A stretch of DNA of 59,043 nucleotides from a virus: positions 1 through 59,043 of IMG/VR virus record IMGVR_UViG_3300025137_000040, one strand, 5' to 3'. This document shows positions 1 to 59,043 of this stretch, piece by piece (the first letter of the stretch is position 1; each line of letters starts with the position of its first letter). The notes beneath the pieces were generated by a model that saw only the letters and a list, made by a program, of their open reading frames with translations, did not search any database and was not told the DNA's origin. The translations under genes and the position numbers were made by a program.

Positions 1-99
1 AGTATCGCTACCTCACTTTTTGTCGCGCCTGTCGATGTCACCGTCAAAAAAGTCAGCGTTTCGTACTTAACAAATGACAATGCCGGATCGTCCTACGAT
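1..99. repeat. Terminal direct repeat (circularisation overlap), left copy
   Basis: These 99 bases are identical to 58945-59043. The repeat lies inside a tail-fibre reading frame that continues unbroken across the join, so it looks like the overlap left when a circular or circularly permuted molecule is assembled, rather than a physical terminal repeat bounded by gene ends. An overlap of an odd number such as 99 is typical of a de Bruijn assembler k-mer (inference). The circle would be 58,944 bp. Confidence 0.9.
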
Positions 100-339
100 G
101 AGATCGAACTCGATTTCGGGACTATTAACCTTGAGGACGGCACCATTTCGGACAATGGATTTTCGGTCAATTGGTCACCCGAATCAAACACTGGGGTTTC
201 CGCAACAAACTTAACCGAGAATGTTTCTCAGGGCTCAGTTTTTGGAGTAGGATTCCTTAATGAAAACCAAACATCGCTGGCAGGTGACTCATATAATGGT
301 TTAGTCATCACACTTATTTTTGAGGATGATGACGCCTAG
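1..339 (+). CDS. Collagen-like tail fibre, C-terminal part (continues from 58108-59043)
   Basis: Codon 1 is AGT at 1-3 and the frame stays open to TAG at 337-339. It is the in-frame continuation of the gene starting at 58108; the joined protein would be 391 residues. This part lacks Gly-X-Y repeats and is rich in Ser, Thr, Asn and Asp, like a fibre tip or receptor-binding domain (inference). The stop codon lies inside the start of the glycosyltransferase gene, so the two are translationally coupled. Partial only because of where the circle was cut. Confidence 0.85.
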   Translation, partial: SIATSLFVAPVDVTVKKVSVSYLTNDNAGSSYDEIELDFGTINLEDGTISDNGFSVNWSPESNTGVSATNLTENVSQGSVFGVGFLNENQTSLAGDSYNGLVITLIFEDDDA

Positions 340-1357
340 CGTCCAGGTCACCTACCATCCTAATGCTGCTTGTCAGAGGGTGAGAAAAAAACTCTTGGGT
401 GATGCTAAGGTTGAGCCCCGTAAACTAGTAGAGCAGAGGCTTCCCTATGGTCAGCTATCGCGGGATTTGCCTATTCGACCACTCAGCCTCGGCGGGTGTA
501 GCGAGGTCACGCTCCTGAGGCACAGGCCCGGGCTTGGTGACATGGTCTCTCTGATGGGCGCTATTGATCGTTTCAAAGAACAGCATCCCGGCGTAGCCAT
601 CACGTTACTTGGTGAGCACCCCATTCTATCCATTGCTGAAAACCACCCAAGCATTGATCGTGTGATTTCAGATAAAGGGGAGCTAAATTTAAAATCACAG
701 TTTGTTGATCTCTCCAATCCCGGCCCGTGTGCGGTGCTAGAAGGGTATTTCCGCTCACCGGAACCGGCTAACCGGTCGCTTCTGTTTGCGGCAGCCCTTG
801 GGTTGCAAAAAACAAATACACCGCAGGTCTTCATAACTGAGGAGGAGCGCGAGTGGGCAAGACAATGGTTCGCAGAGCGAGGTCTAGAAAAGCCGGTTGG
901 CGTTGTTTATCAAACCGCTTCTAGAATCAAAAATTTTCTTAACCTGCCTGAGCTGTTTACGCGGGTTCAGTGGGATTTCGACGCCTACCTCATAGAACAT
1001 GAGGAGGTTGGAGCAGCGGAGCCCACCACTCAGGGTTTAACCATACGCGAGCAAGCGGCTCTCATAGGTGAGAGTAAAGCTGTCATAAGTCCGGACACTG
1101 GTTGGTTGCATGTAGCGGGATCGCTGGGGATTCCTTTGATTGGTCTGTTCGGAAGTTATCCTGCACAGCAGACGATGAGCATCTATCAAGTTCCCACCCT
1201 GCCGGTGGTCGGATATTGCCCCTTGGGCCAACAGCCTTGCAGGGGCAGGATCCCCTGCTCGATTGAAGAGGGGTTCGAGCACCCTCCGTGTTTATCTCAA
1301 ACTGTAGGAGAGGTGTTCCCTCAAATTAAATCCTTTTTGAATAGGTATGCCGCATAA
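326..1357 (+). CDS. Glycosyltransferase family 9-like (heptosyltransferase-like)
   Basis: This 343-residue protein probably transfers a sugar from an activated donor. The N-terminal half has a nucleotide-sugar-transferase-like RPGLGDMVSLMGAI segment, resembling the GD-containing loop of heptosyltransferases. The C-terminal half carries the GT9 signature SPDTGWLHVAGSLGIPLIGLFG-type segment (about residues 255-275), where the family binds ADP-sugar. ATG 326 (or 329) is preferred over an upstream TTG at 320. It overlaps the fibre stop by 14 nt, and its own end overlaps the next gene by 11 nt. With the neighbouring sulfotransferase it probably modifies host envelope glycans or the phage's own fibre (inference). 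Bacterial GT9 enzymes build the LPS core; the acceptor here is unknown. Confidence 0.8.
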   Translation: MMTPSVQVTYHPNAACQRVRKKLLGDAKVEPRKLVEQRLPYGQLSRDLPIRPLSLGGCSEVTLLRHRPGLGDMVSLMGAIDRFKEQHPGVAITLLGEHPILSIAENHPSIDRVISDKGELNLKSQFVDLSNPGPCAVLEGYFRSPEPANRSLLFAAALGLQKTNTPQVFITEEEREWARQWFAERGLEKPVGVVYQTASRIKNFLNLPELFTRVQWDFDAYLIEHEEVGAAEPTTQGLTIREQAALIGESKAVISPDTGWLHVAGSLGIPLIGLFGSYPAQQTMSIYQVPTLPVVGYCPLGQQPCRGRIPCSIEEGFEHPPCLSQTVGEVFPQIKSFLNRYAA

Positions 1358-2021
1358 CTACTCTAACCCTAGGTCTGATTTTCCTGTGTCCGTCGAGTCG
1401 CCGGGCCACGAATGTTTGTGGCTTTTACACATTCCAGGCAACGCTGGTGGTAGCATTAGAAAAGTGATAGGCCAGTTTGGAGGGAATCACAGATCGTTCC
1501 ACCATCACACGGCAAGCAAAATGCTCCAAGTATTTGAGTACGCTCGTAGCAAGCAGCTTTTTGCTATCATCAGAGATCCAGTTGATCGTGCCTTGAAGGC
1601 TTGGGCTTGGTGCTCAAAGCCAAAAACTTGGGGGCCTTTGGTTTCAGATGAGGAGGCGTCTGTGTACTCGACATTATTCGGGGCCAGTGACCCGTCTTTA
1701 TTTTTCGAGTCAGTCGATTTTAATGCGCTCACAAAGATCTGCCATCACTTCACTCCGCAGGTTGATTATCTTGACGCCCCTAACATAGAGTTAATTAGCT
1801 TCGAAGACCTGCAAGAGGGGCTGGACCGTTTGGTAGACCAGTATGGTGGTAGCAGAGTAATGCTTCCCACTAAGCCAGAGCATGCCTCGGGGCGGCCTAG
1901 CTCCGACTCTCTAAGCCCGCTAGCTAAGTCTAGGATCCTCGATTTTTATTCGAGGGATTCAGACCTCCATAGAGAAATATTTCGTACCTTTTTAACCGCT
2001 CGTGAATATGCGAGCATATGA
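1347..2021 (+). CDS. Sulfotransferase-like protein
   Basis: 224 residues. The N-terminal HIPGNAGGSIRKVIG segment (about residues 27-41) resembles the 5'-phosphosulfate-binding loop (HIPKTGGTS type) of PAPS-dependent sulfotransferases. The later FAIIRDPVDRALKAW segment matches the 3'-phosphate-binding motif (RDPVDR). Such enzymes move sulfate from PAPS to carbohydrate or other hydroxyls. The start ATG lies inside the end of the glycosyltransferase gene. A second, unrelated-looking sulfotransferase-like gene lies at 7089. Family assignment rests on these motifs; substrate unknown. Confidence 0.72.
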   Translation: MPHNYSNPRSDFPVSVESPGHECLWLLHIPGNAGGSIRKVIGQFGGNHRSFHHHTASKMLQVFEYARSKQLFAIIRDPVDRALKAWAWCSKPKTWGPLVSDEEASVYSTLFGASDPSLFFESVDFNALTKICHHFTPQVDYLDAPNIELISFEDLQEGLDRLVDQYGGSRVMLPTKPEHASGRPSSDSLSPLAKSRILDFYSRDSDLHREIFRTFLTAREYASI

Positions 2022-2055
2022 CAAACAACAAAACAACAAAACAACAACTGATATT
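2010..2055 (+). promoter_or_regulatory. Palindrome and CAA-rich leader of the holin gene
   Basis: The segment begins with ATATGC-GA-GCATAT, a perfect 6-bp inverted repeat. It is followed by about 35 nt made almost only of A and C (CAACAAAACAACAAAACAACAAC), with no Shine-Dalgarno before ATG 2056. The leader can be read in frame from an upstream GTG, but its similarity to the A/C-rich leaders of the minus-strand gene array argues that it is untranslated. It may expose an unstructured start to ribosomes (inference). Confidence 0.5.
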
Positions 2056-2235
2056 ATGAACAAAGAATCTATTCTGGGTGTCGTACGTCACCTTCTCACA
2101 TTTTCGGGTGGGCTTTTGGTGACCAAGGGCATTGGCCTTGATGAACAAATGATGCTCGAAGCAGTGGGAAGTATTATCACACTCATCGGTATCGTCTGGT
2201 CTGTCCGTCAGAAGAAAAAGCCGATCGAGGGTTGA
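2056..2235 (+). CDS. Small holin, Pam3-gp28-like
   Basis: 59 residues beginning MNKESILGVVRHLLTF. Two hydrophobic stretches (about residues 6-25 and 31-47) flank a short GLDEQ turn, and the tail is basic (RQKKK). From memory, the spacing and the ILGxVRHxLT start match the Pam3-gp28 family of putative phage holins, which permeabilise the inner membrane at lysis. The position directly before spanin and amidase genes supports this. ATG 2056 is chosen over upstream starts because the upstream segment is the CAA-rich leader. Confidence 0.75.
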   Translation: MNKESILGVVRHLLTFSGGLLVTKGIGLDEQMMLEAVGSIITLIGIVWSVRQKKKPIEG

Positions 2236-2238
2236 TAT

Positions 2239-2487
2239 ATGACTTTGATCAAAGCTTTGGCGGCGGCGTTAAACGCGCTCGCCGCCTTTCTGAAGTACGT
2301 CTACCCAGTCAAACAGCTTAGAGAAATCCACAAGGACATTGACAACTATGAAGATCAGATTATGGAGCTTGGCCATATTGGTAATGCTCACTCCAAGCTG
2401 CAGCTGGAAGTCCTCCACAAAAGGAAGACTAGAACTGAACGACTCCTCTCTGTATTCACCTCCGACGGTGACTACCCTCCCAGGTGA
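2239..2487 (+). CDS. Probable inner-membrane spanin subunit (Rz-like)
   Basis: 82 residues. One N-terminal hydrophobic segment (LIKALAAALNALAAFLKYVYPV) is followed by a charged, helical, heptad-rich region (residues 24-75), the layout of an i-spanin: a membrane anchor with a periplasmic coiled coil. It overlaps, in another frame, a lipoprotein gene starting at 2348, the usual Rz/Rz1 arrangement. It starts 3 nt after the holin stop. The function, fusing inner and outer membranes in the last step of lysis, is inferred from architecture and context rather than sequence identity. Confidence 0.65.
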   Translation: MTLIKALAAALNALAAFLKYVYPVKQLREIHKDIDNYEDQIMELGHIGNAHSKLQLEVLHKRKTRTERLLSVFTSDGDYPPR

Positions 2488-2581
2488 GGTGTATCGATTT
2501 AAAGAGGGCAAGTTGGTCGGACGGGGGGAGCGCTTTCACTCACACGCCTCATATATGAGAGCGCTAATAATCGGCAAGTGA
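2348..2581 (+). CDS. Probable outer-membrane spanin lipoprotein (Rz1-like)
   Basis: 77 residues in the +1 frame relative to the i-spanin, overlapping it by 140 nt and extending past it. The start MKIRLWSLAILVMLTPSCS is a signal peptide with a lipobox-like LTPSC, so Cys18 would be lipidated. A lipoprotein in an alternative frame over an Rz-like gene is the classic two-component spanin layout. ATG 2348 is chosen because translation from the in-frame TTG 2339 only adds residues before the signal peptide. It implies a Gram-negative-type host with an outer membrane. Confidence 0.68.
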   Translation: MKIRLWSLAILVMLTPSCSWKSSTKGRLELNDSSLYSPPTVTTLPGEVYRFKEGKLVGRGERFHSHASYMRALIIGK

Positions 2582-2600
2582 AGTCCTAGTTTCATTGGTT

Positions 2601-3404
2601 ATGGGTAGACTAAACGAACAAAACGAGGCTGCAGTTTGGACTGAGGTTTGGAGATTGAACAACGGTCACTACGGTGAGATAGGGGAGGGTAACCGTAACC
2701 GCCTTCTATCTGTTTTCTATAGTTTACTGGACTATCCCGAGGGGGAGAGTCCTGGCACTCCGGTTCCTATTAAAGCCCTTTCCAGAGAGGCTTCCCGTCC
2801 ATTCCTTTCGGCAAACTCTATCGAAGGTTATGAGCCCCCTGAGTGGCTTGTAAGAGGAAGCGACTTCCCAATTGTGGGCCGAAGGTTTTCAGCCTCGGAG
2901 TTTGTTGAGTATTTAGGATCTGAAGACCTAGACAGTATGGAGTGGGAGCCCACTGGTATAACTGTTCATCACACCGCTTACCCCTACCTCGAGATGAGGC
3001 CAGAGGGCTTTACCGAGGCCCACATGAAAAACCTCCGGTCTTATTATAAAAACACTAGGGGATGGCGTTCAGGCCCCCATCTTTTCACGGATGACCACGG
3101 TATTTGGGTTCTCACTCCACTCACTAAGCGGGGGGTGCATGCTTCTTCTTTTAATGCTTCGAGGATAGGTATTGAAATGTTGGGAGACTTTGACCACAAA
3201 GATGATCCCGACAGCGGGAGAGGGAAGGCCTGCACTGATTTTGCTAAGTTTGCCGCTGCGGCTTTGATGAAGCACATTCCAATATCGACGGGAAAACTTA
3301 ATTTCCACAGGCACGATCCCCTAACATCAAAGTCTTGCCCCGGTAAAAAGGTCGATTTTCGCCTCTTTGAGGAGGATGTAATCTCGATTTATGATACAAT
3401 ATAA
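2601..3404 (+). CDS. Endolysin: N-acetylmuramoyl-L-alanine amidase (amidase_2/PGRP type)
   Basis: 267 residues. The N-terminal ~110 residues are a linker or unknown domain; the C-terminal ~155 form a zinc amidase. The visible metal-ligand motifs are TVHHTAY near residue 120, NFHRHD near residue 234 and KSCPGKKVDF near residue 244, matching the His/His/Cys ligands of the family. It cleaves the bond between MurNAc and L-Ala. No signal peptide is visible, so export would rely on the holin. ATG 2601 is preferred to TTG 2595. It is the third component of the lysis cassette. Confidence 0.88.
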   Translation: MGRLNEQNEAAVWTEVWRLNNGHYGEIGEGNRNRLLSVFYSLLDYPEGESPGTPVPIKALSREASRPFLSANSIEGYEPPEWLVRGSDFPIVGRRFSASEFVEYLGSEDLDSMEWEPTGITVHHTAYPYLEMRPEGFTEAHMKNLRSYYKNTRGWRSGPHLFTDDHGIWVLTPLTKRGVHASSFNASRIGIEMLGDFDHKDDPDSGRGKACTDFAKFAAAALMKHIPISTGKLNFHRHDPLTSKSCPGKKVDFRLFEEDVISIYDTI

Positions 3405-3415
3405 TATGCGGAAAT

Positions 3416-3676
3416 ATGATACCAAGCCAACAAAAGCCATTTAACTTAATCGGAGAGTTTCTAGAGGTACTCCATCAGGGAACTCCGACTCAGGACAAGG
3501 CCCTAGCGGGACTATCCTCAGTGTTGTCTGTAGCCCTAACGCTTTCAGATATCGCTACTTTCATTGGTGCAATTGTAGGGCTAGCCACGTTTTTTCATAT
3601 TTTAATTAGGATCAAGATAGCTCTAGTCGATTTAAAAATTAGGAGGAAGGAGTCCCATAAAGATGGCAAAGATTAA
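3416..3676 (+). CDS. Small membrane protein of the lysis region
   Basis: 86 residues with one or two close hydrophobic stretches (about 27-64, ALAGLSSVLSVAL and FIGAIVGLATFFHIL) and a strongly basic C-terminus (KIRRKESHKDGKD). It could be a second holin or an antiholin, but no family is recognised. It overlaps the next gene by 14 nt. The short upstream gap contains an ATATGCGG motif and flanking ATATGATAC repeats rather than an obvious Shine-Dalgarno. Confidence 0.6.
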   Translation: MIPSQQKPFNLIGEFLEVLHQGTPTQDKALAGLSSVLSVALTLSDIATFIGAIVGLATFFHILIRIKIALVDLKIRRKESHKDGKD

Positions 3677-5387
3677 TCCAGCCCCAGGTCGGAATAGGAT
3701 TCTGACTTTCGCCACTCCAAAAGTCGGGGACCTCATCTTCTATGAGACCCACGACATCACCCTCCCCGAGTACAGTGAGCCCAAGGAGTATGGCCAGCCT
3801 TATCCCGGCGGCAATTATCCAGACCACGTATTGGTATTTATTTCTCCTCACGGTGATGGTAACGGGCATTGGTCCCGTTGGTATTATGCGGCGAAACGGG
3901 ATAGTCAGGATGACTATAACTTTGAGTTAGACGGAGACACCCGCCTTGTTCGAACTTACATAGTTCCCCGGAAAGAATATTTAGAGGGTGGTTACGTAGA
4001 GCCTGCTTACGGGTCTGCTGACTCTTCTTTTTCTGAGTTTAAATATGGCAGCCAGGACGTTAAGCGTATCGGTCAAAAAGAGCTGGATTCATACTTTGTT
4101 GTCATTAGACAAAATTTTCTTAACGACTCTATTACTCAGTCAATTAGCGAATCAGGTTCTAGTAGGGGGGAGACCTCCTCTGAAACCTCTGTGGGAACCA
4201 CAGCAGCAGCCTCGGCTGTATCCCCTGGAATTGTTCTGCAGAGGAGAAGCAACCTTACCGCAGAGGAGCTTTGGCAGAACACCGAAGAAGTATTAGATCT
4301 TAGGGAGGGCGTGAACCAAACCTCGGTTGACTACAAGCCTGGTTTGAAGACCACAAGAACTTCGGAACTGTCCTCCACTGAGCCCTATGAGGCAGGGGAC
4401 GATACATCATTTGCAAAAGACCTCGTCACAACAGATGTGAATAATGCTGATGCTGTGTGGAAAGCCAATCGAGAGGCGCGAGTGTCAGATCCTTCAACGG
4501 GAGAAGAAACGACTACGCAGTTGGGCGGCGGCATGGTCTCTGTTGACCTTGGTATGGTCGATGAGTCCGCCTCTGCTGACCAGGGCCTTTACGTGTTGTC
4601 CTCCCAGGTTAGTCCTATTGGTAAAGGAGACGCTCTAAAGAGAACCAGAACAATTGATTCTTTTCCTACGCTCACTGAGGAAGTCTACGATGAGTCTGTG
4701 GGTCAATTTGTGAAGGTTACAAAAGATGTTATCGCTGCCGGTTCAGAGTCGGGCTCTGCAACACCAGGAAATATAACCGAGATCAAGCCTGTTGATAAGT
4801 GGAGGTCCATAAAGATTAACACTCAATATGTTACCTCTCCGGTGGGGTATACTGAGACCTTTCCTATCGTTGATACTTATCAGTACCCGCCGGTTCTTAA
4901 CAGTGCGGAGTTTCAATTCGTTTATGCTTATGCTCATTCGAATGGCAGGACCGACTACGCGGAGGATATGGCTCTTATATATGACTTGAGCGAGTCCTAT
5001 TCCACGGCCGTCGAAGGGAAGGTTTTGCGAATCACAACGGATGATCCGGAGACGGTGGCTGACACTTATAGACAAGAGGTTAAAACACAGTTATCGAGTC
5101 ACACCATATCCTATATGGCGGCTTGGTTTTGGGTTAGCAACATTCCCACTGAGGCTATTGCTAAGGCTAATTTAAGGACCTTCCAGACCCCAATGGCTGT
5201 GATCCCCAATGCTATTACTTTGGTTGCCCCGAATCCTGCTGCGGCACTTATTTCAATTGACCGTAAGCAAACCAGCACTCTACCAGCCGGGGGCACTGTG
5301 CCCTCTGGTTGGACAACTGTAGACATACAGACCTCCAGAGCAAAACTCGGGTTGTTTACGGTTTCCGTTAAGCAGTTGAACCTGTAA
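3663..5387 (+). CDS. Putative tail/virion structural protein
   Basis: 574 residues, no recognised family. The N-terminal ~110 residues are rich in aromatic residues and proline (VGDLIFYETHD, WSRWYY) and look globular. Residues ~160-210 are low-complexity Ser/Thr/Ala, and the remainder is Thr/Ser/Val-rich, suggesting beta structure. A strong Shine-Dalgarno (AGGAGGAAGGAG at about 3641) precedes ATG 3663, unlike the minus-strand accessory genes. The series with 5387 and 6316, each starting on the stop of the previous gene, fits tail or appendage proteins (inference). Confidence 0.65.
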   Translation: MAKINPAPGRNRILTFATPKVGDLIFYETHDITLPEYSEPKEYGQPYPGGNYPDHVLVFISPHGDGNGHWSRWYYAAKRDSQDDYNFELDGDTRLVRTYIVPRKEYLEGGYVEPAYGSADSSFSEFKYGSQDVKRIGQKELDSYFVVIRQNFLNDSITQSISESGSSRGETSSETSVGTTAAASAVSPGIVLQRRSNLTAEELWQNTEEVLDLREGVNQTSVDYKPGLKTTRTSELSSTEPYEAGDDTSFAKDLVTTDVNNADAVWKANREARVSDPSTGEETTTQLGGGMVSVDLGMVDESASADQGLYVLSSQVSPIGKGDALKRTRTIDSFPTLTEEVYDESVGQFVKVTKDVIAAGSESGSATPGNITEIKPVDKWRSIKINTQYVTSPVGYTETFPIVDTYQYPPVLNSAEFQFVYAYAHSNGRTDYAEDMALIYDLSESYSTAVEGKVLRITTDDPETVADTYRQEVKTQLSSHTISYMAAWFWVSNIPTEAIAKANLRTFQTPMAVIPNAITLVAPNPAAALISIDRKQTSTLPAGGTVPSGWTTVDIQTSRAKLGLFTVSVKQLNL

Positions 5388-6316
5388 TGCAAAAAGATAA
5401 TAGACCTGGTTTTCCTGGATTGGAAAGCGCTGAGGAGTTCCGTCAGAGCGGAGGGCTTCTAGGTGCGGCTGAGAAAGGTAATGCCGAAGCAGAAGGTGAG
5501 GAGGTGGCCCCTGCTGATGAGCCGCCAGGCCAACTCGACGGGGATGAGGAGAGTCCCCAAAGAACCTCCAGGGGAGAGCAGGTAGAGAATGCGCCCCCAC
5601 TAAGCTCCGGACGTGCCCGTGCGGCAGAGAGGGCCCGAATTCGGGAAGAGACGCGAGAGGTCCGAAAGGAGCAGGCGAGGGCTAACCAACAGGCCCTAGC
5701 GGAGCAGAACCGACAGTCAGGCCTCGACGATGTTCAGTTTAATAACCTAGATGATAACGAAGTTTTCAAGGCTTTACTGGATGCTGAGCCTGGCGCTTTA
5801 GTTACGGAAGGGGCTAGACTCACCGGTAACTCGATACAAAGAGCTTATGTACCTACTCCCACGGCCCCACCTGTGGGATCAGGCAAGCAAGATGGAGGTG
5901 GAGGTAAGGCTGGCCCCGCCCTCCCATACTCGCTTTCTCCTAGCGGTAGCGATGTTTTAGTAACCTATGGTTATGTCAAGGCTAGGAATGAAGATATCAG
6001 CTATGAAAGGACTGCAACCGACATGGACATTACTGATGGTTTCACGGTTTCTTCACCATCAAACGATGATTGGATAAGCCTAAAAGTAGAAGTTGAGTAT
6101 CCGAATGTGGCAATGGAGCTAACGATTGATGTCACTAATGGCTCTTCTCCACCCACTGATGTGGCACCGGTCAGTGGGGGATCAAGTGGTTATTACTATC
6201 TCCCTCTCGGTCAGGTTTCTATATCAGGAAGTGACCTCACGACAACCAGCCTCGCGAGTTCAAGTTTTCTTTTCGACATCGCTTGTGATGGTATGGCTGT
6301 CTGGGGAAGACTGTAA
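5387..6316 (+). CDS. Putative virion protein with disordered charged N-terminus
   Basis: 309 residues. Residues 10-110 are acidic then Arg/Glu-rich and likely disordered or coiled coil (RARAAERARIREETREVRKEQARAN region). After a Gly-rich linker near residue 165, the C-terminal ~135 residues look like a compact beta domain. Its ATG uses the last A of the previous TAA. No family is recognised; the two-part structure suggests an adaptor joining an appendage to the particle (inference). Confidence 0.6.
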   Translation: MQKDNRPGFPGLESAEEFRQSGGLLGAAEKGNAEAEGEEVAPADEPPGQLDGDEESPQRTSRGEQVENAPPLSSGRARAAERARIREETREVRKEQARANQQALAEQNRQSGLDDVQFNNLDDNEVFKALLDAEPGALVTEGARLTGNSIQRAYVPTPTAPPVGSGKQDGGGGKAGPALPYSLSPSGSDVLVTYGYVKARNEDISYERTATDMDITDGFTVSSPSNDDWISLKVEVEYPNVAMELTIDVTNGSSPPTDVAPVSGGSSGYYYLPLGQVSISGSDLTTTSLASSSFLFDIACDGMAVWGRL

Positions 6317-7080
6317 TGAGTGTACCTGCCTCTGAGTATCGGTCTTCTGGGGGTCACCCTGCACTCCACGTTTTTCGGGGAAGTAACTGGCCCTGTGAGA
6401 CCGACTTGATGTTAACCATGACGATTTCTTGGACCGAAGAAGACTCCAAGGATACCCATAGAAGATACTTCGGTAAGCTGTGGGCCAACGGGTTGCCCGT
6501 GGACATACCGGTGGAGACCTCCTCTGGGAGAGACACTTTGACCACCTACATAACTACTAGTACGATCACCACCGGCACTGTCCCAGTATACCAGGGTAAC
6601 GCTTATATAGTTGGTTACCGCGATTTTAGCTCATGGAAGTGGGGTGAAGGGGATATTAATTTCATCGAGGGTCCAGATGGGCATGCCACTGATGTTTCTG
6701 GACAAGGAGATGAGTGGTGCAGCTCGGGCGCGATGAGGTTTCGGCACCTGAAGCTAGAAGCTGGCACCTACAGCCCAACTAACACAACCGCTGCCCAGAC
6801 TACTGGCAGCTTCTTTAGCTTTGGACTTTGGGGGATTCAGGAAAGAGTCCCCAACTTTCCCGATTACTTTACAGCCCTCTCTGTAAATGGGTCTGCGGGT
6901 AACGAAGCTGCTGTTTTCCGAGACTGCAGTAGCTTCACGGGAGGCCTGCCTGATCCTGGAACCTTTACCACGAACACCACCGCCATATCCAATGCCCATA
7001 CCAATTCTATCACAATAGATGACGGGGCTACTGTTTCGTGGGCTGCCACAAATGCCAGCGCCTCAGGTTGGCAGACTTGA
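6316..7080 (+). CDS. Putative tail fibre/appendage protein
   Basis: 254 residues, rich in Thr, Ser, Gly and aromatic residues with few charges (TTYITTSTITTGTVPVYQG; FFSFGLWGIQE), the composition of beta-rich fibre or receptor-binding proteins. The ATG overlaps the preceding TAA. No signal peptide, catalytic motif or recognised family is visible. The final codons are followed within 9 nt by the sulfotransferase-like gene at 7089. Confidence 0.6.
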   Translation: MSVPASEYRSSGGHPALHVFRGSNWPCETDLMLTMTISWTEEDSKDTHRRYFGKLWANGLPVDIPVETSSGRDTLTTYITTSTITTGTVPVYQGNAYIVGYRDFSSWKWGEGDINFIEGPDGHATDVSGQGDEWCSSGAMRFRHLKLEAGTYSPTNTTAAQTTGSFFSFGLWGIQERVPNFPDYFTALSVNGSAGNEAAVFRDCSSFTGGLPDPGTFTTNTTAISNAHTNSITIDDGATVSWAATNASASGWQT

Positions 7081-7088
7081 TATTCCAA

Positions 7089-8171
7089 ATGCCTAACATC
7101 ATTGCAGTAACAGGGAGCCCTCGGGGAGGAACTTCTCTTTCAATGCAGCTTTTTGCTCACTCACTCGGCGAAGGCAGGATTATATACAGTGAGCCCCAGG
7201 CCCAGCCCCGCAATATGCTCCCTCCCGAGGTTAAGGCCCTTCAAAGTTGGGTCGAGGTTCGAGATGGCTTCAGTGAAAAGAGGGATCTGAAGTCTGAGTT
7301 AAACCCCCGAGGCTTCTACGAGGGCTGGCCGTGCATGGGTATTCCTTGGAGTTTGGTTAACCATCAACGAATCAAGGAGGTAGAGTCGGAGTCGAGCAGG
7401 CGGGTAGCAAAGATTGTTGGGGAGGGGCTCCTTAAAACGAATCCAGAATACATAGAGTCTTTGGTAGTGGTCCTTCGACCACCTAGGTTTGTTGCTAATT
7501 CCCAGGAGAAGCTTGTCGGCCCAATAAACATAAGGGACAGAGACCAGGGCATGCACAATGTCAGAAGGGAAGCAAAAGTACATAACCCGGATTTTTGGCT
7601 TAGCCATATGGTGAGCATTGCCCGTTGGGTAAAAGACTTCCCTGGCGTTCCTGTCCATATTATTGAATATGAAAACCTACTCGATCCCGATAGGAGAGAG
7701 GATGAGCTTGGTAAACTACAGGCTTTTATCGGCGAGGGCGATTTTGTTGGTGGAGGATCCAAGGTGATTGACCCCTCTTTGCGGAGGTCCTCCCCCAGAG
7801 AGGGTAACACCCCAGGGGTTGAGAGTGATTTCGTATTTGCCGACAGTCTGTATCCTTTGCTACGCGATAAGGATTGGGCAGGGGTTTCCAAATCTGTTGG
7901 TGAGCACAACCGTAAAAAGCTGCAACAGGCTAGAAGAAGTAAACCCGATAACTATCTGTGCTACCGGGTAAACCTTCCGGTCCATAGGAAGACTTGCTTA
8001 GAATGTGTCAAAGGGGGGACAGTAATGAACAACCTCAAAAAACGGGCTGATGACACAGATGTTAACTGGAGAAAAGAGCCCTGTGTTTTCGAGTGTGCTC
8101 TACGTGTAGATGGAGCGGCTTATAAAACACCCGAGGACAGCATAAAGGGCAACTTTTGGGAAGTTAACTAA
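7089..8171 (+). CDS. Second sulfotransferase-like protein (P-loop PSB motif)
   Basis: 360 residues. The N-terminus IIAVTGSPRGGTSLSMQLF has the SPRxGT loop that binds the 5'-phosphosulfate of PAPS in bacterial sulfotransferases. LVVVLRPPRFVANSQ (about residue 120) is in the place of the 3'-phosphate motif but is divergent. The last ~60 residues hold Cys pairs (TCLECV, PCVFEC), perhaps a metal site, which is unusual in this family. ATG 7089 is chosen because upstream codons overlap the preceding gene. Its location among tail genes suggests modification of host glycans or of the fibre. A nucleotide kinase is an alternative reading of the P-loop. Confidence 0.62.
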   Translation: MPNIIAVTGSPRGGTSLSMQLFAHSLGEGRIIYSEPQAQPRNMLPPEVKALQSWVEVRDGFSEKRDLKSELNPRGFYEGWPCMGIPWSLVNHQRIKEVESESSRRVAKIVGEGLLKTNPEYIESLVVVLRPPRFVANSQEKLVGPINIRDRDQGMHNVRREAKVHNPDFWLSHMVSIARWVKDFPGVPVHIIEYENLLDPDRREDELGKLQAFIGEGDFVGGGSKVIDPSLRRSSPREGNTPGVESDFVFADSLYPLLRDKDWAGVSKSVGEHNRKKLQQARRSKPDNYLCYRVNLPVHRKTCLECVKGGTVMNNLKKRADDTDVNWRKEPCVFECALRVDGAAYKTPEDSIKGNFWEVN

Positions 8172-8193
8172 ATCCTCTTCAAGTCATAATTGC

Positions 8194-8233
8194 GTTGAAA
8201 ATACAGTAAATTCCCGTAATATTATACTCGCAT
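8194..8233 (+). promoter_or_regulatory. Putative promoter before the 8234 gene
   Basis: In the 62-nt gap TTGAAA (8194-8199) is followed after 16 nt by TAATAT, then CGCATATG overlapping the start codon at 8234. This resembles a sigma70-type promoter giving a very short leader. The CGCATATG ending matches the motif seen at many other gene junctions in this genome. No Shine-Dalgarno is visible. Confidence 0.4.
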
Positions 8234-8911
8234 ATGGCAAACGAAAGGCCCATCACCGTAGCCGAAGGTAGAAACCTGCTTTGGCGCTATACGACCGCAG
8301 ATCAAACCGACGCCGATGGCAGGTTTCTGTTCAGACTTAACCAAGCTGTCGAGCGCATCGTATCCTCCGGTGTTTGGGAGGGCGAAAAAGAATCGGTAAA
8401 CCTTAGCAGCTACATTACAGACGAGGTCCTATCGTTGCCCTACACCTATGATACCATGATGGGGGTCCATGTGGGGGGCAGTCCGCGCACTATTTATTCA
8501 GAAGACATTGAGTTCTCTGTTAGTGGTCCCGGTGCAGTCGATCCAGGCGAGGGGGGAAACCGAGTTATTGATCTCGGCTTTGAGACAAACAGCTTAGGCC
8601 AATCTATTCGTAAATATAAGTTTTTGTCCTCTTCAGATGCCTCAGCTGAGGTTATCGGACGGTGCCGAAAACGCTTCCAGTATATGGTTAGTGACTCGGA
8701 TCTGATCCCTATCGGAAACATAGGAGCGCTCAAGAACGCTATTTTGTGCATCCACTTTGAGGACGAGGGAGACACCGACCGTGCTGAGATCTATTGGCAA
8801 CGTGCAATGAGGACGCTCAACGATGAGCGGACCCTGACCCACACTGGTGTCAACAAGCCTGCGCCTTTCCAGCCCTTCGTTACTGGAAGTAAACCCATTA
8901 GTATGTATTGA
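8234..8911 (+). CDS. Putative head-tail connector/tail tubular-type protein
   Basis: 225 residues. The pattern (N-terminal helix region with LNQAVERIVSSGVWEG, a beta-rich middle, and a C-terminal NAILCIHFEDEGDTDRAEIYWQRAMRTLNDE helix) resembles, from memory, tail tubular or adaptor proteins of marine podoviruses. The match is not strong enough for a gene name. It is the first of five closely packed genes, each overlapping or nearly touching the next, that lead to the giant gene. Confidence 0.55.
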   Translation: MANERPITVAEGRNLLWRYTTADQTDADGRFLFRLNQAVERIVSSGVWEGEKESVNLSSYITDEVLSLPYTYDTMMGVHVGGSPRTIYSEDIEFSVSGPGAVDPGEGGNRVIDLGFETNSLGQSIRKYKFLSSSDASAEVIGRCRKRFQYMVSDSDLIPIGNIGALKNAILCIHFEDEGDTDRAEIYWQRAMRTLNDERTLTHTGVNKPAPFQPFVTGSKPISMY

Positions 8912-9369
8912 TGAGAGCTGACCCTAACAAAATAGCGGCTAATCAAACCCTTAGCGACACGGAGTTCAACAAACGCCTTGCACAAAAGCGTAGACTTCGA
9001 GGTGATATCAATAGGCAAAACCGCTACGCCCGACGGGCCATGTTCAAGTTTCGCAATGATCCCTCTAGAATGCTCGCCGCACAGAGGCTTATGGAAAACG
9101 CTCGCATGATAGGGCAGCGCACTGGTCTGGAGACTACTGGAGGAATCCAAAGTTACGAGGCACTTAGAAACTCAGTGTTTAACGACATGTCCAGAGAGAT
9201 CGATTTCTCCAACCAGGTGTTAGGAATGGCTGAGGATGAACCACAACCCACCCCTTCCCGGGCCCCCCGACAAGATCTTGATGACGATACTGTTGAGCAG
9301 GAACAGATCGACTCAACTGATGACCCTTATTTCCAGAGCCTGCGAACCCGAGCATTTTACGAACTATGA
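8911..9369 (+). CDS. Small putative virion protein
   Basis: 152 residues. The N-terminal half is very basic with Asn, Arg and Ala (KRRLRGDINRQNRYARRAMFKF), and the C-terminal third is acidic (DLDDDTVEQEQIDSTDDP). No family is recognised. ATG 8911 shares its A with the preceding TGA, and its own stop overlaps ATG 9366, so it is part of a coupled set with the internal-protein genes. Confidence 0.6.
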   Translation: MRADPNKIAANQTLSDTEFNKRLAQKRRLRGDINRQNRYARRAMFKFRNDPSRMLAAQRLMENARMIGQRTGLETTGGIQSYEALRNSVFNDMSREIDFSNQVLGMAEDEPQPTPSRAPRQDLDDDTVEQEQIDSTDDPYFQSLRTRAFYEL

Positions 9370-10904
9370 TATCACCTTCATCTAGCCCTGCCGTAGCGGC
9401 ATTTCCTAAAGCCAATTCATTTAGGAAGGCACTGCTCCCCTCCGAAAAGTCTGGCGACAACCCTGATCCTTTGGGCGACAAGCTTAAAAGCCTAAGGGAG
9501 TCCCTGGCTAAAGCCGAAAAAAAACAAATCCCAAAAAGAGTTCCTGACAACTTGTTAGTAACTCTGGATAGAGCCAAAGAGCTAGGAGACTATGAGGAAA
9601 TCAAACGCCTCACAGTAGAGATTCGCGAAGCTCAGAAAGCTACTACGGTAGACTCGGAAAAAATAAAAGAACTTAAGAATAAAATTTCTGTTACTTCTCT
9701 TCAAATGGGTCTTGAAGATCCCTTCCCCTCCGAAAAGTCTGAGGATTCCGCCATGGCTAAGGGTGCTATATTGACGGATGAGGAGCTTGCGGCAGGTAAA
9801 AAAGACGCCGAGGCCGCATCCAGAAAGAGCGAGGAGAGGAGCAAAGGGATTGAAAGGGCCATTGATTCTAAAGGCGATTCGGGGGCCAGCCCTGAAGAGG
9901 ATAAAGAGGATAAAGATTCCTCTACCGATACATCTTCTAAGGAGGGGGCAAACGATAACAGAGCAGAGCCCCGCCTTATGTCGAAGAGCGAAGCGGAAGC
10001 TCAGAAGATACTCAATGAGGAGGAAGCCAAGAAAGCTGCAGTCCGCGCTAGGATTCCTTACGAAACTATACCGATGGGCGGGGGTGCTGGCGCAGGGTTT
10101 CTTCGCACCCCTCGAGCAGTAATGGCTCAGGTCGCGATGCGTGGGGGGATGACGCCTCAGATGAAAGCTGCTGAGCAGTCTGCAGCTAACGCTTCCATCG
10201 CCGAAATCAATCGCCTGAGAGAGACCGACCCCGAAGCTGCAAGACAGATGCAGACTCTTTTCATGGGTAGGCGTCCCATAAATGACTTCAGGACCCCCGA
10301 GGGTACGGAAGTAGTTAGGACTACAGATAGGAAACAGAAAACATCTGGTGGTGCTGGTGGTGCTGGTGGTGCTGGTGGTGCTGGTGGTGCTGGTGGTGCT
10401 GAAGGCTCATCTGACGAGGAAGTTATGGTCAGCCAAAGCACTCGTATTCCCATCCCCGAAAAATACGGAGGAGGTTTTGCTTATGGAGATACCGGAAAAG
10501 GCAGGGGCACGGGTCCTAAAGGTGGGCGCTTTTCTCAGTATGGAACAGGTGAAACTGAGTTCGGCGGACTTACTCGATCCCTCATGGATAACTCTTACAA
10601 GCCTGGCACCGGTATTGTCGATCGAGAAGCCATAAAAGGGTTTGGAAAGGGCACGACCGGTCTTGGGAAAATGATTGTTAACAATGATGTGACCGATGGC
10701 CAGATACGAGATCAAGCTCGAAGGGGTGAAGAGTTTGAAAAGTTCAAGAAGCAAGGTATGGCCGCCGACCTCGCTGCTAAGCAGAAGAAGGACGATGACG
10801 ATGACGATGGTGACGACGATGATAAAGATAAAAATGCGGCGGCTAAGGTCAAGAGAAACAAAGATCTAATGAATCGCACAATGAATCGCACAATGGTTGC
10901 CTGA
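9366..10904 (+). CDS. Low-complexity putative internal virion protein
   Basis: 512 residues, Lys/Glu/Asp-rich and probably mostly disordered or coiled coil. A run of six Gly-Gly-Ala triplets (from 10347) divides it, and a poly-Asp stretch lies near the C-terminus. The arrangement before two further internal-type proteins suggests an ejection or core protein (inference). No family is recognised. It ends with tandem NRTM codons. Confidence 0.6.
   Translation: MISPSSSPAVAAFPKANSFRKALLPSEKSGDNPDPLGDKLKSLRESLAKAEKKQIPKRVPDNLLVTLDRAKELGDYEEIKRLTVEIREAQKATTVDSEKIKELKNKISVTSLQMGLEDPFPSEKSEDSAMAKGAILTDEELAAGKKDAEAASRKSEERSKGIERAIDSKGDSGASPEEDKEDKDSSTDTSSKEGANDNRAEPRLMSKSEAEAQKILNEEEAKKAAVRARIPYETIPMGGGAGAGFLRTPRAVMAQVAMRGGMTPQMKAAEQSAANASIAEINRLRETDPEAARQMQTLFMGRRPINDFRTPEGTEVVRTTDRKQKTSGGAGGAGGAGGAGGAGGAEGSSDEEVMVSQSTRIPIPEKYGGGFAYGDTGKGRGTGPKGGRFSQYGTGETEFGGLTRSLMDNSYKPGTGIVDREAIKGFGKGTTGLGKMIVNNDVTDGQIRDQARRGEEFEKFKKQGMAADLAAKQKKDDDDDDGDDDDKDKNAAAKVKRNKDLMNRTMNRTMVA
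10347..10400 (+). repeat. Six tandem 9-bp repeats (Gly-Gly-Ala linker)
   Basis: GGTGGTGCT is repeated exactly six times within the coding frame, giving (GGA)6. Identical codons in every copy suggest recent slipped-strand expansion. The unit is a multiple of three, so changes in copy number would alter only linker length. Confidence 0.9.
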
Positions 10905-10905
10905 T

Positions 10906-12042
10906 ATGTCTATACTAGACTCAGCATCAAACGAAATGCTAGGTCCAGGGTTTGCTGGTAACTCTGGTACGGTTTTTAGCCCGGCGCTTACTATGGAGGG
11001 ATCCTCTGTAGCAGAGCGCTACCGGCAAGCTTCTAACTACCTGCAGGATCAACAGGTCCTAGCAGCTGGCGCTCAAACCAACCTAAACATGGTTGAGAAT
11101 ATCAAAGCACAGGAGGCTTTGAGGGGTGAGGCAGATGCTCTTGGTAGGATTAAAAACGCAGACCCTTTATCTGTTGAGTTCGAGGATCTTGTTTTAGACC
11201 TAGCTCCAGCAGCAGCTTATTCAAAGCCTATAGCAAGAGCCTTGGATTTAAAGTCTAACCAAAAGAAAAGTTTTGAAGGTCTCCTTAATGGTATGGCCAA
11301 CTCCCTAGGGGCTTCCGGTATTAGTATTGAACAGTCTGATAAACTTTTGTCTACTGCCGAAGACTTACTGAGGTCTCGCAATTATAACGCATTCAGAACC
11401 CACGTTGGCAGAACCCTTGCCATGGCCAACCAGAGGGTTGAGAGAAATCGGATTAGAACACAATCTGAGGAGTATGCTAATAATGAGGTGTTAAAAGACT
11501 TTAGAGCCACACGAGATGAGCTTCGGACGCAGCTTGGGTCAGGAGTCTTTGAAGAGTTCTCTGAGTTTTTCGCGACCGGTCAGGGCACTGTAGCTAGTAC
11601 AAATGCTGATGGAACCCCCAGCAGAAAAGAAGCTTTACCTTCCATAGTCACAAAGGTCGCGAGTAATCAAATCCTCGCTGGCAGTAATTTACCTCGCCTC
11701 AGTCAGCTATCTAACTTTGTTCAAGGTGATTCTGTTAATACTACGGAAGTGGTGGATGCCGCCCGTAATCTTTCAGAGGATGCTTTTGTTTCGAAGTATC
11801 TGGATCAGGAAACAGGTCCCAATCTCATGGGCGAGTCGAGTGGCACTCAGGAGAAGGCTTTTCTCAAGTCTCTATGGGACTCTGTAAACACCATTTATAA
11901 ATTTAGAGACACAGCACAAAGGGCTCGGGCTCTCAACACCCCTAGGCCAACTGCTTCCTCTAAGGGCGCACCCTCAGGCTCCGGAAGGGAAGCGATAGAG
12001 CAGTTCAATAAAATCCTTAGTGATCGCAATACAGATTTATAA
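10906..12042 (+). CDS. Putative internal virion protein
   Basis: 378 residues, predominantly helical and polar, with no signal or membrane segment and no recognised family. Start ATG 10906 lies 2 nt after the preceding TGA; in-frame TTG 10897 is an unlikely alternative. It ends 3 nt before the giant gene. Size, helical nature and position are compatible with an ejection protein analogous to T7 gp15 or P22 ejection proteins (analogy only). Confidence 0.55.
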   Translation: MSILDSASNEMLGPGFAGNSGTVFSPALTMEGSSVAERYRQASNYLQDQQVLAAGAQTNLNMVENIKAQEALRGEADALGRIKNADPLSVEFEDLVLDLAPAAAYSKPIARALDLKSNQKKSFEGLLNGMANSLGASGISIEQSDKLLSTAEDLLRSRNYNAFRTHVGRTLAMANQRVERNRIRTQSEEYANNEVLKDFRATRDELRTQLGSGVFEEFSEFFATGQGTVASTNADGTPSRKEALPSIVTKVASNQILAGSNLPRLSQLSNFVQGDSVNTTEVVDAARNLSEDAFVSKYLDQETGPNLMGESSGTQEKAFLKSLWDSVNTIYKFRDTAQRARALNTPRPTASSKGAPSGSGREAIEQFNKILSDRNTDL

Positions 12043-12045
12043 GAG

Positions 12046-15000
12046 ATGGAAGCGCTGACATTACCTTCGTGGGATGCAATAACGTCTGATCCCGCGTGGG
12101 GAACAGCGAATCAGGATGAGCAGAAACGTCTTTTTGACTCCTGGAGAGAGGTTGCAGAAGAGCAGTTCGATCTGGAAGCTGCCAGCCCCGACAACCTTCG
12201 ACAGTTCAATACCTTTAATGAGGTCCGTAGCCTACAGCTAGACAGAGGTAACGGTAGCTCTCAGGAGCTTGATTTCGAAGCCTACAAGGTCCAAGCACCC
12301 AACTACTTAGGGGGTCTAGAGAATACCCTCAGACGGAGGATGGGTTCTGCGAAAGCAGAGAGTGACTGGACCACTAGAACCCACGAAGGGAAGCTGGATG
12401 TAAACCCCTATCTTTCTCTCGCTGGTTATGACCGCTATAAGGAGGAGATCCTTGCCACCGATGCTCCCCGTCGGGAGAAGATTGAAGCGCTTTCAGAGTT
12501 CAAGTATGCACAGGCTATGGCTCAACAAGACCTTGGTGTGCGTGCTAGCTCTAAAACTATAAAGCTAAGTGACAGGCTGTTGCCAGGTAAAGATGTCTTC
12601 AGTGAGGACTCTGAGGATGGTGAGCTAGACGTTGAGGCAGCAAAAATGTTTTTGCGCCCACGGGATCTCAAAGAGATTAAAAACACCGGGTCATCCGTTC
12701 GCCTTTCAGATCCTGGGATTGTGGATGACGTGGCCTACCGTTTTCTTCGAGAGCGGGGGTTAACAAGTCTGGCTGAAGAAGCTCTCAATGGCAGTGAGTC
12801 TGTTAGGAACTCATTAAGAGATTCTTATATGGACTCTATCATGGAGCTTGGGGACACCTGGGCAAAAGATGAGTCAACACCCGAGGGTCAGTTTAGAAAA
12901 TTAACCAGCGGTGAGGTTGTTTTTAATCCTTCTTGGCTTACCACAGCTACAGATGAGGAGATAGATTTAGCCCTCGGCGCTGCTGAGGTTCCCACTGGTG
13001 AAATAAAGCGTGCCAAAGCTGAGGCCCAGGGGTCCAGAGAGTCCTTCGCCGAAAACGCTGTCGCCGTGATGCTCAACGGATCAATTGATTCTTTAGCTGG
13101 TATGGTGACCGAGGGGATTGTGTTGCCTAGGTCCGCAGAGTTTCGTCGTTTCTACTATGCCAACAAAGACAAGTATGAAACCAACAGTGAGCTATTAGGA
13201 GCCTTCACTGAGGCGACTAAAAACCCTGGCTTAATCGGGGGTATGAAACGTCTCTTAAATGCGAGGACCCCCATTGGAATCTACGGCACGCTTCTAGATA
13301 TCTTTTCAGACGAGTTTAGCCCAGCAGAAACCACGGGTAACTTTTTGAAAAACTTTGAGGAGGGGGCCTTGCAGGGAGTCGGGACCTTTGGGCTAGGTCT
13401 ATTTACCTTTTTGGGAGGACGCCTCCCTGGGATGGACCGTGATGAGTCCATCGAAGCTGTCTCTCTACTCAGAAATAATCTTCAGGAGCAAGACGAAATA
13501 TTTGGGTCTGGGTCAAAGTGGGGAAGAATCCTAGGCCAAGAAGCGGGGATGCTTCTGCTGCCTGGCGCGGGGGCTTTAGCTGGATCCGCAATCCGTAGCG
13601 GAGCTGGATCCGCAATCCGTAGCGGAGTTGGTGCGGCCGCAGCGAAAAGCACTACTAGCAGGACTAACTTCCTAGCGATTAAATTACAGGAACATGCGGC
13701 AAGGGGGCTTACATCCAGAATGGCCCTAACCAGCTCGGATGATTTGGCAAAGGCCGCTTCGAAATCTCTAGCGGGGAACATTTACTTTGGTCTTCAAGCT
13801 TCCAGATCTGCCGAGGCAACTTTTCAAGACGCCTACATTAACTACCGTGACGAGGCCATCTTAATGGGTATGTCGCCCGAGGAGGCTGAAGCGTCGGCGA
13901 AAAGCCGAGCCTACCCTGTTGCAATAGCCGATGGGATTAAGACAGGGATTCTTATGAAGCTCATCCCTGGCGGAACTGAGGCCTTGTTCTCCGCTAACGC
14001 TCTGAGGGGTGTTACTTTTAAACAGGCGAACGAGGCTCTTGGCAAAGGGTGGCTAACAAAAGTATCTAAAAACCCCAGAGCCCTTGCCACCGCTACTGGT
14101 CAGCTGCTTAAACCCTTCTTTGCTTCCTCAGGTAAAGAGGCTGTGGAGGAATTCACAGACGAACTCTTATCCGGTGTCCTTGCGATGGGGACCTACAATC
14201 CGGAGATGCAGCTATCGGAGGCCTTCGAGCACGCATTAACTGGGGCGCTCGCTGGAGGTATTCTTGGAAGTGCTGGCGCTATCAATAGTGAGGGTGCATC
14301 TGTCCAGCAAGCGGAGAGGTTCAAGGATAAGATATCTCAATACCTCAAAGAAACCGCAGTCGAGACTGCTTCCACCAGTCCGGAGACGGCTGCGAAGTTA
14401 GCCGACGCTGCTGAGGCTGTGGGTGAGCAGCCGGTTACTCCAGGCCAGATACCCCCTGTCGAAGGTGGGTCAGAAAAGGTTATTAACACTTTAACTGGCG
14501 CTTTAAATGCGGCGCAGAAAGTCGCAGCGGACGAAAAGCTAAGTCCAAACGAGAAGAGAAAGGCTCTTGGAAGGCTTAGGGAAACTATTGACTTACGTTC
14601 AGATGGGGAGGAGGCCCAACTTCAGAAGATAGACAACCTAATAAACAATATCCCAAAATCCGCCGACGAGGCTTTGGGCGGTAAGCCCGGCTCTGGGAAG
14701 CCCCGCGCTGGTGGCCTCAATACTGAACAAAAAGTAAAGCAGTTTGATCAGATACTAGAGAATTTCTCCTCGCCAATTGAGCAACTTCCGCAGGGAGAGG
14801 CTGAGGAGGGTGCGCCACCCACGTCGCGAACCATGTCAAGGGATGGCATACGGGCGCTGATCGATGATCTATTCGCTGTGGATGATCAAGTCAAAGCCGA
14901 GAAACTAAAGGCAGAGGTGGATGGTATTTTCGCCTCGAGAAAACTAGTTGGGTCTTCCTACAGAGATGTGGAGATCGACCTCGACGAAGAGTCAGGCAAG

Positions 15001-18000
15001 GCAAAAGGGAAGAAGGGGTCGGCTAGTCTGAATAAGGGTAAGCTCTCAGTGGGCTTGAAAACTTTTTTGGATAAGGTTGCTGAGATCGACAAAGCAGCGG
15101 GGGCTGAGACTGAGGCTGACTCTGATTCAGATCTGAAGGATGAGTTAAGCAACTTAATCATTAAAGAATACAACAAGGCCAGAGAAGGCTTCAACAAGAA
15201 CGCTAAAGACACTGACAAGAGGGGCCGTTTTGAGAGGGCAATCGAGGCTGGGGAGGGCACAGACGCCCTCCTGGCCCCGCTCCTCGGTACAAATAAAACA
15301 ACTGGCAACCCTATTTTAGAAACCGACGGCCAAATCGGAAAGCGCATCGAAAAGGCCCTTAAGAATAACCAAAACACGAATCCAGGAAACAACGATGGGC
15401 AAGACATTCAAAGATCGAAGGGATCGGAGGGAGGACAGGGGGACTCAACTGCGGAGAATCAAGGGGAACAAGAAGGTTCAACTTCCGGATCCGAAGAAGC
15501 TCCGGAGGGAGAAGCCGGTGGAAGAGCGGCTGTAGACTCCGAAGGAGGAGATAGAGATTCTGCTTCTCCCCCAGAAGAAACCGACGAGGGCTCCGGAAGG
15601 TCTGATGAGGAAGAGAATGATGAAAAGGCAGTGGAGGGCCAACTAGATAATGATCCTTTACAAGAAAAAATAAACGAGCTGATTGAGGCGCGGGTTAACG
15701 ACGAGACCTCTCCTAGTTATGGTATGCCGATTTTTCGTTCGGATATTACAGGGTTCAGCACTTCCGAGAAAACTCAAATCCTTGAGGCCGTTAACTCTAA
15801 GCTCTTCGAAAAGTGGGGTATTGATGAGACTAAGTTTGTAGTTGGTCCTCAAGGACAGCGGCAGGCCTACAAGTATCCGTGGGAAAACGACAAGAAAGAT
15901 GGCTTTGCTTTCGTTAACCACCCCTACTATATGGCGGCTGCTCTGTCCCACAAGGAGAGTGGGGGCAAGATAAAGGTGCCCGAGGATGTGGGTGAAATTC
16001 ACCCCAGGCTAATCGTTGAAGACGGGTTTGTTGTCGGTGCGGTAACTGATGTGACAACGGAGGAGTTCAAGTCAAGAACTGGAGAGCGCTCAACCAAGTG
16101 GGGTGGAGGAGTTCAGAATGGGTTAATGGTCGTAGGCTCTGGAGAGTATAATTTAAAAAACTTGCTCTCGGATGTTGCAAAACCTAGTCGAGTCGCGTCC
16201 GCTAAAAAAGCGGGGGGCAAGGTTTCTAAGAAGGTCGAGGAAAAACGAAAAGACATCGACGGTATTGGGGCCTGGGATACCACTGACACTGAGAAAGAAA
16301 TCTTTGGAGAGAGCCTAGAGGTAGGCCTACTAGAAATGGTAGCTTCTATTTTTGACTCATCCCTAGCCAACCCGGCAGCAATTTACAAGGCAGCGGAGAT
16401 CGTTGTTTTGGCCACGCTAAAGACGAGAGCCAAAGCCCTTGGGGACCTGAATTTTGACCAATTAAACGACTTTGTGGCTGAGGGACGCAAAGATGAGAAG
16501 CTAGCTCCTTTGTTTGATATATTGGAAAAGTCTGAATTTAAAAATATTCATGCGCTGGTAGCCAGTCCCAAAGCCCTAGAGTTTGCTGCTCAAACGGAGG
16601 CTGAGGTTGAGGAAAGGGGCAAGATATACAGCTTAGGCCAGATAGCTGCCATCGCTTCGTCCTCCAGCACAAGCGACGAACAAAGTACTGGTGACTTTTC
16701 CCTTGACGAGAATCGGGACTCTGCTCCCCAGCCAGTAAGTCCGGAGGAAAATCTTGATGGTGACGAGCAGTTTGATCAGCTTCGGGAAGAACAAACCTCC
16801 GATAAGGCCAACGAATCGGACCTACCGGACGCTCCCGATACTCCGACACCATCGGATGGTGCCGGTGAGTTGACCATAAGTGAGGAATTCGAAGCAGTTA
16901 TCGATGCTTGGGACTACTATCTCAGGAATATTGCGGACCAGAATAAGGTTATCTACCCCGATGATGAGGTGGAACGCCGAAATCTAATTAACGATGTTTT
17001 GTTTAACCTATCCTTAAATGGAATAAAGCTAGGTGCAGAGTGGGACATCGCCGACGAAGCCGCTATATTTGAAGGAGAGTATGGAAGGGTCTCCGAAAAA
17101 TCACGGAGTCGAGCAGCGTTGGAAGAAGCCGAGGCGCTTCAAGTTAGGGCACAGTTCGAAGCTCTTGGCTTAGAAGCTGAGAATCAGTCTGGCGATATTA
17201 TAGACGCGCTCAGAATTATTGCAGAGGACAGCGGTAGTGATAACTACCTGAGAACCCTTGCTCAGATCTTCTTGAATAACCCTAAACTGCTCGAGGGCAC
17301 CACACTTAGGTTAATGGATGCACCTGGGGCTGAATGGGCGGGACTGTTTTCTCACCGCTTCAACACGATAGTATTGAACGTAGCCAAGACTAACCCACGA
17401 GGAGTAGCGGACACTTTGGTTCACGAGGGACTGCACCGAGCGCTTGACTCTATGCTTGAGTCTCCTCAGACAGAAGCTCAAGAGGCTCTGGTCAAAAGCA
17501 TTGATCGACTAGTTAAAGCGGCTCGACTGGTTGCGATTGACTTCTCTCGTAACTCGGCGAATGCGTTCACAATTCTTGAAAGCATTGCGAGGAGAGTCGC
17601 CGATGAATCGAGTGTTGGTCAGTTGATTAAGATGCTGGAACAAGAGGGAGGATTCTACGCAGAAAATCGAGACCTTTCTGCGATGCCAGAGGACGAGTTG
17701 AGAACCCTCGCCTACAGAGCACGCCTCGATATTAACAAAGCCTCGTTCTACGCCAACGGAGTTGGTGACCTGTTCTACGCTCTCGGCATGGATGAGGTTG
17801 GCGATAACGAAGTGCTAAGTCCGGTTCAGACAAGGCGGGAGTTCCTTGTTCACTCTTTGACCGATCTCCACTTTCAGGAGTTCTTGAAGCGGGTGAAGCT
17901 AGATGGTGATAGGGTTGACCTAGTGAGGGGTAGCCTTTGGTCTATCACATTGCGGAACTTCGGTCGCATGCTTACAGGGCGCTCCCAGATTGGACAAGAG

Positions 18001-21000
18001 CTAGAAGAAACTCTCGACACGGCACTCACTTTAATAGGAGATCCCCTATGGGCTACTATTCCTGAGGGAGCTAAGGTCCAAGTTAGAGATGAAGACGCTG
18101 ACCTTTCTTTGGACAATGTTAGGAATAATTTGACAAACAGCAGATCTCGTGCTAAACTCCCCCTCGATGGAAGCCGAAGAACCCAAGCCAGCCAAAGTCA
18201 GCCCCTCGAAATCCTGGGACGAGTTGACCCCGGAAGAGCTAGTAGAGCGGCAGACGGAGCAACTGGAGAATTCGCTTCGGCTGCGACGGAAGATTCGCAA
18301 CTCTCAGACTTAGCAAGGGCACTACCTGGCTTGTCTGCTGAGGAGGAGTCTTTTCTAGAGAGTCTGCGAGAAGGGGGGCAGGAACACGACGTTACCCCTA
18401 GGGTTGCAGACCGAATTTACAAGAGCCGAAAGCCGCTTGGCGGCGAAGCTCCAGGAGTTCCCTTCGACTATGTTTTGCGAGTTGGTTTGTTTAACCAGCT
18501 GTTTGGCACGGACATACAGTTGCATGGTCTGTACAATGATCGCCTAATAACTTCTCAACAGTGGATCAGAGCAGAAGACCCCTCGAACCCACACCCCACC
18601 GCCGACGAGGTGCAGGATTACCTGGAGAGTAATGGGTGGAGCGAGAGCGATTCCACCACGGCAGAGTGGGCCAAAGGCCCCTACAGGATCAGTGACGCTT
18701 ACCCTGACAACTTCATCAAGACTGAAGAAGGGGTCCAGCCAATTGATTTATTCGTTGAGATTCAGGCAGTAGCAGACCAAACCTCGGATGACGAGTTTGA
18801 GGGTGACATCCTGGGGGATGAGTCTTCTGACTTATCCAGATCGCCTTTTGAAGATGAGGGGGACCTTTTTGGAGATCCCTTCGAAGATGTAGGCGACTAC
18901 TCCTTCTCTAGAGCGGCTACTCCTCAGCTGACTGTAGGCCGAGTAGTAGATCGGGTCATCAGTGACCGCGACATGCAACGAGGTATACCCGGGGTGAATA
19001 CTCCTGAGGAGTATCGCAGCTATATTCATTCCTTAGCCTCCCAATACTTTGGGGACCTTCAATCCACAACTGTCGAGGGTGTCGAAAGGATGGATGTATT
19101 GTTGGGCAATTACGGGCCGACTGCTGCCCGTCACCTCGCTGAGGTAGAAGCTCTGGTTGAAATCGCTGAGGGTAAGTTCCTTGGTAAGCTCTCAGAATAT
19201 GCGGTCATGGGATCTTACTCCCCAGAACCTCTCCTGGCCAAGGCTGCGGCTATGCTTGGTGTATCCTCTGAGGTAGTGGATGACGCCGAAGTCGCGCTTG
19301 CCACGGACGGTAGCACCTTAATAGGTGCGGATAACATAGGCGAGGTCGCCGCAGTGCTCCACCTGTATAGGACTTACATAAAATCTTTTCCGGACGAAGT
19401 CGCTGGACTGATGTCAGGAATGGTAGACGCAATAATTGGGGATCCATTTACCTTACCAACAACACCAGACAAGGAGGCTCAGCCTTCCTTCTCCCGTGCA
19501 TCTACTTTCCTAGAAACCCTTACTGATGCTTTCATACTTCGCGATGATCCTGACTTAGCTGTGGCATTAACTCGGGAGTCCTACAACAGGGATGGACTCA
19601 TAGCGGCAGGTATTGAACCTAACCGATTCCGAAGGGCGTTCGGAACAGCGGGTAAATTTGGTAGAAAAATAGCTCCCCTTAAACTGGAGTTAGAAGGCGA
19701 ACTTAAAGCGGGGAACAAGGATGCAGAGTTCCACGGGAATAGAGTGCTTAGCCTAATGGATGAAACCTTTGGAAAAAATCCTACAGAGGATGAACTAAAA
19801 CTGATCAATATTGTTTTGGGAAGTACTGACGATGACGTGGTCCTAAATACAGGAGTCCCGGGCGCATACCAAGACCTTATAGAAGACAGAAAAGCCCTCG
19901 AGAAGACGGCGAAATCTGCCCGACGCGCAGAAGTAAACCGCTTAAAAGCAAAGCTTAAGAAGCAGGACCCTGAAAAATACCTAAAGGAGAAGGCAAGAAC
20001 CAAAGAGGAATGGACAAAGGGCTGGGATGAAATTGATAAACTTTATCAGAGAGACCTCAATAACCTCTACGCCCAGGCAGTTCCTGTGTATAGGCAGCAA
20101 GTAAGGGACCCGGCAGCGAGGGAGCTAAGGGAACGAAGCGAGGAGCTTTACGTAGCGGTTGAGTCGTTAAGAAAAGCCATAGATACCCTGTCTGACGCTT
20201 TAATTAACTCTGGAACTTTGGAACACGAGTCCCTTGTGGACCTTAGGACTAAAATACAGAACAACCGAGGCATCTATCTGATGCGCTCCTACGAGATACA
20301 TGACCAGATCGGATACAGAAAATGGTTGCAGAGTCTGGACCCTGAAGCTCGTCGCCGAGTGAGGGAAGCTCGAGATCAGATTCGAGGGGATATGATAGCG
20401 GAGCAGGTTGAGAAAACCAAGGCGATAGCGGATAAGAAAGGGGTAGTGTTAAGCGATGCGGAACTTAAGAAAAAGGCCGAGGCAAATGTAAAAGAGAAAG
20501 CTGTGCTCCTTAAGCTAGCCGGTTTCCTAAATTCCGTTGATTCAATGACCCTGGAAGGGGGGATGGGCTTGGTGAATCTGGGTGTCCTTCAAGAAAGAAA
20601 AGATATCCCCGAGGGACTTCGAACTGGAATGGGTCAGTATGATGATAATTTATTCAACGCTACCCGTACGCTTGTCGCACTCAATTCTTTGGTGGCTAAT
20701 CAAAAGTTTTTTAAGGACGTAGAGACCACTCTCAAAGATTCAAACACTAAGGAAGTGGTAGTGATTACCAAGGACGAGAAGTTAGGAATGGAGGAGGGCC
20801 TGCAAAAGTTGGGAGGAGATAGGAAAACTTTAGCGGATTCAACCTATGGCGCTCTTCAGGGTTACTATGTCCTACCCGAAATTAAGCAGGCGTTTGAGGA
20901 AATGCAGCCTACTGACTTGGGGCGCTTCCAGTCCACAGTAATGTGGGTTGCTGCCCAGACAATGGCTAATCTGACTGCCCGAAGACTTAGGACTCATGTT

Positions 21001-22854
21001 CGAAACTTCTTTGGTAACCCACTATTCTTGTTAAGTTCGGGTCAAGTTTTTAGTGCTGCTAATCAGCTTATTCGTCGCACTGGTAGTAACTTAGCGAGGG
21101 CCACTAATAACCAGTCTAGGTATGATGAAGAATACCGAAAGTTTATGCGAGAGTATGAAGAGCTGGGCATTAACGACAATGAGGTCAACACTAATATCGC
21201 GAAGGAATTCGAAGAGAGGTCGGCCAAGTCTAGAGGATATGTTTCTGATTATCTGCCTATGTCCGGGCCCGTTCCCCAAGCCATAATAAATTACCTAGGG
21301 AAACAAGATAACAGAGCTAAGCAGCTTTACCAAGCTGGAGATAACTTCTGGAAGATTATATCGTTTGAAGCCAGCTTGGACAACCATGTTAAGGCATTTG
21401 TCGGGGGAGTTGGGTATAATCGTTCCCCCGAACAAACGAGGGCAGCGATGGATAACATGAGCCAGGCACAGGCTGAAAGGATACTTGAGGTCTATCCCCC
21501 AACGACTCCAGATACCAAGAGCCTAGTGGCGAATGATCGGGCAAAAGAGGCTGCCGTTATTACCCTTAAACGAGTCGCAGCTAACAAGACGCGGGCTTCC
21601 ATGCCGGTGTATAACAACCTGGTGGACTTTATTAATCAGGCCAAGCGTCTTGGTATAACTGCATGGGCGGCACCCTTTATTTCTTTCCGGGCCGAGATCG
21701 CTAAGATTGCTGTGGCAAACCCAATTTTGGCCTACAATGAAATGAAAGTGCCTGAGACTAGGGTGATGGGAGTTAAGAGGGCCCTCGGACAAAGTGTTGT
21801 TGCTACCTTTGGGGCTTCGGCGTTATCCGTAATAATGCAGTTTGCGGCTCCGTTAGTCTCTCAATTGTTGGGGGGAGAGGGCTTGGAAGAGGAAGATGAA
21901 GATAAAGAAGAGGGCGGCCTAAAGAGGAATGACTCAGATACGATTGATGCTATGCGTCGATTCGTGTCATCTTATTACAAAGATGGATCCTTCGCCTTGT
22001 TGGGAAGAAAGGGTAACGATGAAATCTCTTGGGTGGATACCAGTTACATGCGGCCGTTTGCAGCTATCTATGACCCTATCAGGCTCGTGGCAAACCCCTT
22101 TGCGTTCGATGCTAGAGGATTCAATGAGAGGGTTCAAAGATCTGCAATTAACCTAGCTACACCTTACTTAACAGAGCAGATTTGGATTGATGCCATCAAT
22201 AAATCTAGAGGAGAAGCCGAAAGCCTACAGGGACAAGTAGATAAAAACCCTTTCTGGAATTCTATCAGCAGTGTTGGTGGAAACCTTCTCTCTGCTTTAA
22301 CTCCCGGCACCATCAAAGACGGAATCAAAATAAGTAAAAGCTTTAGTTCTCCCATTGTTAATGGGACTAGGATGTCAGCGTCAGATGAAATTGCTGCGAA
22401 TCTAATGGGAACTAAAATTAATATTACTGACATCGCTTACAGGTTTGAGAAAAACCTTAGCAAATGGAATAGCGGTATTTCTCAAGCAGAGTCAGACTAC
22501 CGCCGACTGTATCGGTCTAGGTCAACTCTGGACAAAGGGGAAATGAGGAAGGCCTACATTAAGGCTAACCAGGAACGAGCTAGAATGTTAAAAGAGATCT
22601 CACTGGATCTTCAGGCTGCTCGTCTCTTGACCCGAGACAGCGCAGCCATTGACGGGATATTTATGAAGTCCAAATCCCTAAATAAAAACATTAAGCAATC
22701 AATCATTGCTGGCGTTGCGCCTCGATGGATACCGAGTAATTCCTCTCTTAGGGAAGGGGCGAGGCAAAGTGCTTTCGTTGGGGACTCTCGGTATGATGAT
22801 CTAGCGGAATACTACGAGGATGTGGAAGCCTACACGCGGTTCGATGACCTGTAG
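12046..22854 (+). CDS. Giant 3602-residue putative ejected virion protein with zincin motif
   Basis: At 10.8 kb this one gene fills 18% of the genome. The N-terminal ~500 residues are helical. Residues ~500-760 are Gly/Ala-rich with repeated small-residue hydrophobic segments. Residues ~850-1620 are acidic and low complexity in places. LVHEGLHRALD at residues 1791-1801 is an HExxH zinc-metalloprotease motif (His1793, Glu1794, His1797). A long charged helical region spans about 2500-2850. Near 3250 a hydrophobic segment (GASALSVIMQFAAPLVSQLL) precedes an acidic run. The overall layout resembles phage polyvalent/ejection megaproteins. It is not obviously an N4-type virion RNA polymerase. Its stop is immediately followed by the stop of the convergent gene. 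Confidence 0.85.
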   Translation: MEALTLPSWDAITSDPAWGTANQDEQKRLFDSWREVAEEQFDLEAASPDNLRQFNTFNEVRSLQLDRGNGSSQELDFEAYKVQAPNYLGGLENTLRRRMGSAKAESDWTTRTHEGKLDVNPYLSLAGYDRYKEEILATDAPRREKIEALSEFKYAQAMAQQDLGVRASSKTIKLSDRLLPGKDVFSEDSEDGELDVEAAKMFLRPRDLKEIKNTGSSVRLSDPGIVDDVAYRFLRERGLTSLAEEALNGSESVRNSLRDSYMDSIMELGDTWAKDESTPEGQFRKLTSGEVVFNPSWLTTATDEEIDLALGAAEVPTGEIKRAKAEAQGSRESFAENAVAVMLNGSIDSLAGMVTEGIVLPRSAEFRRFYYANKDKYETNSELLGAFTEATKNPGLIGGMKRLLNARTPIGIYGTLLDIFSDEFSPAETTGNFLKNFEEGALQGVGTFGLGLFTFLGGRLPGMDRDESIEAVSLLRNNLQEQDEIFGSGSKWGRILGQEAGMLLLPGAGALAGSAIRSGAGSAIRSGVGAAAAKSTTSRTNFLAIKLQEHAARGLTSRMALTSSDDLAKAASKSLAGNIYFGLQASRSAEATFQDAYINYRDEAILMGMSPEEAEASAKSRAYPVAIADGIKTGILMKLIPGGTEALFSANALRGVTFKQANEALGKGWLTKVSKNPRALATATGQLLKPFFASSGKEAVEEFTDELLSGVLAMGTYNPEMQLSEAFEHALTGALAGGILGSAGAINSEGASVQQAERFKDKISQYLKETAVETASTSPETAAKLADAAEAVGEQPVTPGQIPPVEGGSEKVINTLTGALNAAQKVAADEKLSPNEKRKALGRLRETIDLRSDGEEAQLQKIDNLINNIPKSADEALGGKPGSGKPRAGGLNTEQKVKQFDQILENFSSPIEQLPQGEAEEGAPPTSRTMSRDGIRALIDDLFAVDDQVKAEKLKAEVDGIFASRKLVGSSYRDVEIDLDEESGKAKGKKGSASLNKGKLSVGLKTFLDKVAEIDKAAGAETEADSDSDLKDELSNLIIKEYNKAREGFNKNAKDTDKRGRFERAIEAGEGTDALLAPLLGTNKTTGNPILETDGQIGKRIEKALKNNQNTNPGNNDGQDIQRSKGSEGGQGDSTAENQGEQEGSTSGSEEAPEGEAGGRAAVDSEGGDRDSASPPEETDEGSGRSDEEENDEKAVEGQLDNDPLQEKINELIEARVNDETSPSYGMPIFRSDITGFSTSEKTQILEAVNSKLFEKWGIDETKFVVGPQGQRQAYKYPWENDKKDGFAFVNHPYYMAAALSHKESGGKIKVPEDVGEIHPRLIVEDGFVVGAVTDVTTEEFKSRTGERSTKWGGGVQNGLMVVGSGEYNLKNLLSDVAKPSRVASAKKAGGKVSKKVEEKRKDIDGIGAWDTTDTEKEIFGESLEVGLLEMVASIFDSSLANPAAIYKAAEIVVLATLKTRAKALGDLNFDQLNDFVAEGRKDEKLAPLFDILEKSEFKNIHALVASPKALEFAAQTEAEVEERGKIYSLGQIAAIASSSSTSDEQSTGDFSLDENRDSAPQPVSPEENLDGDEQFDQLREEQTSDKANESDLPDAPDTPTPSDGAGELTISEEFEAVIDAWDYYLRNIADQNKVIYPDDEVERRNLINDVLFNLSLNGIKLGAEWDIADEAAIFEGEYGRVSEKSRSRAALEEAEALQVRAQFEALGLEAENQSGDIIDALRIIAEDSGSDNYLRTLAQIFLNNPKLLEGTTLRLMDAPGAEWAGLFSHRFNTIVLNVAKTNPRGVADTLVHEGLHRALDSMLESPQTEAQEALVKSIDRLVKAARLVAIDFSRNSANAFTILESIARRVADESSVGQLIKMLEQEGGFYAENRDLSAMPEDELRTLAYRARLDINKASFYANGVGDLFYALGMDEVGDNEVLSPVQTRREFLVHSLTDLHFQEFLKRVKLDGDRVDLVRGSLWSITLRNFGRMLTGRSQIGQELEETLDTALTLIGDPLWATIPEGAKVQVRDEDADLSLDNVRNNLTNSRSRAKLPLDGSRRTQASQSQPLEILGRVDPGRASRAADGATGEFASAATEDSQLSDLARALPGLSAEEESFLESLREGGQEHDVTPRVADRIYKSRKPLGGEAPGVPFDYVLRVGLFNQLFGTDIQLHGLYNDRLITSQQWIRAEDPSNPHPTADEVQDYLESNGWSESDSTTAEWAKGPYRISDAYPDNFIKTEEGVQPIDLFVEIQAVADQTSDDEFEGDILGDESSDLSRSPFEDEGDLFGDPFEDVGDYSFSRAATPQLTVGRVVDRVISDRDMQRGIPGVNTPEEYRSYIHSLASQYFGDLQSTTVEGVERMDVLLGNYGPTAARHLAEVEALVEIAEGKFLGKLSEYAVMGSYSPEPLLAKAAAMLGVSSEVVDDAEVALATDGSTLIGADNIGEVAAVLHLYRTYIKSFPDEVAGLMSGMVDAIIGDPFTLPTTPDKEAQPSFSRASTFLETLTDAFILRDDPDLAVALTRESYNRDGLIAAGIEPNRFRRAFGTAGKFGRKIAPLKLELEGELKAGNKDAEFHGNRVLSLMDETFGKNPTEDELKLINIVLGSTDDDVVLNTGVPGAYQDLIEDRKALEKTAKSARRAEVNRLKAKLKKQDPEKYLKEKARTKEEWTKGWDEIDKLYQRDLNNLYAQAVPVYRQQVRDPAARELRERSEELYVAVESLRKAIDTLSDALINSGTLEHESLVDLRTKIQNNRGIYLMRSYEIHDQIGYRKWLQSLDPEARRRVREARDQIRGDMIAEQVEKTKAIADKKGVVLSDAELKKKAEANVKEKAVLLKLAGFLNSVDSMTLEGGMGLVNLGVLQERKDIPEGLRTGMGQYDDNLFNATRTLVALNSLVANQKFFKDVETTLKDSNTKEVVVITKDEKLGMEEGLQKLGGDRKTLADSTYGALQGYYVLPEIKQAFEEMQPTDLGRFQSTVMWVAAQTMANLTARRLRTHVRNFFGNPLFLLSSGQVFSAANQLIRRTGSNLARATNNQSRYDEEYRKFMREYEELGINDNEVNTNIAKEFEERSAKSRGYVSDYLPMSGPVPQAIINYLGKQDNRAKQLYQAGDNFWKIISFEASLDNHVKAFVGGVGYNRSPEQTRAAMDNMSQAQAERILEVYPPTTPDTKSLVANDRAKEAAVITLKRVAANKTRASMPVYNNLVDFINQAKRLGITAWAAPFISFRAEIAKIAVANPILAYNEMKVPETRVMGVKRALGQSVVATFGASALSVIMQFAAPLVSQLLGGEGLEEEDEDKEEGGLKRNDSDTIDAMRRFVSSYYKDGSFALLGRKGNDEISWVDTSYMRPFAAIYDPIRLVANPFAFDARGFNERVQRSAINLATPYLTEQIWIDAINKSRGEAESLQGQVDKNPFWNSISSVGGNLLSALTPGTIKDGIKISKSFSSPIVNGTRMSASDEIAANLMGTKINITDIAYRFEKNLSKWNSGISQAESDYRRLYRSRSTLDKGEMRKAYIKANQERARMLKEISLDLQAARLLTRDSAAIDGIFMKSKSLNKNIKQSIIAGVAPRWIPSNSSLREGARQSAFVGDSRYDDLAEYYEDVEAYTRFDDL
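13579..13626 (+). repeat. Two tandem 24-bp repeats inside the giant gene
   Basis: Two identical 24-nt copies encode AGSAIRSG twice in a Gly/Ala-rich, membrane-interacting-looking segment (residues 512-527). Perfect nucleotide identity points to a recent duplication. Confidence 0.9.
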
Positions 22855-23319
22855 TTAGTTGCCTGTTGTCGCCCTTCTTATCCCCAATATCCGACTCTTG
22901 TAGCTATCAATTGAAACCCTAGCTACCGCTTTACTGTAGGTCGGTCGGTGCAGACACTCGCCACCCCCAACATAAATTAGGATATGGCCTGAAGTCCCTG
23001 AGCGGGATCCTCTCCACTGTACTATAACATCGCCGGGGCGCATATGGTTGAGGCCTACGGGTTTGCCCCACTTCAACCAGTTCCTGGCAAGGCTATGATA
23101 CTGGGGTACTCCGAGTCCTGCACTCGTCACCACTTCTCCCACCCAGTTGGCACACTGGAGCGACTGCCCTTTGCGGTAGAAACGCCCCTCCCAGGTAGAC
23201 GCCCTCGAAACGATCGCAGAGTTACCCATGGGGATTCCGAACAGACCTTGAGACCTAACTTGGGTAGGGCCACTACATACTAGTAAAGCTGTCACGACAG
23301 TTAGTATTTTTCTAAGCAT
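22855..23319 (-). CDS. Secreted NlpC/P60- or CHAP-like hydrolase
   Basis: 154 residues. The start MLRKILTVVTALLVCSGPTQVRS is a signal peptide. SLQCANWVGEVV (Cys ~57) fits the nucleophile motif of papain-fold peptidoglycan hydrolases. MRPGDVIVQW followed by TSGHILIYVGGGECLHRP supplies the usual GD and His motifs. It probably cuts peptide cross-links in the periplasm. It lies at the far end of the minus-strand array and its stop abuts that of the giant gene (TAG then TTA). A role in late lysis, cell-wall entry or superinfection control is open; it is separate from the plus-strand lysis cassette. Confidence 0.7.
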   Translation of the reverse strand: MLRKILTVVTALLVCSGPTQVRSQGLFGIPMGNSAIVSRASTWEGRFYRKGQSLQCANWVGEVVTSAGLGVPQYHSLARNWLKWGKPVGLNHMRPGDVIVQWRGSRSGTSGHILIYVGGGECLHRPTYSKAVARVSIDSYKSRILGIRRATTGN

Positions 23320-23369
23320 TTTTAAAACACGTAAGAGTTTAGGAGAGGGCAGCGACTGCTACTCTCTTT

Positions 23370-23412
23370 AAAAGTTTTCCTCCACGGGGCGATTTCCCGC
23401 TGGGGAAAACAG
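23370..23412 (-). terminator. Putative terminator or processing hairpin
   Basis: On the minus strand GTTTTCC (with an inner CGGG/CCCG stem) pairs with GGAAAAC and runs into TTTTAAAG. It sits in the 115-nt gap between the gene ending at 23435 and the signal-peptide gene starting at 23319. The U-tract is short, so efficiency is uncertain. The rest of this gap holds nothing else recognised. Confidence 0.45.
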
Positions 23413-23434
23413 GGGGTTTTTGAAAACAGGAGGG

Positions 23435-23725
23435 CTACCACTTCACCTTATCCGCCCAATAAGCCGCACTCATCTTGCCCTTTTTGATATTGGCAGCGTG
23501 CCTGGCTTTGAACGAGGCTCGCTTTTGCTTCATTGCTTTCGACTCCCCAGCTTTGGGTGCGCCAGCAGTCTTAGCTCCTTGCTCCCCGAAGCGGATTAGT
23601 TTTTGTTTACCCCCTTCTGATGCCAGCACGACGTGGCTTTTTTTTGGGTGTTTAGGTGTCCTCTTCGGTTGGTTTACTTTGCTCAAACCATGTTGGTTGA
23701 GCTTAGCTTTTGTGTTCTTGTCCAT
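23435..23725 (-). CDS. Conserved basic phage protein (marine-phage type)
   Basis: 96 residues, Lys-rich and without cysteine. The segments SHVVLASEGGKQKLIRFGEQG and KRASFKARHAANIKKGKMSAAYWADKVKW match, from memory, a small protein common in marine tailed phages (I believe listed as DUF6321, number uncertain). Its function is unknown. The leader reads ACCAACAAACAAACT before ATG with no Shine-Dalgarno. Confidence 0.7.
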   Translation of the reverse strand: MDKNTKAKLNQHGLSKVNQPKRTPKHPKKSHVVLASEGGKQKLIRFGEQGAKTAGAPKAGESKAMKQKRASFKARHAANIKKGKMSAAYWADKVKW

Positions 23726-23763
23726 AGTTTGTTTGTTGGTTTATTACCGGGACTACCGGAATA

Positions 23764-24003
23764 TTAATGTGGTGTTTCCAGCCACCAGATGGTTCCTTTG
23801 TTATTGTTCCCCAGCTTCTTTCTTCTTAATCTTCTAGGGTCTCGGTCGAGTAGAAGCTGAGACTTCAGCTCAGTTAAAGTCTTCGAAAGGTTTGTTGTGG
23901 TTGGCCAGGCAACCTCCTCTACAATCTCATTGATGTGCCTCTTCTTACCGTCGGAAAGGAATTCCAATAGGGTGTTTGAAAGGGATAACTTTTTCTTATT
24001 CAT
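23764..24003 (-). CDS. Small winged-helix-like DNA-binding protein
   Basis: 79 residues. FLSDGKKRHINEIVEEV...TTNLSKTLTELKSQLLLDRDPRRLRRKK has the helix-turn-helix plus wing pattern of small transcription factors. ATG 24003 is preceded by ACACCAACCCACTAAC, the A/C-rich leader type of this array; an upstream start would add 34 unlikely residues. The target is unknown. Confidence 0.55.
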   Translation of the reverse strand: MNKKKLSLSNTLLEFLSDGKKRHINEIVEEVAWPTTTNLSKTLTELKSQLLLDRDPRRLRRKKLGNNNKGTIWWLETPH

Positions 24004-24112
24004 GTTAGTGGGTTGGTGTAAAAGTGCCGCGCTCCGTGGTTGGCCAAACTGGCGCGGCGGCAGTTTCGAAATCGGGGCTATGTTAGTCCCGGACCTTGTG
24101 AGCACTCACGGA
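24004..24112. other. Intergenic gap with GC-rich inverted repeat
   Basis: GCCGCGC and GCGCGGC flank a 20-nt loop containing TTGGCCAA. There is no T-tract on either strand, so this is a possible RNA stem or protein site rather than a clear terminator. It lies between the dNMP-kinase stop and the downstream gene's leader. Confidence 0.4.
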
Positions 24113-24655
24113 TTACCCACCTTGGTCAGACAAGTGCTGACAAAAATTCTTGGACAGTTCTATAAGTTCCTCCCTTGTTTCCCATGAGAGGGTGTAGTCG
24201 GTGTCAAACTGATCGTGATGCTTTTCTGATTCGTGAAGGTGCTCCCCTTGAGGAGCCGAAGCCTCATACTTCATCGACACAAACACACCGCCTCTCTCCT
24301 TCGCCTCGCGGTATTCATTAGGGAATCTGAGATCGTCGATAACTACTACATCGAAGGCCTCAGCCTCTCTGAACAAGCGGTCTACCCAGATGTCGGGCCA
24401 GATCATATTTCTTCCCCAGTCAGTTCCCAGAGTCTGTAGGGCATATCGTAGGGATACTCCTCCAAGTTCAGAGAGACCTGCCTCTTTGTGGTTTGTGTCT
24501 CTTAAGTAATTGATCTTGGTATGACCCACAACTTCGCCAAGCATTCTGTAGATCGGCTCAGCAAAAGATAGCACCTTCGGGTTACCGGGTAGGTGCTTGG
24601 CAAAAGTTGACTTGCCAGATAAGGGGGGACCAATGGGAATGATGATCCTACTCAT
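24113..24655 (-). CDS. Deoxynucleoside monophosphate kinase
   Basis: 180 residues. The N-terminus has the P-loop GPPLSGKST. The segments ALQTLGTDWGRNMIWPDIWVDR and VVVIDDLRFPNEYREAKERGG are characteristic of phage dNMP kinases (T4 gp1-like fold). It phosphorylates dNMPs to dNDPs, supplying precursors for replication. It is the only nucleotide-metabolism gene seen. The start overlaps the end of the 24648 gene by 8 nt, indicating coupled translation. Confidence 0.85.
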   Translation of the reverse strand: MSRIIIPIGPPLSGKSTFAKHLPGNPKVLSFAEPIYRMLGEVVGHTKINYLRDTNHKEAGLSELGGVSLRYALQTLGTDWGRNMIWPDIWVDRLFREAEAFDVVVIDDLRFPNEYREAKERGGVFVSMKYEASAPQGEHLHESEKHHDQFDTDYTLSWETREELIELSKNFCQHLSDQGG

Positions 24656-24878
24656 TCTTCTCAGGTTCTTTTAGCTCGGAGTGGATGTGGTCTATCAAGT
24701 CTACTTGCCCACACTTATCACATAAGACCTTAGCTTTAGCCGGGTAACACACGAGGAATGCCACCTCTGTTTGAGCGTATGGTTTTGCGTCTTCGTCGAT
24801 ATATACTTCTATAATCTCAGTTGAGTGAGCTTCTCCAAGCTCTTCACAATTTCTTTGGTAGTATGGTTCTTTGCTCAT
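24648..24878 (-). CDS. Small acidic protein with CxxC
   Basis: 76 residues, acidic. The middle has VLCDKCGQVDLIDH, a single CxxC that could bind metal with Cys44 or His residues. No family is recognised. ATG overlaps the stop of the upstream gene (ATGA), and its end overlaps the dNMP kinase start. Confidence 0.6.
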   Translation of the reverse strand: MSKEPYYQRNCEELGEAHSTEIIEVYIDEDAKPYAQTEVAFLVCYPAKAKVLCDKCGQVDLIDHIHSELKEPEKNE

Positions 24879-25063
24879 GGTAAAAGTTCGTAAGATTTTA
24901 AGATTGCTTCCAAGGCGTCGGGCTCAATTTGAGACAAGGCTTGAAGCAGGGAGACGATAGAGCCTTCAGGAGAGGGGCCGTCTTGGTCGAACCCGAGTCC
25001 CTCGGCCATACCGAGAAGCTCTGAGGCGAGGTCTTCGGTGATTTCTAAATCATATGCGGTCAT
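24875..25063 (-). CDS. Small acidic helical protein, unknown
   Basis: 62 residues, mostly helical and acidic (EDLASELLGMAEGLGF), with no family recognised. The upstream 20 nt hold two tandem CATATGCGGT motifs in the opposite orientation rather than the A/C-rich leader. The stop overlaps the next ATG. Confidence 0.55.
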   Translation of the reverse strand: MTAYDLEITEDLASELLGMAEGLGFDQDGPSPEGSIVSLLQALSQIEPDALEAILKSYELLP

Positions 25064-25084
25064 ATGCGGTCTAATTTTTATACG
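25045..25084. promoter_or_regulatory. Tandem CATATGCGGT motifs
   Basis: CATATGCGGT occurs twice in tandem with a 10-bp period (one helical turn) just upstream of the 25063 gene and downstream of the stop at 25085. A 10-bp period fits cooperative protein binding on one face of DNA (inference). The same 9-mer occurs at other junctions. Confidence 0.45.
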
Positions 25085-26086
25085 TTAGTATCTTAGGAGT
25101 TGCAAGTATATTTGTTGGGCGAAAGATGTCTTATCCCAGAAGGCTGGATCCTCTCCACGAGGGAATGGCAGGGGCATTCTTATCTCAGCCATTGCCTGTT
25201 GGATTAGTGGGTAATAATGCTTCCAAGTTTCCAGCCTGGTGAAGCCTTTATCCGCATGGCGAAGTGTTACAGATAGGGTAGTTTCCCAGCCAGTAGGTAT
25301 GCCAGCGAGGTCTACGCTAAAGGAGCCGCACGAATGTTTTCCTTGGGGGGTGCCTTGGGTGACCTTAGCGTAAAGAGGATTATGCTTTATGAACTCATCC
25401 AGCTCGGGCCAGGTGCAGCGCCTACTGACCTCATTGTAAGGGATCAATGCCTGAGACATATCGCGCCTAGGGAAAGGGCAGTGACAAAGCGTGCCGGTTG
25501 ATGAAGCGTGGTAGGCGAGGTTAGCAAAGTCGCCCCAATCGGAGTCGGGGTCGGCGCTAAGTGTTCCACTGACTGAGAGGACGTGACTTCTTAAGTCGTT
25601 AAAAGCTATTCTCTGCGATGTGTCTATAAAGGAAAGATAGCAAGCAGCAGCATCTGCTTTTTCCTGGGCCTTATCTTCCGAGTAAACTCCATCTGAGAAA
25701 AGATCAACGAACAAGTCCTTCCAACGCAGCCCCTCGTGTTGGCCTGATAGCAGCGTGTTTAGAACACTCGCATTAGGATGTGGTGGGCTCCAGGTGCCGG
25801 GGAGATTTTTGATTTTTACGCGAGGCCTAGGTAGGCCCCCGTATGCGTTTATCTGCCTCTTTTCCACAGACCGCCAAAAATCGAATGCATGCTCCCTACC
25901 CTGTAGCCAGTCGAGCCTAACATCGTATGCCCCACGGTTGATGAGGAGAGGTAGATAGGTTTTACAATTGGTTTCTCGAGACTCGGTTTTGAGCCAAAGG
26001 GCACCTGCCGCCGCTCTATAGCGGGTAGAGGATCCCACAAAGTGGGGGTTTTCAACATAGTTAGAGATAAGTTCTTCAGCTTTCAT
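25085..26086 (-). CDS. Unknown 333-residue protein
   Basis: Globular, mixed-charge, with no signal, membrane segment or nucleotide-binding motif. Trp- and His-rich stretches (GTWSPPHPNASVLNTLL; WKHYYPLIQQAMAEIRMPLPF) and a CHCPFPRRD segment are visible, but no family is recognised. Its start follows eight copies of an 8-nt repeat that fill the whole gap to the previous gene. Confidence 0.65.
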   Translation of the reverse strand: MKAEELISNYVENPHFVGSSTRYRAAAGALWLKTESRETNCKTYLPLLINRGAYDVRLDWLQGREHAFDFWRSVEKRQINAYGGLPRPRVKIKNLPGTWSPPHPNASVLNTLLSGQHEGLRWKDLFVDLFSDGVYSEDKAQEKADAAACYLSFIDTSQRIAFNDLRSHVLSVSGTLSADPDSDWGDFANLAYHASSTGTLCHCPFPRRDMSQALIPYNEVSRRCTWPELDEFIKHNPLYAKVTQGTPQGKHSCGSFSVDLAGIPTGWETTLSVTLRHADKGFTRLETWKHYYPLIQQAMAEIRMPLPFPRGEDPAFWDKTSFAQQIYLQLLRY

Positions 26087-26150
26087 AGTTGGTAAGTTGG
26101 TAAGTTGGTAAGTTGGTAAGTTGGTAAGTTGGTAAGTTGGTAAGTTGGTT
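26087..26150 (-). repeat. Eight tandem 8-nt leader repeats
   Basis: On the plus strand AGTTGGTA is repeated seven times and closes with AGTTGGTT. On the minus strand this reads as ACCAACTT-type units ending at ATG 26086. It occupies essentially the entire intergenic leader and contains no Shine-Dalgarno. It is the longest and most regular example of the leader repeats in this array. Confidence 0.9.
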
Positions 26151-27102
26151 ATGCAGCGAGTAACGTCGGTTCGAGTTCGGGGTGCAGTATCTGCTCAAGG
26201 CGATTGAACCCGTGCTCATCGAGGAGGAAGCCCTTGTCTATTCCCTCCTGGGTTCCGGGGGTGTTCTTCACAGTAAGGAGACCGAAGCGGATCTCATCCC
26301 CATCAAGAAACCGCGCATCACTTTCGTCGAGGGTGTAACCGCGACCCGCTTCCAGGAGCCTGTCGATGTCACCTTTTACCACGGGTATTGCGATGTTGTG
26401 ACCCCGACTCAACGCTTCGGCGCAGTGCTCGACGTTGTCGGGACCAGCATAACTGAATGTGATGTGGTAGTTATCTAGCTTATCACTAAGCCGCATATTG
26501 AAAGGCGACTTCGTGTAATCGTAGAATTGAATATCAGGGTGACGCTTGATAAGTGATCCCCACCAGAGATCGCTGGTCCCGTTGAGACGTACCGCGTATG
26601 TCATGTCTGCCTTGGCTGCTCTCTTCTTCGCCAACAACATTTCATGCTCGATGATCTTCTCGGCGATAGGCCGGTTCCATGCGACGAGCCAAGTCCTTAT
26701 TAGCCTGGGTATCAGGCAATGATTGCTGAGTCCGACCGAGTGGTATCCGATCAGTGCTTGACCGGACAGGTTCAAGCAGGCTGCTAGGCAGCCCTCACTG
26801 GCGAACTTACACATCTGAACGCCAGACATTTTGCCTGAGAGCAGATACATAATGTAGGTCATCACTCCGATTTTCTCTCCCTTGGCCGTCTTGACAGAGT
26901 TTTGGGTTCCGCCCATGTAGGATACTCCGACTGTATACAGAAGCTTCTTAGGTGACAGGGTAGGGTCTAGCCCTTTGAACAAGAGCTTCGCTGTGTTGGC
27001 GACATCTTGGTTAACGACTCCTCTCTCAAGGCTCGACAAGTATGCCGTCGCTAATGCTCGAAACACATTTGTTTCGGTGTTGGTTTGTTCTTGTTTTATC
27101 AT
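26149..27102 (-). CDS. GP88-like phage protein with Cys cluster
   Basis: 317 residues. The segments MCKFASEGCLAACLNLSG, YAVRLNGTSDLWW, IQFYDYTKSPFNMRL and DNYHITFSYAGPDNVE follow the pattern of the GP88 family first seen in mycobacteriophages, whose function is unknown. The three close Cys (CKFASEGCLAAC) could bind a metal or cluster. The N-terminal codons MIKQEQTNTETN encode the A/C-rich leader motif, so the real start may be GTG 27066. Confidence 0.75.
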   Translation of the reverse strand: MIKQEQTNTETNVFRALATAYLSSLERGVVNQDVANTAKLLFKGLDPTLSPKKLLYTVGVSYMGGTQNSVKTAKGEKIGVMTYIMYLLSGKMSGVQMCKFASEGCLAACLNLSGQALIGYHSVGLSNHCLIPRLIRTWLVAWNRPIAEKIIEHEMLLAKKRAAKADMTYAVRLNGTSDLWWGSLIKRHPDIQFYDYTKSPFNMRLSDKLDNYHITFSYAGPDNVEHCAEALSRGHNIAIPVVKGDIDRLLEAGRGYTLDESDARFLDGDEIRFGLLTVKNTPGTQEGIDKGFLLDEHGFNRLEQILHPELEPTLLAA

Positions 27103-27163
27103 AATACATTTCTGTTAGGGTTAGGTTGGTTGCGGTGTCATATGACCGCATATGTTAAGGGCA
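27103..27163. promoter_or_regulatory. Gap with paired CATATG motifs
   Basis: CATATGACCGCATATG at about 27140-27155 is an imperfect palindrome made of two CATATG cores, and the rest of the gap is a weak AACCAACCTAACC leader. It is one of several junctions carrying the CATATGCGG-type motif. Confidence 0.4.
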
Positions 27164-27430
27164 CTATTTTTTGGTCTGAGTATTAAGCTCCTCTCGATTA
27201 GCTTCCTCGGAGTGCTCGAGTGCTTTGAACAAAACACTCCAGCGTATCTCCCCATCGGAAGTAGAGTAGATGTCTGCTTCCTCTGCGTACTTTAGTGCAT
27301 GAATGTATGAACTGTTGTTCGGGAAGGCTTTTAAAGCACCTCTCCGAATGATGTCCTCCAATTCCTTTGCATCGTATTTCGCATCAATAGTGATGCTGAT
27401 ATCCATTTTAATTCTGACTTCTTGTTCCAT
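27164..27430 (-). CDS. Small unknown protein
   Basis: 88 residues, acidic, no family recognised (ISITIDAKYDAKELEDIIRRGALKAF start). ATG 27430 directly follows CTAACCAACTAACCA. The stop is followed by the CATATG-containing gap. Confidence 0.55.
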   Translation of the reverse strand: MEQEVRIKMDISITIDAKYDAKELEDIIRRGALKAFPNNSSYIHALKYAEEADIYSTSDGEIRWSVLFKALEHSEEANREELNTQTKK

Positions 27431-27441
27431 TGGTTAGTTGG

Positions 27442-27696
27442 TTAGTTGTATTTTTTCTCTATCTCTGTCTTCCAGTCTGATGCTGCTCTCCACCAGGCCC
27501 GAGCGTGCATGGGTGGGTTCTCTACTGTTCCCTCCTTTATCCCGTCTAGGTAATCCTCGAGCGGAATGGAGGAGACTTCCTCCGCTACTTGGTAGATGGC
27601 TTCGATCGCGAATAGCTGCCCGACGGCCCCTGCTTTGCTGAACTCGCAGACCCGGGTCAGGAATTCGACATTGGTTTCTCTTTCTTTGGTTATCAT
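27442..27696 (-). CDS. Small unknown protein
   Basis: 84 residues, helical with conserved-looking Trp residues near the C-terminus (ARAWWRAASDWKTEIEKKY). No family is recognised. The leader AACCAACACACCAACAT precedes ATG 27696 with no Shine-Dalgarno. Confidence 0.55.
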   Translation of the reverse strand: MITKERETNVEFLTRVCEFSKAGAVGQLFAIEAIYQVAEEVSSIPLEDYLDGIKEGTVENPPMHARAWWRAASDWKTEIEKKYN

Positions 27697-27711
27697 ATGT
27701 TGGTGTGTTGG

Positions 27712-28104
27712 TTATGAGTAAGAGTTTAAATCTTCCCAGTGCTCACGGATTCCTAGTATCACGGAGACGATTCGCTCTCGCTCTACTAAATCCATAGGTG
27801 TGATATGGACTTTGGTTAGGATCTCCTCGTATCGAATCCATTCAGTCCGATCAATGTTTGGATCACCGGATGCCTTACGCCGCTTAGTTGTTTGCTTTGT
27901 GGTAACGACGCACGAGCTATTTACATCTGCGCGTTCCGCCAGATCCTTCAGTCGAAACGTACTTGGTTCGCGACGAAGGCCCACCCATCGAAGAGCTATG
28001 CTGCCCCCGTCCTCCGGGGTAAGCGTAGCTTCCAGTGCGCGGCCCTTGTCGTTTGTAATCTCAGGCACTCTGCGAGTGACAGGCTTATCTAGATTGGTTG
28101 CCAT
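27712..28104 (-). CDS. Unknown 130-residue protein
   Basis: Mixed charge, with a beta-rich first half and a basic central stretch (TTKQTTKRRKASGD); no family recognised. Its leader carries AACCAACACACC and ACCAACAAACAAACCAAC before ACTACTACT and ATG 28104. Confidence 0.55.
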   Translation of the reverse strand: MATNLDKPVTRRVPEITNDKGRALEATLTPEDGGSIALRWVGLRREPSTFRLKDLAERADVNSSCVVTTKQTTKRRKASGDPNIDRTEWIRYEEILTKVHITPMDLVERERIVSVILGIREHWEDLNSYS

Positions 28105-28144
28105 AGTAGTAGTTGGTTTGTTTGTTGGTTCATTGGTGTGTTGG

Positions 28145-28360
28145 TTAGGGTCTGTAATTGCGGTGACTAAAACGCCCAGAGGGAGAGTGATGGGTCACCT
28201 GTTTGTAGTCGCACCCAGAGCGTGGGTGATCGTCAGGAATCAGGACTAGCTCCCCGTCCACAACGGCGGCTCGTTCCTCGTTGGTCAGTCCGGAAACCCA
28301 GCGGTAAGGCATCGAGCCTCGACCGTGGATTCGACCTGTTTTGCTTATGATATTTGCCAT
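28145..28360 (-). CDS. Small basic unknown protein
   Basis: 71 residues rich in Arg, His and Gly, no family recognised. It is one of the few genes here without the A/C-rich leader; the 21 nt upstream are AT-rich (GTATTTTTAATC before ATG). Confidence 0.5.
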   Translation of the reverse strand: MANIISKTGRIHGRGSMPYRWVSGLTNEERAAVVDGELVLIPDDHPRSGCDYKQVTHHSPSGRFSHRNYRP

Positions 28361-28381
28361 GATTAAAAATACAGTTCGGGG

Positions 28382-28618
28382 TTATCCTATTAAACTGTCG
28401 CGACCGCCGTCAGAGAAAGTAACCCAGTGGCGCTCTTCGGGGCGGTAAGTATAGTCATCTTTTTCTTCGATACCAAAACCAGTTAGGTCTTTGTTCACCA
28501 CGCAATTCCTTAGGTATTCAAGTATTTTATCAAAGGCTTCATCCTCTGTTTCTGCTTGGAACCAATCGTGGAATGTAACAGTGAAAGTTTTTTCTTCGAT
28601 ATTAGGTTTCTTCTTCAT
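28382..28618 (-). CDS. Small acidic unknown protein
   Basis: 78 residues; TFTVTFHDWFQAETEDEAFDKILEYL resembles the beta-alpha start of small phage proteins of unknown role. Leader CTAACCAACACACCA precedes ATG 28618, and this leader lies within the end of the upstream gene (overlap 17 nt). Confidence 0.55.
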   Translation of the reverse strand: MKKKPNIEEKTFTVTFHDWFQAETEDEAFDKILEYLRNCVVNKDLTGFGIEEKDDYTYRPEERHWVTFSDGGRDSLIG

Positions 28619-28814
28619 TGGTGTGTTGGTTAGTGTTTAAGAGTTCCTCTTGCTCCAAGATTTTTAGAGTCTTCTTGATCTCAGCAGTCACCTGCGAGAC
28701 AGACCCGAAAAACTTGAATGAGGTGGACGGGAGGTTAACTTCCCAAGGGTGATCTTGCCCTTCCTTTGTTGCTTCCCCGATACCATCGGGTGTTTCTATC
28801 GTAAACGACTGCAT
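28602..28814 (-). CDS. Small unknown protein
   Basis: 70 residues, no family recognised. The final codons NTNQHTNEEET contain the A/C-rich leader of the next gene, so coding sequence and leader overlap. Its own ATG 28814 follows AACCAACTAACCAACAAACC. Confidence 0.55.
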   Translation of the reverse strand: MQSFTIETPDGIGEATKEGQDHPWEVNLPSTSFKFFGSVSQVTAEIKKTLKILEQEELLNTNQHTNEEET

Positions 28815-28860
28815 GGTTTGTTGGTTAGTTGGTTAGGACTCAGGACCCGTGGCTAAGGGT

Positions 28861-29112
28861 TCAGGAGAAACAGTTAGCCTTGAGTGCTGCGAAGAACTCG
28901 TCGAGGTCATCGAAATGTCGAGTCTCACTACGGAACAGTGAACCTACGGTGACGTAGTATCTTCCGAGGTTGTCCCGTCGAGCCTCTACACTCACCCCCT
29001 TTCCTCTATGGAAGGAGAACAAGATAGGTAGTCCCTCTATTTCCTCAGGCTGATCGTCCCAACTCTTTGGTTGTGGTTTTGATTTCTTTGGTGTGTTGGT
29101 TTGTTTGTTCAT
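28861..29112 (-). CDS. Small unknown protein with leader-like first codons
   Basis: 83 residues; the body (GLPILFSFHRGKGVSVEARRDNLGRYYVTVGSLF) looks beta-rich. The leader has ACCAACAA units then ACACCA before ATG 29112, and the first codons (NKQTNTP) repeat the same A/C-rich sequence, so the repeat array crosses the start codon. Confidence 0.55.
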   Translation of the reverse strand: MNKQTNTPKKSKPQPKSWDDQPEEIEGLPILFSFHRGKGVSVEARRDNLGRYYVTVGSLFRSETRHFDDLDEFFAALKANCFS

Positions 29113-29139
29113 TGGTGTGTTGGTTTGTTGGTTTGTTGG

Positions 29140-29478
29140 TTATTTAATCGTGATTGTCTTCCCGACGATGGAGAGCCTTTCAGCTCTGTGGATAGGAACT
29201 TCGGTATCCTTTAGAACAAAGGACGAGAACTTATATGGGTCGTAGGTGACAGCTGCACCTGCGGTGAGGGGTGTCTCGACAAGATCTCCTATGATGTATG
29301 CATGGACATTCTTCCGACCCTCTCGCAAGACCCTTTGCCTACCAGCTTCGCTGACTTTAAAGGCGACGTTATCGAGGTGGGCTTCAGGCATATACTTCCA
29401 AACACGCCACCCCTTAGGGCTTTGGGTTTGGACGGAGAGACATTGACGGTGGAGGTTGTAATATACCCGCACTTTCAT
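29140..29478 (-). CDS. Unknown 112-residue protein
   Basis: Beta-rich start (MKVRVYYNLHRQCLSVQTQSPKG) and no family recognised. ATG 29478 is chosen because the in-frame extension upstream would translate the A/C-rich leader and half of the hairpin repeat at 29507-29541. Confidence 0.55.
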   Translation of the reverse strand: MKVRVYYNLHRQCLSVQTQSPKGWRVWKYMPEAHLDNVAFKVSEAGRQRVLREGRKNVHAYIIGDLVETPLTAGAAVTYDPYKFSSFVLKDTEVPIHRAERLSIVGKTITIK

Positions 29479-29493
29479 TTCGATTTGTTTGGT

Positions 29494-29552
29494 TAGTTGG
29501 TTAGTCGATTCACCCATACGCAATCCGCATATGGGTGAATCAAATTTTGTTT
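29494..29552 (-). repeat. Hairpin repeat, copy 1
   Basis: A perfect 12-bp inverted repeat: 29507-29518 (GATTCACCCATA) with 29530-29541 (TATGGGTGAATC), loop 11 nt containing CCGCATA, flanked by AAATTTTGTTT. It has a second copy at 30187-30243 that differs by one base in each arm, both changes preserving pairing. It lies after one gene's stop and before the next gene's leader on the minus strand. The weak T-run on the plus side could also make it a plus-strand terminator, but no plus gene is present. Confidence 0.85.
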
Positions 29553-29557
29553 AGTGC

Positions 29558-29953
29558 TTAGATAGCACCACTCAGAGTAGAGATAACCTCCGCTACCTTC
29601 TTGTTCGGGAAGCTCTTCTTTTCACTGTCGAGGTAGATGTTCTCTAGATCGTGAGTGTCTTTTACCATCTCCCAGAGTGCGCGGACCACTTCGACTATCT
29701 CATCTGTATCGATAGGGCGAATCGCCATGAAGTCGTAGGTCTCGCCTCGGAATGAGTAGCAGTCTCCGTCTCCGTATCTGACTTCTTCCCAGATGTAGTC
29801 ACCATGCTCATCGGAATCTGACGCGATCTCCATGTAGTTCATCGAGGCATCTTCACTCCAGAAGATCTCGAACCAGTGGATGTTTATATGAAGGCCGTCG
29901 CCTGGCTTCTGTTCTTCGTTTCGGAACTCTATTGTTATTAGTTTTGGGTACAT
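29558..29953 (-). CDS. Acidic unknown protein
   Basis: 131 residues, strongly acidic with many Trp, Tyr and Phe (INIHWFEIFWSEDASMNYME). No family is recognised; acidity suggests a possible DNA mimic or inhibitor (speculative). The leader contains CTAACCAACAACTAG, and the gene ends 17 nt before hairpin repeat copy 1. Confidence 0.55.
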   Translation of the reverse strand: MYPKLITIEFRNEEQKPGDGLHINIHWFEIFWSEDASMNYMEIASDSDEHGDYIWEEVRYGDGDCYSFRGETYDFMAIRPIDTDEIVEVVRALWEMVKDTHDLENIYLDSEKKSFPNKKVAEVISTLSGAI

Positions 29954-29962
29954 AATTTATTT

Positions 29963-30178
29963 CTAGTTGTTGGTTAGGGTTTGTGCCTCGGCAATAGCGG
30001 CTTTCACTTCTTCAAGAAATTGATCATCAGTATCTCGGAAGTAAGGCTTTCCGTTGAAGAGCCACGCGACAACGGTTCCGGTTTCGTTTTCGTCGTTGGT
30101 CTGCCACCCATCAAGGTGGACCACTCCGTTCTCGTCTATGTACTCATATCGGATTTCTTTGTATTTAGGTTTCTTCAT
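29963..30178 (-). CDS. Small unknown protein
   Basis: 71 residues (MKKPKYKEIRYEYIDENGVVHLDGW start), no family recognised. ATG 30178 is chosen for the same reason as the 29478 gene: the upstream extension runs through leader and hairpin repeat copy 2. Confidence 0.55.
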   Translation of the reverse strand: MKKPKYKEIRYEYIDENGVVHLDGWQTNDENETGTVVAWLFNGKPYFRDTDDQFLEEVKAAIAEAQTLTNN

Positions 30179-30186
30179 GGTTGTTG

Positions 30187-30243
30187 TTCGGTTAGTCGAT
30201 CCACCCATACGCAATCCGCATATGGGTGGATCAAATTTTGTTT
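30187..30243 (-). repeat. Hairpin repeat, copy 2 (compensatory change)
   Basis: 30198-30209 (GATCCACCCATA) pairs perfectly with 30221-30232 (TATGGGTGGATC) around the same 11-nt loop as copy 1. The T-A pair of copy 1 is a C-G pair here, a compensatory double change. Flanks (AAATTTTGTTT and GGTTAGTCGA) are also shared. Both copies precede small genes of the array. Confidence 0.85.
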
Positions 30244-30249
30244 GGACTG

Positions 30250-30594
30250 CTAGTCCAAGAACTCTGTTGGGTTTACTTCCTGGATGTCAGAAGAACGCGG
30301 CTTGATCTCATGGTCAGGCATAGGTTCCTTGGACATAATCAGGTTTGTGATGCGGGGCATAAGCCAACCCGCTATGGGAGCGAGGAAGGGGGGAGCCGCG
30401 TCGAGTTGTTTATACAGCTTGAGTAGGGCTACCCTAACAGGGCTTACCTCCATGCAGACAAAGTCTGTGACGTGGCATCCCACAAAGAACTCTCCAGAGG
30501 AGATGGCCTCCAGAATTTCTTCATGGCTTTTGTATACAGGTAGTGTGCGGTAGTTGTTTCGACCGCGTTGGTAGGTGATGTAGTATTGGTTCAT
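30250..30594 (-). CDS. Unknown 114-residue protein
   Basis: No family recognised; MNQYYITYQRGRNNYRTLPVYKS start and a central IAGWLMPRITNLIMS stretch. ATG 30594 follows three ACCAACAC-type units. The in-frame upstream ATG 30621 would translate these as HQHTNTP, so it is rejected. Start overlaps the TGA of the upstream gene. Confidence 0.58.
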   Translation of the reverse strand: MNQYYITYQRGRNNYRTLPVYKSHEEILEAISSGEFFVGCHVTDFVCMEVSPVRVALLKLYKQLDAAPPFLAPIAGWLMPRITNLIMSKEPMPDHEIKPRSSDIQEVNPTEFLD

Positions 30595-30914
30595 TGGTGT
30601 GTTGGTGTGTTGGTGTCCCATTTATTCCTTAGGGTTGGGAAGACAAAGGCTAGCCAGTAAGGGCAGTATTCAAAATCGTAACAGCCCATTTCATCTCGAG
30701 CGTCCTGTTCCATATCGTTCCACATCTCTTCCATTGCTACCGCTAGCTCGTCGAGTATGAACAATCGACATGCCCATATACCTTTCTGCTCTTGCATTGT
30801 ATCCATGAATTCGCGGAACTCTTCTAACCCTGTTCTACCATCATGGCCCAAAGCCCATGTCTCCGTTATAATCATGGCAGATAGTGCGAGGTCTTGTTCA
30901 ATTATGTTTGTCAT
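30591..30914 (-). CDS. Unknown 107-residue protein
   Basis: Helical, acidic, with a Trp/Tyr-rich C-terminus. Its last codons (DTNTPTHQ) are the leader repeat of the next gene read in frame. Unlike its neighbours it has a recognisable Shine-Dalgarno (TAGGAG) before ATG 30914. Confidence 0.55.
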   Translation of the reverse strand: MTNIIEQDLALSAMIITETWALGHDGRTGLEEFREFMDTMQEQKGIWACRLFILDELAVAMEEMWNDMEQDARDEMGCYDFEYCPYWLAFVFPTLRNKWDTNTPTHQ

Positions 30915-31245
30915 CTCCTATTAATGTTATGGTTTGTTTAATGGCCCACGCCAGGGCTCTAGGTGATTTGGCGCAGACATGTTGTAGGTCCTCATGGACT
31001 CTCCAAACATGTGGCATCGAACTGGATATAAGACCGCGCCGATAGGCAAGAGAAGCTGTCTTGCTCCCATCCCCACAGGTCCGGTTCCAGTGGTATAGCA
31101 AGTAGTAGCAAGGTGTGGAGCAGGAATGTGGCCTGGCTGTAATAAACTGAATATCAAGATCAAACACACCAGTTCGGGGCGGCTCTTTAATGCAGCTTAA
31201 AACCAATTCAATTAGCCACTGTTTAGTTAGTCGAGGGTCTTTCAT
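30898..31245 (-). CDS. Unknown 115-residue protein downstream of the VWA gene
   Basis: ATG 31245 overlaps the VWA gene's TGA and has a GGGAGGTGG Shine-Dalgarno inside that gene. Segments HSCSTPCYYLLYHWNRTCGDGSKTASLAYRRG and LARRCP-like Cys/His residues are visible, but no family is recognised. Coupling suggests cotranslation with the AAA+/VWA module. Confidence 0.55.
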   Translation of the reverse strand: MKDPRLTKQWLIELVLSCIKEPPRTGVFDLDIQFITARPHSCSTPCYYLLYHWNRTCGDGSKTASLAYRRGLISSSMPHVWRVHEDLQHVCAKSPRALAWAIKQTITLIGDDKHN

Positions 31246-32441
31246 GCAGCCACCTCCCGCATGTCTAACACCTGTCCGAATGGGTACTCCGAACGTCCGA
31301 AGTTGACCCATAGGGTTGGGTAGTTAGAAGACTTGGGGAAGGTGCCATACCCGTCAGTGAAGTAGATGATCGCCGAGCACTGAGGGAAGTTGTTGTCCAC
31401 CCAGTCGAAGGCAGGGCGGAAGTCAGTGCCCCCTCGACCCTTTGCTTTAAGCGGAACTTCGCTACCAGAGGAGAACTCCTCAGCATTAGCAACCTCGGTG
31501 TCTACGTCGAGCACCCAGAGTCGCTTGATGTTGACATCGTCCATCGCCTGTTGAATCTCTCCAATCATCTGATTGAGGAGATCCCCACACATGGACCCCG
31601 AGGTGTCTTTGACAAACACTAGACCATCAACCGAGGGCGACAAGAAGGACTCGAGGTAGAGACCATCCTCCAGAAAGCGGCGGTCGAACTGATCCTCGGA
31701 GACTTCGCTAACTGTGAGGTCGCGGACGAATTGAGATAGGATCGCCTTCCAGTCAAGGACAGATTCAGAAGGGGAGATCTTCTCAAGCAGTCCACCAGGG
31801 AAGTCTCCCTTCAGCTTAGCCATCTGTGTTGCTTGGTGGGATATTCTCTCCCACTTATCTTCACCTTCACCAGCGACTGACTCATCACCTTCGCCTTCGC
31901 CTTCGCCTTCACCAGCAACTGACTCATCAGCTTCGAATCCGCCGGGGCCGTTGCCGTCCCCATACTGTTCTTCGAAACCCTCAGGATCAGCTTGCTTCTC
32001 CTGCATGAGTAGGTTGTAGATCCTCTCCTCACTCTCATCAGAGAACTTACCCCCTGCATCGAGCCCACCTGGTGGCAGTTCAATAATACCGTACTGCCTC
32101 TTGATGGTTAGGAGAATGTCATTAATGACATAGTCACAGGCGATGTTGGCCACTTGCATGTCCATGCCATCTCCACGAAACCGCTTCAGGTGAAGTAGGA
32201 ATGGGTGGAACATCTCATGGAGTAACAGCCCGAGCTTTTGCGGCATGCTTAGCTTGACCCAGTAATTAGGGTTTACCCACACCGTGTAAGCGTCGGTGCA
32301 GGCCGTGTCCCCGCGCTCTGTGGACAGCTCATACTTGAGGCTGTCGAGGGCTCCGAGGAACACATTGAGTCCACTGTGTAGAGCAACAATGTTGAGAGCC
32401 TGGCTGATGTCGTTAAAGAATTTATCTTCCGAATAACTCAT
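31242..32441 (-). CDS. VWA-domain protein with HExxH motif (DUF2201/CoxE-like)
   Basis: 399 residues. LLLHEMFHPFLLH (His75-Glu76-x-x-His79) is a zinc-protease-like motif. An acidic Gly/Glu linker (about 165-200) carries imperfect repeats. The C-terminal half has a VWA domain with the MIDAS start FVKDTSGSMCGD and later GRGGTDFRPAFDWV and IIYFTDGYG. Paired with the AAA+ gene at 32457, it matches MoxR/VWA chaperone systems that remodel or activate protein targets. The protease activity and the substrate are not known. Leader AACCAACACATCAACAT precedes ATG 32441. Confidence 0.75.
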   Translation of the reverse strand: MSYSEDKFFNDISQALNIVALHSGLNVFLGALDSLKYELSTERGDTACTDAYTVWVNPNYWVKLSMPQKLGLLLHEMFHPFLLHLKRFRGDGMDMQVANIACDYVINDILLTIKRQYGIIELPPGGLDAGGKFSDESEERIYNLLMQEKQADPEGFEEQYGDGNGPGGFEADESVAGEGEGEGEGDESVAGEGEDKWERISHQATQMAKLKGDFPGGLLEKISPSESVLDWKAILSQFVRDLTVSEVSEDQFDRRFLEDGLYLESFLSPSVDGLVFVKDTSGSMCGDLLNQMIGEIQQAMDDVNIKRLWVLDVDTEVANAEEFSSGSEVPLKAKGRGGTDFRPAFDWVDNNFPQCSAIIYFTDGYGTFPKSSNYPTLWVNFGRSEYPFGQVLDMREVAA

Positions 32442-32456
32442 ATGTTGATGTGTTGG

Positions 32457-33542
32457 TTAGTTGATTGAGGCAGTAGCCGAAGCAAGTACTGAAGCTGCAA
32501 GCCTTTGAAAGTACTTGTTATTCAACAGGCTTGGGCTCTGGACAGCGATTGTCTTGGCGACGAAGGCGGCGTAGTGGGAATTGAATCCACTGTCCCCAAG
32601 CCTTTCAGTGACCCGGATAACTGACTCGAGATTCTCATCGTCGGCGCGGCCAGCTAGCTTACAGGAGATGATCATCTTGAGTGTGCGATCCTCAGGGATA
32701 TCGCACCCATCTGGATCCGCCAGGAGGTTGTCGATTGACCCCACGCTGTTATAGATCTTGATGAATTCATCGAGCGCTGCCGCAGCCTTGGCTCCGATGC
32801 AACCCTGGATAGCGGCTGAGGCTACTCGACCGAGGCTAAGGTCCCCAGCAGAACTCTTCTGCATCTGGTAGTTGATGACGTTGCCAGCCTCTTGCAAAGA
32901 ACGGAACGTCGGCACATTACTCTGTCCATCGAACTTATCGGGGTCGAAATCATAGGCGACGTGGTTCGACTCAAGGAATGCCAGAAGCATGGGGTAACTA
33001 CCCGACTCCTCCAGCATACGCTTGTATCCTGCCATATCGGGGAGGACATAATACCAACAGAAGCGGTTGGCTTGAGCTATACCAAAGCGTTCAGCATGCG
33101 ACCGTGTCCCTGCGCCATTACCCGCTGCCACAATAAAGGTCTGTTCTGGTAGCTTTTTATTGCCCACAGACCTGTCATGGGTGATCTGCATTTTGATCTT
33201 CTGCATCGCTGGTGGACACTGTAGGGCTTCATCGAGGTGCACCAAATGCTGCCCGTCGGTGAGGTGACAGGGAAGCTCTTCGGTTACTGCGTAACACGCT
33301 TTGCCCTCCTCCTTGTCGAAGTAGGGAAGCCGAATGTCACTCGGGAGCTGGTTCGCCAAGCGGCAGTCCCAATATTGTAGGCTGTGGTCATCAGCATACT
33401 TTTTGATCAGGAACGATTTGCCTAGCCCTGCATCCCCCTCGAGAAGTGGTACGATGGTTGACACTCCACTGAATTGTTGCTCGTGGTGCATCTCCAGAAC
33501 TTCTGGAATATCGTTTGGTGTAATGGTTTGTTTATCTCTCAT
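32457..33542 (-). CDS. MoxR/CobS-like AAA+ ATPase
   Basis: 361 residues. Walker A is GDAGLGKS (residues 36-43) and Walker B is HLVHLDEA. A sensor-type FIVAAGNG follows, with an Arg-bearing ANRFCWYYV region. MoxR-family ATPases act as hexamers with VWA partners; the VWA gene follows 15 nt downstream. The first codons (RDKQTITPN) are again A/C-rich, and the leader is AACAAACCAACTAACCA. Confidence 0.78.
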   Translation of the reverse strand: MRDKQTITPNDIPEVLEMHHEQQFSGVSTIVPLLEGDAGLGKSFLIKKYADDHSLQYWDCRLANQLPSDIRLPYFDKEEGKACYAVTEELPCHLTDGQHLVHLDEALQCPPAMQKIKMQITHDRSVGNKKLPEQTFIVAAGNGAGTRSHAERFGIAQANRFCWYYVLPDMAGYKRMLEESGSYPMLLAFLESNHVAYDFDPDKFDGQSNVPTFRSLQEAGNVINYQMQKSSAGDLSLGRVASAAIQGCIGAKAAAALDEFIKIYNSVGSIDNLLADPDGCDIPEDRTLKMIISCKLAGRADDENLESVIRVTERLGDSGFNSHYAAFVAKTIAVQSPSLLNNKYFQRLAASVLASATASIN

Positions 33543-33583
33543 TGGTTAGTTGGTTTGTTGTTAACACGGGATTGTCCCGCCCT

Positions 33584-33619
33584 GCCAGCATATGTGGTAG
33601 GGGAACCGCATATGCTGGC
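33584..33619. repeat. Intergenic hairpin built on CATATG
   Basis: 33584-33597 (GCCAGCATATGTGG) pairs with 33606-33619 (CCGCATATGCTGGC) with one G-T mismatch around an 8-nt loop. Just upstream CGGGA-TTG-TCCCG forms a second small hairpin. It lies between the DUF3150-like gene and the AAA+ gene; there is no T-tract, so it is a processing or regulatory structure rather than a standard terminator. Confidence 0.6.
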
Positions 33620-33627
33620 GCGGCGAA

Positions 33628-34512
33628 TCAAAGCGCCATGGTTGACAAGATCGAGTTGGCAGTCAGTGCCGCCTCCTTCCTGGCCTCGGGGGATTCCTTG
33701 AGGACTTCAACGTCCCAGGCTGAAACCCTCTCAGCTTCGGCACACAGCTCGAGAAGCTCTTCATCTGGGGCGACCATCATCTTGGGTATCAAGCCCACCA
33801 CTTCGCCGATGTTATCGACGATCGAGCTATACATCTTCTTACCCACTGGCCCCTCCTCGTAGGACTTCATCTTCGAGGTGAAGTTCTTCAGCACCTTTCC
33901 GAGACGCTTTCTAAGCTGGCCCTGAGCTTCGACGGTGGCCCCTTCGATGTACTCACGGGCTGACTCCTGCATGGTTGACTTGAACTGGTCATTGAGGTGT
34001 TTCAAGTTCTGGACGTTGGCTGGATCAGGGAATGGATACTGGTGGTAGTCAACTCGGATCCGGTGAGCTACCTTCTCCTTGGTATCCAACCAGCGGTTCT
34101 TGGGAACAACCAGCGACCCAGTGCTGATACTCCGGAACCTGTCCTGTGAACAGGGGAGGATTTCTCCCTCATACCTGTTAACGAAGTCTTGCTTGAAGGC
34201 GGACCACTCGCTGGAGATCTTCTGCCACTCTTCTTGGAACTTAAACATGACGGCTGTGGGTAGCACTGTGTGTGGCCCGATCCGGATGACCAGGCAGCGT
34301 GGGCTGTCTTGGTCAAAGATCTTTCTTGCCTCACTCTCCGCTTTGCGGAGGGGCTCGGTGTATTCCTTGGGGATCAGATCATAGACACCTTTGGTGACTC
34401 GGCTGTCGATACCTTGGGCTTGGCCAATGATCTTACCCACCTCTTTCGCTTGCATGGTTGGTGCGTAGCGGTGGAAGGACACGTTCAGTGCGATTGCATT
34501 TTCATTAATCAT
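33628..34512 (-). CDS. DUF3150-like protein of the AAA+/VWA module
   Basis: 294 residues. The AIALNVSFHRYAP start, the KNRWLDTKEKVAHRIRV segment and the helical second half resemble, from memory, DUF3150 proteins, which in phages commonly sit beside MoxR and VWA genes. Its place directly upstream of the AAA+ gene supports this. Function unknown; it may be the module's adaptor or substrate (inference). Confidence 0.62.
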   Translation of the reverse strand: MINENAIALNVSFHRYAPTMQAKEVGKIIGQAQGIDSRVTKGVYDLIPKEYTEPLRKAESEARKIFDQDSPRCLVIRIGPHTVLPTAVMFKFQEEWQKISSEWSAFKQDFVNRYEGEILPCSQDRFRSISTGSLVVPKNRWLDTKEKVAHRIRVDYHQYPFPDPANVQNLKHLNDQFKSTMQESAREYIEGATVEAQGQLRKRLGKVLKNFTSKMKSYEEGPVGKKMYSSIVDNIGEVVGLIPKMMVAPDEELLELCAEAERVSAWDVEVLKESPEARKEAALTANSILSTMAL

Positions 34513-34575
34513 GGTTGGTATTTCTAGTGGTTGGTTTGTTGGTTCATTGGTGTGTTGCCATTTGCCGCTGTTGGC

Positions 34576-34845
34576 TCAGTCATAGTTTTTGTCAGAGAGT
34601 TGATTTACCTCGGCTGCTAGCCCTCTGGAGTAGCTCTCCATTTCCTTTATCCGCGCCTCGAGTAGCACGCTCTTGTTGTGCTGCTGCACCAGCTGACTCT
34701 CTAGCTCAAGCTGAGCTATGCCATTGAGCCGATCGGCTAGCTTGTAGGCGGTGCTGGCGGTGACTTGAGCGCTCAACTTAGCAACAGGAGAACCGTCGCG
34801 CATAAGCAGAGCGTGGGTGTCTAGGTCGTAGATGTAGTCTTCCAT
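34576..34845 (-). CDS. Small coiled-coil protein
   Basis: 89 residues with a helical, heptad-like region (residues 30-85: LNGIAQLELESQLVQQHNKSVLLEARIKEMES). No family recognised. The leader lacks the A/C repeat and instead has ATACGCGGATATAT. Confidence 0.55.
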   Translation of the reverse strand: MEDYIYDLDTHALLMRDGSPVAKLSAQVTASTAYKLADRLNGIAQLELESQLVQQHNKSVLLEARIKEMESYSRGLAAEVNQLSDKNYD

Positions 34846-34863
34846 AATATATCCGCGTATGAT

Positions 34864-35136
34864 TTACTTAATAGAATTGAGGTAGCGTTGGGTTCCCTCA
34901 AGGTGGTAAACCTCGAGCTGTTGGCGAAGCCTTTTGTGCTCGCGGGTTCCCGGGCAATGCTTTCTCCACTCGCTGCTTATACGGTTGTAGCTCTTCACAA
35001 ACTCACCCGGGGGGAGGTTGCTTACGTGCTGTTCAGCCGCAGCAGATACACGTCTGGGTCGGCTGGTCTTGATGAATGTAATTGCGCCGACAAGCAGGGA
35101 CGCACCTCCTAGTATAATGATAACAATATCAGTCAT
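34864..35136 (-). CDS. Small N-anchored membrane protein
   Basis: 90 residues; an N-terminal hydrophobic anchor (IVIIILGGASLLVGAITFI) is followed by a basic soluble tail. It might modify the host envelope or be a superinfection factor, but nothing in the sequence proves this. The leader has several ACCAACxx units. Confidence 0.6.
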   Translation of the reverse strand: MTDIVIIILGGASLLVGAITFIKTSRPRRVSAAAEQHVSNLPPGEFVKSYNRISSEWRKHCPGTREHKRLRQQLEVYHLEGTQRYLNSIK

Positions 35137-35214
35137 GGTATTTTGTGGGTTGGGTTGTTGGTGTGTTGGTCTGTTGGTGTTCAGTAGATTAGTAATATGC
35201 CACCCGCATATGAT

Positions 35215-35421
35215 CTAAGCTGGATCCTCCTGAAGGAATGCGATGTGGGTTGGAGTGTAGTCGGTTGATTCTATAACGCCACATATAGAGGCGGTGTAGG
35301 TTAGAGGGTCGTCTAGAAGAGATTTGTATTCCTCTTGAGCTTCCTCAAATGTTTCGAAACAGCGCCAATCTGATTCTGAATCAGATCGATCTTGATCTTT
35401 TGTATAAATTACAATGAACAT
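35215..35421 (-). CDS. Small acidic unknown protein
   Basis: 68 residues (MFIVIYTKDQDRSDSESDWRCF start, EEAQEEYKSLL helix). No family recognised. It starts inside the end of the preceding gene (41-nt overlap) and ends just after a CCCGCATATGATC motif. Confidence 0.52.
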   Translation of the reverse strand: MFIVIYTKDQDRSDSESDWRCFETFEEAQEEYKSLLDDPLTYTASICGVIESTDYTPTHIAFLQEDPA

Positions 35422-35677
35422 TGGATTGATTAGAGTTCAGTTCAACAGCTAGCTCGTCGGCCAACTGATCTATTTTTTTAAGACACTCCACGTAATCGTT
35501 TGGCGTTGAAACGGACGGAGCTAAAGCCTCGGCAGCCAGAGATATGGTGGCGATGGCAACCTCTTTAGCTTTCTCTTCAGGGTTACCAATGCGACCTGCT
35601 TTGGCTAGTTCCCGGAGAGTTAGTCCGGTCCAGTTCTTTTGTTCGAGGAGGTCCTCGACGATTGGTACTTCAGTCAT
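35381..35677 (-). CDS. Small unknown protein
   Basis: 98 residues, helical (IATISLAAEALAPSVSTPNDYVECLKKIDQLADELAVEL). ATG 35677 follows AACCCAACAAACCAACAACCCA; upstream in-frame ATG 35704 would translate that leader (TQQTNNP). The C-terminal 13 residues overlap the next gene. Confidence 0.55.
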   Translation of the reverse strand: MTEVPIVEDLLEQKNWTGLTLRELAKAGRIGNPEEKAKEVAIATISLAAEALAPSVSTPNDYVECLKKIDQLADELAVELNSNQSNVHCNLYKRSRSI

Positions 35678-35704
35678 TGGGTTGTTGGTTTGTTGGGTTA
35701 GCAA

Positions 35705-36058
35705 TTAAGATTCTATCCGAAGACGCTGTTCTTCGTATTCCTCTTGAGCCTGCTCCTCAAGCTCCAGCTCGTTGAGGGCGTAGTCTTCACATATGTCCCA
35801 CCCTTGTGAGACTGCGTGGGTGGATCTCCACGCCAGACCTGTCACCCCGTTGGGACGGCGGATCTGAGTGAGGGTTGCAACAACCCCCAGTTCGGGGTGG
35901 GTTACCTCCCCGCAGCGGGAGTCTACTCCCTGCCACTGGGTGGTCTTCTTAAACTCTCCCCAGTGGGAGACACATAGGTCTTGGCACCCATCAAAGATGG
36001 ACCCCACTACTTTAAGGTAGGTGGAAGCGTTTCTGTCTTCTATGAACTCTGTTCTCAT
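35705..36058 (-). CDS. Unknown 117-residue protein
   Basis: Acidic C-terminus (LNELELEEQAQEEYEEQRL) and no recognised family. ATG 36058 follows three ACCAACAA units. It is divergent from the small-terminase-like gene at 36118, with a 59-nt shared upstream region. Confidence 0.55.
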   Translation of the reverse strand: MRTEFIEDRNASTYLKVVGSIFDGCQDLCVSHWGEFKKTTQWQGVDSRCGEVTHPELGVVATLTQIRRPNGVTGLAWRSTHAVSQGWDICEDYALNELELEEQAQEEYEEQRLRIES

Positions 36059-36117
36059 ATTTGGTTTGTTGGTTTGTTGGTTTGTTGATATGCGGTCATA
36101 TCCGGTTATCATATGGT
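36059..36117. promoter_or_regulatory. Divergent intergenic region with leader repeats and CATATG motifs
   Basis: From the minus-strand gene's side come three 8-nt TTTGTTGG/ACCAACAA units, then ATATGCGGTCATATCCGG and TTATCATATGG next to the plus-strand ATG. This is the only place where an accessory plus gene faces the array. The CATATG motifs are candidates for a shared regulator site (inference). Confidence 0.45.
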
Positions 36118-36627
36118 ATGTCAAACCATAAATGGGATCATCTCCCGTGGGATACAATTCGCGAGGCTTATGTTTGTGGAGTGTCAGCTGGACAGCTCCA
36201 AGAAAAGTATGGCGTTCCTGAGGGAACTATCAGGGGGAGAGCACACCGACAGAATTGGCCTAGCCCTCACCGAGTACGTAAGGTGATGAAGGCTGCTCAC
36301 AAGATCATTGATGAGGATCCTGATAGGGGAGAGGACCTTATGGAGGCCCTTGGGTCCCAAGTAAATGGGGTCGATCCGAACGGCTCAATGCGCGAAATTG
36401 TGTCATCACTGGAGGCCAAGCAGAGGAAACATCAGGATCTGATGGTTAATATGCTCCAGAAATCCTTGGATAAAGCGAAGATCAAGCCTCCGAAAGACTA
36501 TCGGGAACTAGACATAGCTGACAAAATAATGCGGAGGAACCTGGATCTCGATAAGAAGGACGATAAACCGAGCGTCCAGATAGGGATTATCGGTGGCAAG
36601 GTGGAGGAGATAGGTGGCTCCGAATAG
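36118..36627 (+). CDS. Putative terminase small subunit
   Basis: 169 residues. The N-terminal WDTIREAYVCGVSAGQLQEKYGVPEGTIRGRAHRQNW is a helix-turn-helix of the type used by small terminases to bind packaging sites. The middle is helical and the C-terminus has PPKDYRELDIADKIMRRNLDLDKKD, similar to the oligomerisation and tail part of TerS. It is unusual in being 13 kb from the large subunit and within opposite-strand genes. ATG 36118 is chosen because the upstream extension is the divergent gene's leader. Another HTH regulator is the alternative. Confidence 0.62.
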   Translation: MSNHKWDHLPWDTIREAYVCGVSAGQLQEKYGVPEGTIRGRAHRQNWPSPHRVRKVMKAAHKIIDEDPDRGEDLMEALGSQVNGVDPNGSMREIVSSLEAKQRKHQDLMVNMLQKSLDKAKIKPPKDYRELDIADKIMRRNLDLDKKDDKPSVQIGIIGGKVEEIGGSE

Positions 36628-36673
36628 GGTCCGAATCGTCACACCGTGTGACAAATCCCAGTTAGGTATCCTC

Positions 36674-36718
36674 TAGACCCCCGAAGATACTGGGGTGCAA
36701 TACGGGTCTAAGACCCGT
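36674..36718 (+). promoter_or_regulatory. Attenuator-like overlapping stems after the TerS-like gene
   Basis: TAGACCC (36674-36680) can pair with GGGTCTA (36704-36710), or that segment can pair with AGACCCGT (36711-36718). The two hairpins exclude each other. No U-run follows, so a simple terminator is unlikely. Could be part of the larger structured region. Confidence 0.4.
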
Positions 36719-36986
36719 GAGTTAGCCAAGACCAGTCACTCCTGATCTTAGTGGCGCGTCTCCCTTTGTCAGGGAGCTTGCATATGTGGGAGTCTCTGGC
36801 GTAGACCTTGATGGGTCCTCCTTCGCACCTGTGTTGTGCTGAGAGGCTTTTACGCCTAGCCTGCCATTGGAGGGCAGATAGGCGTTGTGACGCCTGAGAG
36901 AGTCTCTCAGAGTCTAAGACGGGCTTACCGTCTAGGTTATAGGCGAAGAGATCCGCGAAGATCTCCGCTTCGGTTTGGCTGTTCAT
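36708..36986 (-). CDS. Doubtful small protein in structured region
   Basis: 92 codons, basic (RRATKIRSDWSWL), no family recognised. It has neither the A/C-rich leader nor a Shine-Dalgarno, and it lies across several of the perfect hairpins. It may be a chance open frame within a structured RNA. Confidence 0.3.
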   Translation of the reverse strand: MNSQTEAEIFADLFAYNLDGKPVLDSERLSQASQRLSALQWQARRKSLSAQHRCEGGPIKVYARDSHICKLPDKGRRATKIRSDWSWLTHGS

Positions 36987-37465
36987 TCAAGACTGCGCAT
37001 GGATCAGCTCAGCATGGGAATGGATCGCATGAGGGAAGAACATAACCCATGCGCAGGGTAGGAATGAATAGATGGTTGTGAGTTTTACAGTCTAGGCTTG
37101 CCTTGCCTTTTGCGCTTGCTATACGCTCAATTGATTTTATAAGCGGGAACCATACCCGCCCGTGTTGAGGACTCACGAGACAACCTCGCACGTTCCACGG
37201 AAAACTTTGGCAATGTGAAAAGATCAATTCTAATTGCCTCGCACGTTCACGGGGATGAGCCGCTTCTGTGGTCTCAGGCGGGGCTCCGTGTCTTTCCACG
37301 GAGTGATCCCTGTCAGGCCTCTCAGCTGGCAACGTGGGGTAAGCACGCGCTAAGGTGAGAAACTAGGTAGTCGCTAGGATGGGGTGCCAGTCGGGGATAA
37401 GCCAACAGGCGCACCCTAGCCACCATTGCGCGCACGGGGGATTGGACCACGTGCGCGCTAGGTGA

Positions 37466-37804
37466 CTAGGCTGCAGCTGGCACCTCGGCCTTAGCGGCCT
37501 TCTTAGCGGCCTTCTTAGCGGCCGTGGCTAACTCGATCTCGAGAGCTAGACTCTGGGTGTAGGAGTCGCGCCATGCCTTGGCGAACACCCTATACTCCGC
37601 GCGGGTTTCCTCGGAGATGTCCCCCGCTTTCCGTAGCTCAATGCCCTCGCGGGTGTCGGTGTAGTTGCCTTGGCGGTTAACTCGATCCTTCGAGATGTGG
37701 ACATCTAATAGGAACCTACGGTCCTTGTCCTGAGCTTTCAAGCGGCCACGTTCGGCGCGGGTTTCATTGAGACGCTGGGTGAGATATGCTGTGATTTCTT
37801 TCAT
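37466..37804 (-). CDS. Ala/Lys-tailed unknown protein
   Basis: 112 residues. The body is charged and helical; the last ~22 residues are AAKKAAKKAAKAEVPAAA, encoded by 12-nt repeats and resembling histone-H1-like tails that bind DNA or RNA. The leader (AACTAACAACCAAAAACAAA) is A/C-rich but less regular. A DNA-binding role is suggested only by composition. Confidence 0.6.
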   Translation of the reverse strand: MKEITAYLTQRLNETRAERGRLKAQDKDRRFLLDVHISKDRVNRQGNYTDTREGIELRKAGDISEETRAEYRVFAKAWRDSYTQSLALEIELATAAKKAAKKAAKAEVPAAA

Positions 37805-38264
37805 TTTGTTTTTGGTTGTTAGTTAATAAGGCCTTTGGTGGCCATAAGGGTAGACAGCGCAGCATTCCGCCCCCATACCACCACGGGAGGGGGTGGCCCC
37901 CCCTCCGACCGGCCGCCCCCTTATTATCACTCCTTATAAAAATCCCTGGCCCAAATCTATTCTATACGTATTAAACTAGGGCTAACCACCGTATAAGAGG
38001 ATTACTGTCCCACTGAAGTGGATTTACTTTTTGGAAAACCCACTCCCTTAACTCGTTGCTGCACAACGCTTTGGGGCTACCAAGTGTATATTATTATTAT
38101 ATTATTAAAAAGAGAAAGTTAACCCTAGAGAGAAGGTGCAATTCGGCCCAGGCCCAGGAGGTGAAAACGCAACACGGCCTAGGGAACGAGAGTTGCGAGG
38201 GGTCTGTTTTTACCTACTAAGCCACTTCAACGCCCTAACACGCTCGTTATCAACGATTTATACA
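37805..38264. other. AT-rich non-coding region, possible replication origin
   Basis: 460 nt without a supported gene between the primase-helicase terminator and the 37466 gene. It has a GGAGGGGG/CCCCCTCC stem at about 37885-37908, an AT-rich stretch around 38085-38115 (TATTATTATTATATTATTAA), a CCACT-GA-AGTGG palindrome, and TTATACACA (38258-38266), which fits the DnaA-box consensus TTATNCACA. A single box is weak evidence. Confidence 0.4.
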
Positions 38265-38295
38265 CAAAAAAAGGGAGTGGGTTAATCCACTCCCT
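38265..38295 (-). terminator. Rho-independent terminator of the replication operon
   Basis: On the minus strand AGGGAGTGG, loop ATTAAC, CCACTCCCT is followed directly by seven or more T. It is a textbook terminator 37 nt after the primase-helicase stop, ending the long minus-strand operon. Confidence 0.9.
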
Positions 38296-38331
38296 CCTCT
38301 ATGGTTTATCAGTCGAGCTTGGTAACTATGG

Positions 38332-40455
38332 TTATTGTGTGCCAAAGTCTATCTCATATATAGACTTCCCGTCTCGAACCCGCTTGTGGATGGACGGGCT
38401 CTTGCTGGCGAGTTTGGATAGGGTCCTCCCAAACCCCCGAGGGTTGAGTCCTGAAACCAGACCTCGAAGTTCATCGTGTAGACTGAGGTCGGCTAGCAGA
38501 GAGCTAGTTGTGCCCTCCCATGCTTTACTACCGTTCGCTGCCCACCAGTGCTCAAGGAGTTCCAAGTCTCTCATCTCGGGTGTGAGGTCCTCAGCTTCAA
38601 TCATCAATTCCTTGTGGTGGTAGGGGTGAACCCCATATCGGGGGCTGGCCCCTTTTGTTACCTCCTCAGGTGGCCGGTAGTCCAGCAGCCAAGCCAAGAA
38701 CCAAGGTAGCTCCTCTTCGATCACCTTGCCAATCTCGTCGAGGTTCTTCAGTTTTCTGAACCAGGGGAGGTAGTCCTCCTTGAGCTTCAGAATCATCAGT
38801 TTGTCTAGGATGGTGCCATCCAGGTTTGGTAGAACCGCGAGAGAGTCGGCGTCGGTGTTGGTGGTTATCACAACCCGGCCCCTGCGCTCAACCATGACTG
38901 GATTCATATACATGACTCGGTAGGGGATAGCGGGGGTGGCTGTCACTTTCTTGAGCATCTCGGAGAACCTTTTGTGGGTGCGGAAGTCCGCCGCGCTCAC
39001 GTTGTCATCGATCTGCCACACGGCGCTCTCCAGAAGCTCCCCATTGAAGGACTCGCCCCCCATGAGATAGTCTCCCGCGTCTGCCCCTCCACCAAATATC
39101 TTCGGCAGAATAAAGCAACTGAAGAGACTCTTTCCCTGATCCGCCCCTCCTGCCAAAATCAGGCTTTGACCTGGCTTGAGGTTGCCAGACCTGGCGCCCT
39201 CGTAGAAGTGTTTCAGCCAACCGAAGAAATAGCTCGTCCCGCCGTCTAACCACGTAGACCACCAATCCAGCAAGTTCTTACATTTTGCTTCATCGACATG
39301 GTCAGCTGGTTCCATTGCTCTTTTGTGCTTTACCGTGTTGACATATTCCTGGCCTCGGTAGACCGCGACTTCATCAAAATTGAAAAGAAAAGGAGCCGCA
39401 CCTTTGACTCGACGGTGACTCTGGATAAAGCACAGTAGTTCATCAATTTCGCTGGCTGGGTCTCCTTTCTTTCTCGCGTTGTGGCTGAACCCCGCCAACC
39501 GCATGTGCATTGAGAGGTCTTCCTTTTGAAGTGTTGCCCAGTTGTCTGTGCCATCCTTTACCCAGTATCGTTTACCATCGAAGTAGGTGTCCTCCACCGC
39601 ATCCTGTATTCGTTTCTCTTTGAACTCTTTTACGAACTTGGCTCCAAGGATTTCTTCCCAGCCCACAAAGGACTTACCGGCTCTGGTCGAGTGACACCAC
39701 ATGCCACCTTCCTGAACTACTGCTCCGATTCGGTCTATACCATCATCTATCCAGAATAGTGGCCCTCTGGCCCCAAGATCAAAGGTTCCCTTCCAACGGT
39801 TGGGGAATCTTTTCTCCACCTCCTCAGCTAGGGTATCCATAGGTATTCGAACACCACCCTTCGGCCCCGCAGCTTTAGTAGCGGCCTCGAAGAAGACGGT
39901 CTCGGTTTTAATCTTAGGAACAGTCTGCCCGGATACTTTCATCCAGCTGGTTCCCAACTCCCAGTATTGATTCAGGTTATAGGAACAGTCATCGAAGCCT
40001 GGTAGCAGCTTAATAGCTTTAGTTTCCGCAAAGATCAGCTTCACCAGCTTTTTAGCGAGTTCGGCGTTGTCCACCATGAGTGGCTCCTCGAATTCCCATA
40101 TGGCTCTGGCTTTGCCACTGAATGTTTTTGACACCCATGTTGGGGCCCACCCACCTGGGGCCTTCTTTTTAATAAGCTCTACCAAGTCACTACCATAGGT
40201 CGTGGGTAGGTCTCCATCGTAGTCAGCTGCTACTCCGTACAGTCGGAAGGGCTCGTTGGTTCCACCAACCCTTTTGCCAGGGGTCGTACCCTCCACAAGT
40301 GTGTAGAAGAAGTGTTTGGTATCTTCGTCAGCACACCATTCTCGGAACCCTTGTTTGTCTGCAAAGGTTGGGGGTTTGGCTGTTATCAGTGAGGGATGAC
40401 CGTTGAGTTTTTTAGCTGTTGATGTTTTGAGATTTTGAAGTGTGAAATAAGTCAT
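38332..40455 (-). CDS. Primase-helicase (AEP-like N-terminus, SF3/D5-type helicase)
   Basis: 707 residues. The N-terminal domain has VAADYDGDLP, a DxD-type catalytic motif resembling archaeo-eukaryotic primase proteins. The C-terminal ATPase has Walker A GGADQGKS, Walker B AVWQIDDN and VVITTNTDADS, fitting SF3/D5 helicases of phage replication proteins. ATG 40455 overlaps the polymerase's TGA (ATGA); an upstream in-frame start would lie within the polymerase gene. It probably primes and unwinds at the fork with PolA. The exact primase family is uncertain. Confidence 0.78.
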   Translation of the reverse strand: MTYFTLQNLKTSTAKKLNGHPSLITAKPPTFADKQGFREWCADEDTKHFFYTLVEGTTPGKRVGGTNEPFRLYGVAADYDGDLPTTYGSDLVELIKKKAPGGWAPTWVSKTFSGKARAIWEFEEPLMVDNAELAKKLVKLIFAETKAIKLLPGFDDCSYNLNQYWELGTSWMKVSGQTVPKIKTETVFFEAATKAAGPKGGVRIPMDTLAEEVEKRFPNRWKGTFDLGARGPLFWIDDGIDRIGAVVQEGGMWCHSTRAGKSFVGWEEILGAKFVKEFKEKRIQDAVEDTYFDGKRYWVKDGTDNWATLQKEDLSMHMRLAGFSHNARKKGDPASEIDELLCFIQSHRRVKGAAPFLFNFDEVAVYRGQEYVNTVKHKRAMEPADHVDEAKCKNLLDWWSTWLDGGTSYFFGWLKHFYEGARSGNLKPGQSLILAGGADQGKSLFSCFILPKIFGGGADAGDYLMGGESFNGELLESAVWQIDDNVSAADFRTHKRFSEMLKKVTATPAIPYRVMYMNPVMVERRGRVVITTNTDADSLAVLPNLDGTILDKLMILKLKEDYLPWFRKLKNLDEIGKVIEEELPWFLAWLLDYRPPEEVTKGASPRYGVHPYHHKELMIEAEDLTPEMRDLELLEHWWAANGSKAWEGTTSSLLADLSLHDELRGLVSGLNPRGFGRTLSKLASKSPSIHKRVRDGKSIYEIDFGTQ

Positions 40456-42200
40456 TTGGTGTAGTGCGGAGATTTGATTACTTCTGTTCCGAGTGGGAGC
40501 GATCGGATCCACTCAGGAGGGGAGGTCATAATTTTGTGTATGACCTTTGCCAATTCCTCGGCTTTGCTTTCCTCTACTTCGAAGACCACCTCATCGTGGA
40601 CCCTCAGTATCGGTTTTAAGTCTGCCTTCAGCAGTTCGAGGACACGGTCCATGAACACATCTCGGGCAAGAGCCTGAGTTGCATTCTCGACAAGTATCCC
40701 GTGCCAGACTTTGTGGCGTATCATCCGACCCCCTCGGGGCATCATTGCGCTGGTTCCATTCTTAGTGGAGACATCGCGGTAAGGGATGGACCTTCCTGAA
40801 GGGAGTGCCAGGCGGAACTCTTTGTCTGGTTCTCTGGAGGACTCCATAAAGCCTCGCTTCAGTTTTCCCCACAGCGCAACAACCTTAGGGTTGCGGTGCC
40901 GGTAGAGTTGAGTGAGCCGCTTCGCCTCATGCAGAGGGAGTCCTGCTACGGAGGCAAATCGCTCTGCACCCATCGCAAACTGACAGCCTAGGCTTAGCGC
41001 TTTGAGAGTGTCCCTTAGGTTGGGATCATTCTCTTTCAAGGGCCCTTCTTGACTGTAGAGGCCCATCGCCCTCCCAACAGCTTCATACCAGTCCACGCCC
41101 TCTTCAGCTAGTTTCAGGAGATCCCGATCACCAGCTAGCCAGGCTATTACTCTGGCTTCGATCTGACTCAGATCAGCGATGAGGAGGGTGTTGCCGGGTC
41201 TAGCCTCGATGAGGCTCCTCATATCAACACCATACAGCTGGCCTTTCGACATGTTCTGTACGTTGAAGCCCGAGTCCCCCGAGTCTCTGCCGGTGAGGTT
41301 GGCCCCAAAGTATTTCATTCCGAAGGGGAGGGTGCCATCTTTTCTGACCCGCCTCTGCATGGACTGCAACTTCTTGATCATCGCGTTGGCCCCCCTGAGA
41401 GTCCAGGTAAGCTCTAACACTTTGCCTTCTTCCGGATTTTCCTCGACCCAGTCGATCGTATCCGGATCGTCTTTGGCCATAGTGTCAGGTGGCAGCTTGT
41501 CGCGAGACCTAACCCAGTTTGCCCACTCGATAGGACTTAACGCCGCTCGGTCATCATCATGCCAAGGTATGCCATCCCTGGCCTGGGCGATAACATTGTG
41601 AAGGTGGGTAATTGAATCATCGAGCTTTTGACTGTTGATCGGCATGCCAGCCCAGCACATGCGCGTGGTTTCTCGGGAAAGTTCCCGTTCCCACTCTGGC
41701 CATGTTGGGGAAAGCTCCTTCCACAGAAGATAGCAATACTGCGAATCATCGAGCGCATACTGAGCAACCTCCTTTTGGAAGTCCTCGCTCATGGTTTCCC
41801 AATTGAGACCCTTCATGTTGTCCCGAGTGCCTTTGGATATATCAACCGAAAACACCTCTTTACAGGACTCCTTGAGAGAGCGGGGGAAGCCGTGGTAGGC
41901 AGCGCAGTCTGCAGAGCAGTGCCAATCTGCTGGACCTATACCTGGCTTTACCCAGTCGTGGCTCAACAAATTCCAGAGCCCCTCATCGAAGGACCGGTTG
42001 TGACTGATCCACGTATGTCCGCATATGCCTTCCCACGGGGCATCCTTTGGGTGTCCCACCCAGTTGAAGTCCTCGTCTCCCCAGATTGAGACCATGTAGC
42101 AGTCGAAGTCCGGGTGGTTGACATAGTTTTCCAGACCGTTGGTTATTGAACAGTCGTTTGAGTAGTATGACTCGAAGTCGATTGCGTAAGTCTTTGTCAT
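40452..42200 (-). CDS. DNA polymerase, family A, with 3'-5' exonuclease
   Basis: 582 residues. The exonuclease domain shows AIDFES (Asp8, Glu10) and YALDDSQY near residue 150. The polymerase domain shows motif A LLIADLSQIEARVIAW (from 339), motif B RDTLKALSLGCQFAMG (Lys400) and motif C LRVHDEVVFE. The residue equivalent to E. coli Phe762 is Leu404, and Tyr766 is Phe408. It is coupled by 4-nt ATGA overlaps to both neighbours. It replicates the phage genome. Confidence 0.95.
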   Translation of the reverse strand: MTKTYAIDFESYYSNDCSITNGLENYVNHPDFDCYMVSIWGDEDFNWVGHPKDAPWEGICGHTWISHNRSFDEGLWNLLSHDWVKPGIGPADWHCSADCAAYHGFPRSLKESCKEVFSVDISKGTRDNMKGLNWETMSEDFQKEVAQYALDDSQYCYLLWKELSPTWPEWERELSRETTRMCWAGMPINSQKLDDSITHLHNVIAQARDGIPWHDDDRAALSPIEWANWVRSRDKLPPDTMAKDDPDTIDWVEENPEEGKVLELTWTLRGANAMIKKLQSMQRRVRKDGTLPFGMKYFGANLTGRDSGDSGFNVQNMSKGQLYGVDMRSLIEARPGNTLLIADLSQIEARVIAWLAGDRDLLKLAEEGVDWYEAVGRAMGLYSQEGPLKENDPNLRDTLKALSLGCQFAMGAERFASVAGLPLHEAKRLTQLYRHRNPKVVALWGKLKRGFMESSREPDKEFRLALPSGRSIPYRDVSTKNGTSAMMPRGGRMIRHKVWHGILVENATQALARDVFMDRVLELLKADLKPILRVHDEVVFEVEESKAEELAKVIHKIMTSPPEWIRSLPLGTEVIKSPHYTK

Positions 42201-42472
42201 ACTGCTTCGAGGAAGAGTGGAGTTCCGGGTCCGAGATAGGCTCCCTTTTGATTAAAGTAGAAGTATTCACGGGCCTCTTCGCCAGACATGCCTTGCGCCA
42301 TGAGTATTTCTAGAACTTTGTCCACCTCATAGGTCACACAGAGGTCTCCCTGAAAAGTTTCAATTATTCCAATGACGGCCTCGTCGAAACCGTCCATCAT
42401 TAAAATGTCTTCTCCGTAGTCTTCTGAAATTCTTTCCCTTACTTGGTTTCCGATTTTAGGCCCTGTTTCCAT
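42197..42472 (-). CDS. Conserved small phage protein upstream of polA
   Basis: 91 residues. DGFDEAVIGIIETFQGDLCVTYEVDKVLEILMAQGMSGEEAREYFYFNQKGAYLG has the look of a widespread phage protein of unknown role (DGFxEAxxG, GMSxEEAxEYF). It overlaps polA by 4 nt. It follows the terminator-like hairpin at 42505, so its transcription may be a branch point. Confidence 0.65.
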   Translation of the reverse strand: METGPKIGNQVRERISEDYGEDILMMDGFDEAVIGIIETFQGDLCVTYEVDKVLEILMAQGMSGEEAREYFYFNQKGAYLGPGTPLFLEAV

Positions 42473-42504
42473 TTCGGGTTCTTGCGTTGGTTATAGACAT
42501 CGCC

Positions 42505-42540
42505 AAAAAATGGGGTGGCCTCGTATGTCGAGACCACCCC
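42505..42540 (-). terminator. Rho-independent terminator within the replication operon
   Basis: On the minus strand GGGGTGG-TCTCG-ACATA-CGAGG-CCACCCC is followed by ATTTTTT, after the SSB-like gene and before the gene at 42472. It may reduce transcription into polA, giving unequal expression, unless read through by antitermination. Confidence 0.85.
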
Positions 42541-42563
42541 TCTTGTGCGGATTGGAGCGGTTG

Positions 42564-43298
42564 TTATTTTATCGACTCGATGAAATCGATAACGTCACCT
42601 TCGTGGTTACTATCTTTGGAGAAGACAGGAACGTAGTAGACATTTCCTTCCCATTCTTTTTTGGTCGATGTTATTGACCAACGAATAGAAGAGAGAGGTT
42701 TGCCCCGTAGATATAGCGCCTGTTGAAGGACTGGCTCTGCAGCTGGCTTGAAGGAGCTTTTAGAAGCGGTCAAGGCGGCCATCGAATAGTTAACGCCTTC
42801 GAACTCAAATGGGAATAGATCCAAATGCTCTTCCCCTAGCTTTTTAGGTGCCTCAACCAAAAGACGAAAGTCTGCCTTCGGGCGGTAACGGGCTTGGCTT
42901 TTGTAATCCAGAGAACCACCATTGGCAATTACCTCAGCTTCTGTCGCGAAAACCTTTGGGAGATCATCTCCTCCCCACGCAACGTCTTCCTGAAAGGTCT
43001 TAGCCAGATCCATTACGGTAACGTATAGAGGCTCGCCTACTTTTACGAGAGGGGCTACCTTCTGAAACACAATGGATCCAGGGAGGAAACCATCATCCAC
43101 TAGTGCCGAGGTTTTAGCCACGACGTTCAGTCGGGGTGGTTTGATGTCAGCGGTTGTGAACTCTCCTGATAGTCCTTCTACACCCACGTTTAGTTTGGGT
43201 GAGGTGGCTACCAAGCTTCCTTTTTCTGAATCAACTACCGCTACTTCAGTGTTATCGGAAGCATCTTCCATTTCATTAAATGTCATCGTCTTGCTCAT
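42564..43298 (-). CDS. Putative ssDNA-binding/recombination protein
   Basis: 244 residues; the N-terminal 40 are acidic, and the rest looks beta-rich (KPPRLNVVAKTSALVDDGFLPGSIVF; SIRWSITSTKKEWEGNVYYVPVFS). From memory it resembles phage proteins annotated as SSB-like. Its position between the helicase-nuclease and PolA fits this. The tail DVIDFIESIK is acidic/hydrophobic, reminiscent of SSB tips. Start MSKTMTF at 43298 is chosen for sense; longer ORF is not needed. Function is moderately supported. Confidence 0.6.
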   Translation of the reverse strand: MSKTMTFNEMEDASDNTEVAVVDSEKGSLVATSPKLNVGVEGLSGEFTTADIKPPRLNVVAKTSALVDDGFLPGSIVFQKVAPLVKVGEPLYVTVMDLAKTFQEDVAWGGDDLPKVFATEAEVIANGGSLDYKSQARYRPKADFRLLVEAPKKLGEEHLDLFPFEFEGVNYSMAALTASKSSFKPAAEPVLQQALYLRGKPLSSIRWSITSTKKEWEGNVYYVPVFSKDSNHEGDVIDFIESIK

Positions 43299-43359
43299 AT
43301 ATATATTTGTATTTTTCTTATTGTTTGCCTCGTGCGTCACCGGCAACCGTGCTAGGTAA

Positions 43360-43378
43360 ATAGTATGTCCGCATATGG
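43360..43378. promoter_or_regulatory. CCGCATATG motif before the SSB-like gene
   Basis: AGTATGTCCGCATATGGTT lies between the 43379 gene's stop and the SSB-like gene. It is one of the repeated CATATGCGG junction motifs. The rest of this 80-nt gap is AT-rich. Confidence 0.4.
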
Positions 43379-43576
43379 TTAAGCGCCGAAGAAGAACGTC
43401 CACATGGGTGCGGAGGGGTGTGCGGCTCGAAACGCTAGGTATCGCAGTAAAATGTAGGAAACTACTAGGATGGTTAATACCATCGGCACCCACATTAGGT
43501 GAGCCCAAAGTTTAAATCCCAGCCACTTGGCGTGAAGCTTGAGCTTCAACAGTTCAATTTTATTTTTCATCCTCAT
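43379..43576 (-). CDS. Small membrane protein in the replication operon
   Basis: 65 residues with one long hydrophobic segment (about 28-48, LMWVPMVLTILVVSYILLRYL) after a basic N-terminus. No family recognised. It starts 2 nt after the helicase-nuclease stop. Membrane placement of a small protein in a replication operon is unusual and could tether replication or affect the host membrane. Confidence 0.6.
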   Translation of the reverse strand: MRMKNKIELLKLKLHAKWLGFKLWAHLMWVPMVLTILVVSYILLRYLAFRAAHPSAPMWTFFFGA

Positions 43577-43578
43577 TG

Positions 43579-46047
43579 CTATTTAATCGCTGAGATCAGC
43601 TTAATCGGCTCTCCGTGGTGCACGGCACCGCTTTCATAGAGTTGTTTCATAACCTCCTCGACGCGCTTTTTCTTCTCACCTCTCTTTGAGTGCTTCGCTA
43701 TCAGGTCCTCGAACGCTCCGACCGGCACTCCTTTCAGTTCTTCAAGAAACTCGTCCAAAGGAACCTGATCTTTAACTAGTCCGTAGGCGGCCATAGCCGA
43801 GGTTATTTTACGGTCGCCACTTCTTTCCTTAACCTCGAAGCCAGGCACTTCGACCCCGTCTTCCAGCATTGATTTTTTAACCAGAGAATTTGTGCTTCGT
43901 ATAAACTCCTCAAGGATAGGGACTAACTTCTTACGCCTTGCCAGTTCCTCTGGGGATAGGTCGCAGCCCTCACCGCTCAGCCCAAGCTCTTCGAACTCGT
44001 CTAGGGCTTGGTGCTTAGCTACCTCTAGGGCTTTTGAAATGATTGCGGGGCAAGAACCAGCGCGAGCACAATAGTTGCACACTAGGTTAGTGGGGGAGAG
44101 AACAGCTAATAGTGCCTCCACCGATGTCTTGCCCCGCGCTTGATCCTCGAACATTTTCCTAGTCTCCTTGGCGGCTAGGATGATGTTGCGGATTTCTTCC
44201 ACCAGTTCTGCAGTGTCCTCGCGCTTGAACTGGTGGTGCAGCACTTCGTCCCGTCGGGGGATGACGAAGTAAAAGTCTACCGTTTGTATTTCAGGAAATT
44301 TTTGAAAGGCCCCCAGCGTGTAGGCTTTCGCTTGGAAGTTTTGCCCGGCTGGGTCAATTTTACCCACGCCGGTCTTGTAATCAATTTTGACCGCTTCTTT
44401 GCCCTTAACTAAAAGTACGTCACTCGTACCGAATGTCGAAAGTTCACCACCGAGGTCCATCTCTAGTCGGATCTCGTTGTAGTGGTCGCAGTCTTCGAAC
44501 ATATGCGACCGTATGATGGACTGGACACAGTTAAAGCACATCTGAGCGAGCGACTCTTCATAGTCATTGAGCGCTGTCCAGTCTCCAGTCTCGAGCGCGT
44601 CATGTATGCGGGTTCCCATCTCTGCTGCTGGGTTTGTTCCCCCTCGGTTGGCGTAGCCGGGACATTTGCGAAACATCTTCAAAGATGAAGGTCCAAATTG
44701 AGCGTGCTTCATTTCAGATGATACGGCTTTTTCTTCGGTTGGCATACGGCTACTAATACTATTTAATACGGGTTTTTCGTGAAGCAAACTAATATTTTCA
44801 CTTTTCTTAATCATTGCGGAGGAAACCTTCTCCTCAATAGTTCTGGCAGCTACCAAAACTCGCTGAACTGATTCACTCATTCCGCCTAGGCGGTCAATTC
44901 TGCCCAGGGTCTGAGACCAGTCCTCAGCGTTGTAAGTCGGTGATATTAGGGAGATTCTAGGGTGGTTACCATTTACGTCGTGGAGGCTCACTCCAACACC
45001 CCCTGCAGCGATGTTGGCCAGTATTACCGGCACCTCATCGCTTTGAAATCGCTCGATGGCTGAAGTTCGTTCTTCGGAACTTTGTCCTCCCCTAATAAAA
45101 ACAAAGGGAAGTTTCATTCTCCGCTCTATCGCATCCAGCGTGTCGGAGAAGTTCACAAACACCGCGACGTGCTTTCCGGTGTCCACCTCGTCGTTTACCA
45201 TCTCGACTATGTCTGGAACCTTTAACAGTTCAATCTGCTGTCTTAGCCGAAGGATTCTTGTCAGAGCGATTGGCTTGTCTCCGTCTCCCTCTCTTCGCGT
45301 GTCCAGAACCTCTAGTTCATCCTCGAGGTCGGCACACAGCTTCTCGATTTTTGCAGAGTCTCCAAAGTCTAGGCCTTCAGTTGAAATACTGGTTTGAGTG
45401 AAGTGGTCCCCCATATCTTCCCGCGTGAGACGGTGCCCTCGACCTGGGTAAATAAGCTCATTTAGTTTTTTCAGATTGCCCCTCGATTTATCAGGGAATT
45501 GGGCCGACCCGAAGGTATCAAAGGTGACTCCGAAGCGCTTTGCCCAAGCCCAGAAATCTCTGAGCTTATGCAGCCCAAGCGCATATCCAATCGCTTTCAG
45601 GTCTCGCGGGTCTTTGGCTGCCGTCGCCGACAACATAAGTACGCGAAACCCCTGGCTTTTTGCGGAGCACAGCAGCTTTGAGTTGAGGGACTTAACCCCT
45701 TTGCTTTTGTGAACCTCATCGAAAATCACGAGTGATCCTTCTGGTAGACTCCACTCCATAGACTGCCGGTTTCTTTTTACCCAAGGGGTATTGCCAGTCC
45801 TGAGCTTTTCATAGTTGATAACCTCAAGGACGTTGACCCCCTGCTCCTCAAAGGCTGATCGCCACGAGGGGACCACAACTTTTGGGCAAACCACAAATGC
45901 GTTGCAACCTAGCGACCTTGCGATTTCTACCGCCTTGAGAGTCTTACCGGTACCCGTATCAGAGCTATCGAGTGCTGCTCCATGTGAATGCAGGGCCGAG
46001 AGTAGGCTATCGTGACTCTCCTGCTGTGGTGGGAAGAGGGTCTTCAC
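43579..46047 (-). CDS. SNF2-type helicase fused to Cas4/RecB-like nuclease
   Basis: 822 residues. The helicase has Walker A DTGTGKT, DEVH box (LVIFDEVHKSKG), LMLSATAA and the motif VI LGRIDRLGG. After about residue 430 a second domain starts with FRKCPGYANRGGTNPAAEMGTRIHDALE and carries VKIDYKTG (the PD-(D/E)xK core), then CNYCARAGSC Cys motifs as in Cas4-like Fe-S nucleases. Start is GTG 46047, overlapping the lipoprotein TGA. Phage helicases and Cas4-like nucleases usually occur as separate genes. It probably acts in recombination-dependent replication or branch processing. Confidence 0.8.
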   Translation of the reverse strand: MKTLFPPQQESHDSLLSALHSHGAALDSSDTGTGKTLKAVEIARSLGCNAFVVCPKVVVPSWRSAFEEQGVNVLEVINYEKLRTGNTPWVKRNRQSMEWSLPEGSLVIFDEVHKSKGVKSLNSKLLCSAKSQGFRVLMLSATAAKDPRDLKAIGYALGLHKLRDFWAWAKRFGVTFDTFGSAQFPDKSRGNLKKLNELIYPGRGHRLTREDMGDHFTQTSISTEGLDFGDSAKIEKLCADLEDELEVLDTRREGDGDKPIALTRILRLRQQIELLKVPDIVEMVNDEVDTGKHVAVFVNFSDTLDAIERRMKLPFVFIRGGQSSEERTSAIERFQSDEVPVILANIAAGGVGVSLHDVNGNHPRISLISPTYNAEDWSQTLGRIDRLGGMSESVQRVLVAARTIEEKVSSAMIKKSENISLLHEKPVLNSISSRMPTEEKAVSSEMKHAQFGPSSLKMFRKCPGYANRGGTNPAAEMGTRIHDALETGDWTALNDYEESLAQMCFNCVQSIIRSHMFEDCDHYNEIRLEMDLGGELSTFGTSDVLLVKGKEAVKIDYKTGVGKIDPAGQNFQAKAYTLGAFQKFPEIQTVDFYFVIPRRDEVLHHQFKREDTAELVEEIRNIILAAKETRKMFEDQARGKTSVEALLAVLSPTNLVCNYCARAGSCPAIISKALEVAKHQALDEFEELGLSGEGCDLSPEELARRKKLVPILEEFIRSTNSLVKKSMLEDGVEVPGFEVKERSGDRKITSAMAAYGLVKDQVPLDEFLEELKGVPVGAFEDLIAKHSKRGEKKKRVEEVMKQLYESGAVHHGEPIKLISAIK

Positions 46048-46592
46048 TTGTCTGGCTGAGGTTTCTTTTTAAGTTCAAATTTAGTCGTGGGCGGCCACGG
46101 CTTCCAGGTCATGGAATCTGTGACCAGACTACCTCTGCTCTCTAGTTGTCTTATCTCTAATTCACTTTTGTGGACCCGCCCAAGCCAGTGGTCTATCTCA
46201 TGTCGAGACAGGCTCTCTATCGTAGTGGGTGAGTCATCCCAAAGGTCTGAGATACCAATGGTGTTCATGTTACTGAAGCCCTGAAATATTTTACCATAAA
46301 CAATGTGGGAGGCTATTGACCTCGGGAAGAATCTAACATCTATGCCCTTTTTCCCCTCATAGAACCAGACGCTCCAATAGAAGGCTCCATCGGAGCTGTT
46401 GAATCCAGAAATGACGGAGTCACGTTCTCTCTGGGACCATAGTTCCTCCTGGGCAAACGTAACGGGCTCCCAGTGGTCTGCCTCTTCCGCAGTGATTCTT
46501 TTTGGCTTACCACAAGCCCCCAGGGTCAAGGCTATAATAAGAAGGCCGAGTCGCGGAAGAAGCCGCCGGGAACTATTTCCAGATCTTCTCAT
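46044..46592 (-). CDS. Lipoprotein in the replication operon
   Basis: 182 residues. RRLLPRLGLLIIALTLGACGKP is a signal peptide with lipobox LGAC, so the mature protein would be membrane-anchored outside the cytoplasm. The remainder has Trp- and Tyr-rich stretches; no family recognised. Start ATG 46592 overlaps the Hjc-like gene by 20 nt. An early-expressed lipoprotein is often a superinfection-exclusion factor (inference). Confidence 0.65.
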   Translation of the reverse strand: MRRSGNSSRRLLPRLGLLIIALTLGACGKPKRITAEEADHWEPVTFAQEELWSQRERDSVISGFNSSDGAFYWSVWFYEGKKGIDVRFFPRSIASHIVYGKIFQGFSNMNTIGISDLWDDSPTTIESLSRHEIDHWLGRVHKSELEIRQLESRGSLVTDSMTWKPWPPTTKFELKKKPQPDK

Positions 46593-46911
46593 GCTGGAGC
46601 ACTTTAACAATCTCCTCAAAGTCCGACGCTGACATGACCACTATCTCCCCTTGATTCGGGATCTTATGATATACGATATTATATGATTCATCGCCCGGCA
46701 TATGGGCGAGGACCTTTCTGAAGTTAGGCTGATTTTTTGTCCGCTTCGCCTGAACGTGGAGCGGGGGAGTCTCAACAAAATCAACTCCCATATCGTCCAT
46801 CATCTTCGAGGCGAACCGAGAGGTTTGACAGTTTTCCCAACCCAGCCCAATAAAGCGTTTTCGAAGCTCTCGCTCGTAAGCGTGTCCGACTTGACGGCTA
46901 TTTACTGGCAT
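46573..46911 (-). CDS. Hjc-like Holliday-junction resolvase/PD-(D/E)xK nuclease
   Basis: 112 residues. RQVGHAYERELRKRF (Glu), SKMMDDMGVDFVETPPLHVQAKRTKN (Asp and QxK) and a final beta/helix fit archaeal Hjc-like and related nucleases. It would cut branched DNA before packaging. It begins at the base where the previous gene's stop ends. Confidence 0.7.
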   Translation of the reverse strand: MPVNSRQVGHAYERELRKRFIGLGWENCQTSRFASKMMDDMGVDFVETPPLHVQAKRTKNQPNFRKVLAHMPGDESYNIVYHKIPNQGEIVVMSASDFEEIVKVLQHEKIWK

Positions 46912-47366
46912 CAGTTGAGTCTTTCAGTGAAAGGGACTTTGTAGGCGGGAGTATGGCGACCTATGTTTTGCCTTTTGTATGTGCCTCTAATTGAAGACTT
47001 TCTCCTAGCCATGGCTATGGCAAGGTCCTTATCAATTCTAACGACTCCACCAATGCGAATGTGTGGCAGATCGTTTTCGTTATCACACAAGGCTCTACGT
47101 ATAGTGTCTGGGTGAACCCGTATAAGCTTGGCGAACTCTGTTGTTGTCAGCCAGTTCTCTGAGTCCTCCGTTGTTTCAAATTCTTTTTTCATTTCCGAAA
47201 CTCGGTACCTGACTACATTTTTCAGGAAAGTGTAGGAGGGTAGCATGCCCGACTCGTGAATCGTTCTAAAACCCCCCTCGGTGAGGTTAAATGTCTCTTT
47301 AAGCTCTCGCTTTGTAAGCCATTCACTAGAGCTAGCAGTCCGCAGAGTTGGTAGCTCCCGCTTCAT
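46911..47366 (-). CDS. Tandem winged-helix/excisionase-like regulator
   Basis: 151 residues with two similar HTH modules: EWLTKRELKETFNLTEGGFRTIHESGMLPSY... and ENWLTTTEFAKLIRVHPDTIRRALCDNENDLPHIRIGGVVRIDKD. The second fits MerR/excisionase-type DNA binding. It is translationally coupled to the RHH regulator (ATGA overlap). It could be an excisionase, directing integrase toward excision, or an operon regulator. Confidence 0.65.
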   Translation of the reverse strand: MKRELPTLRTASSSEWLTKRELKETFNLTEGGFRTIHESGMLPSYTFLKNVVRYRVSEMKKEFETTEDSENWLTTTEFAKLIRVHPDTIRRALCDNENDLPHIRIGGVVRIDKDLAIAMARRKSSIRGTYKRQNIGRHTPAYKVPFTERLN

Positions 47367-47656
47367 TTTCCTACCAGTTTTCTGGTGGCTCTGGTTATTA
47401 AGTCACCAACCTCCAAATTATTTTCGACACAAAATTGAACTAGGTCTTGATATTCTTCCTCAGGCAGGTCTACTTGCATTTTTTTAAAGCCCCTTAAATT
47501 TTCAGGATCCTTAATAGCTTTAAGTATGAGTGAGGACACGAGTTGAGATAATGAACTTCCCTGGTTCGCGGCATAGGCCTTACCTTCCTCTACGACATGC
47601 TTTGACATACTTAGAGTCAGTTTGTATGGGTCTTTTAAGGTCTTGGGTCTTGGCAT
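47363..47656 (-). CDS. Tandem ribbon-helix-helix transcriptional regulator
   Basis: 97 residues with two RHH-like units: DPYKLTLSMSKHVVEEGKAYAANQGSSLSQLVSSLILKAI and MQVDLPEEEYQDLVQFCVENNLEVGDLITRATRKLVG. The first closely resembles the N-terminus of the divergent 47809 product. A predicted promoter (TTGATA, 17 nt, TATGAT) places the transcript start near the ATG, so the mRNA may be leaderless. It is the first gene of the replication operon and probably plays a Cro-like role (inference). Confidence 0.7.
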   Translation of the reverse strand: MPRPKTLKDPYKLTLSMSKHVVEEGKAYAANQGSSLSQLVSSLILKAIKDPENLRGFKKMQVDLPEEEYQDLVQFCVENNLEVGDLITRATRKLVGK

Positions 47657-47808
47657 AAGATATCATATTACCGTATTTATTGTCTATCAAATACTTAATA
47701 CACATAATTGCGTTACGTATTTGATAGACAATAATACGTATAAAACAGTTGACACCTTATTTAATACGAAACAATATATAGTGCGAATTCGTAAACCCAT
47801 GCAAACCA
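47657..47808. promoter_or_regulatory. Divergent operator-promoter region with 17-bp inverted repeat
   Basis: 47678-47694 (TATTGTCTATCAAATAC) and 47717-47733 (its exact reverse complement) are separated by 22 nt and flanked by CGTAT/ATACG, nearly extending the repeat. The minus promoter's -35 (47685-47690) lies inside the left arm. Plus-strand TTGACA (47749-47754) with AATATA 18 nt on drives the 47809 gene. This fits repression of at least the minus promoter by arm-bound RHH protein. Confidence 0.75.
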
Positions 47809-48327
47809 ATGAGATCCAAAACCAAAGACCCCGTGAAGGTTACACTCAGCTTGCACCGCCCTGTAAAGGAGCTTGGTCAAAGCCTGGCAAAACAAAAGAA
47901 CAAATCGTTGACTGCCCTAGTGGAGAGCCTAATCCTGTCGGAGGCGAGATCCTCTAGCCATCCTGAACTAGCTACGACTAGTCCAAAGTTATTGGGTGAA
48001 GTGCCTGGAGTTAGAGACCGTGGTAGTGGCGATTCCATTACGGTTTCTACTGACGGTTTGGCCGCTTCCTACTTGAAGGACCTAGCTTGTTTTAAGGCCT
48101 CAGAGAGTAGTTTCTACCCTTGCTCGAAGCCCTTCAAGAAGGGTCAATATTTACTGGTGGTGAGTATTGACCCACGCCCAGGTGACGTTGTCATTGTGTC
48201 AAAAGGTAAACTGCAAACTGTGGCCGAGGTGACCCCCTCTGGATCACTTGAACCTATCTTTAGGGAGGGAAGTGTGGACGAATACAGCGCCTCCTATGTA
48301 GTCCTGAGAGTAGATGAGGGGCCTTAA
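47809..48327 (+). CDS. RHH-CI/LexA-like fusion repressor (putative)
   Basis: 172 residues. Residues 5-45 (KDPVKVTLSLHRPVKELGQSLAKQKNKSLTALVESLILSEA) form an RHH domain paralogous to that of the 47656 gene. The C-terminal part (SSFYPCSKPFKKGQYLLVVSIDPRPGDVVIVSKGKLQTVAEV) aligns with the lambda CI/LexA S24 domain, keeping the likely catalytic Ser region. The residue at the CI Lys192 position is Ala, so self-cleavage may be lost. It probably maintains lysogeny by binding the inverted repeat. The leader is about 24 nt, without a Shine-Dalgarno. Confidence 0.65.
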   Translation: MRSKTKDPVKVTLSLHRPVKELGQSLAKQKNKSLTALVESLILSEARSSSHPELATTSPKLLGEVPGVRDRGSGDSITVSTDGLAASYLKDLACFKASESSFYPCSKPFKKGQYLLVVSIDPRPGDVVIVSKGKLQTVAEVTPSGSLEPIFREGSVDEYSASYVVLRVDEGP

Positions 48328-48542
48328 CCCTTCTTTTGGTTGTCCTGAACGTAGTTTCTCACAGCCCTTCGGACGATGTCAGATACGGTTAGGTACTCTT
48401 CGCCAGCCATTTTTTCAATGGCAGTGTAGACACTGGAGTCCTCTATATATGAGATTCTTCGCCTTCCGCTGGCGACTCCCCCAGTACCTGCTTCCGAGTC
48501 CCCAAGACCCCCGATTGATTTTTTACTTCTTTTTATAGCCAT
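48324..48542 (-). CDS. Small RHH-like protein downstream of integrase
   Basis: 72 residues; basic start (MAIKRSKKS), Gly-rich middle, and EDSSVYTAIEKMAGEEYLTVSDIVRRAVRNYVQDNQKK as an Arc/CopG-like C-terminal RHH. It starts 4 nt after the integrase stop and ends inside the repressor's stop on the other strand. It might regulate the int operon or act as a recombination factor. Confidence 0.58.
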   Translation of the reverse strand: MAIKRSKKSIGGLGDSEAGTGGVASGRRRISYIEDSSVYTAIEKMAGEEYLTVSDIVRRAVRNYVQDNQKKG

Positions 48543-48546
48543 GCTT

Positions 48547-49707
48547 TTAAGAGTTTTCAGGAGGTAAAATGTTAAACCACCTTTCTGCGTCAGACCCAAA
48601 TGTTATAGCCTTGTATGCACTTTGCAAGGTTGATACTGAGTGTCCAGATAGCTCGGCGGTCAGGTGAGCATTCTTGAATCTACAAAGATGGTAGCTCGCA
48701 AAACTGTGTCTCATTGCATTGTGCGGCATTCCTACACCGGCAAGCTTGAATACCTTTTTCAGTTCTGGGTGGACCTTTGAGAAGGGGGCGATCCTACCCT
48801 TTTCTTTCTTATACTTTAACAGCCAGGCCTTAAGGTTGGGAGGCATGTCAACTACTCGCCTCCGCGAAGTTTTAGTGATAGAGCTTGAGAGTGGCACCGC
48901 CTCTTCTTCCCAGTTGAGGTCTTCCCACTTCAGTCGGTCTCGCTCAGCAGATCTCAGACCTCCAAAAGCCCCTAGGACTGTCCAGGCAACTAGTCGAGGC
49001 TCCACTTCTTCCATCTTCATTAAGACTCTTTCCATTTCGGAAGGGGTGAGAATACCGGGGTCTTCTTTTTTAAATACTATATCGGTGGTCTTTTCTGCGG
49101 CATGCGGCTCATTGTAGGTAAGGTAGCCCGATTTTCGAGCCCAGTTGAACAGCCCCATGTAATAATTGCGGATATTTTTTCTCGTTCTCCGGTTTCTAGT
49201 CTGGGCCAGCTGTGCTTCGAGGTGCGCTGGCCCAACCAGTGCTAGTGGCATCCTCAAGTTTTTAGCCAGAGGGCCTAGTGCCCACCGAAGGGTCTCATAA
49301 TACCTAGGAGAGTTTTGCTCTTTGGTGATGAGGTATTTATCCACAACTTCGCTGAGGGTGGCGTGCTCGAGGTGGGCTTCATCTTTCATTCCCATCACAA
49401 ATGAGTCAACTGCCTGGAGTAGGGTTGCTCCCCCTCCTTTCTCCCGCAGTAGCTGCTCACAATATTGCCAGTTGAATATCTGATCTTCCGTTACCGAGAG
49501 TCGATTGGCTGCATGCTCCTTATCGTATGCGACTTCTTCAGCAAGTGCTCTCGCTCGGGTTGGGTCATTACGCCTGACTCGTTTTATTTCTTTTCCAATT
49601 TTGTATCTTACCTCATAAACATCTCTGCCTCTCGATTGGGTTTTATAGACTGTTGCGTGGAATGGTTTTTTTCCAATAACAATAGGGTAGGTAGTTTTTT
49701 TCCGCAT
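48547..49707 (-). CDS. int: Tyrosine site-specific integrase
   Basis: 386 residues. An N-terminal core-binding part precedes the catalytic domain: GAFGGLRSAERDRL (first Arg), SITKTSRRRVV (Lys), PHNAMRHSFASYHL (His/Arg region), AELSGHSVSTLQSAYKAI (His and the Tyr nucleophile). The C-terminus MRHSFASYHLCRFKNAHLTAELSGHS resembles, from memory, integrases frequent in Verrucomicrobiota. It lies next to the putative attP. Integrates the phage into the host tRNA site. Confidence 0.92.
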   Translation of the reverse strand: MRKKTTYPIVIGKKPFHATVYKTQSRGRDVYEVRYKIGKEIKRVRRNDPTRARALAEEVAYDKEHAANRLSVTEDQIFNWQYCEQLLREKGGGATLLQAVDSFVMGMKDEAHLEHATLSEVVDKYLITKEQNSPRYYETLRWALGPLAKNLRMPLALVGPAHLEAQLAQTRNRRTRKNIRNYYMGLFNWARKSGYLTYNEPHAAEKTTDIVFKKEDPGILTPSEMERVLMKMEEVEPRLVAWTVLGAFGGLRSAERDRLKWEDLNWEEEAVPLSSSITKTSRRRVVDMPPNLKAWLLKYKKEKGRIAPFSKVHPELKKVFKLAGVGMPHNAMRHSFASYHLCRFKNAHLTAELSGHSVSTLQSAYKAITFGSDAERWFNILPPENS

Positions 49708-49719
49708 GGTTTCTTAATT

Positions 49720-49867
49720 TCGGTGTGACGATGTGTGACGATTTTGGCCGCATAATTGCCATTTATCATAGTATGATATATGACCAAATACGTCAATGTA
49801 ATATTATACGTGTAGTTGTAACCTACTATTAATAAGTGAGTTACAAATGCTGCAACTTTTTTGCAGC
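49720..49867. promoter_or_regulatory. Integrase promoter/arm-site region
   Basis: Two direct GTGTGACGAT repeats lie at 49721-49742. ATCATA-G-TATGAT forms a palindrome near 49766. TTGTAAC...GTTACAA and GCTGCAA-CTTTT-TTGCAGC inverted repeats follow at about 49815-49866, next to the putative core. These are candidates for integrase arm- and core-type sites and for int promoter control. Confidence 0.5.
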
Positions 49868-49890
49868 TGGCGACCCGTACGGGACTTGAA
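49868..49890 (-). other. Putative attP core matching a tRNA 3' end
   Basis: On the minus strand the 23 nt read as a T-loop (TTCAAGT), T-stem 3' strand (CCCGT), acceptor 3' strand (ACGGGTC), discriminator G and CCA. The upstream part of a tRNA is absent. Phages that integrate in tRNA genes carry just such a 3' fragment in attP next to int. A matching host tRNA should begin GACCCGT at its 5' end (inference). Confidence 0.75.
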
Positions 49891-49998
49891 TACATCCAGA
49901 TCTTATATATAATGGGCCCTGCAGCTTTACAAGGATTACTTGCAGGAAAGTAATCGTCTTTTATTTAAGCCTATTAGGCAGTTGCATTTTCAATACAT
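49891..49998. promoter_or_regulatory. Upstream region of terminase gene
   Basis: Contains TATATAATGG (-10-like) at about 49904-49913 and CCTGCA...TGCAGG flanking 24 nt. The final bases ACATATGCGGG overlap the terminase start and match the CATATGCGG junction motif. No Shine-Dalgarno is seen. Confidence 0.4.
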
Positions 49999-51747
49999 AT
50001 GCGGGTATACTATAATGTGCCCATTGAAAAATACGGCTTGCGGTTTCCAGACGGGACTTTGCCAGAGACAATTGAGCTTTTCGCATACCGCCAAGGCCGC
50101 AGCGTTTCTCAGGGAGGTCTAGGCAAGTTCGGCCATCTCAAGCAAGCAATTGACCTAATATGGAACTCAGGTAACTCATCGCGAGAATTTATTTGGTCTC
50201 CCGAAGCCGAGGAGATATTGAGAGCGTTCAGCGAGGAGGATTATGTTGCTGTTGCCGGTAGCGCCTCATCCGGTAAAAGCGATGCCTCTGCGGTGTGGGC
50301 TCTGTGTGAATTTTTCTCCGGGCCTGCAGATACCCTGGTATTAGTTACCTCAACTACTCTGCGAGAGGCGAGGAGGCGAATATTCAAATCCATTTCGGAA
50401 CTTTACTTTGCTTTGCCCAAAGGCAAGTTCCCTGGAAAAATGGTGGACTCCCTTGGCCAGTTGAAGGGACTCGATGCCCAAGGTAACTTCAGTGCCGCGA
50501 CCGGTATCGTATTGGTGCCAGCCGAGAAAAAGAAGGAGCGTGAGGCAATCGGTAAGCTCGCTGGAATAAAACAGGCCCGTGTACGCCTCGTCGCCGACGA
50601 ACTCCCCGAATTGTCCGAAGCCGTGGTCACTACGGCATACTCTAACCTGTCATCTAACCCGGACTTTAAAATGGTTGGTCTCGGCAACCCCGCGTCCCAC
50701 TTCGATGCCTTTGGTGTTTTCGCTAAACCGAAGGCTGGGTGGGATTCTGTAACAGAAGGGGACTTTTCATGGGAAACTTCACGGGGAATTTGCATTCGCC
50801 TCGACGGCACTAAGTCTGAGAACTACATCCAGCGTAAGCAGATTTATCCCTGGATGTATAGCTATGATAAAATCGAACAGCTACGGGAAGACTATGGGGA
50901 GGACTCTGCATTTTTCTACAGAATGGTTAGGGGGTTCTGGGCACCCGAAGGTTCGGCCAATGGTATATATTCCGAGTCAGATCTGGTGAAAGGGAGTGTG
51001 ACCCGAAAAGCCCGCTTTGATTCAGAGCCCACGGTGGTGGCCGCCTTGGATCCAGCCTTTACTCACGGCGGTGACCGATCAATTCTTTACTTCGGGCGGC
51101 TTGGTGATGAGGCTGGCGTCCGAATTCTAGAACTAGATGGGTATGTTTCAATCAAAGAGGACATCAACAACACAGCAATTCCGAGGACTCATCAGGTGGC
51201 TAGAGAAGTGAAGAGGGAGTGTGTTAATAGAGGAGTCCTTCCCCAGAACATGGCGGTCGATGAAACTGGGGCGGGGGGTCCCTTCGCTGATGTCTTAGCT
51301 ATGGAGTGGTCAGACAGGTTCCTGAGAGTCAACTTCGCCGGTAAAGCCTCCAGCATGAAGGTTTCAGCTAGTGATAAAACTAAAGGCTATGACCGTTATT
51401 CCAATCGGGTTTCAGAGTTGTGGTTCGCCGGTAAAGAACTGTTACGTTCTTCTCAGCTCAGAAACATCCAAGATGATCTAGCTAAAGAAATGGTTGCCAG
51501 AGAGTTCTCAACACTATCTGGAGGCAAGGTTAAAGTAGAGTCCAAAATAGATTACAAGGCAAGAATGGGACGATCCCCGGATCTTGCGGACGCCGCCTTT
51601 ATTCTAACTGATCTGTGCAGGCAACGTCACGGTTTAGTTGGTGGAGAGCGGTTTGAAGCGAGCCAGGATAGGCAGGCTGTTTGGAATGCGAAGATGAAGA
51701 AGTTAGATATCTTGGCTGATTCCGACCGGAATCTACTTAACTATTGA
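49999..51747 (+). CDS. terL: Terminase large subunit
   Basis: 582 residues. ATPase Walker A GSASSGKS (residues 87-94) and a VADELPE Walker B-like segment. The nuclease domain has LDPAFTHGGDRSILYFG, MAVDETGAGG and SPDLADAAFILTDL, as in phage terminases. It packages DNA into the capsid; the small subunit is apparently at 36118. ATG 49999 (in the CATATGCGGG motif) gives a sensible length. Confidence 0.9.
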   Translation: MRVYYNVPIEKYGLRFPDGTLPETIELFAYRQGRSVSQGGLGKFGHLKQAIDLIWNSGNSSREFIWSPEAEEILRAFSEEDYVAVAGSASSGKSDASAVWALCEFFSGPADTLVLVTSTTLREARRRIFKSISELYFALPKGKFPGKMVDSLGQLKGLDAQGNFSAATGIVLVPAEKKKEREAIGKLAGIKQARVRLVADELPELSEAVVTTAYSNLSSNPDFKMVGLGNPASHFDAFGVFAKPKAGWDSVTEGDFSWETSRGICIRLDGTKSENYIQRKQIYPWMYSYDKIEQLREDYGEDSAFFYRMVRGFWAPEGSANGIYSESDLVKGSVTRKARFDSEPTVVAALDPAFTHGGDRSILYFGRLGDEAGVRILELDGYVSIKEDINNTAIPRTHQVAREVKRECVNRGVLPQNMAVDETGAGGPFADVLAMEWSDRFLRVNFAGKASSMKVSASDKTKGYDRYSNRVSELWFAGKELLRSSQLRNIQDDLAKEMVAREFSTLSGGKVKVESKIDYKARMGRSPDLADAAFILTDLCRQRHGLVGGERFEASQDRQAVWNAKMKKLDILADSDRNLLNY

Positions 51748-51749
51748 TT

Positions 51750-51790
51750 TTGATAATACGCGAGCATATGCTACCATAGAATTAAAACTA
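51750..51790 (+). promoter_or_regulatory. Portal leader with CATATG motif
   Basis: Between terminase and portal: TTGATAATACGCGAGCATATGCTACCATAG then an A-rich leader. ACGCGAGCATAT resembles the palindrome at 2010 (ATGCGAGCATAT). It may be a promoter element or regulator site. Confidence 0.35.
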
Positions 51791-54028
51791 ATGTCTGACG
51801 GTATTTCTGAGCTTACTGACCTTCCGCTGGTCAACCTCAATAAAGATGATGGCAACCCGCCGAAGTCTCGGTTGAAGGACGTGAAGTCTGCGACTTCTCT
51901 GCTTTCCTCACTTCGGGAAGCCGACAAGAACAGCAGTGTCAATCGCGCTCGCGTGCAGGCAATGTTCGATGGCACTCCTCCATATGATGAGGCGAAGCTT
52001 AGGGAAACGGGACAATCATTCCGAGTGAACCTCAATTTTGGCGAGGCCGAGGCCATGCTAGAAAATGCGATGTCTGCATACGTGGACCTTGTAAATTCCG
52101 TCCAGTCGCTACTCATGGTAGAGACCACCTACGGCGATGCCAAACAACGCCACGAATCTGGAAAGATCCTCTCGGAGGAGCTATCTCGAATGATCCGAAA
52201 ATGGCCAGACTTCAATTTTACTTTTTTAAATCTCTGTCACCACTTTGTAACCCACGGAGTGGGTATAAATTACTTCCAAGATGAAGTTGACTGGCGGTGG
52301 AGATCAACTGGTTTGGGAGACGTTTTAGTCCCAAGGGGAACCCTGGCTTCAGAAGGCCGCATTGAAGTGGCGGTTATCTGCAGAGAGATGCTGGTCACTG
52401 AACTATTTAGATTCATAGAGGATGAAGGGGCCGCCAAAGCGCGGGGGTGGAACGTAGAGGAAACCAGAAAAGCTATATTAAAAGCATCGACTAGAATGTC
52501 TTCGGACTACTCGGATAGCTGGGAGAGACTGCAGACTGAACTCAAAAACAATGATCTATACGCTGGTGGCAAATCAGCTAAGGTTCGCGTAGCACACTTT
52601 TTTATTAAAGAGTTCGACGGTTCCGTATCCCACGTCATCTCTTTGGAGGATGGCTCCAACGAGGAGTTCCTGATGAAGGCACCTAGCAGGTATGAATCTG
52701 TCTCGCAGGTCTTTACCTTCTTCCCATACGGGCTGGGAACCAACGCCACATATCATGGTATCAGAGGGTTGGGTTATAAAATCTTCCCACATATTCAAGT
52801 TAGCAATCGGTTGCGTTCCCAAGTGGTAGACGCTGCTATGCTAGCGAGCGGAGTGATGCTCCAACCAGAGGATGAGAATGCTATGGAGAATCTTGGGTTC
52901 CAGTCTTTTGGACCCTTTTCGTTGATTCCTCCAGGCATAAATATTCAACAGAGGAATGTTCCCAACCTGAGTAACTCAGTCATGCCGGTCATTGGAGACC
53001 TTTCCCAGCAGATGAATAATCGTGCGGGTCAATATTCTACTCAGTCTGTATTTTCAGGTTCCTCGGACAAGACGCGGTTTGAGATTGCTGCACACCTGGA
53101 GGCAGCAAGCAAGCTTACCGTCACTAGCTTAAATCTTTTTTATGAGCCTTGGGACCGACACCTTAAAGAGGTCGTTCGACGCTGCGTATTAGGAGTGCAA
53201 AGCGAGGTGAGAGAACCGGCCCTCGAGGAGTTTGTTGTCCGGGTCTTCCAGCGCGGAGTCCCTATAGAAGCGATCCTTGGTATTGATGTTGAGAGGACAC
53301 GAGCCAATCGTGCTGTCGGCGGGGGTAGCCAGGCCAGGAGAACAGTTTCCCTTCAGCAGCTAAACGAGCTGGTTGGTTCCTTTGACGAAGAAGGCCGACA
53401 CAATCTATTCCGAGATCAGGTCGCATCCATTGTGGGGCACGACCAGGTAGATCGTTACATACCATCCAAGCAAGATATGCGTCAGCCAGAGGCCGCTAAA
53501 GTAGCCGAGCTTGAGAACTTCCGCCTTACCGAGGGCAACGCGGTATCAGTATTCGTCAATGAGGAGCACGTCGTTCACCTAGATATACACCTGCCATTTA
53601 TTGAAAGTATTTTTTCCGCTGTCGAGCAGGGTAAAATGCTATTGGAAGAGGCAACACCCCAAGTCATGCAGGTGTTTGAGCATTCCGTAGAGCACCTACA
53701 GAACATACAAGCAGACCCTTTCATTCAAGGGAGAGTGGCTGGTTACAACCAGCGGCTGCAGCGCCTGTCCGAGCTTATAGTAAACGGCCAGAAGCGGCTC
53801 GAGAAGTTAAGTCGCGAAGCCGCCGAAGAAGGGGGCACAGAACAGCCCATGGCCCCTCAGGCCGATCCGACCATGTCAAATAAAATTCAGGAGCATCAGA
53901 TTCGTTTGCGGATGGATCTAGAAAAGCACCAGCAAAAGCTAATGCTCAACCTCCAAGAGGCCGAGCAAAAACGTCAGCTAGCAGATGCCAAAGCAGCCAT
54001 GGAGCTGCAGACCCTACTGAAGAGGTGA
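51791..54028 (+). CDS. Portal protein (head-tail connector)
   Basis: 745 residues, the size and character of podovirus portals. VNLNFGEAEAMLENAMSAYVDLVNS near residue 80, a long mixed middle, and a C-terminal helical region (EQKRQLADAKAAMELQTLLKR) are visible. Position between terL and the scaffold-like gene supports it. It forms the ring through which DNA enters and leaves. ATG overlaps nothing; a 43-nt gap separates it from terL. Confidence 0.82.
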   Translation: MSDGISELTDLPLVNLNKDDGNPPKSRLKDVKSATSLLSSLREADKNSSVNRARVQAMFDGTPPYDEAKLRETGQSFRVNLNFGEAEAMLENAMSAYVDLVNSVQSLLMVETTYGDAKQRHESGKILSEELSRMIRKWPDFNFTFLNLCHHFVTHGVGINYFQDEVDWRWRSTGLGDVLVPRGTLASEGRIEVAVICREMLVTELFRFIEDEGAAKARGWNVEETRKAILKASTRMSSDYSDSWERLQTELKNNDLYAGGKSAKVRVAHFFIKEFDGSVSHVISLEDGSNEEFLMKAPSRYESVSQVFTFFPYGLGTNATYHGIRGLGYKIFPHIQVSNRLRSQVVDAAMLASGVMLQPEDENAMENLGFQSFGPFSLIPPGINIQQRNVPNLSNSVMPVIGDLSQQMNNRAGQYSTQSVFSGSSDKTRFEIAAHLEAASKLTVTSLNLFYEPWDRHLKEVVRRCVLGVQSEVREPALEEFVVRVFQRGVPIEAILGIDVERTRANRAVGGGSQARRTVSLQQLNELVGSFDEEGRHNLFRDQVASIVGHDQVDRYIPSKQDMRQPEAAKVAELENFRLTEGNAVSVFVNEEHVVHLDIHLPFIESIFSAVEQGKMLLEEATPQVMQVFEHSVEHLQNIQADPFIQGRVAGYNQRLQRLSELIVNGQKRLEKLSREAAEEGGTEQPMAPQADPTMSNKIQEHQIRLRMDLEKHQQKLMLNLQEAEQKRQLADAKAAMELQTLLKR

Positions 54029-54029
54029 T

Positions 54030-54377
54030 ATGAAATACATACCGAAGGACCGGTTAACTGAATGGAAAAACAAAGCCCACCTCAGAGATATGTGGGCAGC
54101 CTTTTTAGAAGAAGAGGCTTGTGTTGAGGGCTTAAAACTCTTGGAAGAGTACAACAAGCCCTTGCTAATTTTAAATGAAAATCCCTACCAGACCGCCCAG
54201 CGGCAGGCCTATCAGGCCGGTTACGAGGCTTGCTTGGCCCGGCTGCGGAGGCTTCCACAGCTGCACGGGTTCGCTCAGCGAGAAACAGATGTAACCGAGT
54301 GGGATGTAACAGCGGGTCAGGAGACCCCCTCTATGCCAGAGGTGAAGGGCCCCTTCACTAACCTTCCCAAGCTTTAA
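54030..54377 (+). CDS. Unknown head-region protein
   Basis: 115 residues; N-terminal helical and charged, with an ENPYQTAQRQAYQAGYEACLARLRRLPQL middle. No family recognised. It begins 1 nt after the portal stop and ends 8 nt before the scaffold-like gene, so likely a head-assembly protein (position only). Confidence 0.58.
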   Translation: MKYIPKDRLTEWKNKAHLRDMWAAFLEEEACVEGLKLLEEYNKPLLILNENPYQTAQRQAYQAGYEACLARLRRLPQLHGFAQRETDVTEWDVTAGQETPSMPEVKGPFTNLPKL

Positions 54378-54385
54378 TTTTAACT

Positions 54386-55579
54386 ATGAGCATTGAAGCC
54401 CTAGAAGAAAATCCAGTTTTGGAACCTGCGGATTCCGCAGTCGAGCCTCAACAGGATGCAATGACGGAGGACTCCACTGAAGTGAGTAGTCCTGTAAATG
54501 AAACCTCCAGTGAGACCTCCCTTGAGAATGCCACCACGGAAATGTTAGCCCCCGAGGAAGAAACGGGTTCAGACTTCTTGTCAGCTGTTTTTGAGGACAC
54601 CCCTGCGCTGGAAGATCCTAAATCCGAGGAGGGTTCCGAGGAGCCGACCGAGGACCAAAAGGTTATTTCCGAGCCTTCGGAGTACGCTAAGGAGGAGGAA
54701 CTTCCAGACACCTGGGACCCAAAGTCAAAGACAAAGTGGGGCGAGCTTAGGCGCGAGCTTTATGAAGAGCGCGACAAGGTCCAGCAACTCGAATCTGAGT
54801 TAAAAGAGAAGACTTCTGTGAGCGTTGCTGAAGAGCTGTCGAGACAGCTAGAGGAAGCGTCCGATAAGATCTCTAAGTATGAAGAATCGCTTGCGGTAGT
54901 GAGGGTCGAGCGCTCTCCCGAGTATGAGGAGGTAGTTACTAAACCCCTCGATGCTATCATGCAGGCCACCAAAAACCTGGCCGATCGACACGAGTTGCGA
55001 GCCCAGGAATTTTTCGATGTCTATGCTGACTTCGAGGACCCTTCTTACAGCGATAGGCTAAGCAATCTCGTAAGAGACATGTCAGAGCCAGATAGGATTC
55101 GAGCCTATCGAATGGCCGAAGACAGCCAGACGATTTTTAAGAAGTCCGAGGATCTTCAGAGAAACGCCTCTAAAGCTTTGGCAGAAGTGGAAGCACGAGA
55201 AGCCCGAGCTTGGGAAGAAACTTCTCAGAAGGATGCCCTTGCGATGAGGAACTCAGTCGAAAAGGTTTTTGAGGCAATCTCTCCAAGGCTCCCTGATTTG
55301 GGTGAGTCAATTGATATGAATGAGATGAGGCTATCCGCCCAAGAGAGTGGCCCGATTTCCCAATACTCTAGTGACCAGCAAGCCTATAGCGTTGTCGCTG
55401 GAACCCTATTGCCCAAACTTGTTAAAACAATTCAAGCAGATCAGGCTGAGTTGTCGAAACTTCGTGGGGAGTTGAAGTCTCTAAAGAAGGCTTCACCAAC
55501 TATTGACCCCCAAGGGGTAACACCAAACAGGGCCCAAGATGGCAATGCAGGTTTCTTGGAGTCCTTATTCACTTCATAA
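54386..55579 (+). CDS. Scaffold-like protein
   Basis: 397 residues. Residues 1-110 are acidic and Ser/Thr/Pro-rich, and the middle (about 120-190) is coiled coil (RDKVQQLESELKEKTSVSVAEEL). Such acidic, helical proteins before the capsid gene are usually scaffolds. No protease motif is evident, so a scaffold-protease is not supported. Confidence 0.68.
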   Translation: MSIEALEENPVLEPADSAVEPQQDAMTEDSTEVSSPVNETSSETSLENATTEMLAPEEETGSDFLSAVFEDTPALEDPKSEEGSEEPTEDQKVISEPSEYAKEEELPDTWDPKSKTKWGELRRELYEERDKVQQLESELKEKTSVSVAEELSRQLEEASDKISKYEESLAVVRVERSPEYEEVVTKPLDAIMQATKNLADRHELRAQEFFDVYADFEDPSYSDRLSNLVRDMSEPDRIRAYRMAEDSQTIFKKSEDLQRNASKALAEVEAREARAWEETSQKDALAMRNSVEKVFEAISPRLPDLGESIDMNEMRLSAQESGPISQYSSDQQAYSVVAGTLLPKLVKTIQADQAELSKLRGELKSLKKASPTIDPQGVTPNRAQDGNAGFLESLFTS

Positions 55580-55593
55580 TGGTGTAATGTGAA

Positions 55594-55758
55594 ATGCCTG
55601 CCAAGAAAACAGCTAAGAAGAAAGATGCCTGCTACAGCAAGGTTAAGGGTAGATATAAAGTTTTTCCTAGTGCCTATGCTAGTGGAGCTATAGCTAAGTG
55701 CCGAAAGGTTGGTGCTAAAAACTGGGGGACAGGCCGCGCCAAAGCCAAGAAAAAGTAA
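55594..55758 (+). CDS. Small basic phage protein (YSKVKxRYKVxPSAYASGA type)
   Basis: 54 residues not reliably found by length filters. KDACYSKVKGRYKVFPSAYASGAIAKCRKVGAKNWG is a conserved motif of a small basic protein seen in many phages (from memory). First of five tiny Lys-rich genes before the capsid gene. The function is unknown; DNA/virion association is plausible because of charge. Confidence 0.75.
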   Translation: MPAKKTAKKKDACYSKVKGRYKVFPSAYASGAIAKCRKVGAKNWGTGRAKAKKK

Positions 55759-55785
55759 AGAAGGAAGAGAGCCGTCGTAGAGAGA

Positions 55786-55953
55786 ATGAAAACGATAAAC
55801 GACTATTTTACCGCACTACTTTTTCTCGCTCAAACCGCGATGATACTTTATCCAGGCTACCGGATGATCAAATCCGTGTTTTATGATCGCCTGGGCTCTC
55901 GGAGGATTAAAACGAGCGCGACTTATTTGACCCCAAAGACTGAATGGTTATGA
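55786..55953 (+). CDS. Tiny protein with hydrophobic N-terminal segment
   Basis: 55 residues: MKTINDYFTALLFLAQTAMILYPGYRM then a basic tail. The hydrophobic part could be a membrane anchor. A GGAAGAGAG sequence is about 20 nt upstream. Its stop overlaps the next start region (ATGA). Weakly supported. Confidence 0.45.
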   Translation: MKTINDYFTALLFLAQTAMILYPGYRMIKSVFYDRLGSRRIKTSATYLTPKTEWL

Positions 55954-56129
55954 AAAAAGCTGCGAAAAAAGCTACGAAAAAACAACTGACTGATCGTCAA
56001 AAGCAAACTCTCAAACGCCACAGTGTACATCACACGGCCAAACACATGGCCGAAATGAGAAGTATGATGCAGGGAGGCAAAACATTTACCGCTGCCCACA
56101 AAGCGGCAATGAAAAAAGTCGGACGATAA
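55950..56129 (+). CDS. Small Lys-rich conserved phage protein
   Basis: 59 residues: KKAAKKATKKQLTDRQKQTLKRHSVHHTAKHMAEMRSMMQGGKTFTAAHKAAMKKVG. The HSVHHTxKHMxEMxxxM...FTxAHKxAMKKVG pattern recurs in other phages (from memory). ATG 55950 or 55944 is possible. Stop TAA shares a base with the next ATG. Confidence 0.7.
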   Translation: MKKAAKKATKKQLTDRQKQTLKRHSVHHTAKHMAEMRSMMQGGKTFTAAHKAAMKKVGR

Positions 56130-56401
56130 TGCCTTCAAAAAGTAAAGAAGGCGCTGCCCTTAAGAGATGGTTCAAGGAGGAGTGGACCGATGTCCGCACG
56201 GGCAAGCCCTGTGGAAGGAAGAAGGGCGAGAAGCGCGGAACTCCCTATTGTAGGCCGAAGAAACGTGTTTCTTCAAAGACGCCGAAGACGGTCAGTGAGC
56301 TTTCTCCTGCGGAAAAGCGCAGCAGAATAAACCAAAAGAAACGCCTAGGCCAGCCACCCGGCAAGCCAAGGCGAGTTAAACCAGTAAAACGGAGGAAATA
56401 G
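56129..56401 (+). CDS. DUF5872-like basic protein
   Basis: 90 residues. GAALKRWFKEEWTDVRTGKPCGRKKGEKRGTPYCRPKKRV fits, from memory, DUF5872 (WFKExWxDI...CGR...YxxCxP). Strongly basic with two Cys, perhaps metal-binding. Function unknown; found in phages and other viruses. Confidence 0.7.
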   Translation: MPSKSKEGAALKRWFKEEWTDVRTGKPCGRKKGEKRGTPYCRPKKRVSSKTPKTVSELSPAEKRSRINQKKRLGQPPGKPRRVKPVKRRK

Positions 56402-56403
56402 CC

Positions 56404-56517
56404 ATGTCACCAGGAAAATACGGCAATACGAAGCCCCCCAAGAAGAAGACCGCGATGAAAAAAGCAGCTTCAAAATCTAAAACGGGAGCCAAGAAAAACC
56501 CGAGGCGTCGTAAGTGA
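56404..56517 (+). CDS. Tiny Lys-rich protein
   Basis: 37 residues: MSPGKYGNTKPPKKKTAMKKAASKSKTGAKKNPRRRK. A good Shine-Dalgarno (GGAGG at about 56392) precedes ATG 56404, and the spacing to the prior stop is 2 nt. Protamine-like charge suggests DNA binding (inference). Confidence 0.68.
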   Translation: MSPGKYGNTKPPKKKTAMKKAASKSKTGAKKNPRRRK

Positions 56518-56523
56518 TTCATC

Positions 56524-56563
56524 AAAACCCCCTCTGGGTTTATTATCTAGAGGGGGTTTTTCT
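56524..56563 (+). terminator. Rho-independent terminator before the capsid gene
   Basis: AAAACCCCCTCT and AGAGGGGGTTTTT flank a loop of 13 nt, ending in T-rich DNA. It follows the small basic gene cluster, separating it from the capsid gene transcript. Confidence 0.88.
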
Positions 56564-56770
56564 TAATAATTAGGTTGACCTGACCATAAGTAAAAGTAAT
56601 ATTACATTGGGTAGTGGATCCCATAAGCCACCGTTTTAACAGCGCATAATGCCTTATTTGGGGCCCCTCCGGGCGCAGGAGATTGTAGTATTCCGTTTAT
56701 CATATGCTAATATATGATAATTCGGTCAACCTTATTTAATTCAATACCCTAAGGAGGGGTTTTTTTAACA
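56564..56770 (+). promoter_or_regulatory. Capsid gene upstream region
   Basis: Holds TTATCATAT-GCTAAT-ATATGATAA (56697-56720), a perfect 9-bp inverted repeat, GGGGCCCC, and AAGGAGG before a T-rich spacer and ATG 56771. This region is the likely strong late promoter and ribosome-binding region of the capsid gene. The remaining ~130 nt have no recognisable gene. Confidence 0.5.
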
Positions 56771-58033
56771 ATGGCAACTCAAACAATCGGTGGGCATGAC
56801 CTTACCCACCAACTAATTGAAGAAGAGGGAAGAATTTCCCAAGATATCTACCGCCGCACTATCGATAGTTCGGTTTGGCTTAAGCTCGTTCGCCAGACTT
56901 CCTGGCCAGACGAGATGGGGGACACCCTGTCTGTTCTGACATATGAGCGCACGCTCCCATCGTCGGACAATACTTGGAACGCTATTACCAGTGATTCTAA
57001 TAAGTATGCGATCCCGGATGCGGTTGAAGTCCCAGTAGCTCAGTCTGCTCGTACTTTCGGCCTCGAGCACACCGCTGTGTTCTCGGATCCTATCGTTGTG
57101 AACGACCTTCGCATGAGCTTCCGGTTCAAGGAGCAGCTTAAGAATATCTACGAAAACCTCGTGGATAACGTAAGCTACATCTGGAAGAACCGTTATCGTG
57201 ATCAGTATGAGGCTACCGCCGAGCACAAGATGGTTGCATACCTTACTGCGTCAAACCAAGCTCTGGTTGAAAGCAAAAGTGCTATGCCTGTCCAGGATGG
57301 TGATTCTGGCGAACTGGTGGCTGCTAAGATTGGTCGGCTCACCCAAGGTATTTTGAATCGTGTTTACCAAGGTCTTATTCAAGACGGTGGTGGCATGGGT
57401 GCCATGGGTAACGAGTCTGGTAGGCCTATCTTTACGCTGATCACATCTGCTGAGACCTCTGAGAATCTTATGACTCAGGAAGATGTTAAGACTCGTGAGT
57501 CATTCTTGTATAATAACTCTCGCGTTTCAGAGCTTCTGGCTCCTCTTGGCGTTGAGCGTTCCTTCAAGGGTTTCTACCACGTCATCGATCCGTTTCCAAA
57601 GCGTTACACCTTCACTGAGGGAACTCCTGGATCGTGGACCGAAGTGTCTGCCTATATCGAGGACACTAGCAGCTATGCTGAGAAGCAAGGTTCGCAGAAC
57701 CGGAACATCGTAAATCCTGCTTGGCAAGTTGCTGAGTTCGAAGATTCCTATGTCTTCCACACGGAAGTGTTTGAGTCTTTGATCCCAAGCCCCGTTACCT
57801 CTGCTGGATCTGGTACTACCTTTGATCCTATTAGTTATCGAGGTGATTTCCGCTTCCTCAACATTAAGGACCTTTCCACAAACCCTGACGGGTCCTGGGG
57901 TAAGTTCCGAGGTGTTTTGGCAAACGGAGCCAAGCCTTGCCATCCTGAATTCGGTTACGTTATTCGTCACCGTCGTGTGGATGCAAACTTCAGCATGCTT
58001 GATGCTGGTGGGTCAGCGATCACCTATTCCTAA
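56771..58033 (+). CDS. Major capsid protein
   Basis: 420 residues. MATQTIGGHDLTHQLIEEEGRISQDIYRRTIDSSVWLKLV and later SARTFGLEHTAVFSDPIVVNDL look like a HK97-fold capsid of the type in marine podoviruses; the strong Shine-Dalgarno, strong terminators at both sides and position after the scaffold-like gene make MCP likely. No N-terminal scaffold or delta domain is evident. Confidence 0.78.
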   Translation: MATQTIGGHDLTHQLIEEEGRISQDIYRRTIDSSVWLKLVRQTSWPDEMGDTLSVLTYERTLPSSDNTWNAITSDSNKYAIPDAVEVPVAQSARTFGLEHTAVFSDPIVVNDLRMSFRFKEQLKNIYENLVDNVSYIWKNRYRDQYEATAEHKMVAYLTASNQALVESKSAMPVQDGDSGELVAAKIGRLTQGILNRVYQGLIQDGGGMGAMGNESGRPIFTLITSAETSENLMTQEDVKTRESFLYNNSRVSELLAPLGVERSFKGFYHVIDPFPKRYTFTEGTPGSWTEVSAYIEDTSSYAEKQGSQNRNIVNPAWQVAEFEDSYVFHTEVFESLIPSPVTSAGSGTTFDPISYRGDFRFLNIKDLSTNPDGSWGKFRGVLANGAKPCHPEFGYVIRHRRVDANFSMLDAGGSAITYS

Positions 58034-58063
58034 TAGTTGATCCTACTCCATAATAATTAATCG

Positions 58064-58106
58064 AGTGGGGTCATTCCATATTTGGAGTGACCCCACTTAT
58101 TTTTTC
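58064..58106 (+). terminator. Rho-independent terminator after the capsid gene
   Basis: AGTGGGGTCA and TGACCCCACT form a 10-bp stem with an inner TCCA/TGGA extension, followed by TATTTTTT. It overlaps the leader of the fibre gene by ending 2 nt before ATG 58108, so the fibre mRNA probably initiates from read-through or from an undetected promoter. Confidence 0.92.
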
Positions 58107-58107
58107 T

Positions 58108-59043
58108 ATGAGGACTGCTTCTTTAGGAGAGCTAACATTAAGAAAAGAGCATAGATTCGCGCTTAGCATAGCTTGGCCCGACACCTATTCCCTCTCTTCT
58201 AAGGTAGCAGTCTTTAGATTAAAAGCTGCCCCCTCAGGGGGAGTGCTATTCTCAACCGATTCTAGCACCGGGAGCATAACCTTCGACTCTCAGAACCTAG
58301 TTCTGGGGTTGGAACCAACCGACCTATCCGAGGACGGCACCACCACACTCTCCGCTGTAACCGATATTTATCAGCGGTTAGACTTTTCACTATCCATTGG
58401 AGACGCAGGGCAAGCTCCTGAGTATGGCTTCCACGGCGACTTAATAGTTGCGGAGGCTTTTGGGAGTGATTCTGAGAAGTATCTTGAGGAGCCTATTACA
58501 GTGCAGCTGGGAGACACTTCGGTATCCATTACACTATCCGGAGTTGGGTCTCGAGGGGATGCGGCAACAATCGCTGTCGGCACAGTCTCCTCGGTAGCCA
58601 GTGGGGAGTCTGCCACTGTGACTAATTCTGGCACGTCTCAGGCAGCTGTTTTTGATTTTGAAATTCCACAGGGTGCTACAGGTGCCCAAGGGATCCAAGG
58701 AATACAGGGGATTCAAGGCGAAACGGGCCCAGCAGGAGCAGACTCAACTGTGGCAGGACCAGTAGGCCCAGCAGGGGCAGACTCAACCGTGGCTGGGCCA
58801 CAAGGCCCACAGGGAATACAGGGAATACAGGGAATACAGGGAATACAGGGAAATACAGGACCAGCACAATACGCTACCTCAGTTGAGGTGCTTAATTCAT
58901 CGAGCGGAATTAAGGACTTTTATGATAGCGTTGGACCAGGCAGCAGTATCGCTACCTCACTTTTTGTCGCGCCTGTCGATGTCACCGTCAAAAAAGTCAG
59001 CGTTTCGTACTTAACAAATGACAATGCCGGATCGTCCTACGAT
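58108..59043 (+). CDS. Collagen-like tail fibre, N-terminal part (continues at 1-339)
   Basis: 312 codons to the window end, continuing to the stop at 339 (391 residues in the circle). The N-terminal ~180 residues resemble a fibre base; residues ~190-250 are Gly-X-Y repeats ([19 protein letters not shown] region), with DNA-level 9-bp repeats CAGGGAATA. The C-terminal tip is not collagen-like. Start ATG 58108 is supported by frame and by the adjacent terminator. Confidence 0.8.
58809..58851 (+). repeat. Tandem 9-bp collagen repeats
   Basis: CAGGGAATA recurs four to five times in tandem in frame, encoding (Gly-Ile-Gln)n. This can expand or contract by triplet units without changing frame, altering fibre length. 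Confidence 0.85.
58945..59043. repeat. Terminal direct repeat (circularisation overlap), right copy
   Basis: Identical to 1-99 and in the same frame of the tail-fibre gene; see the left copy. Confidence 0.9.

Follow-up and report, generated by a model that had tools for sequence, protein, structure and literature searches.

In the minus-strand array at 23380 to 36200 of the virus record IMGVR_UViG_3300025137_000040, about 27 small genes, mostly early or accessory, are preceded by A/C-rich leaders that lack a Shine-Dalgarno (SD) sequence and are built, in many of the genes, from the octamer unit ACCAACNN. These leaders probably serve the early accessory genes as SD-independent initiation regions and have probably spread through turnover of the repeats and exchange of gene cassettes. 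This reading builds on what the analysis showed, namely, the position and orientation of the units, the lack of an SD, the predicted openness of the leaders, the constraint on the unit core, the private words of related phages, and a cassette bounded by leaders.

Virus record and gene content

The window is the whole 59,043-base record, and the array starts rest on open reading frame (ORF) calls. Most of the genes below were identified by profile matches; the last two, with zero profile matches, were named from position and conservation only.

49999-51747, plus strand, large terminase
48547-49707, minus strand, integrase
40452-42200, minus strand, DNA polymerase
43579-46047, minus strand, helicase-nuclease
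38332-40512, minus strand, DUF5906/primase-like protein
31242-32441, minus strand, HNH endonuclease (phrog_1314), paired with the ATPase
32457-33542, minus strand, ATPase (phrog_1297), paired with the HNH endonuclease
51791-54028, putative portal
56771-58033, putative MCP

Relatives of the MCP or portal were absent among 50,697 named phage records. Matches of the HNH endonuclease and the ATPase in named phages were set aside as general phage families. A single ORF of 3602 amino acids (12046-22854), with relatives in the related phage G608 and, weakly, in G600 and G604, possibly encodes a giant virion protein. We also observed a GCTGGTGGT tandem repeat at 10351-10401, within ORF 9366-10904, and a 42-nt direct repeat inside the HNH endonuclease gene (31859-31942, 86%).

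Placement and orientation of the ACCAAC units

The preliminary description had listed 19 array starts as sharing one leader family, and in 18 of them the 45 nt before the start include one or more exact ACCAAC copies. Only 30178 departs from this, with a degenerate leader (ACTAACCG AACAACAA), and one start outside that list, 27102, also has an exact copy. The leaders are as follows.

23726-23741, minus strand, leader of gene 23435-23725, AACCAACAAACAAACT
24004-24019, minus strand, leader of gene 23764-24003, ACACCAACCCACTAAC
26087-26151, minus strand, leader of gene 25085-26086, 8 perfect units of the TTACCAAC type
27103-27132, minus strand, leader of gene 26149-27102 (Gp88-like), one unit
27431-27445, minus strand, leader of gene 27164-27430, CTAACCAACTAACCA
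27697-27714, minus strand, leader of gene 27442-27696, contains the 3' end of the exchanged block
28105-28147, minus strand, leader of gene 27712-28104, holds the 5' end of the block with 90.5% identity to G604
28619-28634, minus strand, leader of gene 28382-28618, within the coding end of 28602-28814
28815-28835, minus strand, leader of gene 28602-28814, two units
29113-29142, minus strand, leader of gene 28861-29112, three units plus ACCAATG
29479-29552, minus strand, hairpin and leader of gene 29140-29478 (L5 gp82-like), 92% copy of 30183-30243
29954-29976, minus strand, leader of gene 29558-29953
30179-30243, minus strand, hairpin and degenerate leader of gene 29963-30178
30595-30614, minus strand, leader of gene 30250-30594, two units plus ACCAATG
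32442-32462, minus strand, leader of gene 31242-32441 (phrog_1314, HNH endonuclease)
33543-33562, minus strand, leader of gene 32457-33542 (phrog_1297 ATPase)
34513-34558, minus strand, leader of gene 33628-34512
35137-35180, minus strand, leader of gene 34864-35136
35678-35695, minus strand, leader of gene 35381-35677
36059-36088, minus strand, leader of gene 35705-36058
2019-2055, plus strand, A/C-rich leader of the presumed holin gene, 8-nt period, (ACAACAAA)n

Three further details given earlier were also found: a leader inside the coding end of the upstream gene (start 28618), ORF calls that cross leaders as spurious in-frame extensions (at 24105, 29523, 30214, 30621, 35704, and 36157), and the similarity of the holin leader, which is likewise A/C-rich with an 8-nt period. 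Hairpin or palindrome modules lie upstream of starts 29478, 30178, and 33542. The strong hairpins at 29492-29552 and 30183-30243, with stems of about 15 bp, are 92% identical and precede unrelated genes; the full intergenic stretches that hold them fold at about -40 kcal/mol. Similar palindromes precede A/C leaders in the phages G594 (TTATCCGGAATTCCGGATAAG) and G600.

The 40-nt leaders of the array hold 33 copies of ACCAAC, spread over 19 of the 27 genes, compared with 2.4 copies (maximum, 7) in mononucleotide shuffles and 3.8 (maximum, 10) in dinucleotide shuffles, bearing out the proposed enrichment over shuffled sequence. With the 8-copy array at 26087-26151 left out, 28 leader copies still stand against at most 9 in shuffles. 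Across the whole window, ACCAAC occurs 79 times versus 25.8 ± 4.5 in dinucleotide shuffles, none of 100 of which reached 79, and 67 of the 79 copies are carried by the minus strand. Inside the array, the minus strand, which is the direction of transcription, has 46 copies and the plus strand a single one. Of the 46 sense copies, 38 fall in the 60-nt stretches that precede starts, which together cover 12.6% of the array. The word is present before 2 of the 11 replication genes and none of the 19 structural genes of the window. Since the replication genes and most structural genes start without it, the word is not required for starts, a point against the initiation role proposed here.

Orientation also bears on whether the units are DNA-level sites, such as iterons or operators, that coincide with starts. 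Short tandem repeats in intergenic DNA would suit such sites. However, the orientation of the units tracks transcription 46 to 1, the copies end at the start codon, and a better operator- or promoter-like motif, ATAYGCGRNNATAY, exists separately; we give this explanation a very small chance. The motif has 10 matches versus 0.01 expected in shuffles, mostly intergenic and just before genes, and is often followed by a -10-like sequence. Judged from these sequence features, it is likely a phage promoter or operator. Its sites are the following.

2006-2019, 3404-3417, 25052-25065, 36088-36101, 49997-50010, 51756-51769, plus strand, motif ATAYGCGRNNATAY
27140-27153, 34847-34860, 42013-42026, 43363-43376, minus strand, motif ATAYGCGRNNATAY

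SD pairing and predicted openness of the starts

An SD core is present in none of the array leaders, and their mean anti-SD pairing dG (+1.4) equals that of shuffled sequence (+1.3), as expected from the SD-less starts described before. Plus-strand genes have a mean of -2.9, near the shuffled -2.2, and the only strong SDs on that strand precede 3663 (-9.3) and the MCP at 56771 (-11.6). Good SDs, earlier attributed to the structural genes, are thus not a property of that class. The whole phage is SD-poor, with no genome-wide anti-SD excess and two strong exceptions.

The array leaders are G-poor and A/C-rich, and their predicted unpaired probability over positions -25 to +10 is 0.70, versus 0.58 for replication genes and 0.48 for plus-strand genes. 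By the same measure, random array positions give 0.47 and shuffled starts give 0.54. The description of the A/C-rich leaders as unstructured and SD-less therefore stands, but the clean contrast with SD-bearing structural genes that accompanied it does not.

A further possibility is that the A/C word base-pairs with a GU-rich part of the 16S rRNA other than the anti-SD and recruits the ribosome in this way. CCAACA and TAACCCA do complement a conserved stretch, UGUUGGGUUAAG, which begins at position 1079 of the 16S rRNA of the genome G201. However, the leader sets of four phages point apart (about 235, 1018, and 1330; 1078; 445; and 820) on a Verrucomicrobiota 16S rRNA that may not be that of the host. 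Pairing outside the anti-SD is disfavored by the lack of a common target across the four phages and seems scarcely credible.

Internal structure of the units

Neighboring ACCAA copies follow each other at an 8-nt step in 19 of 22 cases. When the octamer beside each exact ACCAAC was taken without selection, the core matched at 121 of 149 positions, whereas 16 of 36 spacer (NN) bases were the same as in the preceding unit (P = 2.5e-5). A core that is kept while two spacer bases drift is not the outcome expected from plain tandem duplication and drift. The number of units per array gene ranges from 0 to 8, and the distance from unit to ATG is also variable.

This strict structure points to more than openness, which leaves the 8-nt period and the contrast between core and spacer unexplained; a bound factor would explain both. 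The units could then be regulator sites through which the early array is switched at translation, either by a multivalent RNA-binding protein of host or phage that recognizes ACCAAC at 8-nt intervals or by a GcvB-like, GU-rich small RNA. The fixed spacing, the conserved core with its drifting NN, and the presence of the units in one gene class agree with such a role, and GcvB targets include CA-rich enhancers (PMC3879156). Nevertheless, the leader period varies by phage (8 and 4 nt in the window, 4 nt in G600, and 6 nt in G624), so that a conserved multivalent reader is not favored. The variable unit number and ATG distance also count against regulator sites. No array protein was named as RNA-binding by Pfam, and our analysis of the window found no evidence for a protein binder of the leaders. 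Nor does any RNA in the window pair with the consensus beyond chance: the best complements were no better than shuffled minima, and a phage-encoded GU-rich antisense RNA was rejected on that account. The preliminary description had suggested a regulatory element, perhaps bound by a protein or sRNA; a dedicated phage RNA regulator is not supported by these results from the window or by the spacing, which differs in relatives, and we consider regulator sites in general unlikely.

Related phages and their private words

Relatives by MCP comprised 23 viral contigs with identities of up to 52%, one short piece among them reaching 60%; five relatives were found by DNA polymerase, and twelve further relative records were read nearly whole. 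These phages, uncultivated like that of the window, share the polymerase, primase-like protein, helicase-nuclease, terminase, portal, and MCP in varying combinations. Words in the 30 nt before starts were evaluated with the highest-scoring 6-mer of each shuffle as the correction (floor, P = 0.007); the relatives' genes were called by a simple longest-ATG caller, which adds noise. SD words were significant in four relatives (G616, G617, G618, and G622; P <= 0.007, the test floor). Non-SD words were significant, also at the test floor (each P <= 0.007), in the window (ACCAAC), G608 (ATACCT), and G624 (CCTAAC/AACCCA). This genome-wide test gave no significant word in G600, G612, G614, G594, and G626 and a borderline result in G604 (0.013). 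Very A/C-rich leaders occur in local gene clusters of G600, G612, G614, and G594.

The paired pattern ACCAACN{0,4}ACCAA occurs 26 times in the window versus at most 5 times in any of 34 other phages (whole records). Given these counts and the differing leader periods, a universal octamer was rejected. The search for the units in related phages, proposed earlier, thus recovered A/C-rich SD-less leaders in some of them, but the ACCAAC expansion itself is private. The ATPase orthologues of the window, G608, G624, G614, and G594, whose proteins are 24 to 37% identical, all have A/C-rich leaders, with mostly different words. Genome-wide pattern matches included both plain microsatellites and, in MAGs of Verrucomicrobia and Lewinella, a small number of true leaders; they were not taken as proof.

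One could also imagine that each phage has a private start word read by a phage- or host-encoded factor. The early accessory genes would then share an initiation address that replication and structural genes do not have, and genes swapped in would join the program by gaining the leader. We hold this to be quite doubtful.

Shared gene cassette and probable turnover of leaders

A cassette of a single gene is common to the window and G604.

27710-28130, minus strand, single-gene cassette shared with G604, both ends within leaders, flanks unrelated

Gene 27712-28104 shows 90.5% DNA identity to the G604 gene, and the homology extends from 28130, in its own leader, to 27710, in the next leader. In both phages the cassette leaders consist of ACCAAC units, differing in unit order and spacers (TA in G604; AC and AA in the window). 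The leader of start 30178 contains 25 nt (ACTAACCGAACAACAACCATGAAGA) identical to a G604 leader whose gene shows no visible homology, and two different genes (starts 29478 and 30178) are preceded by copies of a 61-nt module, hairpin plus leader, that match at 92%. For the presumed holin gene, homology to G604 begins at the start codon, and the (ACAACAAA)n leader is absent from the G604 orthologue. The case for leaders as joints comprises few instances, with one shared cassette. Breakpoints of phage mosaics at gene borders are common, and a single leader-bounded block is therefore weak evidence for leader-driven exchange.

Such turnover raises the question of whether the repeats are mainly a by-product, in which slippage and micro-homology recombination multiply an A/C-rich seed in short intergenic gaps and the repeats matter as joints for gene swaps rather than for translation. 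The eight perfect tandem copies at 26087-26151, the duplicated 61-nt module, and the leader-bounded cassette together with the 25-nt leader in common with G604 are consistent with this process. The 46:1 orientation lock, the placement at starts, and the difference between core and spacer argue against it, as does the persistence of A/C-rich leaders before anciently diverged ATPase orthologues, and we find it rather improbable.

Proposed mode of initiation and possible host

The orientation, position, openness, and A/C conservation of the leaders argue for a role in SD-less translation initiation. In the initiation model that we prefer, each leader would act as a single-stranded landing strip, rich in A and C and poor in G, immediately ahead of the ATG. 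The 30S subunit would load through accessibility and single-strand affinity, at S1 or the mRNA-exit region, a ribosome contact that we infer. The octamer ACCAACNN would be this phage's private version of the landing strip. Its word may have been kept in many genes because early accessory genes were acquired and exchanged as cassettes whose joints lie in leaders; units would be won and lost through tandem slippage, while selection would hold the core A/C-rich and unstructured. The model would also presuppose an SD-scarce host and selection on translation itself. In enterobacteria, CA-rich/ACA elements raise translation, and an ACAA repeat can drive SD-less initiation (PMC3879156).

SD-scarce bacteria include Verrucomicrobiota (PMC10783764). 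Few SDs are found in the Verrucomicrobiota genome G201, which contains a distant prophage relative with a terminase, portal, and helicase-nuclease in common with the window at 24 to 33% identity. A better portal match lies on contig C16 of G788, a bin labeled Bacteroidota. This contig is SD-rich, unlike the other contigs of the bin, which are SD-poor, and is probably misbinned or of another host.

Known start-associated repeats and significance

The earlier statement that no described family resembles these leaders was too strong, as close precedents exist (PMC3203893 and PMC4679880). In the SAS/ESAS of cluster K mycobacteriophages (PMC3203893), a repeated word also lies a few nucleotides upstream of the ATG of many unrelated non-structural genes, in one orientation. 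Some have an inverted repeat directly upstream, comparable to the hairpins at 29478, 30178, and 33542, whose sequence is unlike ESAS. However, each gene has a single SAS of 13 bp, with the SD core AGGAG in it, whereas the window has no SD, an 8-nt unit in 1 to 8 tandem copies, and another word in each related phage. The TAACTGA repeats of Beggiatoaceae, Cyanobacteria, and Bacteroidetes, for which S1/Csp have been proposed as binders (PMC4679880), likewise consist of short direct repeats in tandem, immediately before starts, where they apparently replace the SD, and their copy number shifts by whole units. Unlike the octamers of this phage, with their phage-private words and drifting spacer bases, they reside in bacterial chromosomes as a fixed 7-nt word with G and T, constant across distant lineages.

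Enterobacterial CA-rich/ACA enhancers resemble the window in that an unpaired A/C-rich leader stimulates initiation there from a flexible position, and the window has, by prediction, an unpaired A/C-rich element near the start; but the enhancers supplement an SD and are targeted by the GU-rich small RNA GcvB, whereas the window has no SD and no such RNA above chance (PMC3879156). Starts without SD pairing are also shared with the A-rich (Kozak-like) starts of Bacteroidota and with SD-scarce Verrucomicrobiota, for which upstream adenines are reported rather than a repeated word confined to one gene class (PMC10783764). Because the window leaders have the positional features of SAS and TAACTGA but not their sequence features, they are, as classified by sequence, another form of start-associated repeats and a member of neither.

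SD pairing is assumed by most gene finders and in most thinking on bacterial translation. Related phages with either SD starts or SD-free, private-word starts allow the requirements of an SD-free start to be compared in nature, and the leaders provide a testable case for joints in single-gene exchange. Both precedents, SAS and TAACTGA, still lack an explanation. Overall, the array suggests a neglected way of marking the starts of protein synthesis.

Follow-up and report, generated by a model that had tools for sequence, protein, structure and literature searches.

A candidate large structured noncoding RNA in the replication cassette of a phage genome

We argue that positions 36628-37465 of a phage genome probably encode a functional large structured noncoding RNA of about 0.84 kb. 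The window is the whole stretch of DNA that was analysed, 59,043 nucleotides of IMG/VR record IMGVR_UViG_3300025137_000040. It has an exact 99-bp terminal direct repeat (1-99 and 58945-59043), so it is probably a complete genome. The region carries an excess of structure with sharp limits, it belongs to a conserved cassette, and there is covariation at the same site in related phages. Few large structured phage RNAs have been described so far. If our reading is true, an independent lineage beside the replication module, in a poorly studied phylum, offers a second handle on the role of such RNAs. It would also mean that these RNAs diverge past sequence recognition while their locus persists, so covariance libraries would miss many of them.

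Excess structure and predicted fold

The original prediction called this region hairpin-dense, with at least nine perfect stems, and the count bears that out. There are 13 non-overlapping hairpins of at least 6 bp when a hairpin is defined as a perfect stem with a loop of 3-40. Dinucleotide shuffles have 4.65±1.7 and never more than 9. Stretches of the same genome have 5.5 on average and at most 12, so none of the 139 reaches 13. For stems of at least 7 bp the count is 6 against 1.4±1.1 in shuffles. Folding the whole region gives z-scores of -8.77 and -7.81 for the minus strand and -5.40 and -4.15 for the plus strand, each pair from separate shuffle sets. Eighteen control folds, from 9 stretches of the genome on both strands, lie between +2.0 and -4.2. 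In a scan of the whole genome the region tops the minus strand, with a mean local z of -2.93 against a genome mean of -0.36. A later local scan that was coarser and used fewer shuffles gave a smaller contrast, so we base the structure claim on the hairpin counts and on folding of the region as a whole. At both flanking genes the structure breaks off sharply, with z of -0.55 (the ORF at 37466-37804) and -1.2 (TerS, antisense).

The predicted fold and its surroundings are laid out in Table 1. The core shut by the long-range helix (36838-37326) has a fold z of -6.28. The nested hairpin and the GC-rich stem picked out in the original prediction are both real, the latter with a pair probability of 1.0. 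The hairpins at the 3' end run to 36636 in the predicted fold.

Table 1. Features of the candidate RNA and of its neighbourhood in the window
Feature	Position	Strand	Basis or remark
TerS-like gene, convergent neighbour	36109..36627	+	phrog_1206, E 2.5e-5
Candidate large noncoding structured RNA, ~0.84 kb	36628..37465	-	21 helices, each 5 bp or longer, pair probability >0.6; fold z; edges
92-aa open frame inside the candidate RNA, probably not a gene	36708..36986	-	codon log-odds 0.076; no family; segment z -4.42; start codon in helix
10-bp long-range helix, 3' strand	36838..36847	-	fold prediction
Nested hairpin, 7 + 6 bp	36852..36885	-	pair probability 0.97-0.99
Long central arm, 7 + 14 + 4 + 4 bp	36982..37068	-	pair probability 0.95-0.99
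10-bp long-range helix GCUGAGAGGC, 5' strand; encloses 469-nt core	37317..37326	-	pair probability 1.0
Arm of 9 bp + 5 bp	37420-37373	-	confident predicted helices
GC-rich 9-bp hairpin right behind the small-ORF stop codon	37428..37458	-	folding; read from sequence
Small ORF, 112 aa, cassette member	37466..37804	-	codon log-odds 0.264
Origin-like noncoding region with inverted repeats CCACTCCC	37805..38331		sequence reading
Conserved upstream element TACGTAYA-N17-21-TTTTAYA-N49-52-CGTGG	37881..37970	-	1 copy per genome in window, L013, L015, L018-L021
Primase/helicase-like replication gene, upstream of cassette	38332..40512	-	PF19263, phrog_1829

A conserved cassette and covariation in related phages

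BLASTN and nhmmer searches with the window RNA found no match in phage records, in the compared loci or in the full records of the relatives, so relatives were sought through the helicase. Twelve IMG/VR contigs (L013-L024) have helicases that are 49-55% identical to that of the window over the best segment, and they are syntenic with it. In the relatives that are long enough the order is helicase, small genes, origin-like DNA, small ORF, GC-rich hairpin and then 0.8-1.3 kb of structured noncoding DNA. This last stretch has a fold z on the helicase strand of -8.22 in L021, -6.91 in L016, -6.85 in L013 and -4.51 in L018. These four and the window have the full cassette of helicase, origin-like DNA, TACGTAYA element, small ORF, GC hairpin and structured noncoding RNA, and it is partly visible in L015, L017 and L020. 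The GC-rich hairpin sits at the matching position in L013, L015, L016, L018, L020 and L021. Long-range helices around cores of several hundred bases are found in the window RNA, L021 and L013.

The common single-copy upstream element makes the locus homologous between the window and the relatives. Over about 100 bases the window and L021 align here with a score of 40 against 18.9±2.5 in shuffles, and 0 of 300 shuffles match it. L016 has a variant with different spacing, and L017 ends inside the element. None of the other, unrelated loci compared has it, and a search for the pattern across IMG/VR returned only the clade of helicase relatives and chance-looking matches. We regard it as a putative promoter or leader. 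The small ORF behind it had no match in BLASTP against the ORFs of the relatives, in Pfam or in PHROG, and the relatives carry unrelated small ORFs at this site. The small ORFs of L018 (10976-11278) and L020 (9752-10021) are unrelated to each other though the RNAs behind them are clearly related. To judge from these comparisons the small ORF seems to be exchangeable cargo.

The origin-like region is likely to be a replication origin. In the relatives the equivalent DNA is conserved (70-83%) over about 300 bp and contains CCACC-type repeats. The origin-like stretch of L021 cannot be aligned to the others, and other genes intervene there. A replication site had been considered at the outset. What stands is that the RNA lies a few hundred bases downstream of the origin-like region in the members seen, but the link is one of position. 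Given the conserved adjacency to this region and to the helicase, the RNA may be tied to the timing of replication or to early expression. The alternative idea of a packaging site next to the TerS gene fares worse. TerS is 4-5 kb from the structured region in L013 and L016, so its adjacency is specific to the window genome and a packaging role is not supported by position. The structured region of the relatives stays with the helicase, the origin-like DNA, the upstream element and the small ORF.

Between window and relatives the RNA bodies have no detectable sequence similarity and cannot be aligned. A structure-aware comparison, which had been proposed as a check, gave a result in L013, L016, L018 and L021. 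Each has one two-part helix near the 3' end of the RNA, with a UCCUA/UAGGA-like outer stem, a short internal loop containing ACC, an inner stem of 9 bp and a CAACAC motif after the 5' strand. Across these four, 8 of 14 pairs are changed on both sides, 100% of the cells are paired and 0 of 500 shuffles do as well, in an alignment that was trimmed by hand to the element, which favours structure, and with shuffle controls that are somewhat generous. This covariation means that the syntenic regions of the relatives are RNAs under structural selection.

The comparison did not carry over to the window itself, where a descriptor search for the two-part helix found none in the RNA. The helix was either lost, replaced or altered past recognition. 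By eye it is tempting to see it in the 3' end of the window RNA (GGUCUAGAGGAUAC). The descriptor did not pick out this stretch, and it can pair with itself as GUAUCUUC/GAGGAUAC. Since the window RNA has neither the sequence similarity nor the helix, the covariation evidence is limited to the relatives. Its position, upstream element and folding lead us to take the window RNA as their counterpart, and we infer that their covariation applies to it.

A search of IMG/VR with the 3' motif for further members gave the known clade and chance matches only. No long noncoding region of this kind occurs at the site in Verrucomicrobiota prophages with distant helicases, except for a structured stretch of 383 bases in L138. 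Two further observations belong here. The L021 RNA contains four copies of the motif GATACGTC in hairpin-like settings (16401-16630), and the motif is possibly related to TACGTATA of the upstream element. L031 has another strongly structured noncoding stretch at 15322-15878, with local z of -2.6/-3.1, which lies downstream of a helicase that is more distant.

Strand and competing explanations

The original prediction named no strand. The RNA is probably on the minus strand, which profits more from G-U pairing than the plus strand does. We keep the call at probable since forbidding G-U pairs makes the two strands nearly equal in structure (z of -4.1 for minus and -5.6 for plus). The DNA polymerase, helicase and small-ORF genes are on the minus strand as well. 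The RNA region itself has no clear promoter or terminator.

One can imagine a structured DNA element, part of an origin or a packaging site, whose hairpins would function in the DNA when it is single-stranded or supercoiled, with no need for an RNA. The near-equality of the strands without G-U pairs is what one would expect of it, and the origin-like region is only a few hundred bases off. However, the minus strand folds clearly better once G-U pairs are allowed. The 3' helix of the relatives retains G-U pairs that fit the helicase strand only and would be A-C mismatches on the opposite strand. The conserved DNA that bears repeats is the neighbouring region and not 36628-37465, and the proximity to TerS is not conserved. 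We consider a DNA element unlikely.

In a second scenario the structured stretch is the long leader, or the mRNA, of a small gene that it regulates; in the relatives the stretch ends shortly before a small gene, and in the window that gene would be the 92-aa frame (36986-36708). The scenario gains something from the start codon that L013, L016, L018 and L021 have within a few tens of bases of the last 3' hairpin. The codon usage of the 92-aa frame is weakly positive too, and intermediate beside the neighbouring ORF of the cassette. Against this, the frame is among the most structured parts of the region and its ATG falls within a predicted helix. It lacks the A/C-rich leader that is typical of most other minus-strand genes. 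It is tempting by eye to call its product a homologue of the basic proteins encoded downstream in the relatives, but the similarity is not significant. A length of 0.8-1.3 kb would also be exceptional for a regulatory leader. This scenario is still less probable than a DNA element. As a side observation, many genes on the minus strand of 23000-36200 follow A/C-rich leaders in which CCAACAAACC-like repeats occur and a Shine-Dalgarno is not obvious.

That ordinary small genes lie in a stretch that folds well by chance is very improbable: the minus strand has a 92-aa and a 107-aa frame, but 25% and 14% of shuffles contain ORFs of such length, the longer frame has negative codon log-odds, neither has a family match in PHROG or Pfam, and the structure is far beyond the range of the genome. 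The frames are probably not genes, and the first reading of the region as one with no convincing gene is upheld.

Known RNA families, proposed role and host

The original prediction was of a candidate large RNA of the size of GOLLD or ROOL whose sequence it could match to neither, and the covariance models support this. With the GOLLD model (RF02032) neither the window nor L013, L016, L018 and L021 gave a match at E<=10; the control genomes matched this model only below the cut-off. The ROOL model (RF03087) at the same threshold matched neither the window nor the relatives, and it gave nothing in the control genomes either. Searches of all of Rfam with the window and the relatives, at gathering and at permissive thresholds, returned nothing relevant, and no family fell on the structured regions at the gathering level. 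The window RNA is like GOLLD in being phage-encoded, about 0.8 kb long, elaborate in secondary structure and fast-diverging in parts. Unlike GOLLD it is located in a replication cassette and has no tRNA in or near it, such tRNAs being frequent in GOLLD but not universal; no tRNA was found anywhere in the window or in L013-L018 and L021. GOLLD has a conserved 3' half, whereas here a conserved 3' element is present in four relatives and was not found in the window RNA. ROOL is likewise a large phage RNA of complex structure, but the window RNA has no tRNA island and is longer than the 574 positions of the model. The window RNA is like both families in how large and how densely structured it is and in being carried by a phage; we assign it to neither.

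Other large or phage-borne RNAs are no closer. OLE RNA and HEARO are large structured bacterial RNAs, and the window RNA differs from them in having no Rfam match at all. The pRNA of phi29 is a phage RNA and the window region adjoins TerS, but the pRNA is far shorter at about 0.17 kb and the adjacency is not kept around the window RNA.

We propose that the RNA of about 0.84 kb would be transcribed on the minus strand together with the genes for replication and made during lytic growth. Its probable promoter would lie in the conserved element ahead of the small ORF. It would fold into a compact shape of several arms: a GC hairpin at the 5' end, a core shut by the 10-bp long-range helix, the central arm and the 3' hairpins. 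Selection would preserve this fold while the sequence drifts fast. GOLLD and ROOL structures form RNA-only nanocages whose purpose is unknown (PMC12286853). By analogy with them, we suggest tentatively that the window RNA may do its work as a folded particle or scaffold; a coding role or a function of the DNA itself is less likely. Whether it stands for a large ornate phage RNA of a new class is in our view an even bet. Such a class would be unrelated to GOLLD, ROOL and OLE and would belong to temperate Verrucomicrobiota phages, keeping its fold and promoter cassette while the sequence and the small ORF turn over almost completely.

The assignment to that phylum comes from distant relatives of the helicase in Verrucomicrobiota genomes, including two on one large chromosome contig. 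Together with an integrase-like gene in the window, which is just below the Pfam cut-off, they make a temperate phage of Verrucomicrobiota the likely identity of the window. Two minor features were seen elsewhere on the minus strand of this genome. A 33-nt match (85%) to the RNA region lies at 12295-12327, inside the gene for a protein of 3602 aa. Near-identical hairpins, GATYCACCCATATGCG...CGTATGGGTGRATC, occur at 29509-29543 and 30200-30234, and the first has a start codon within it.
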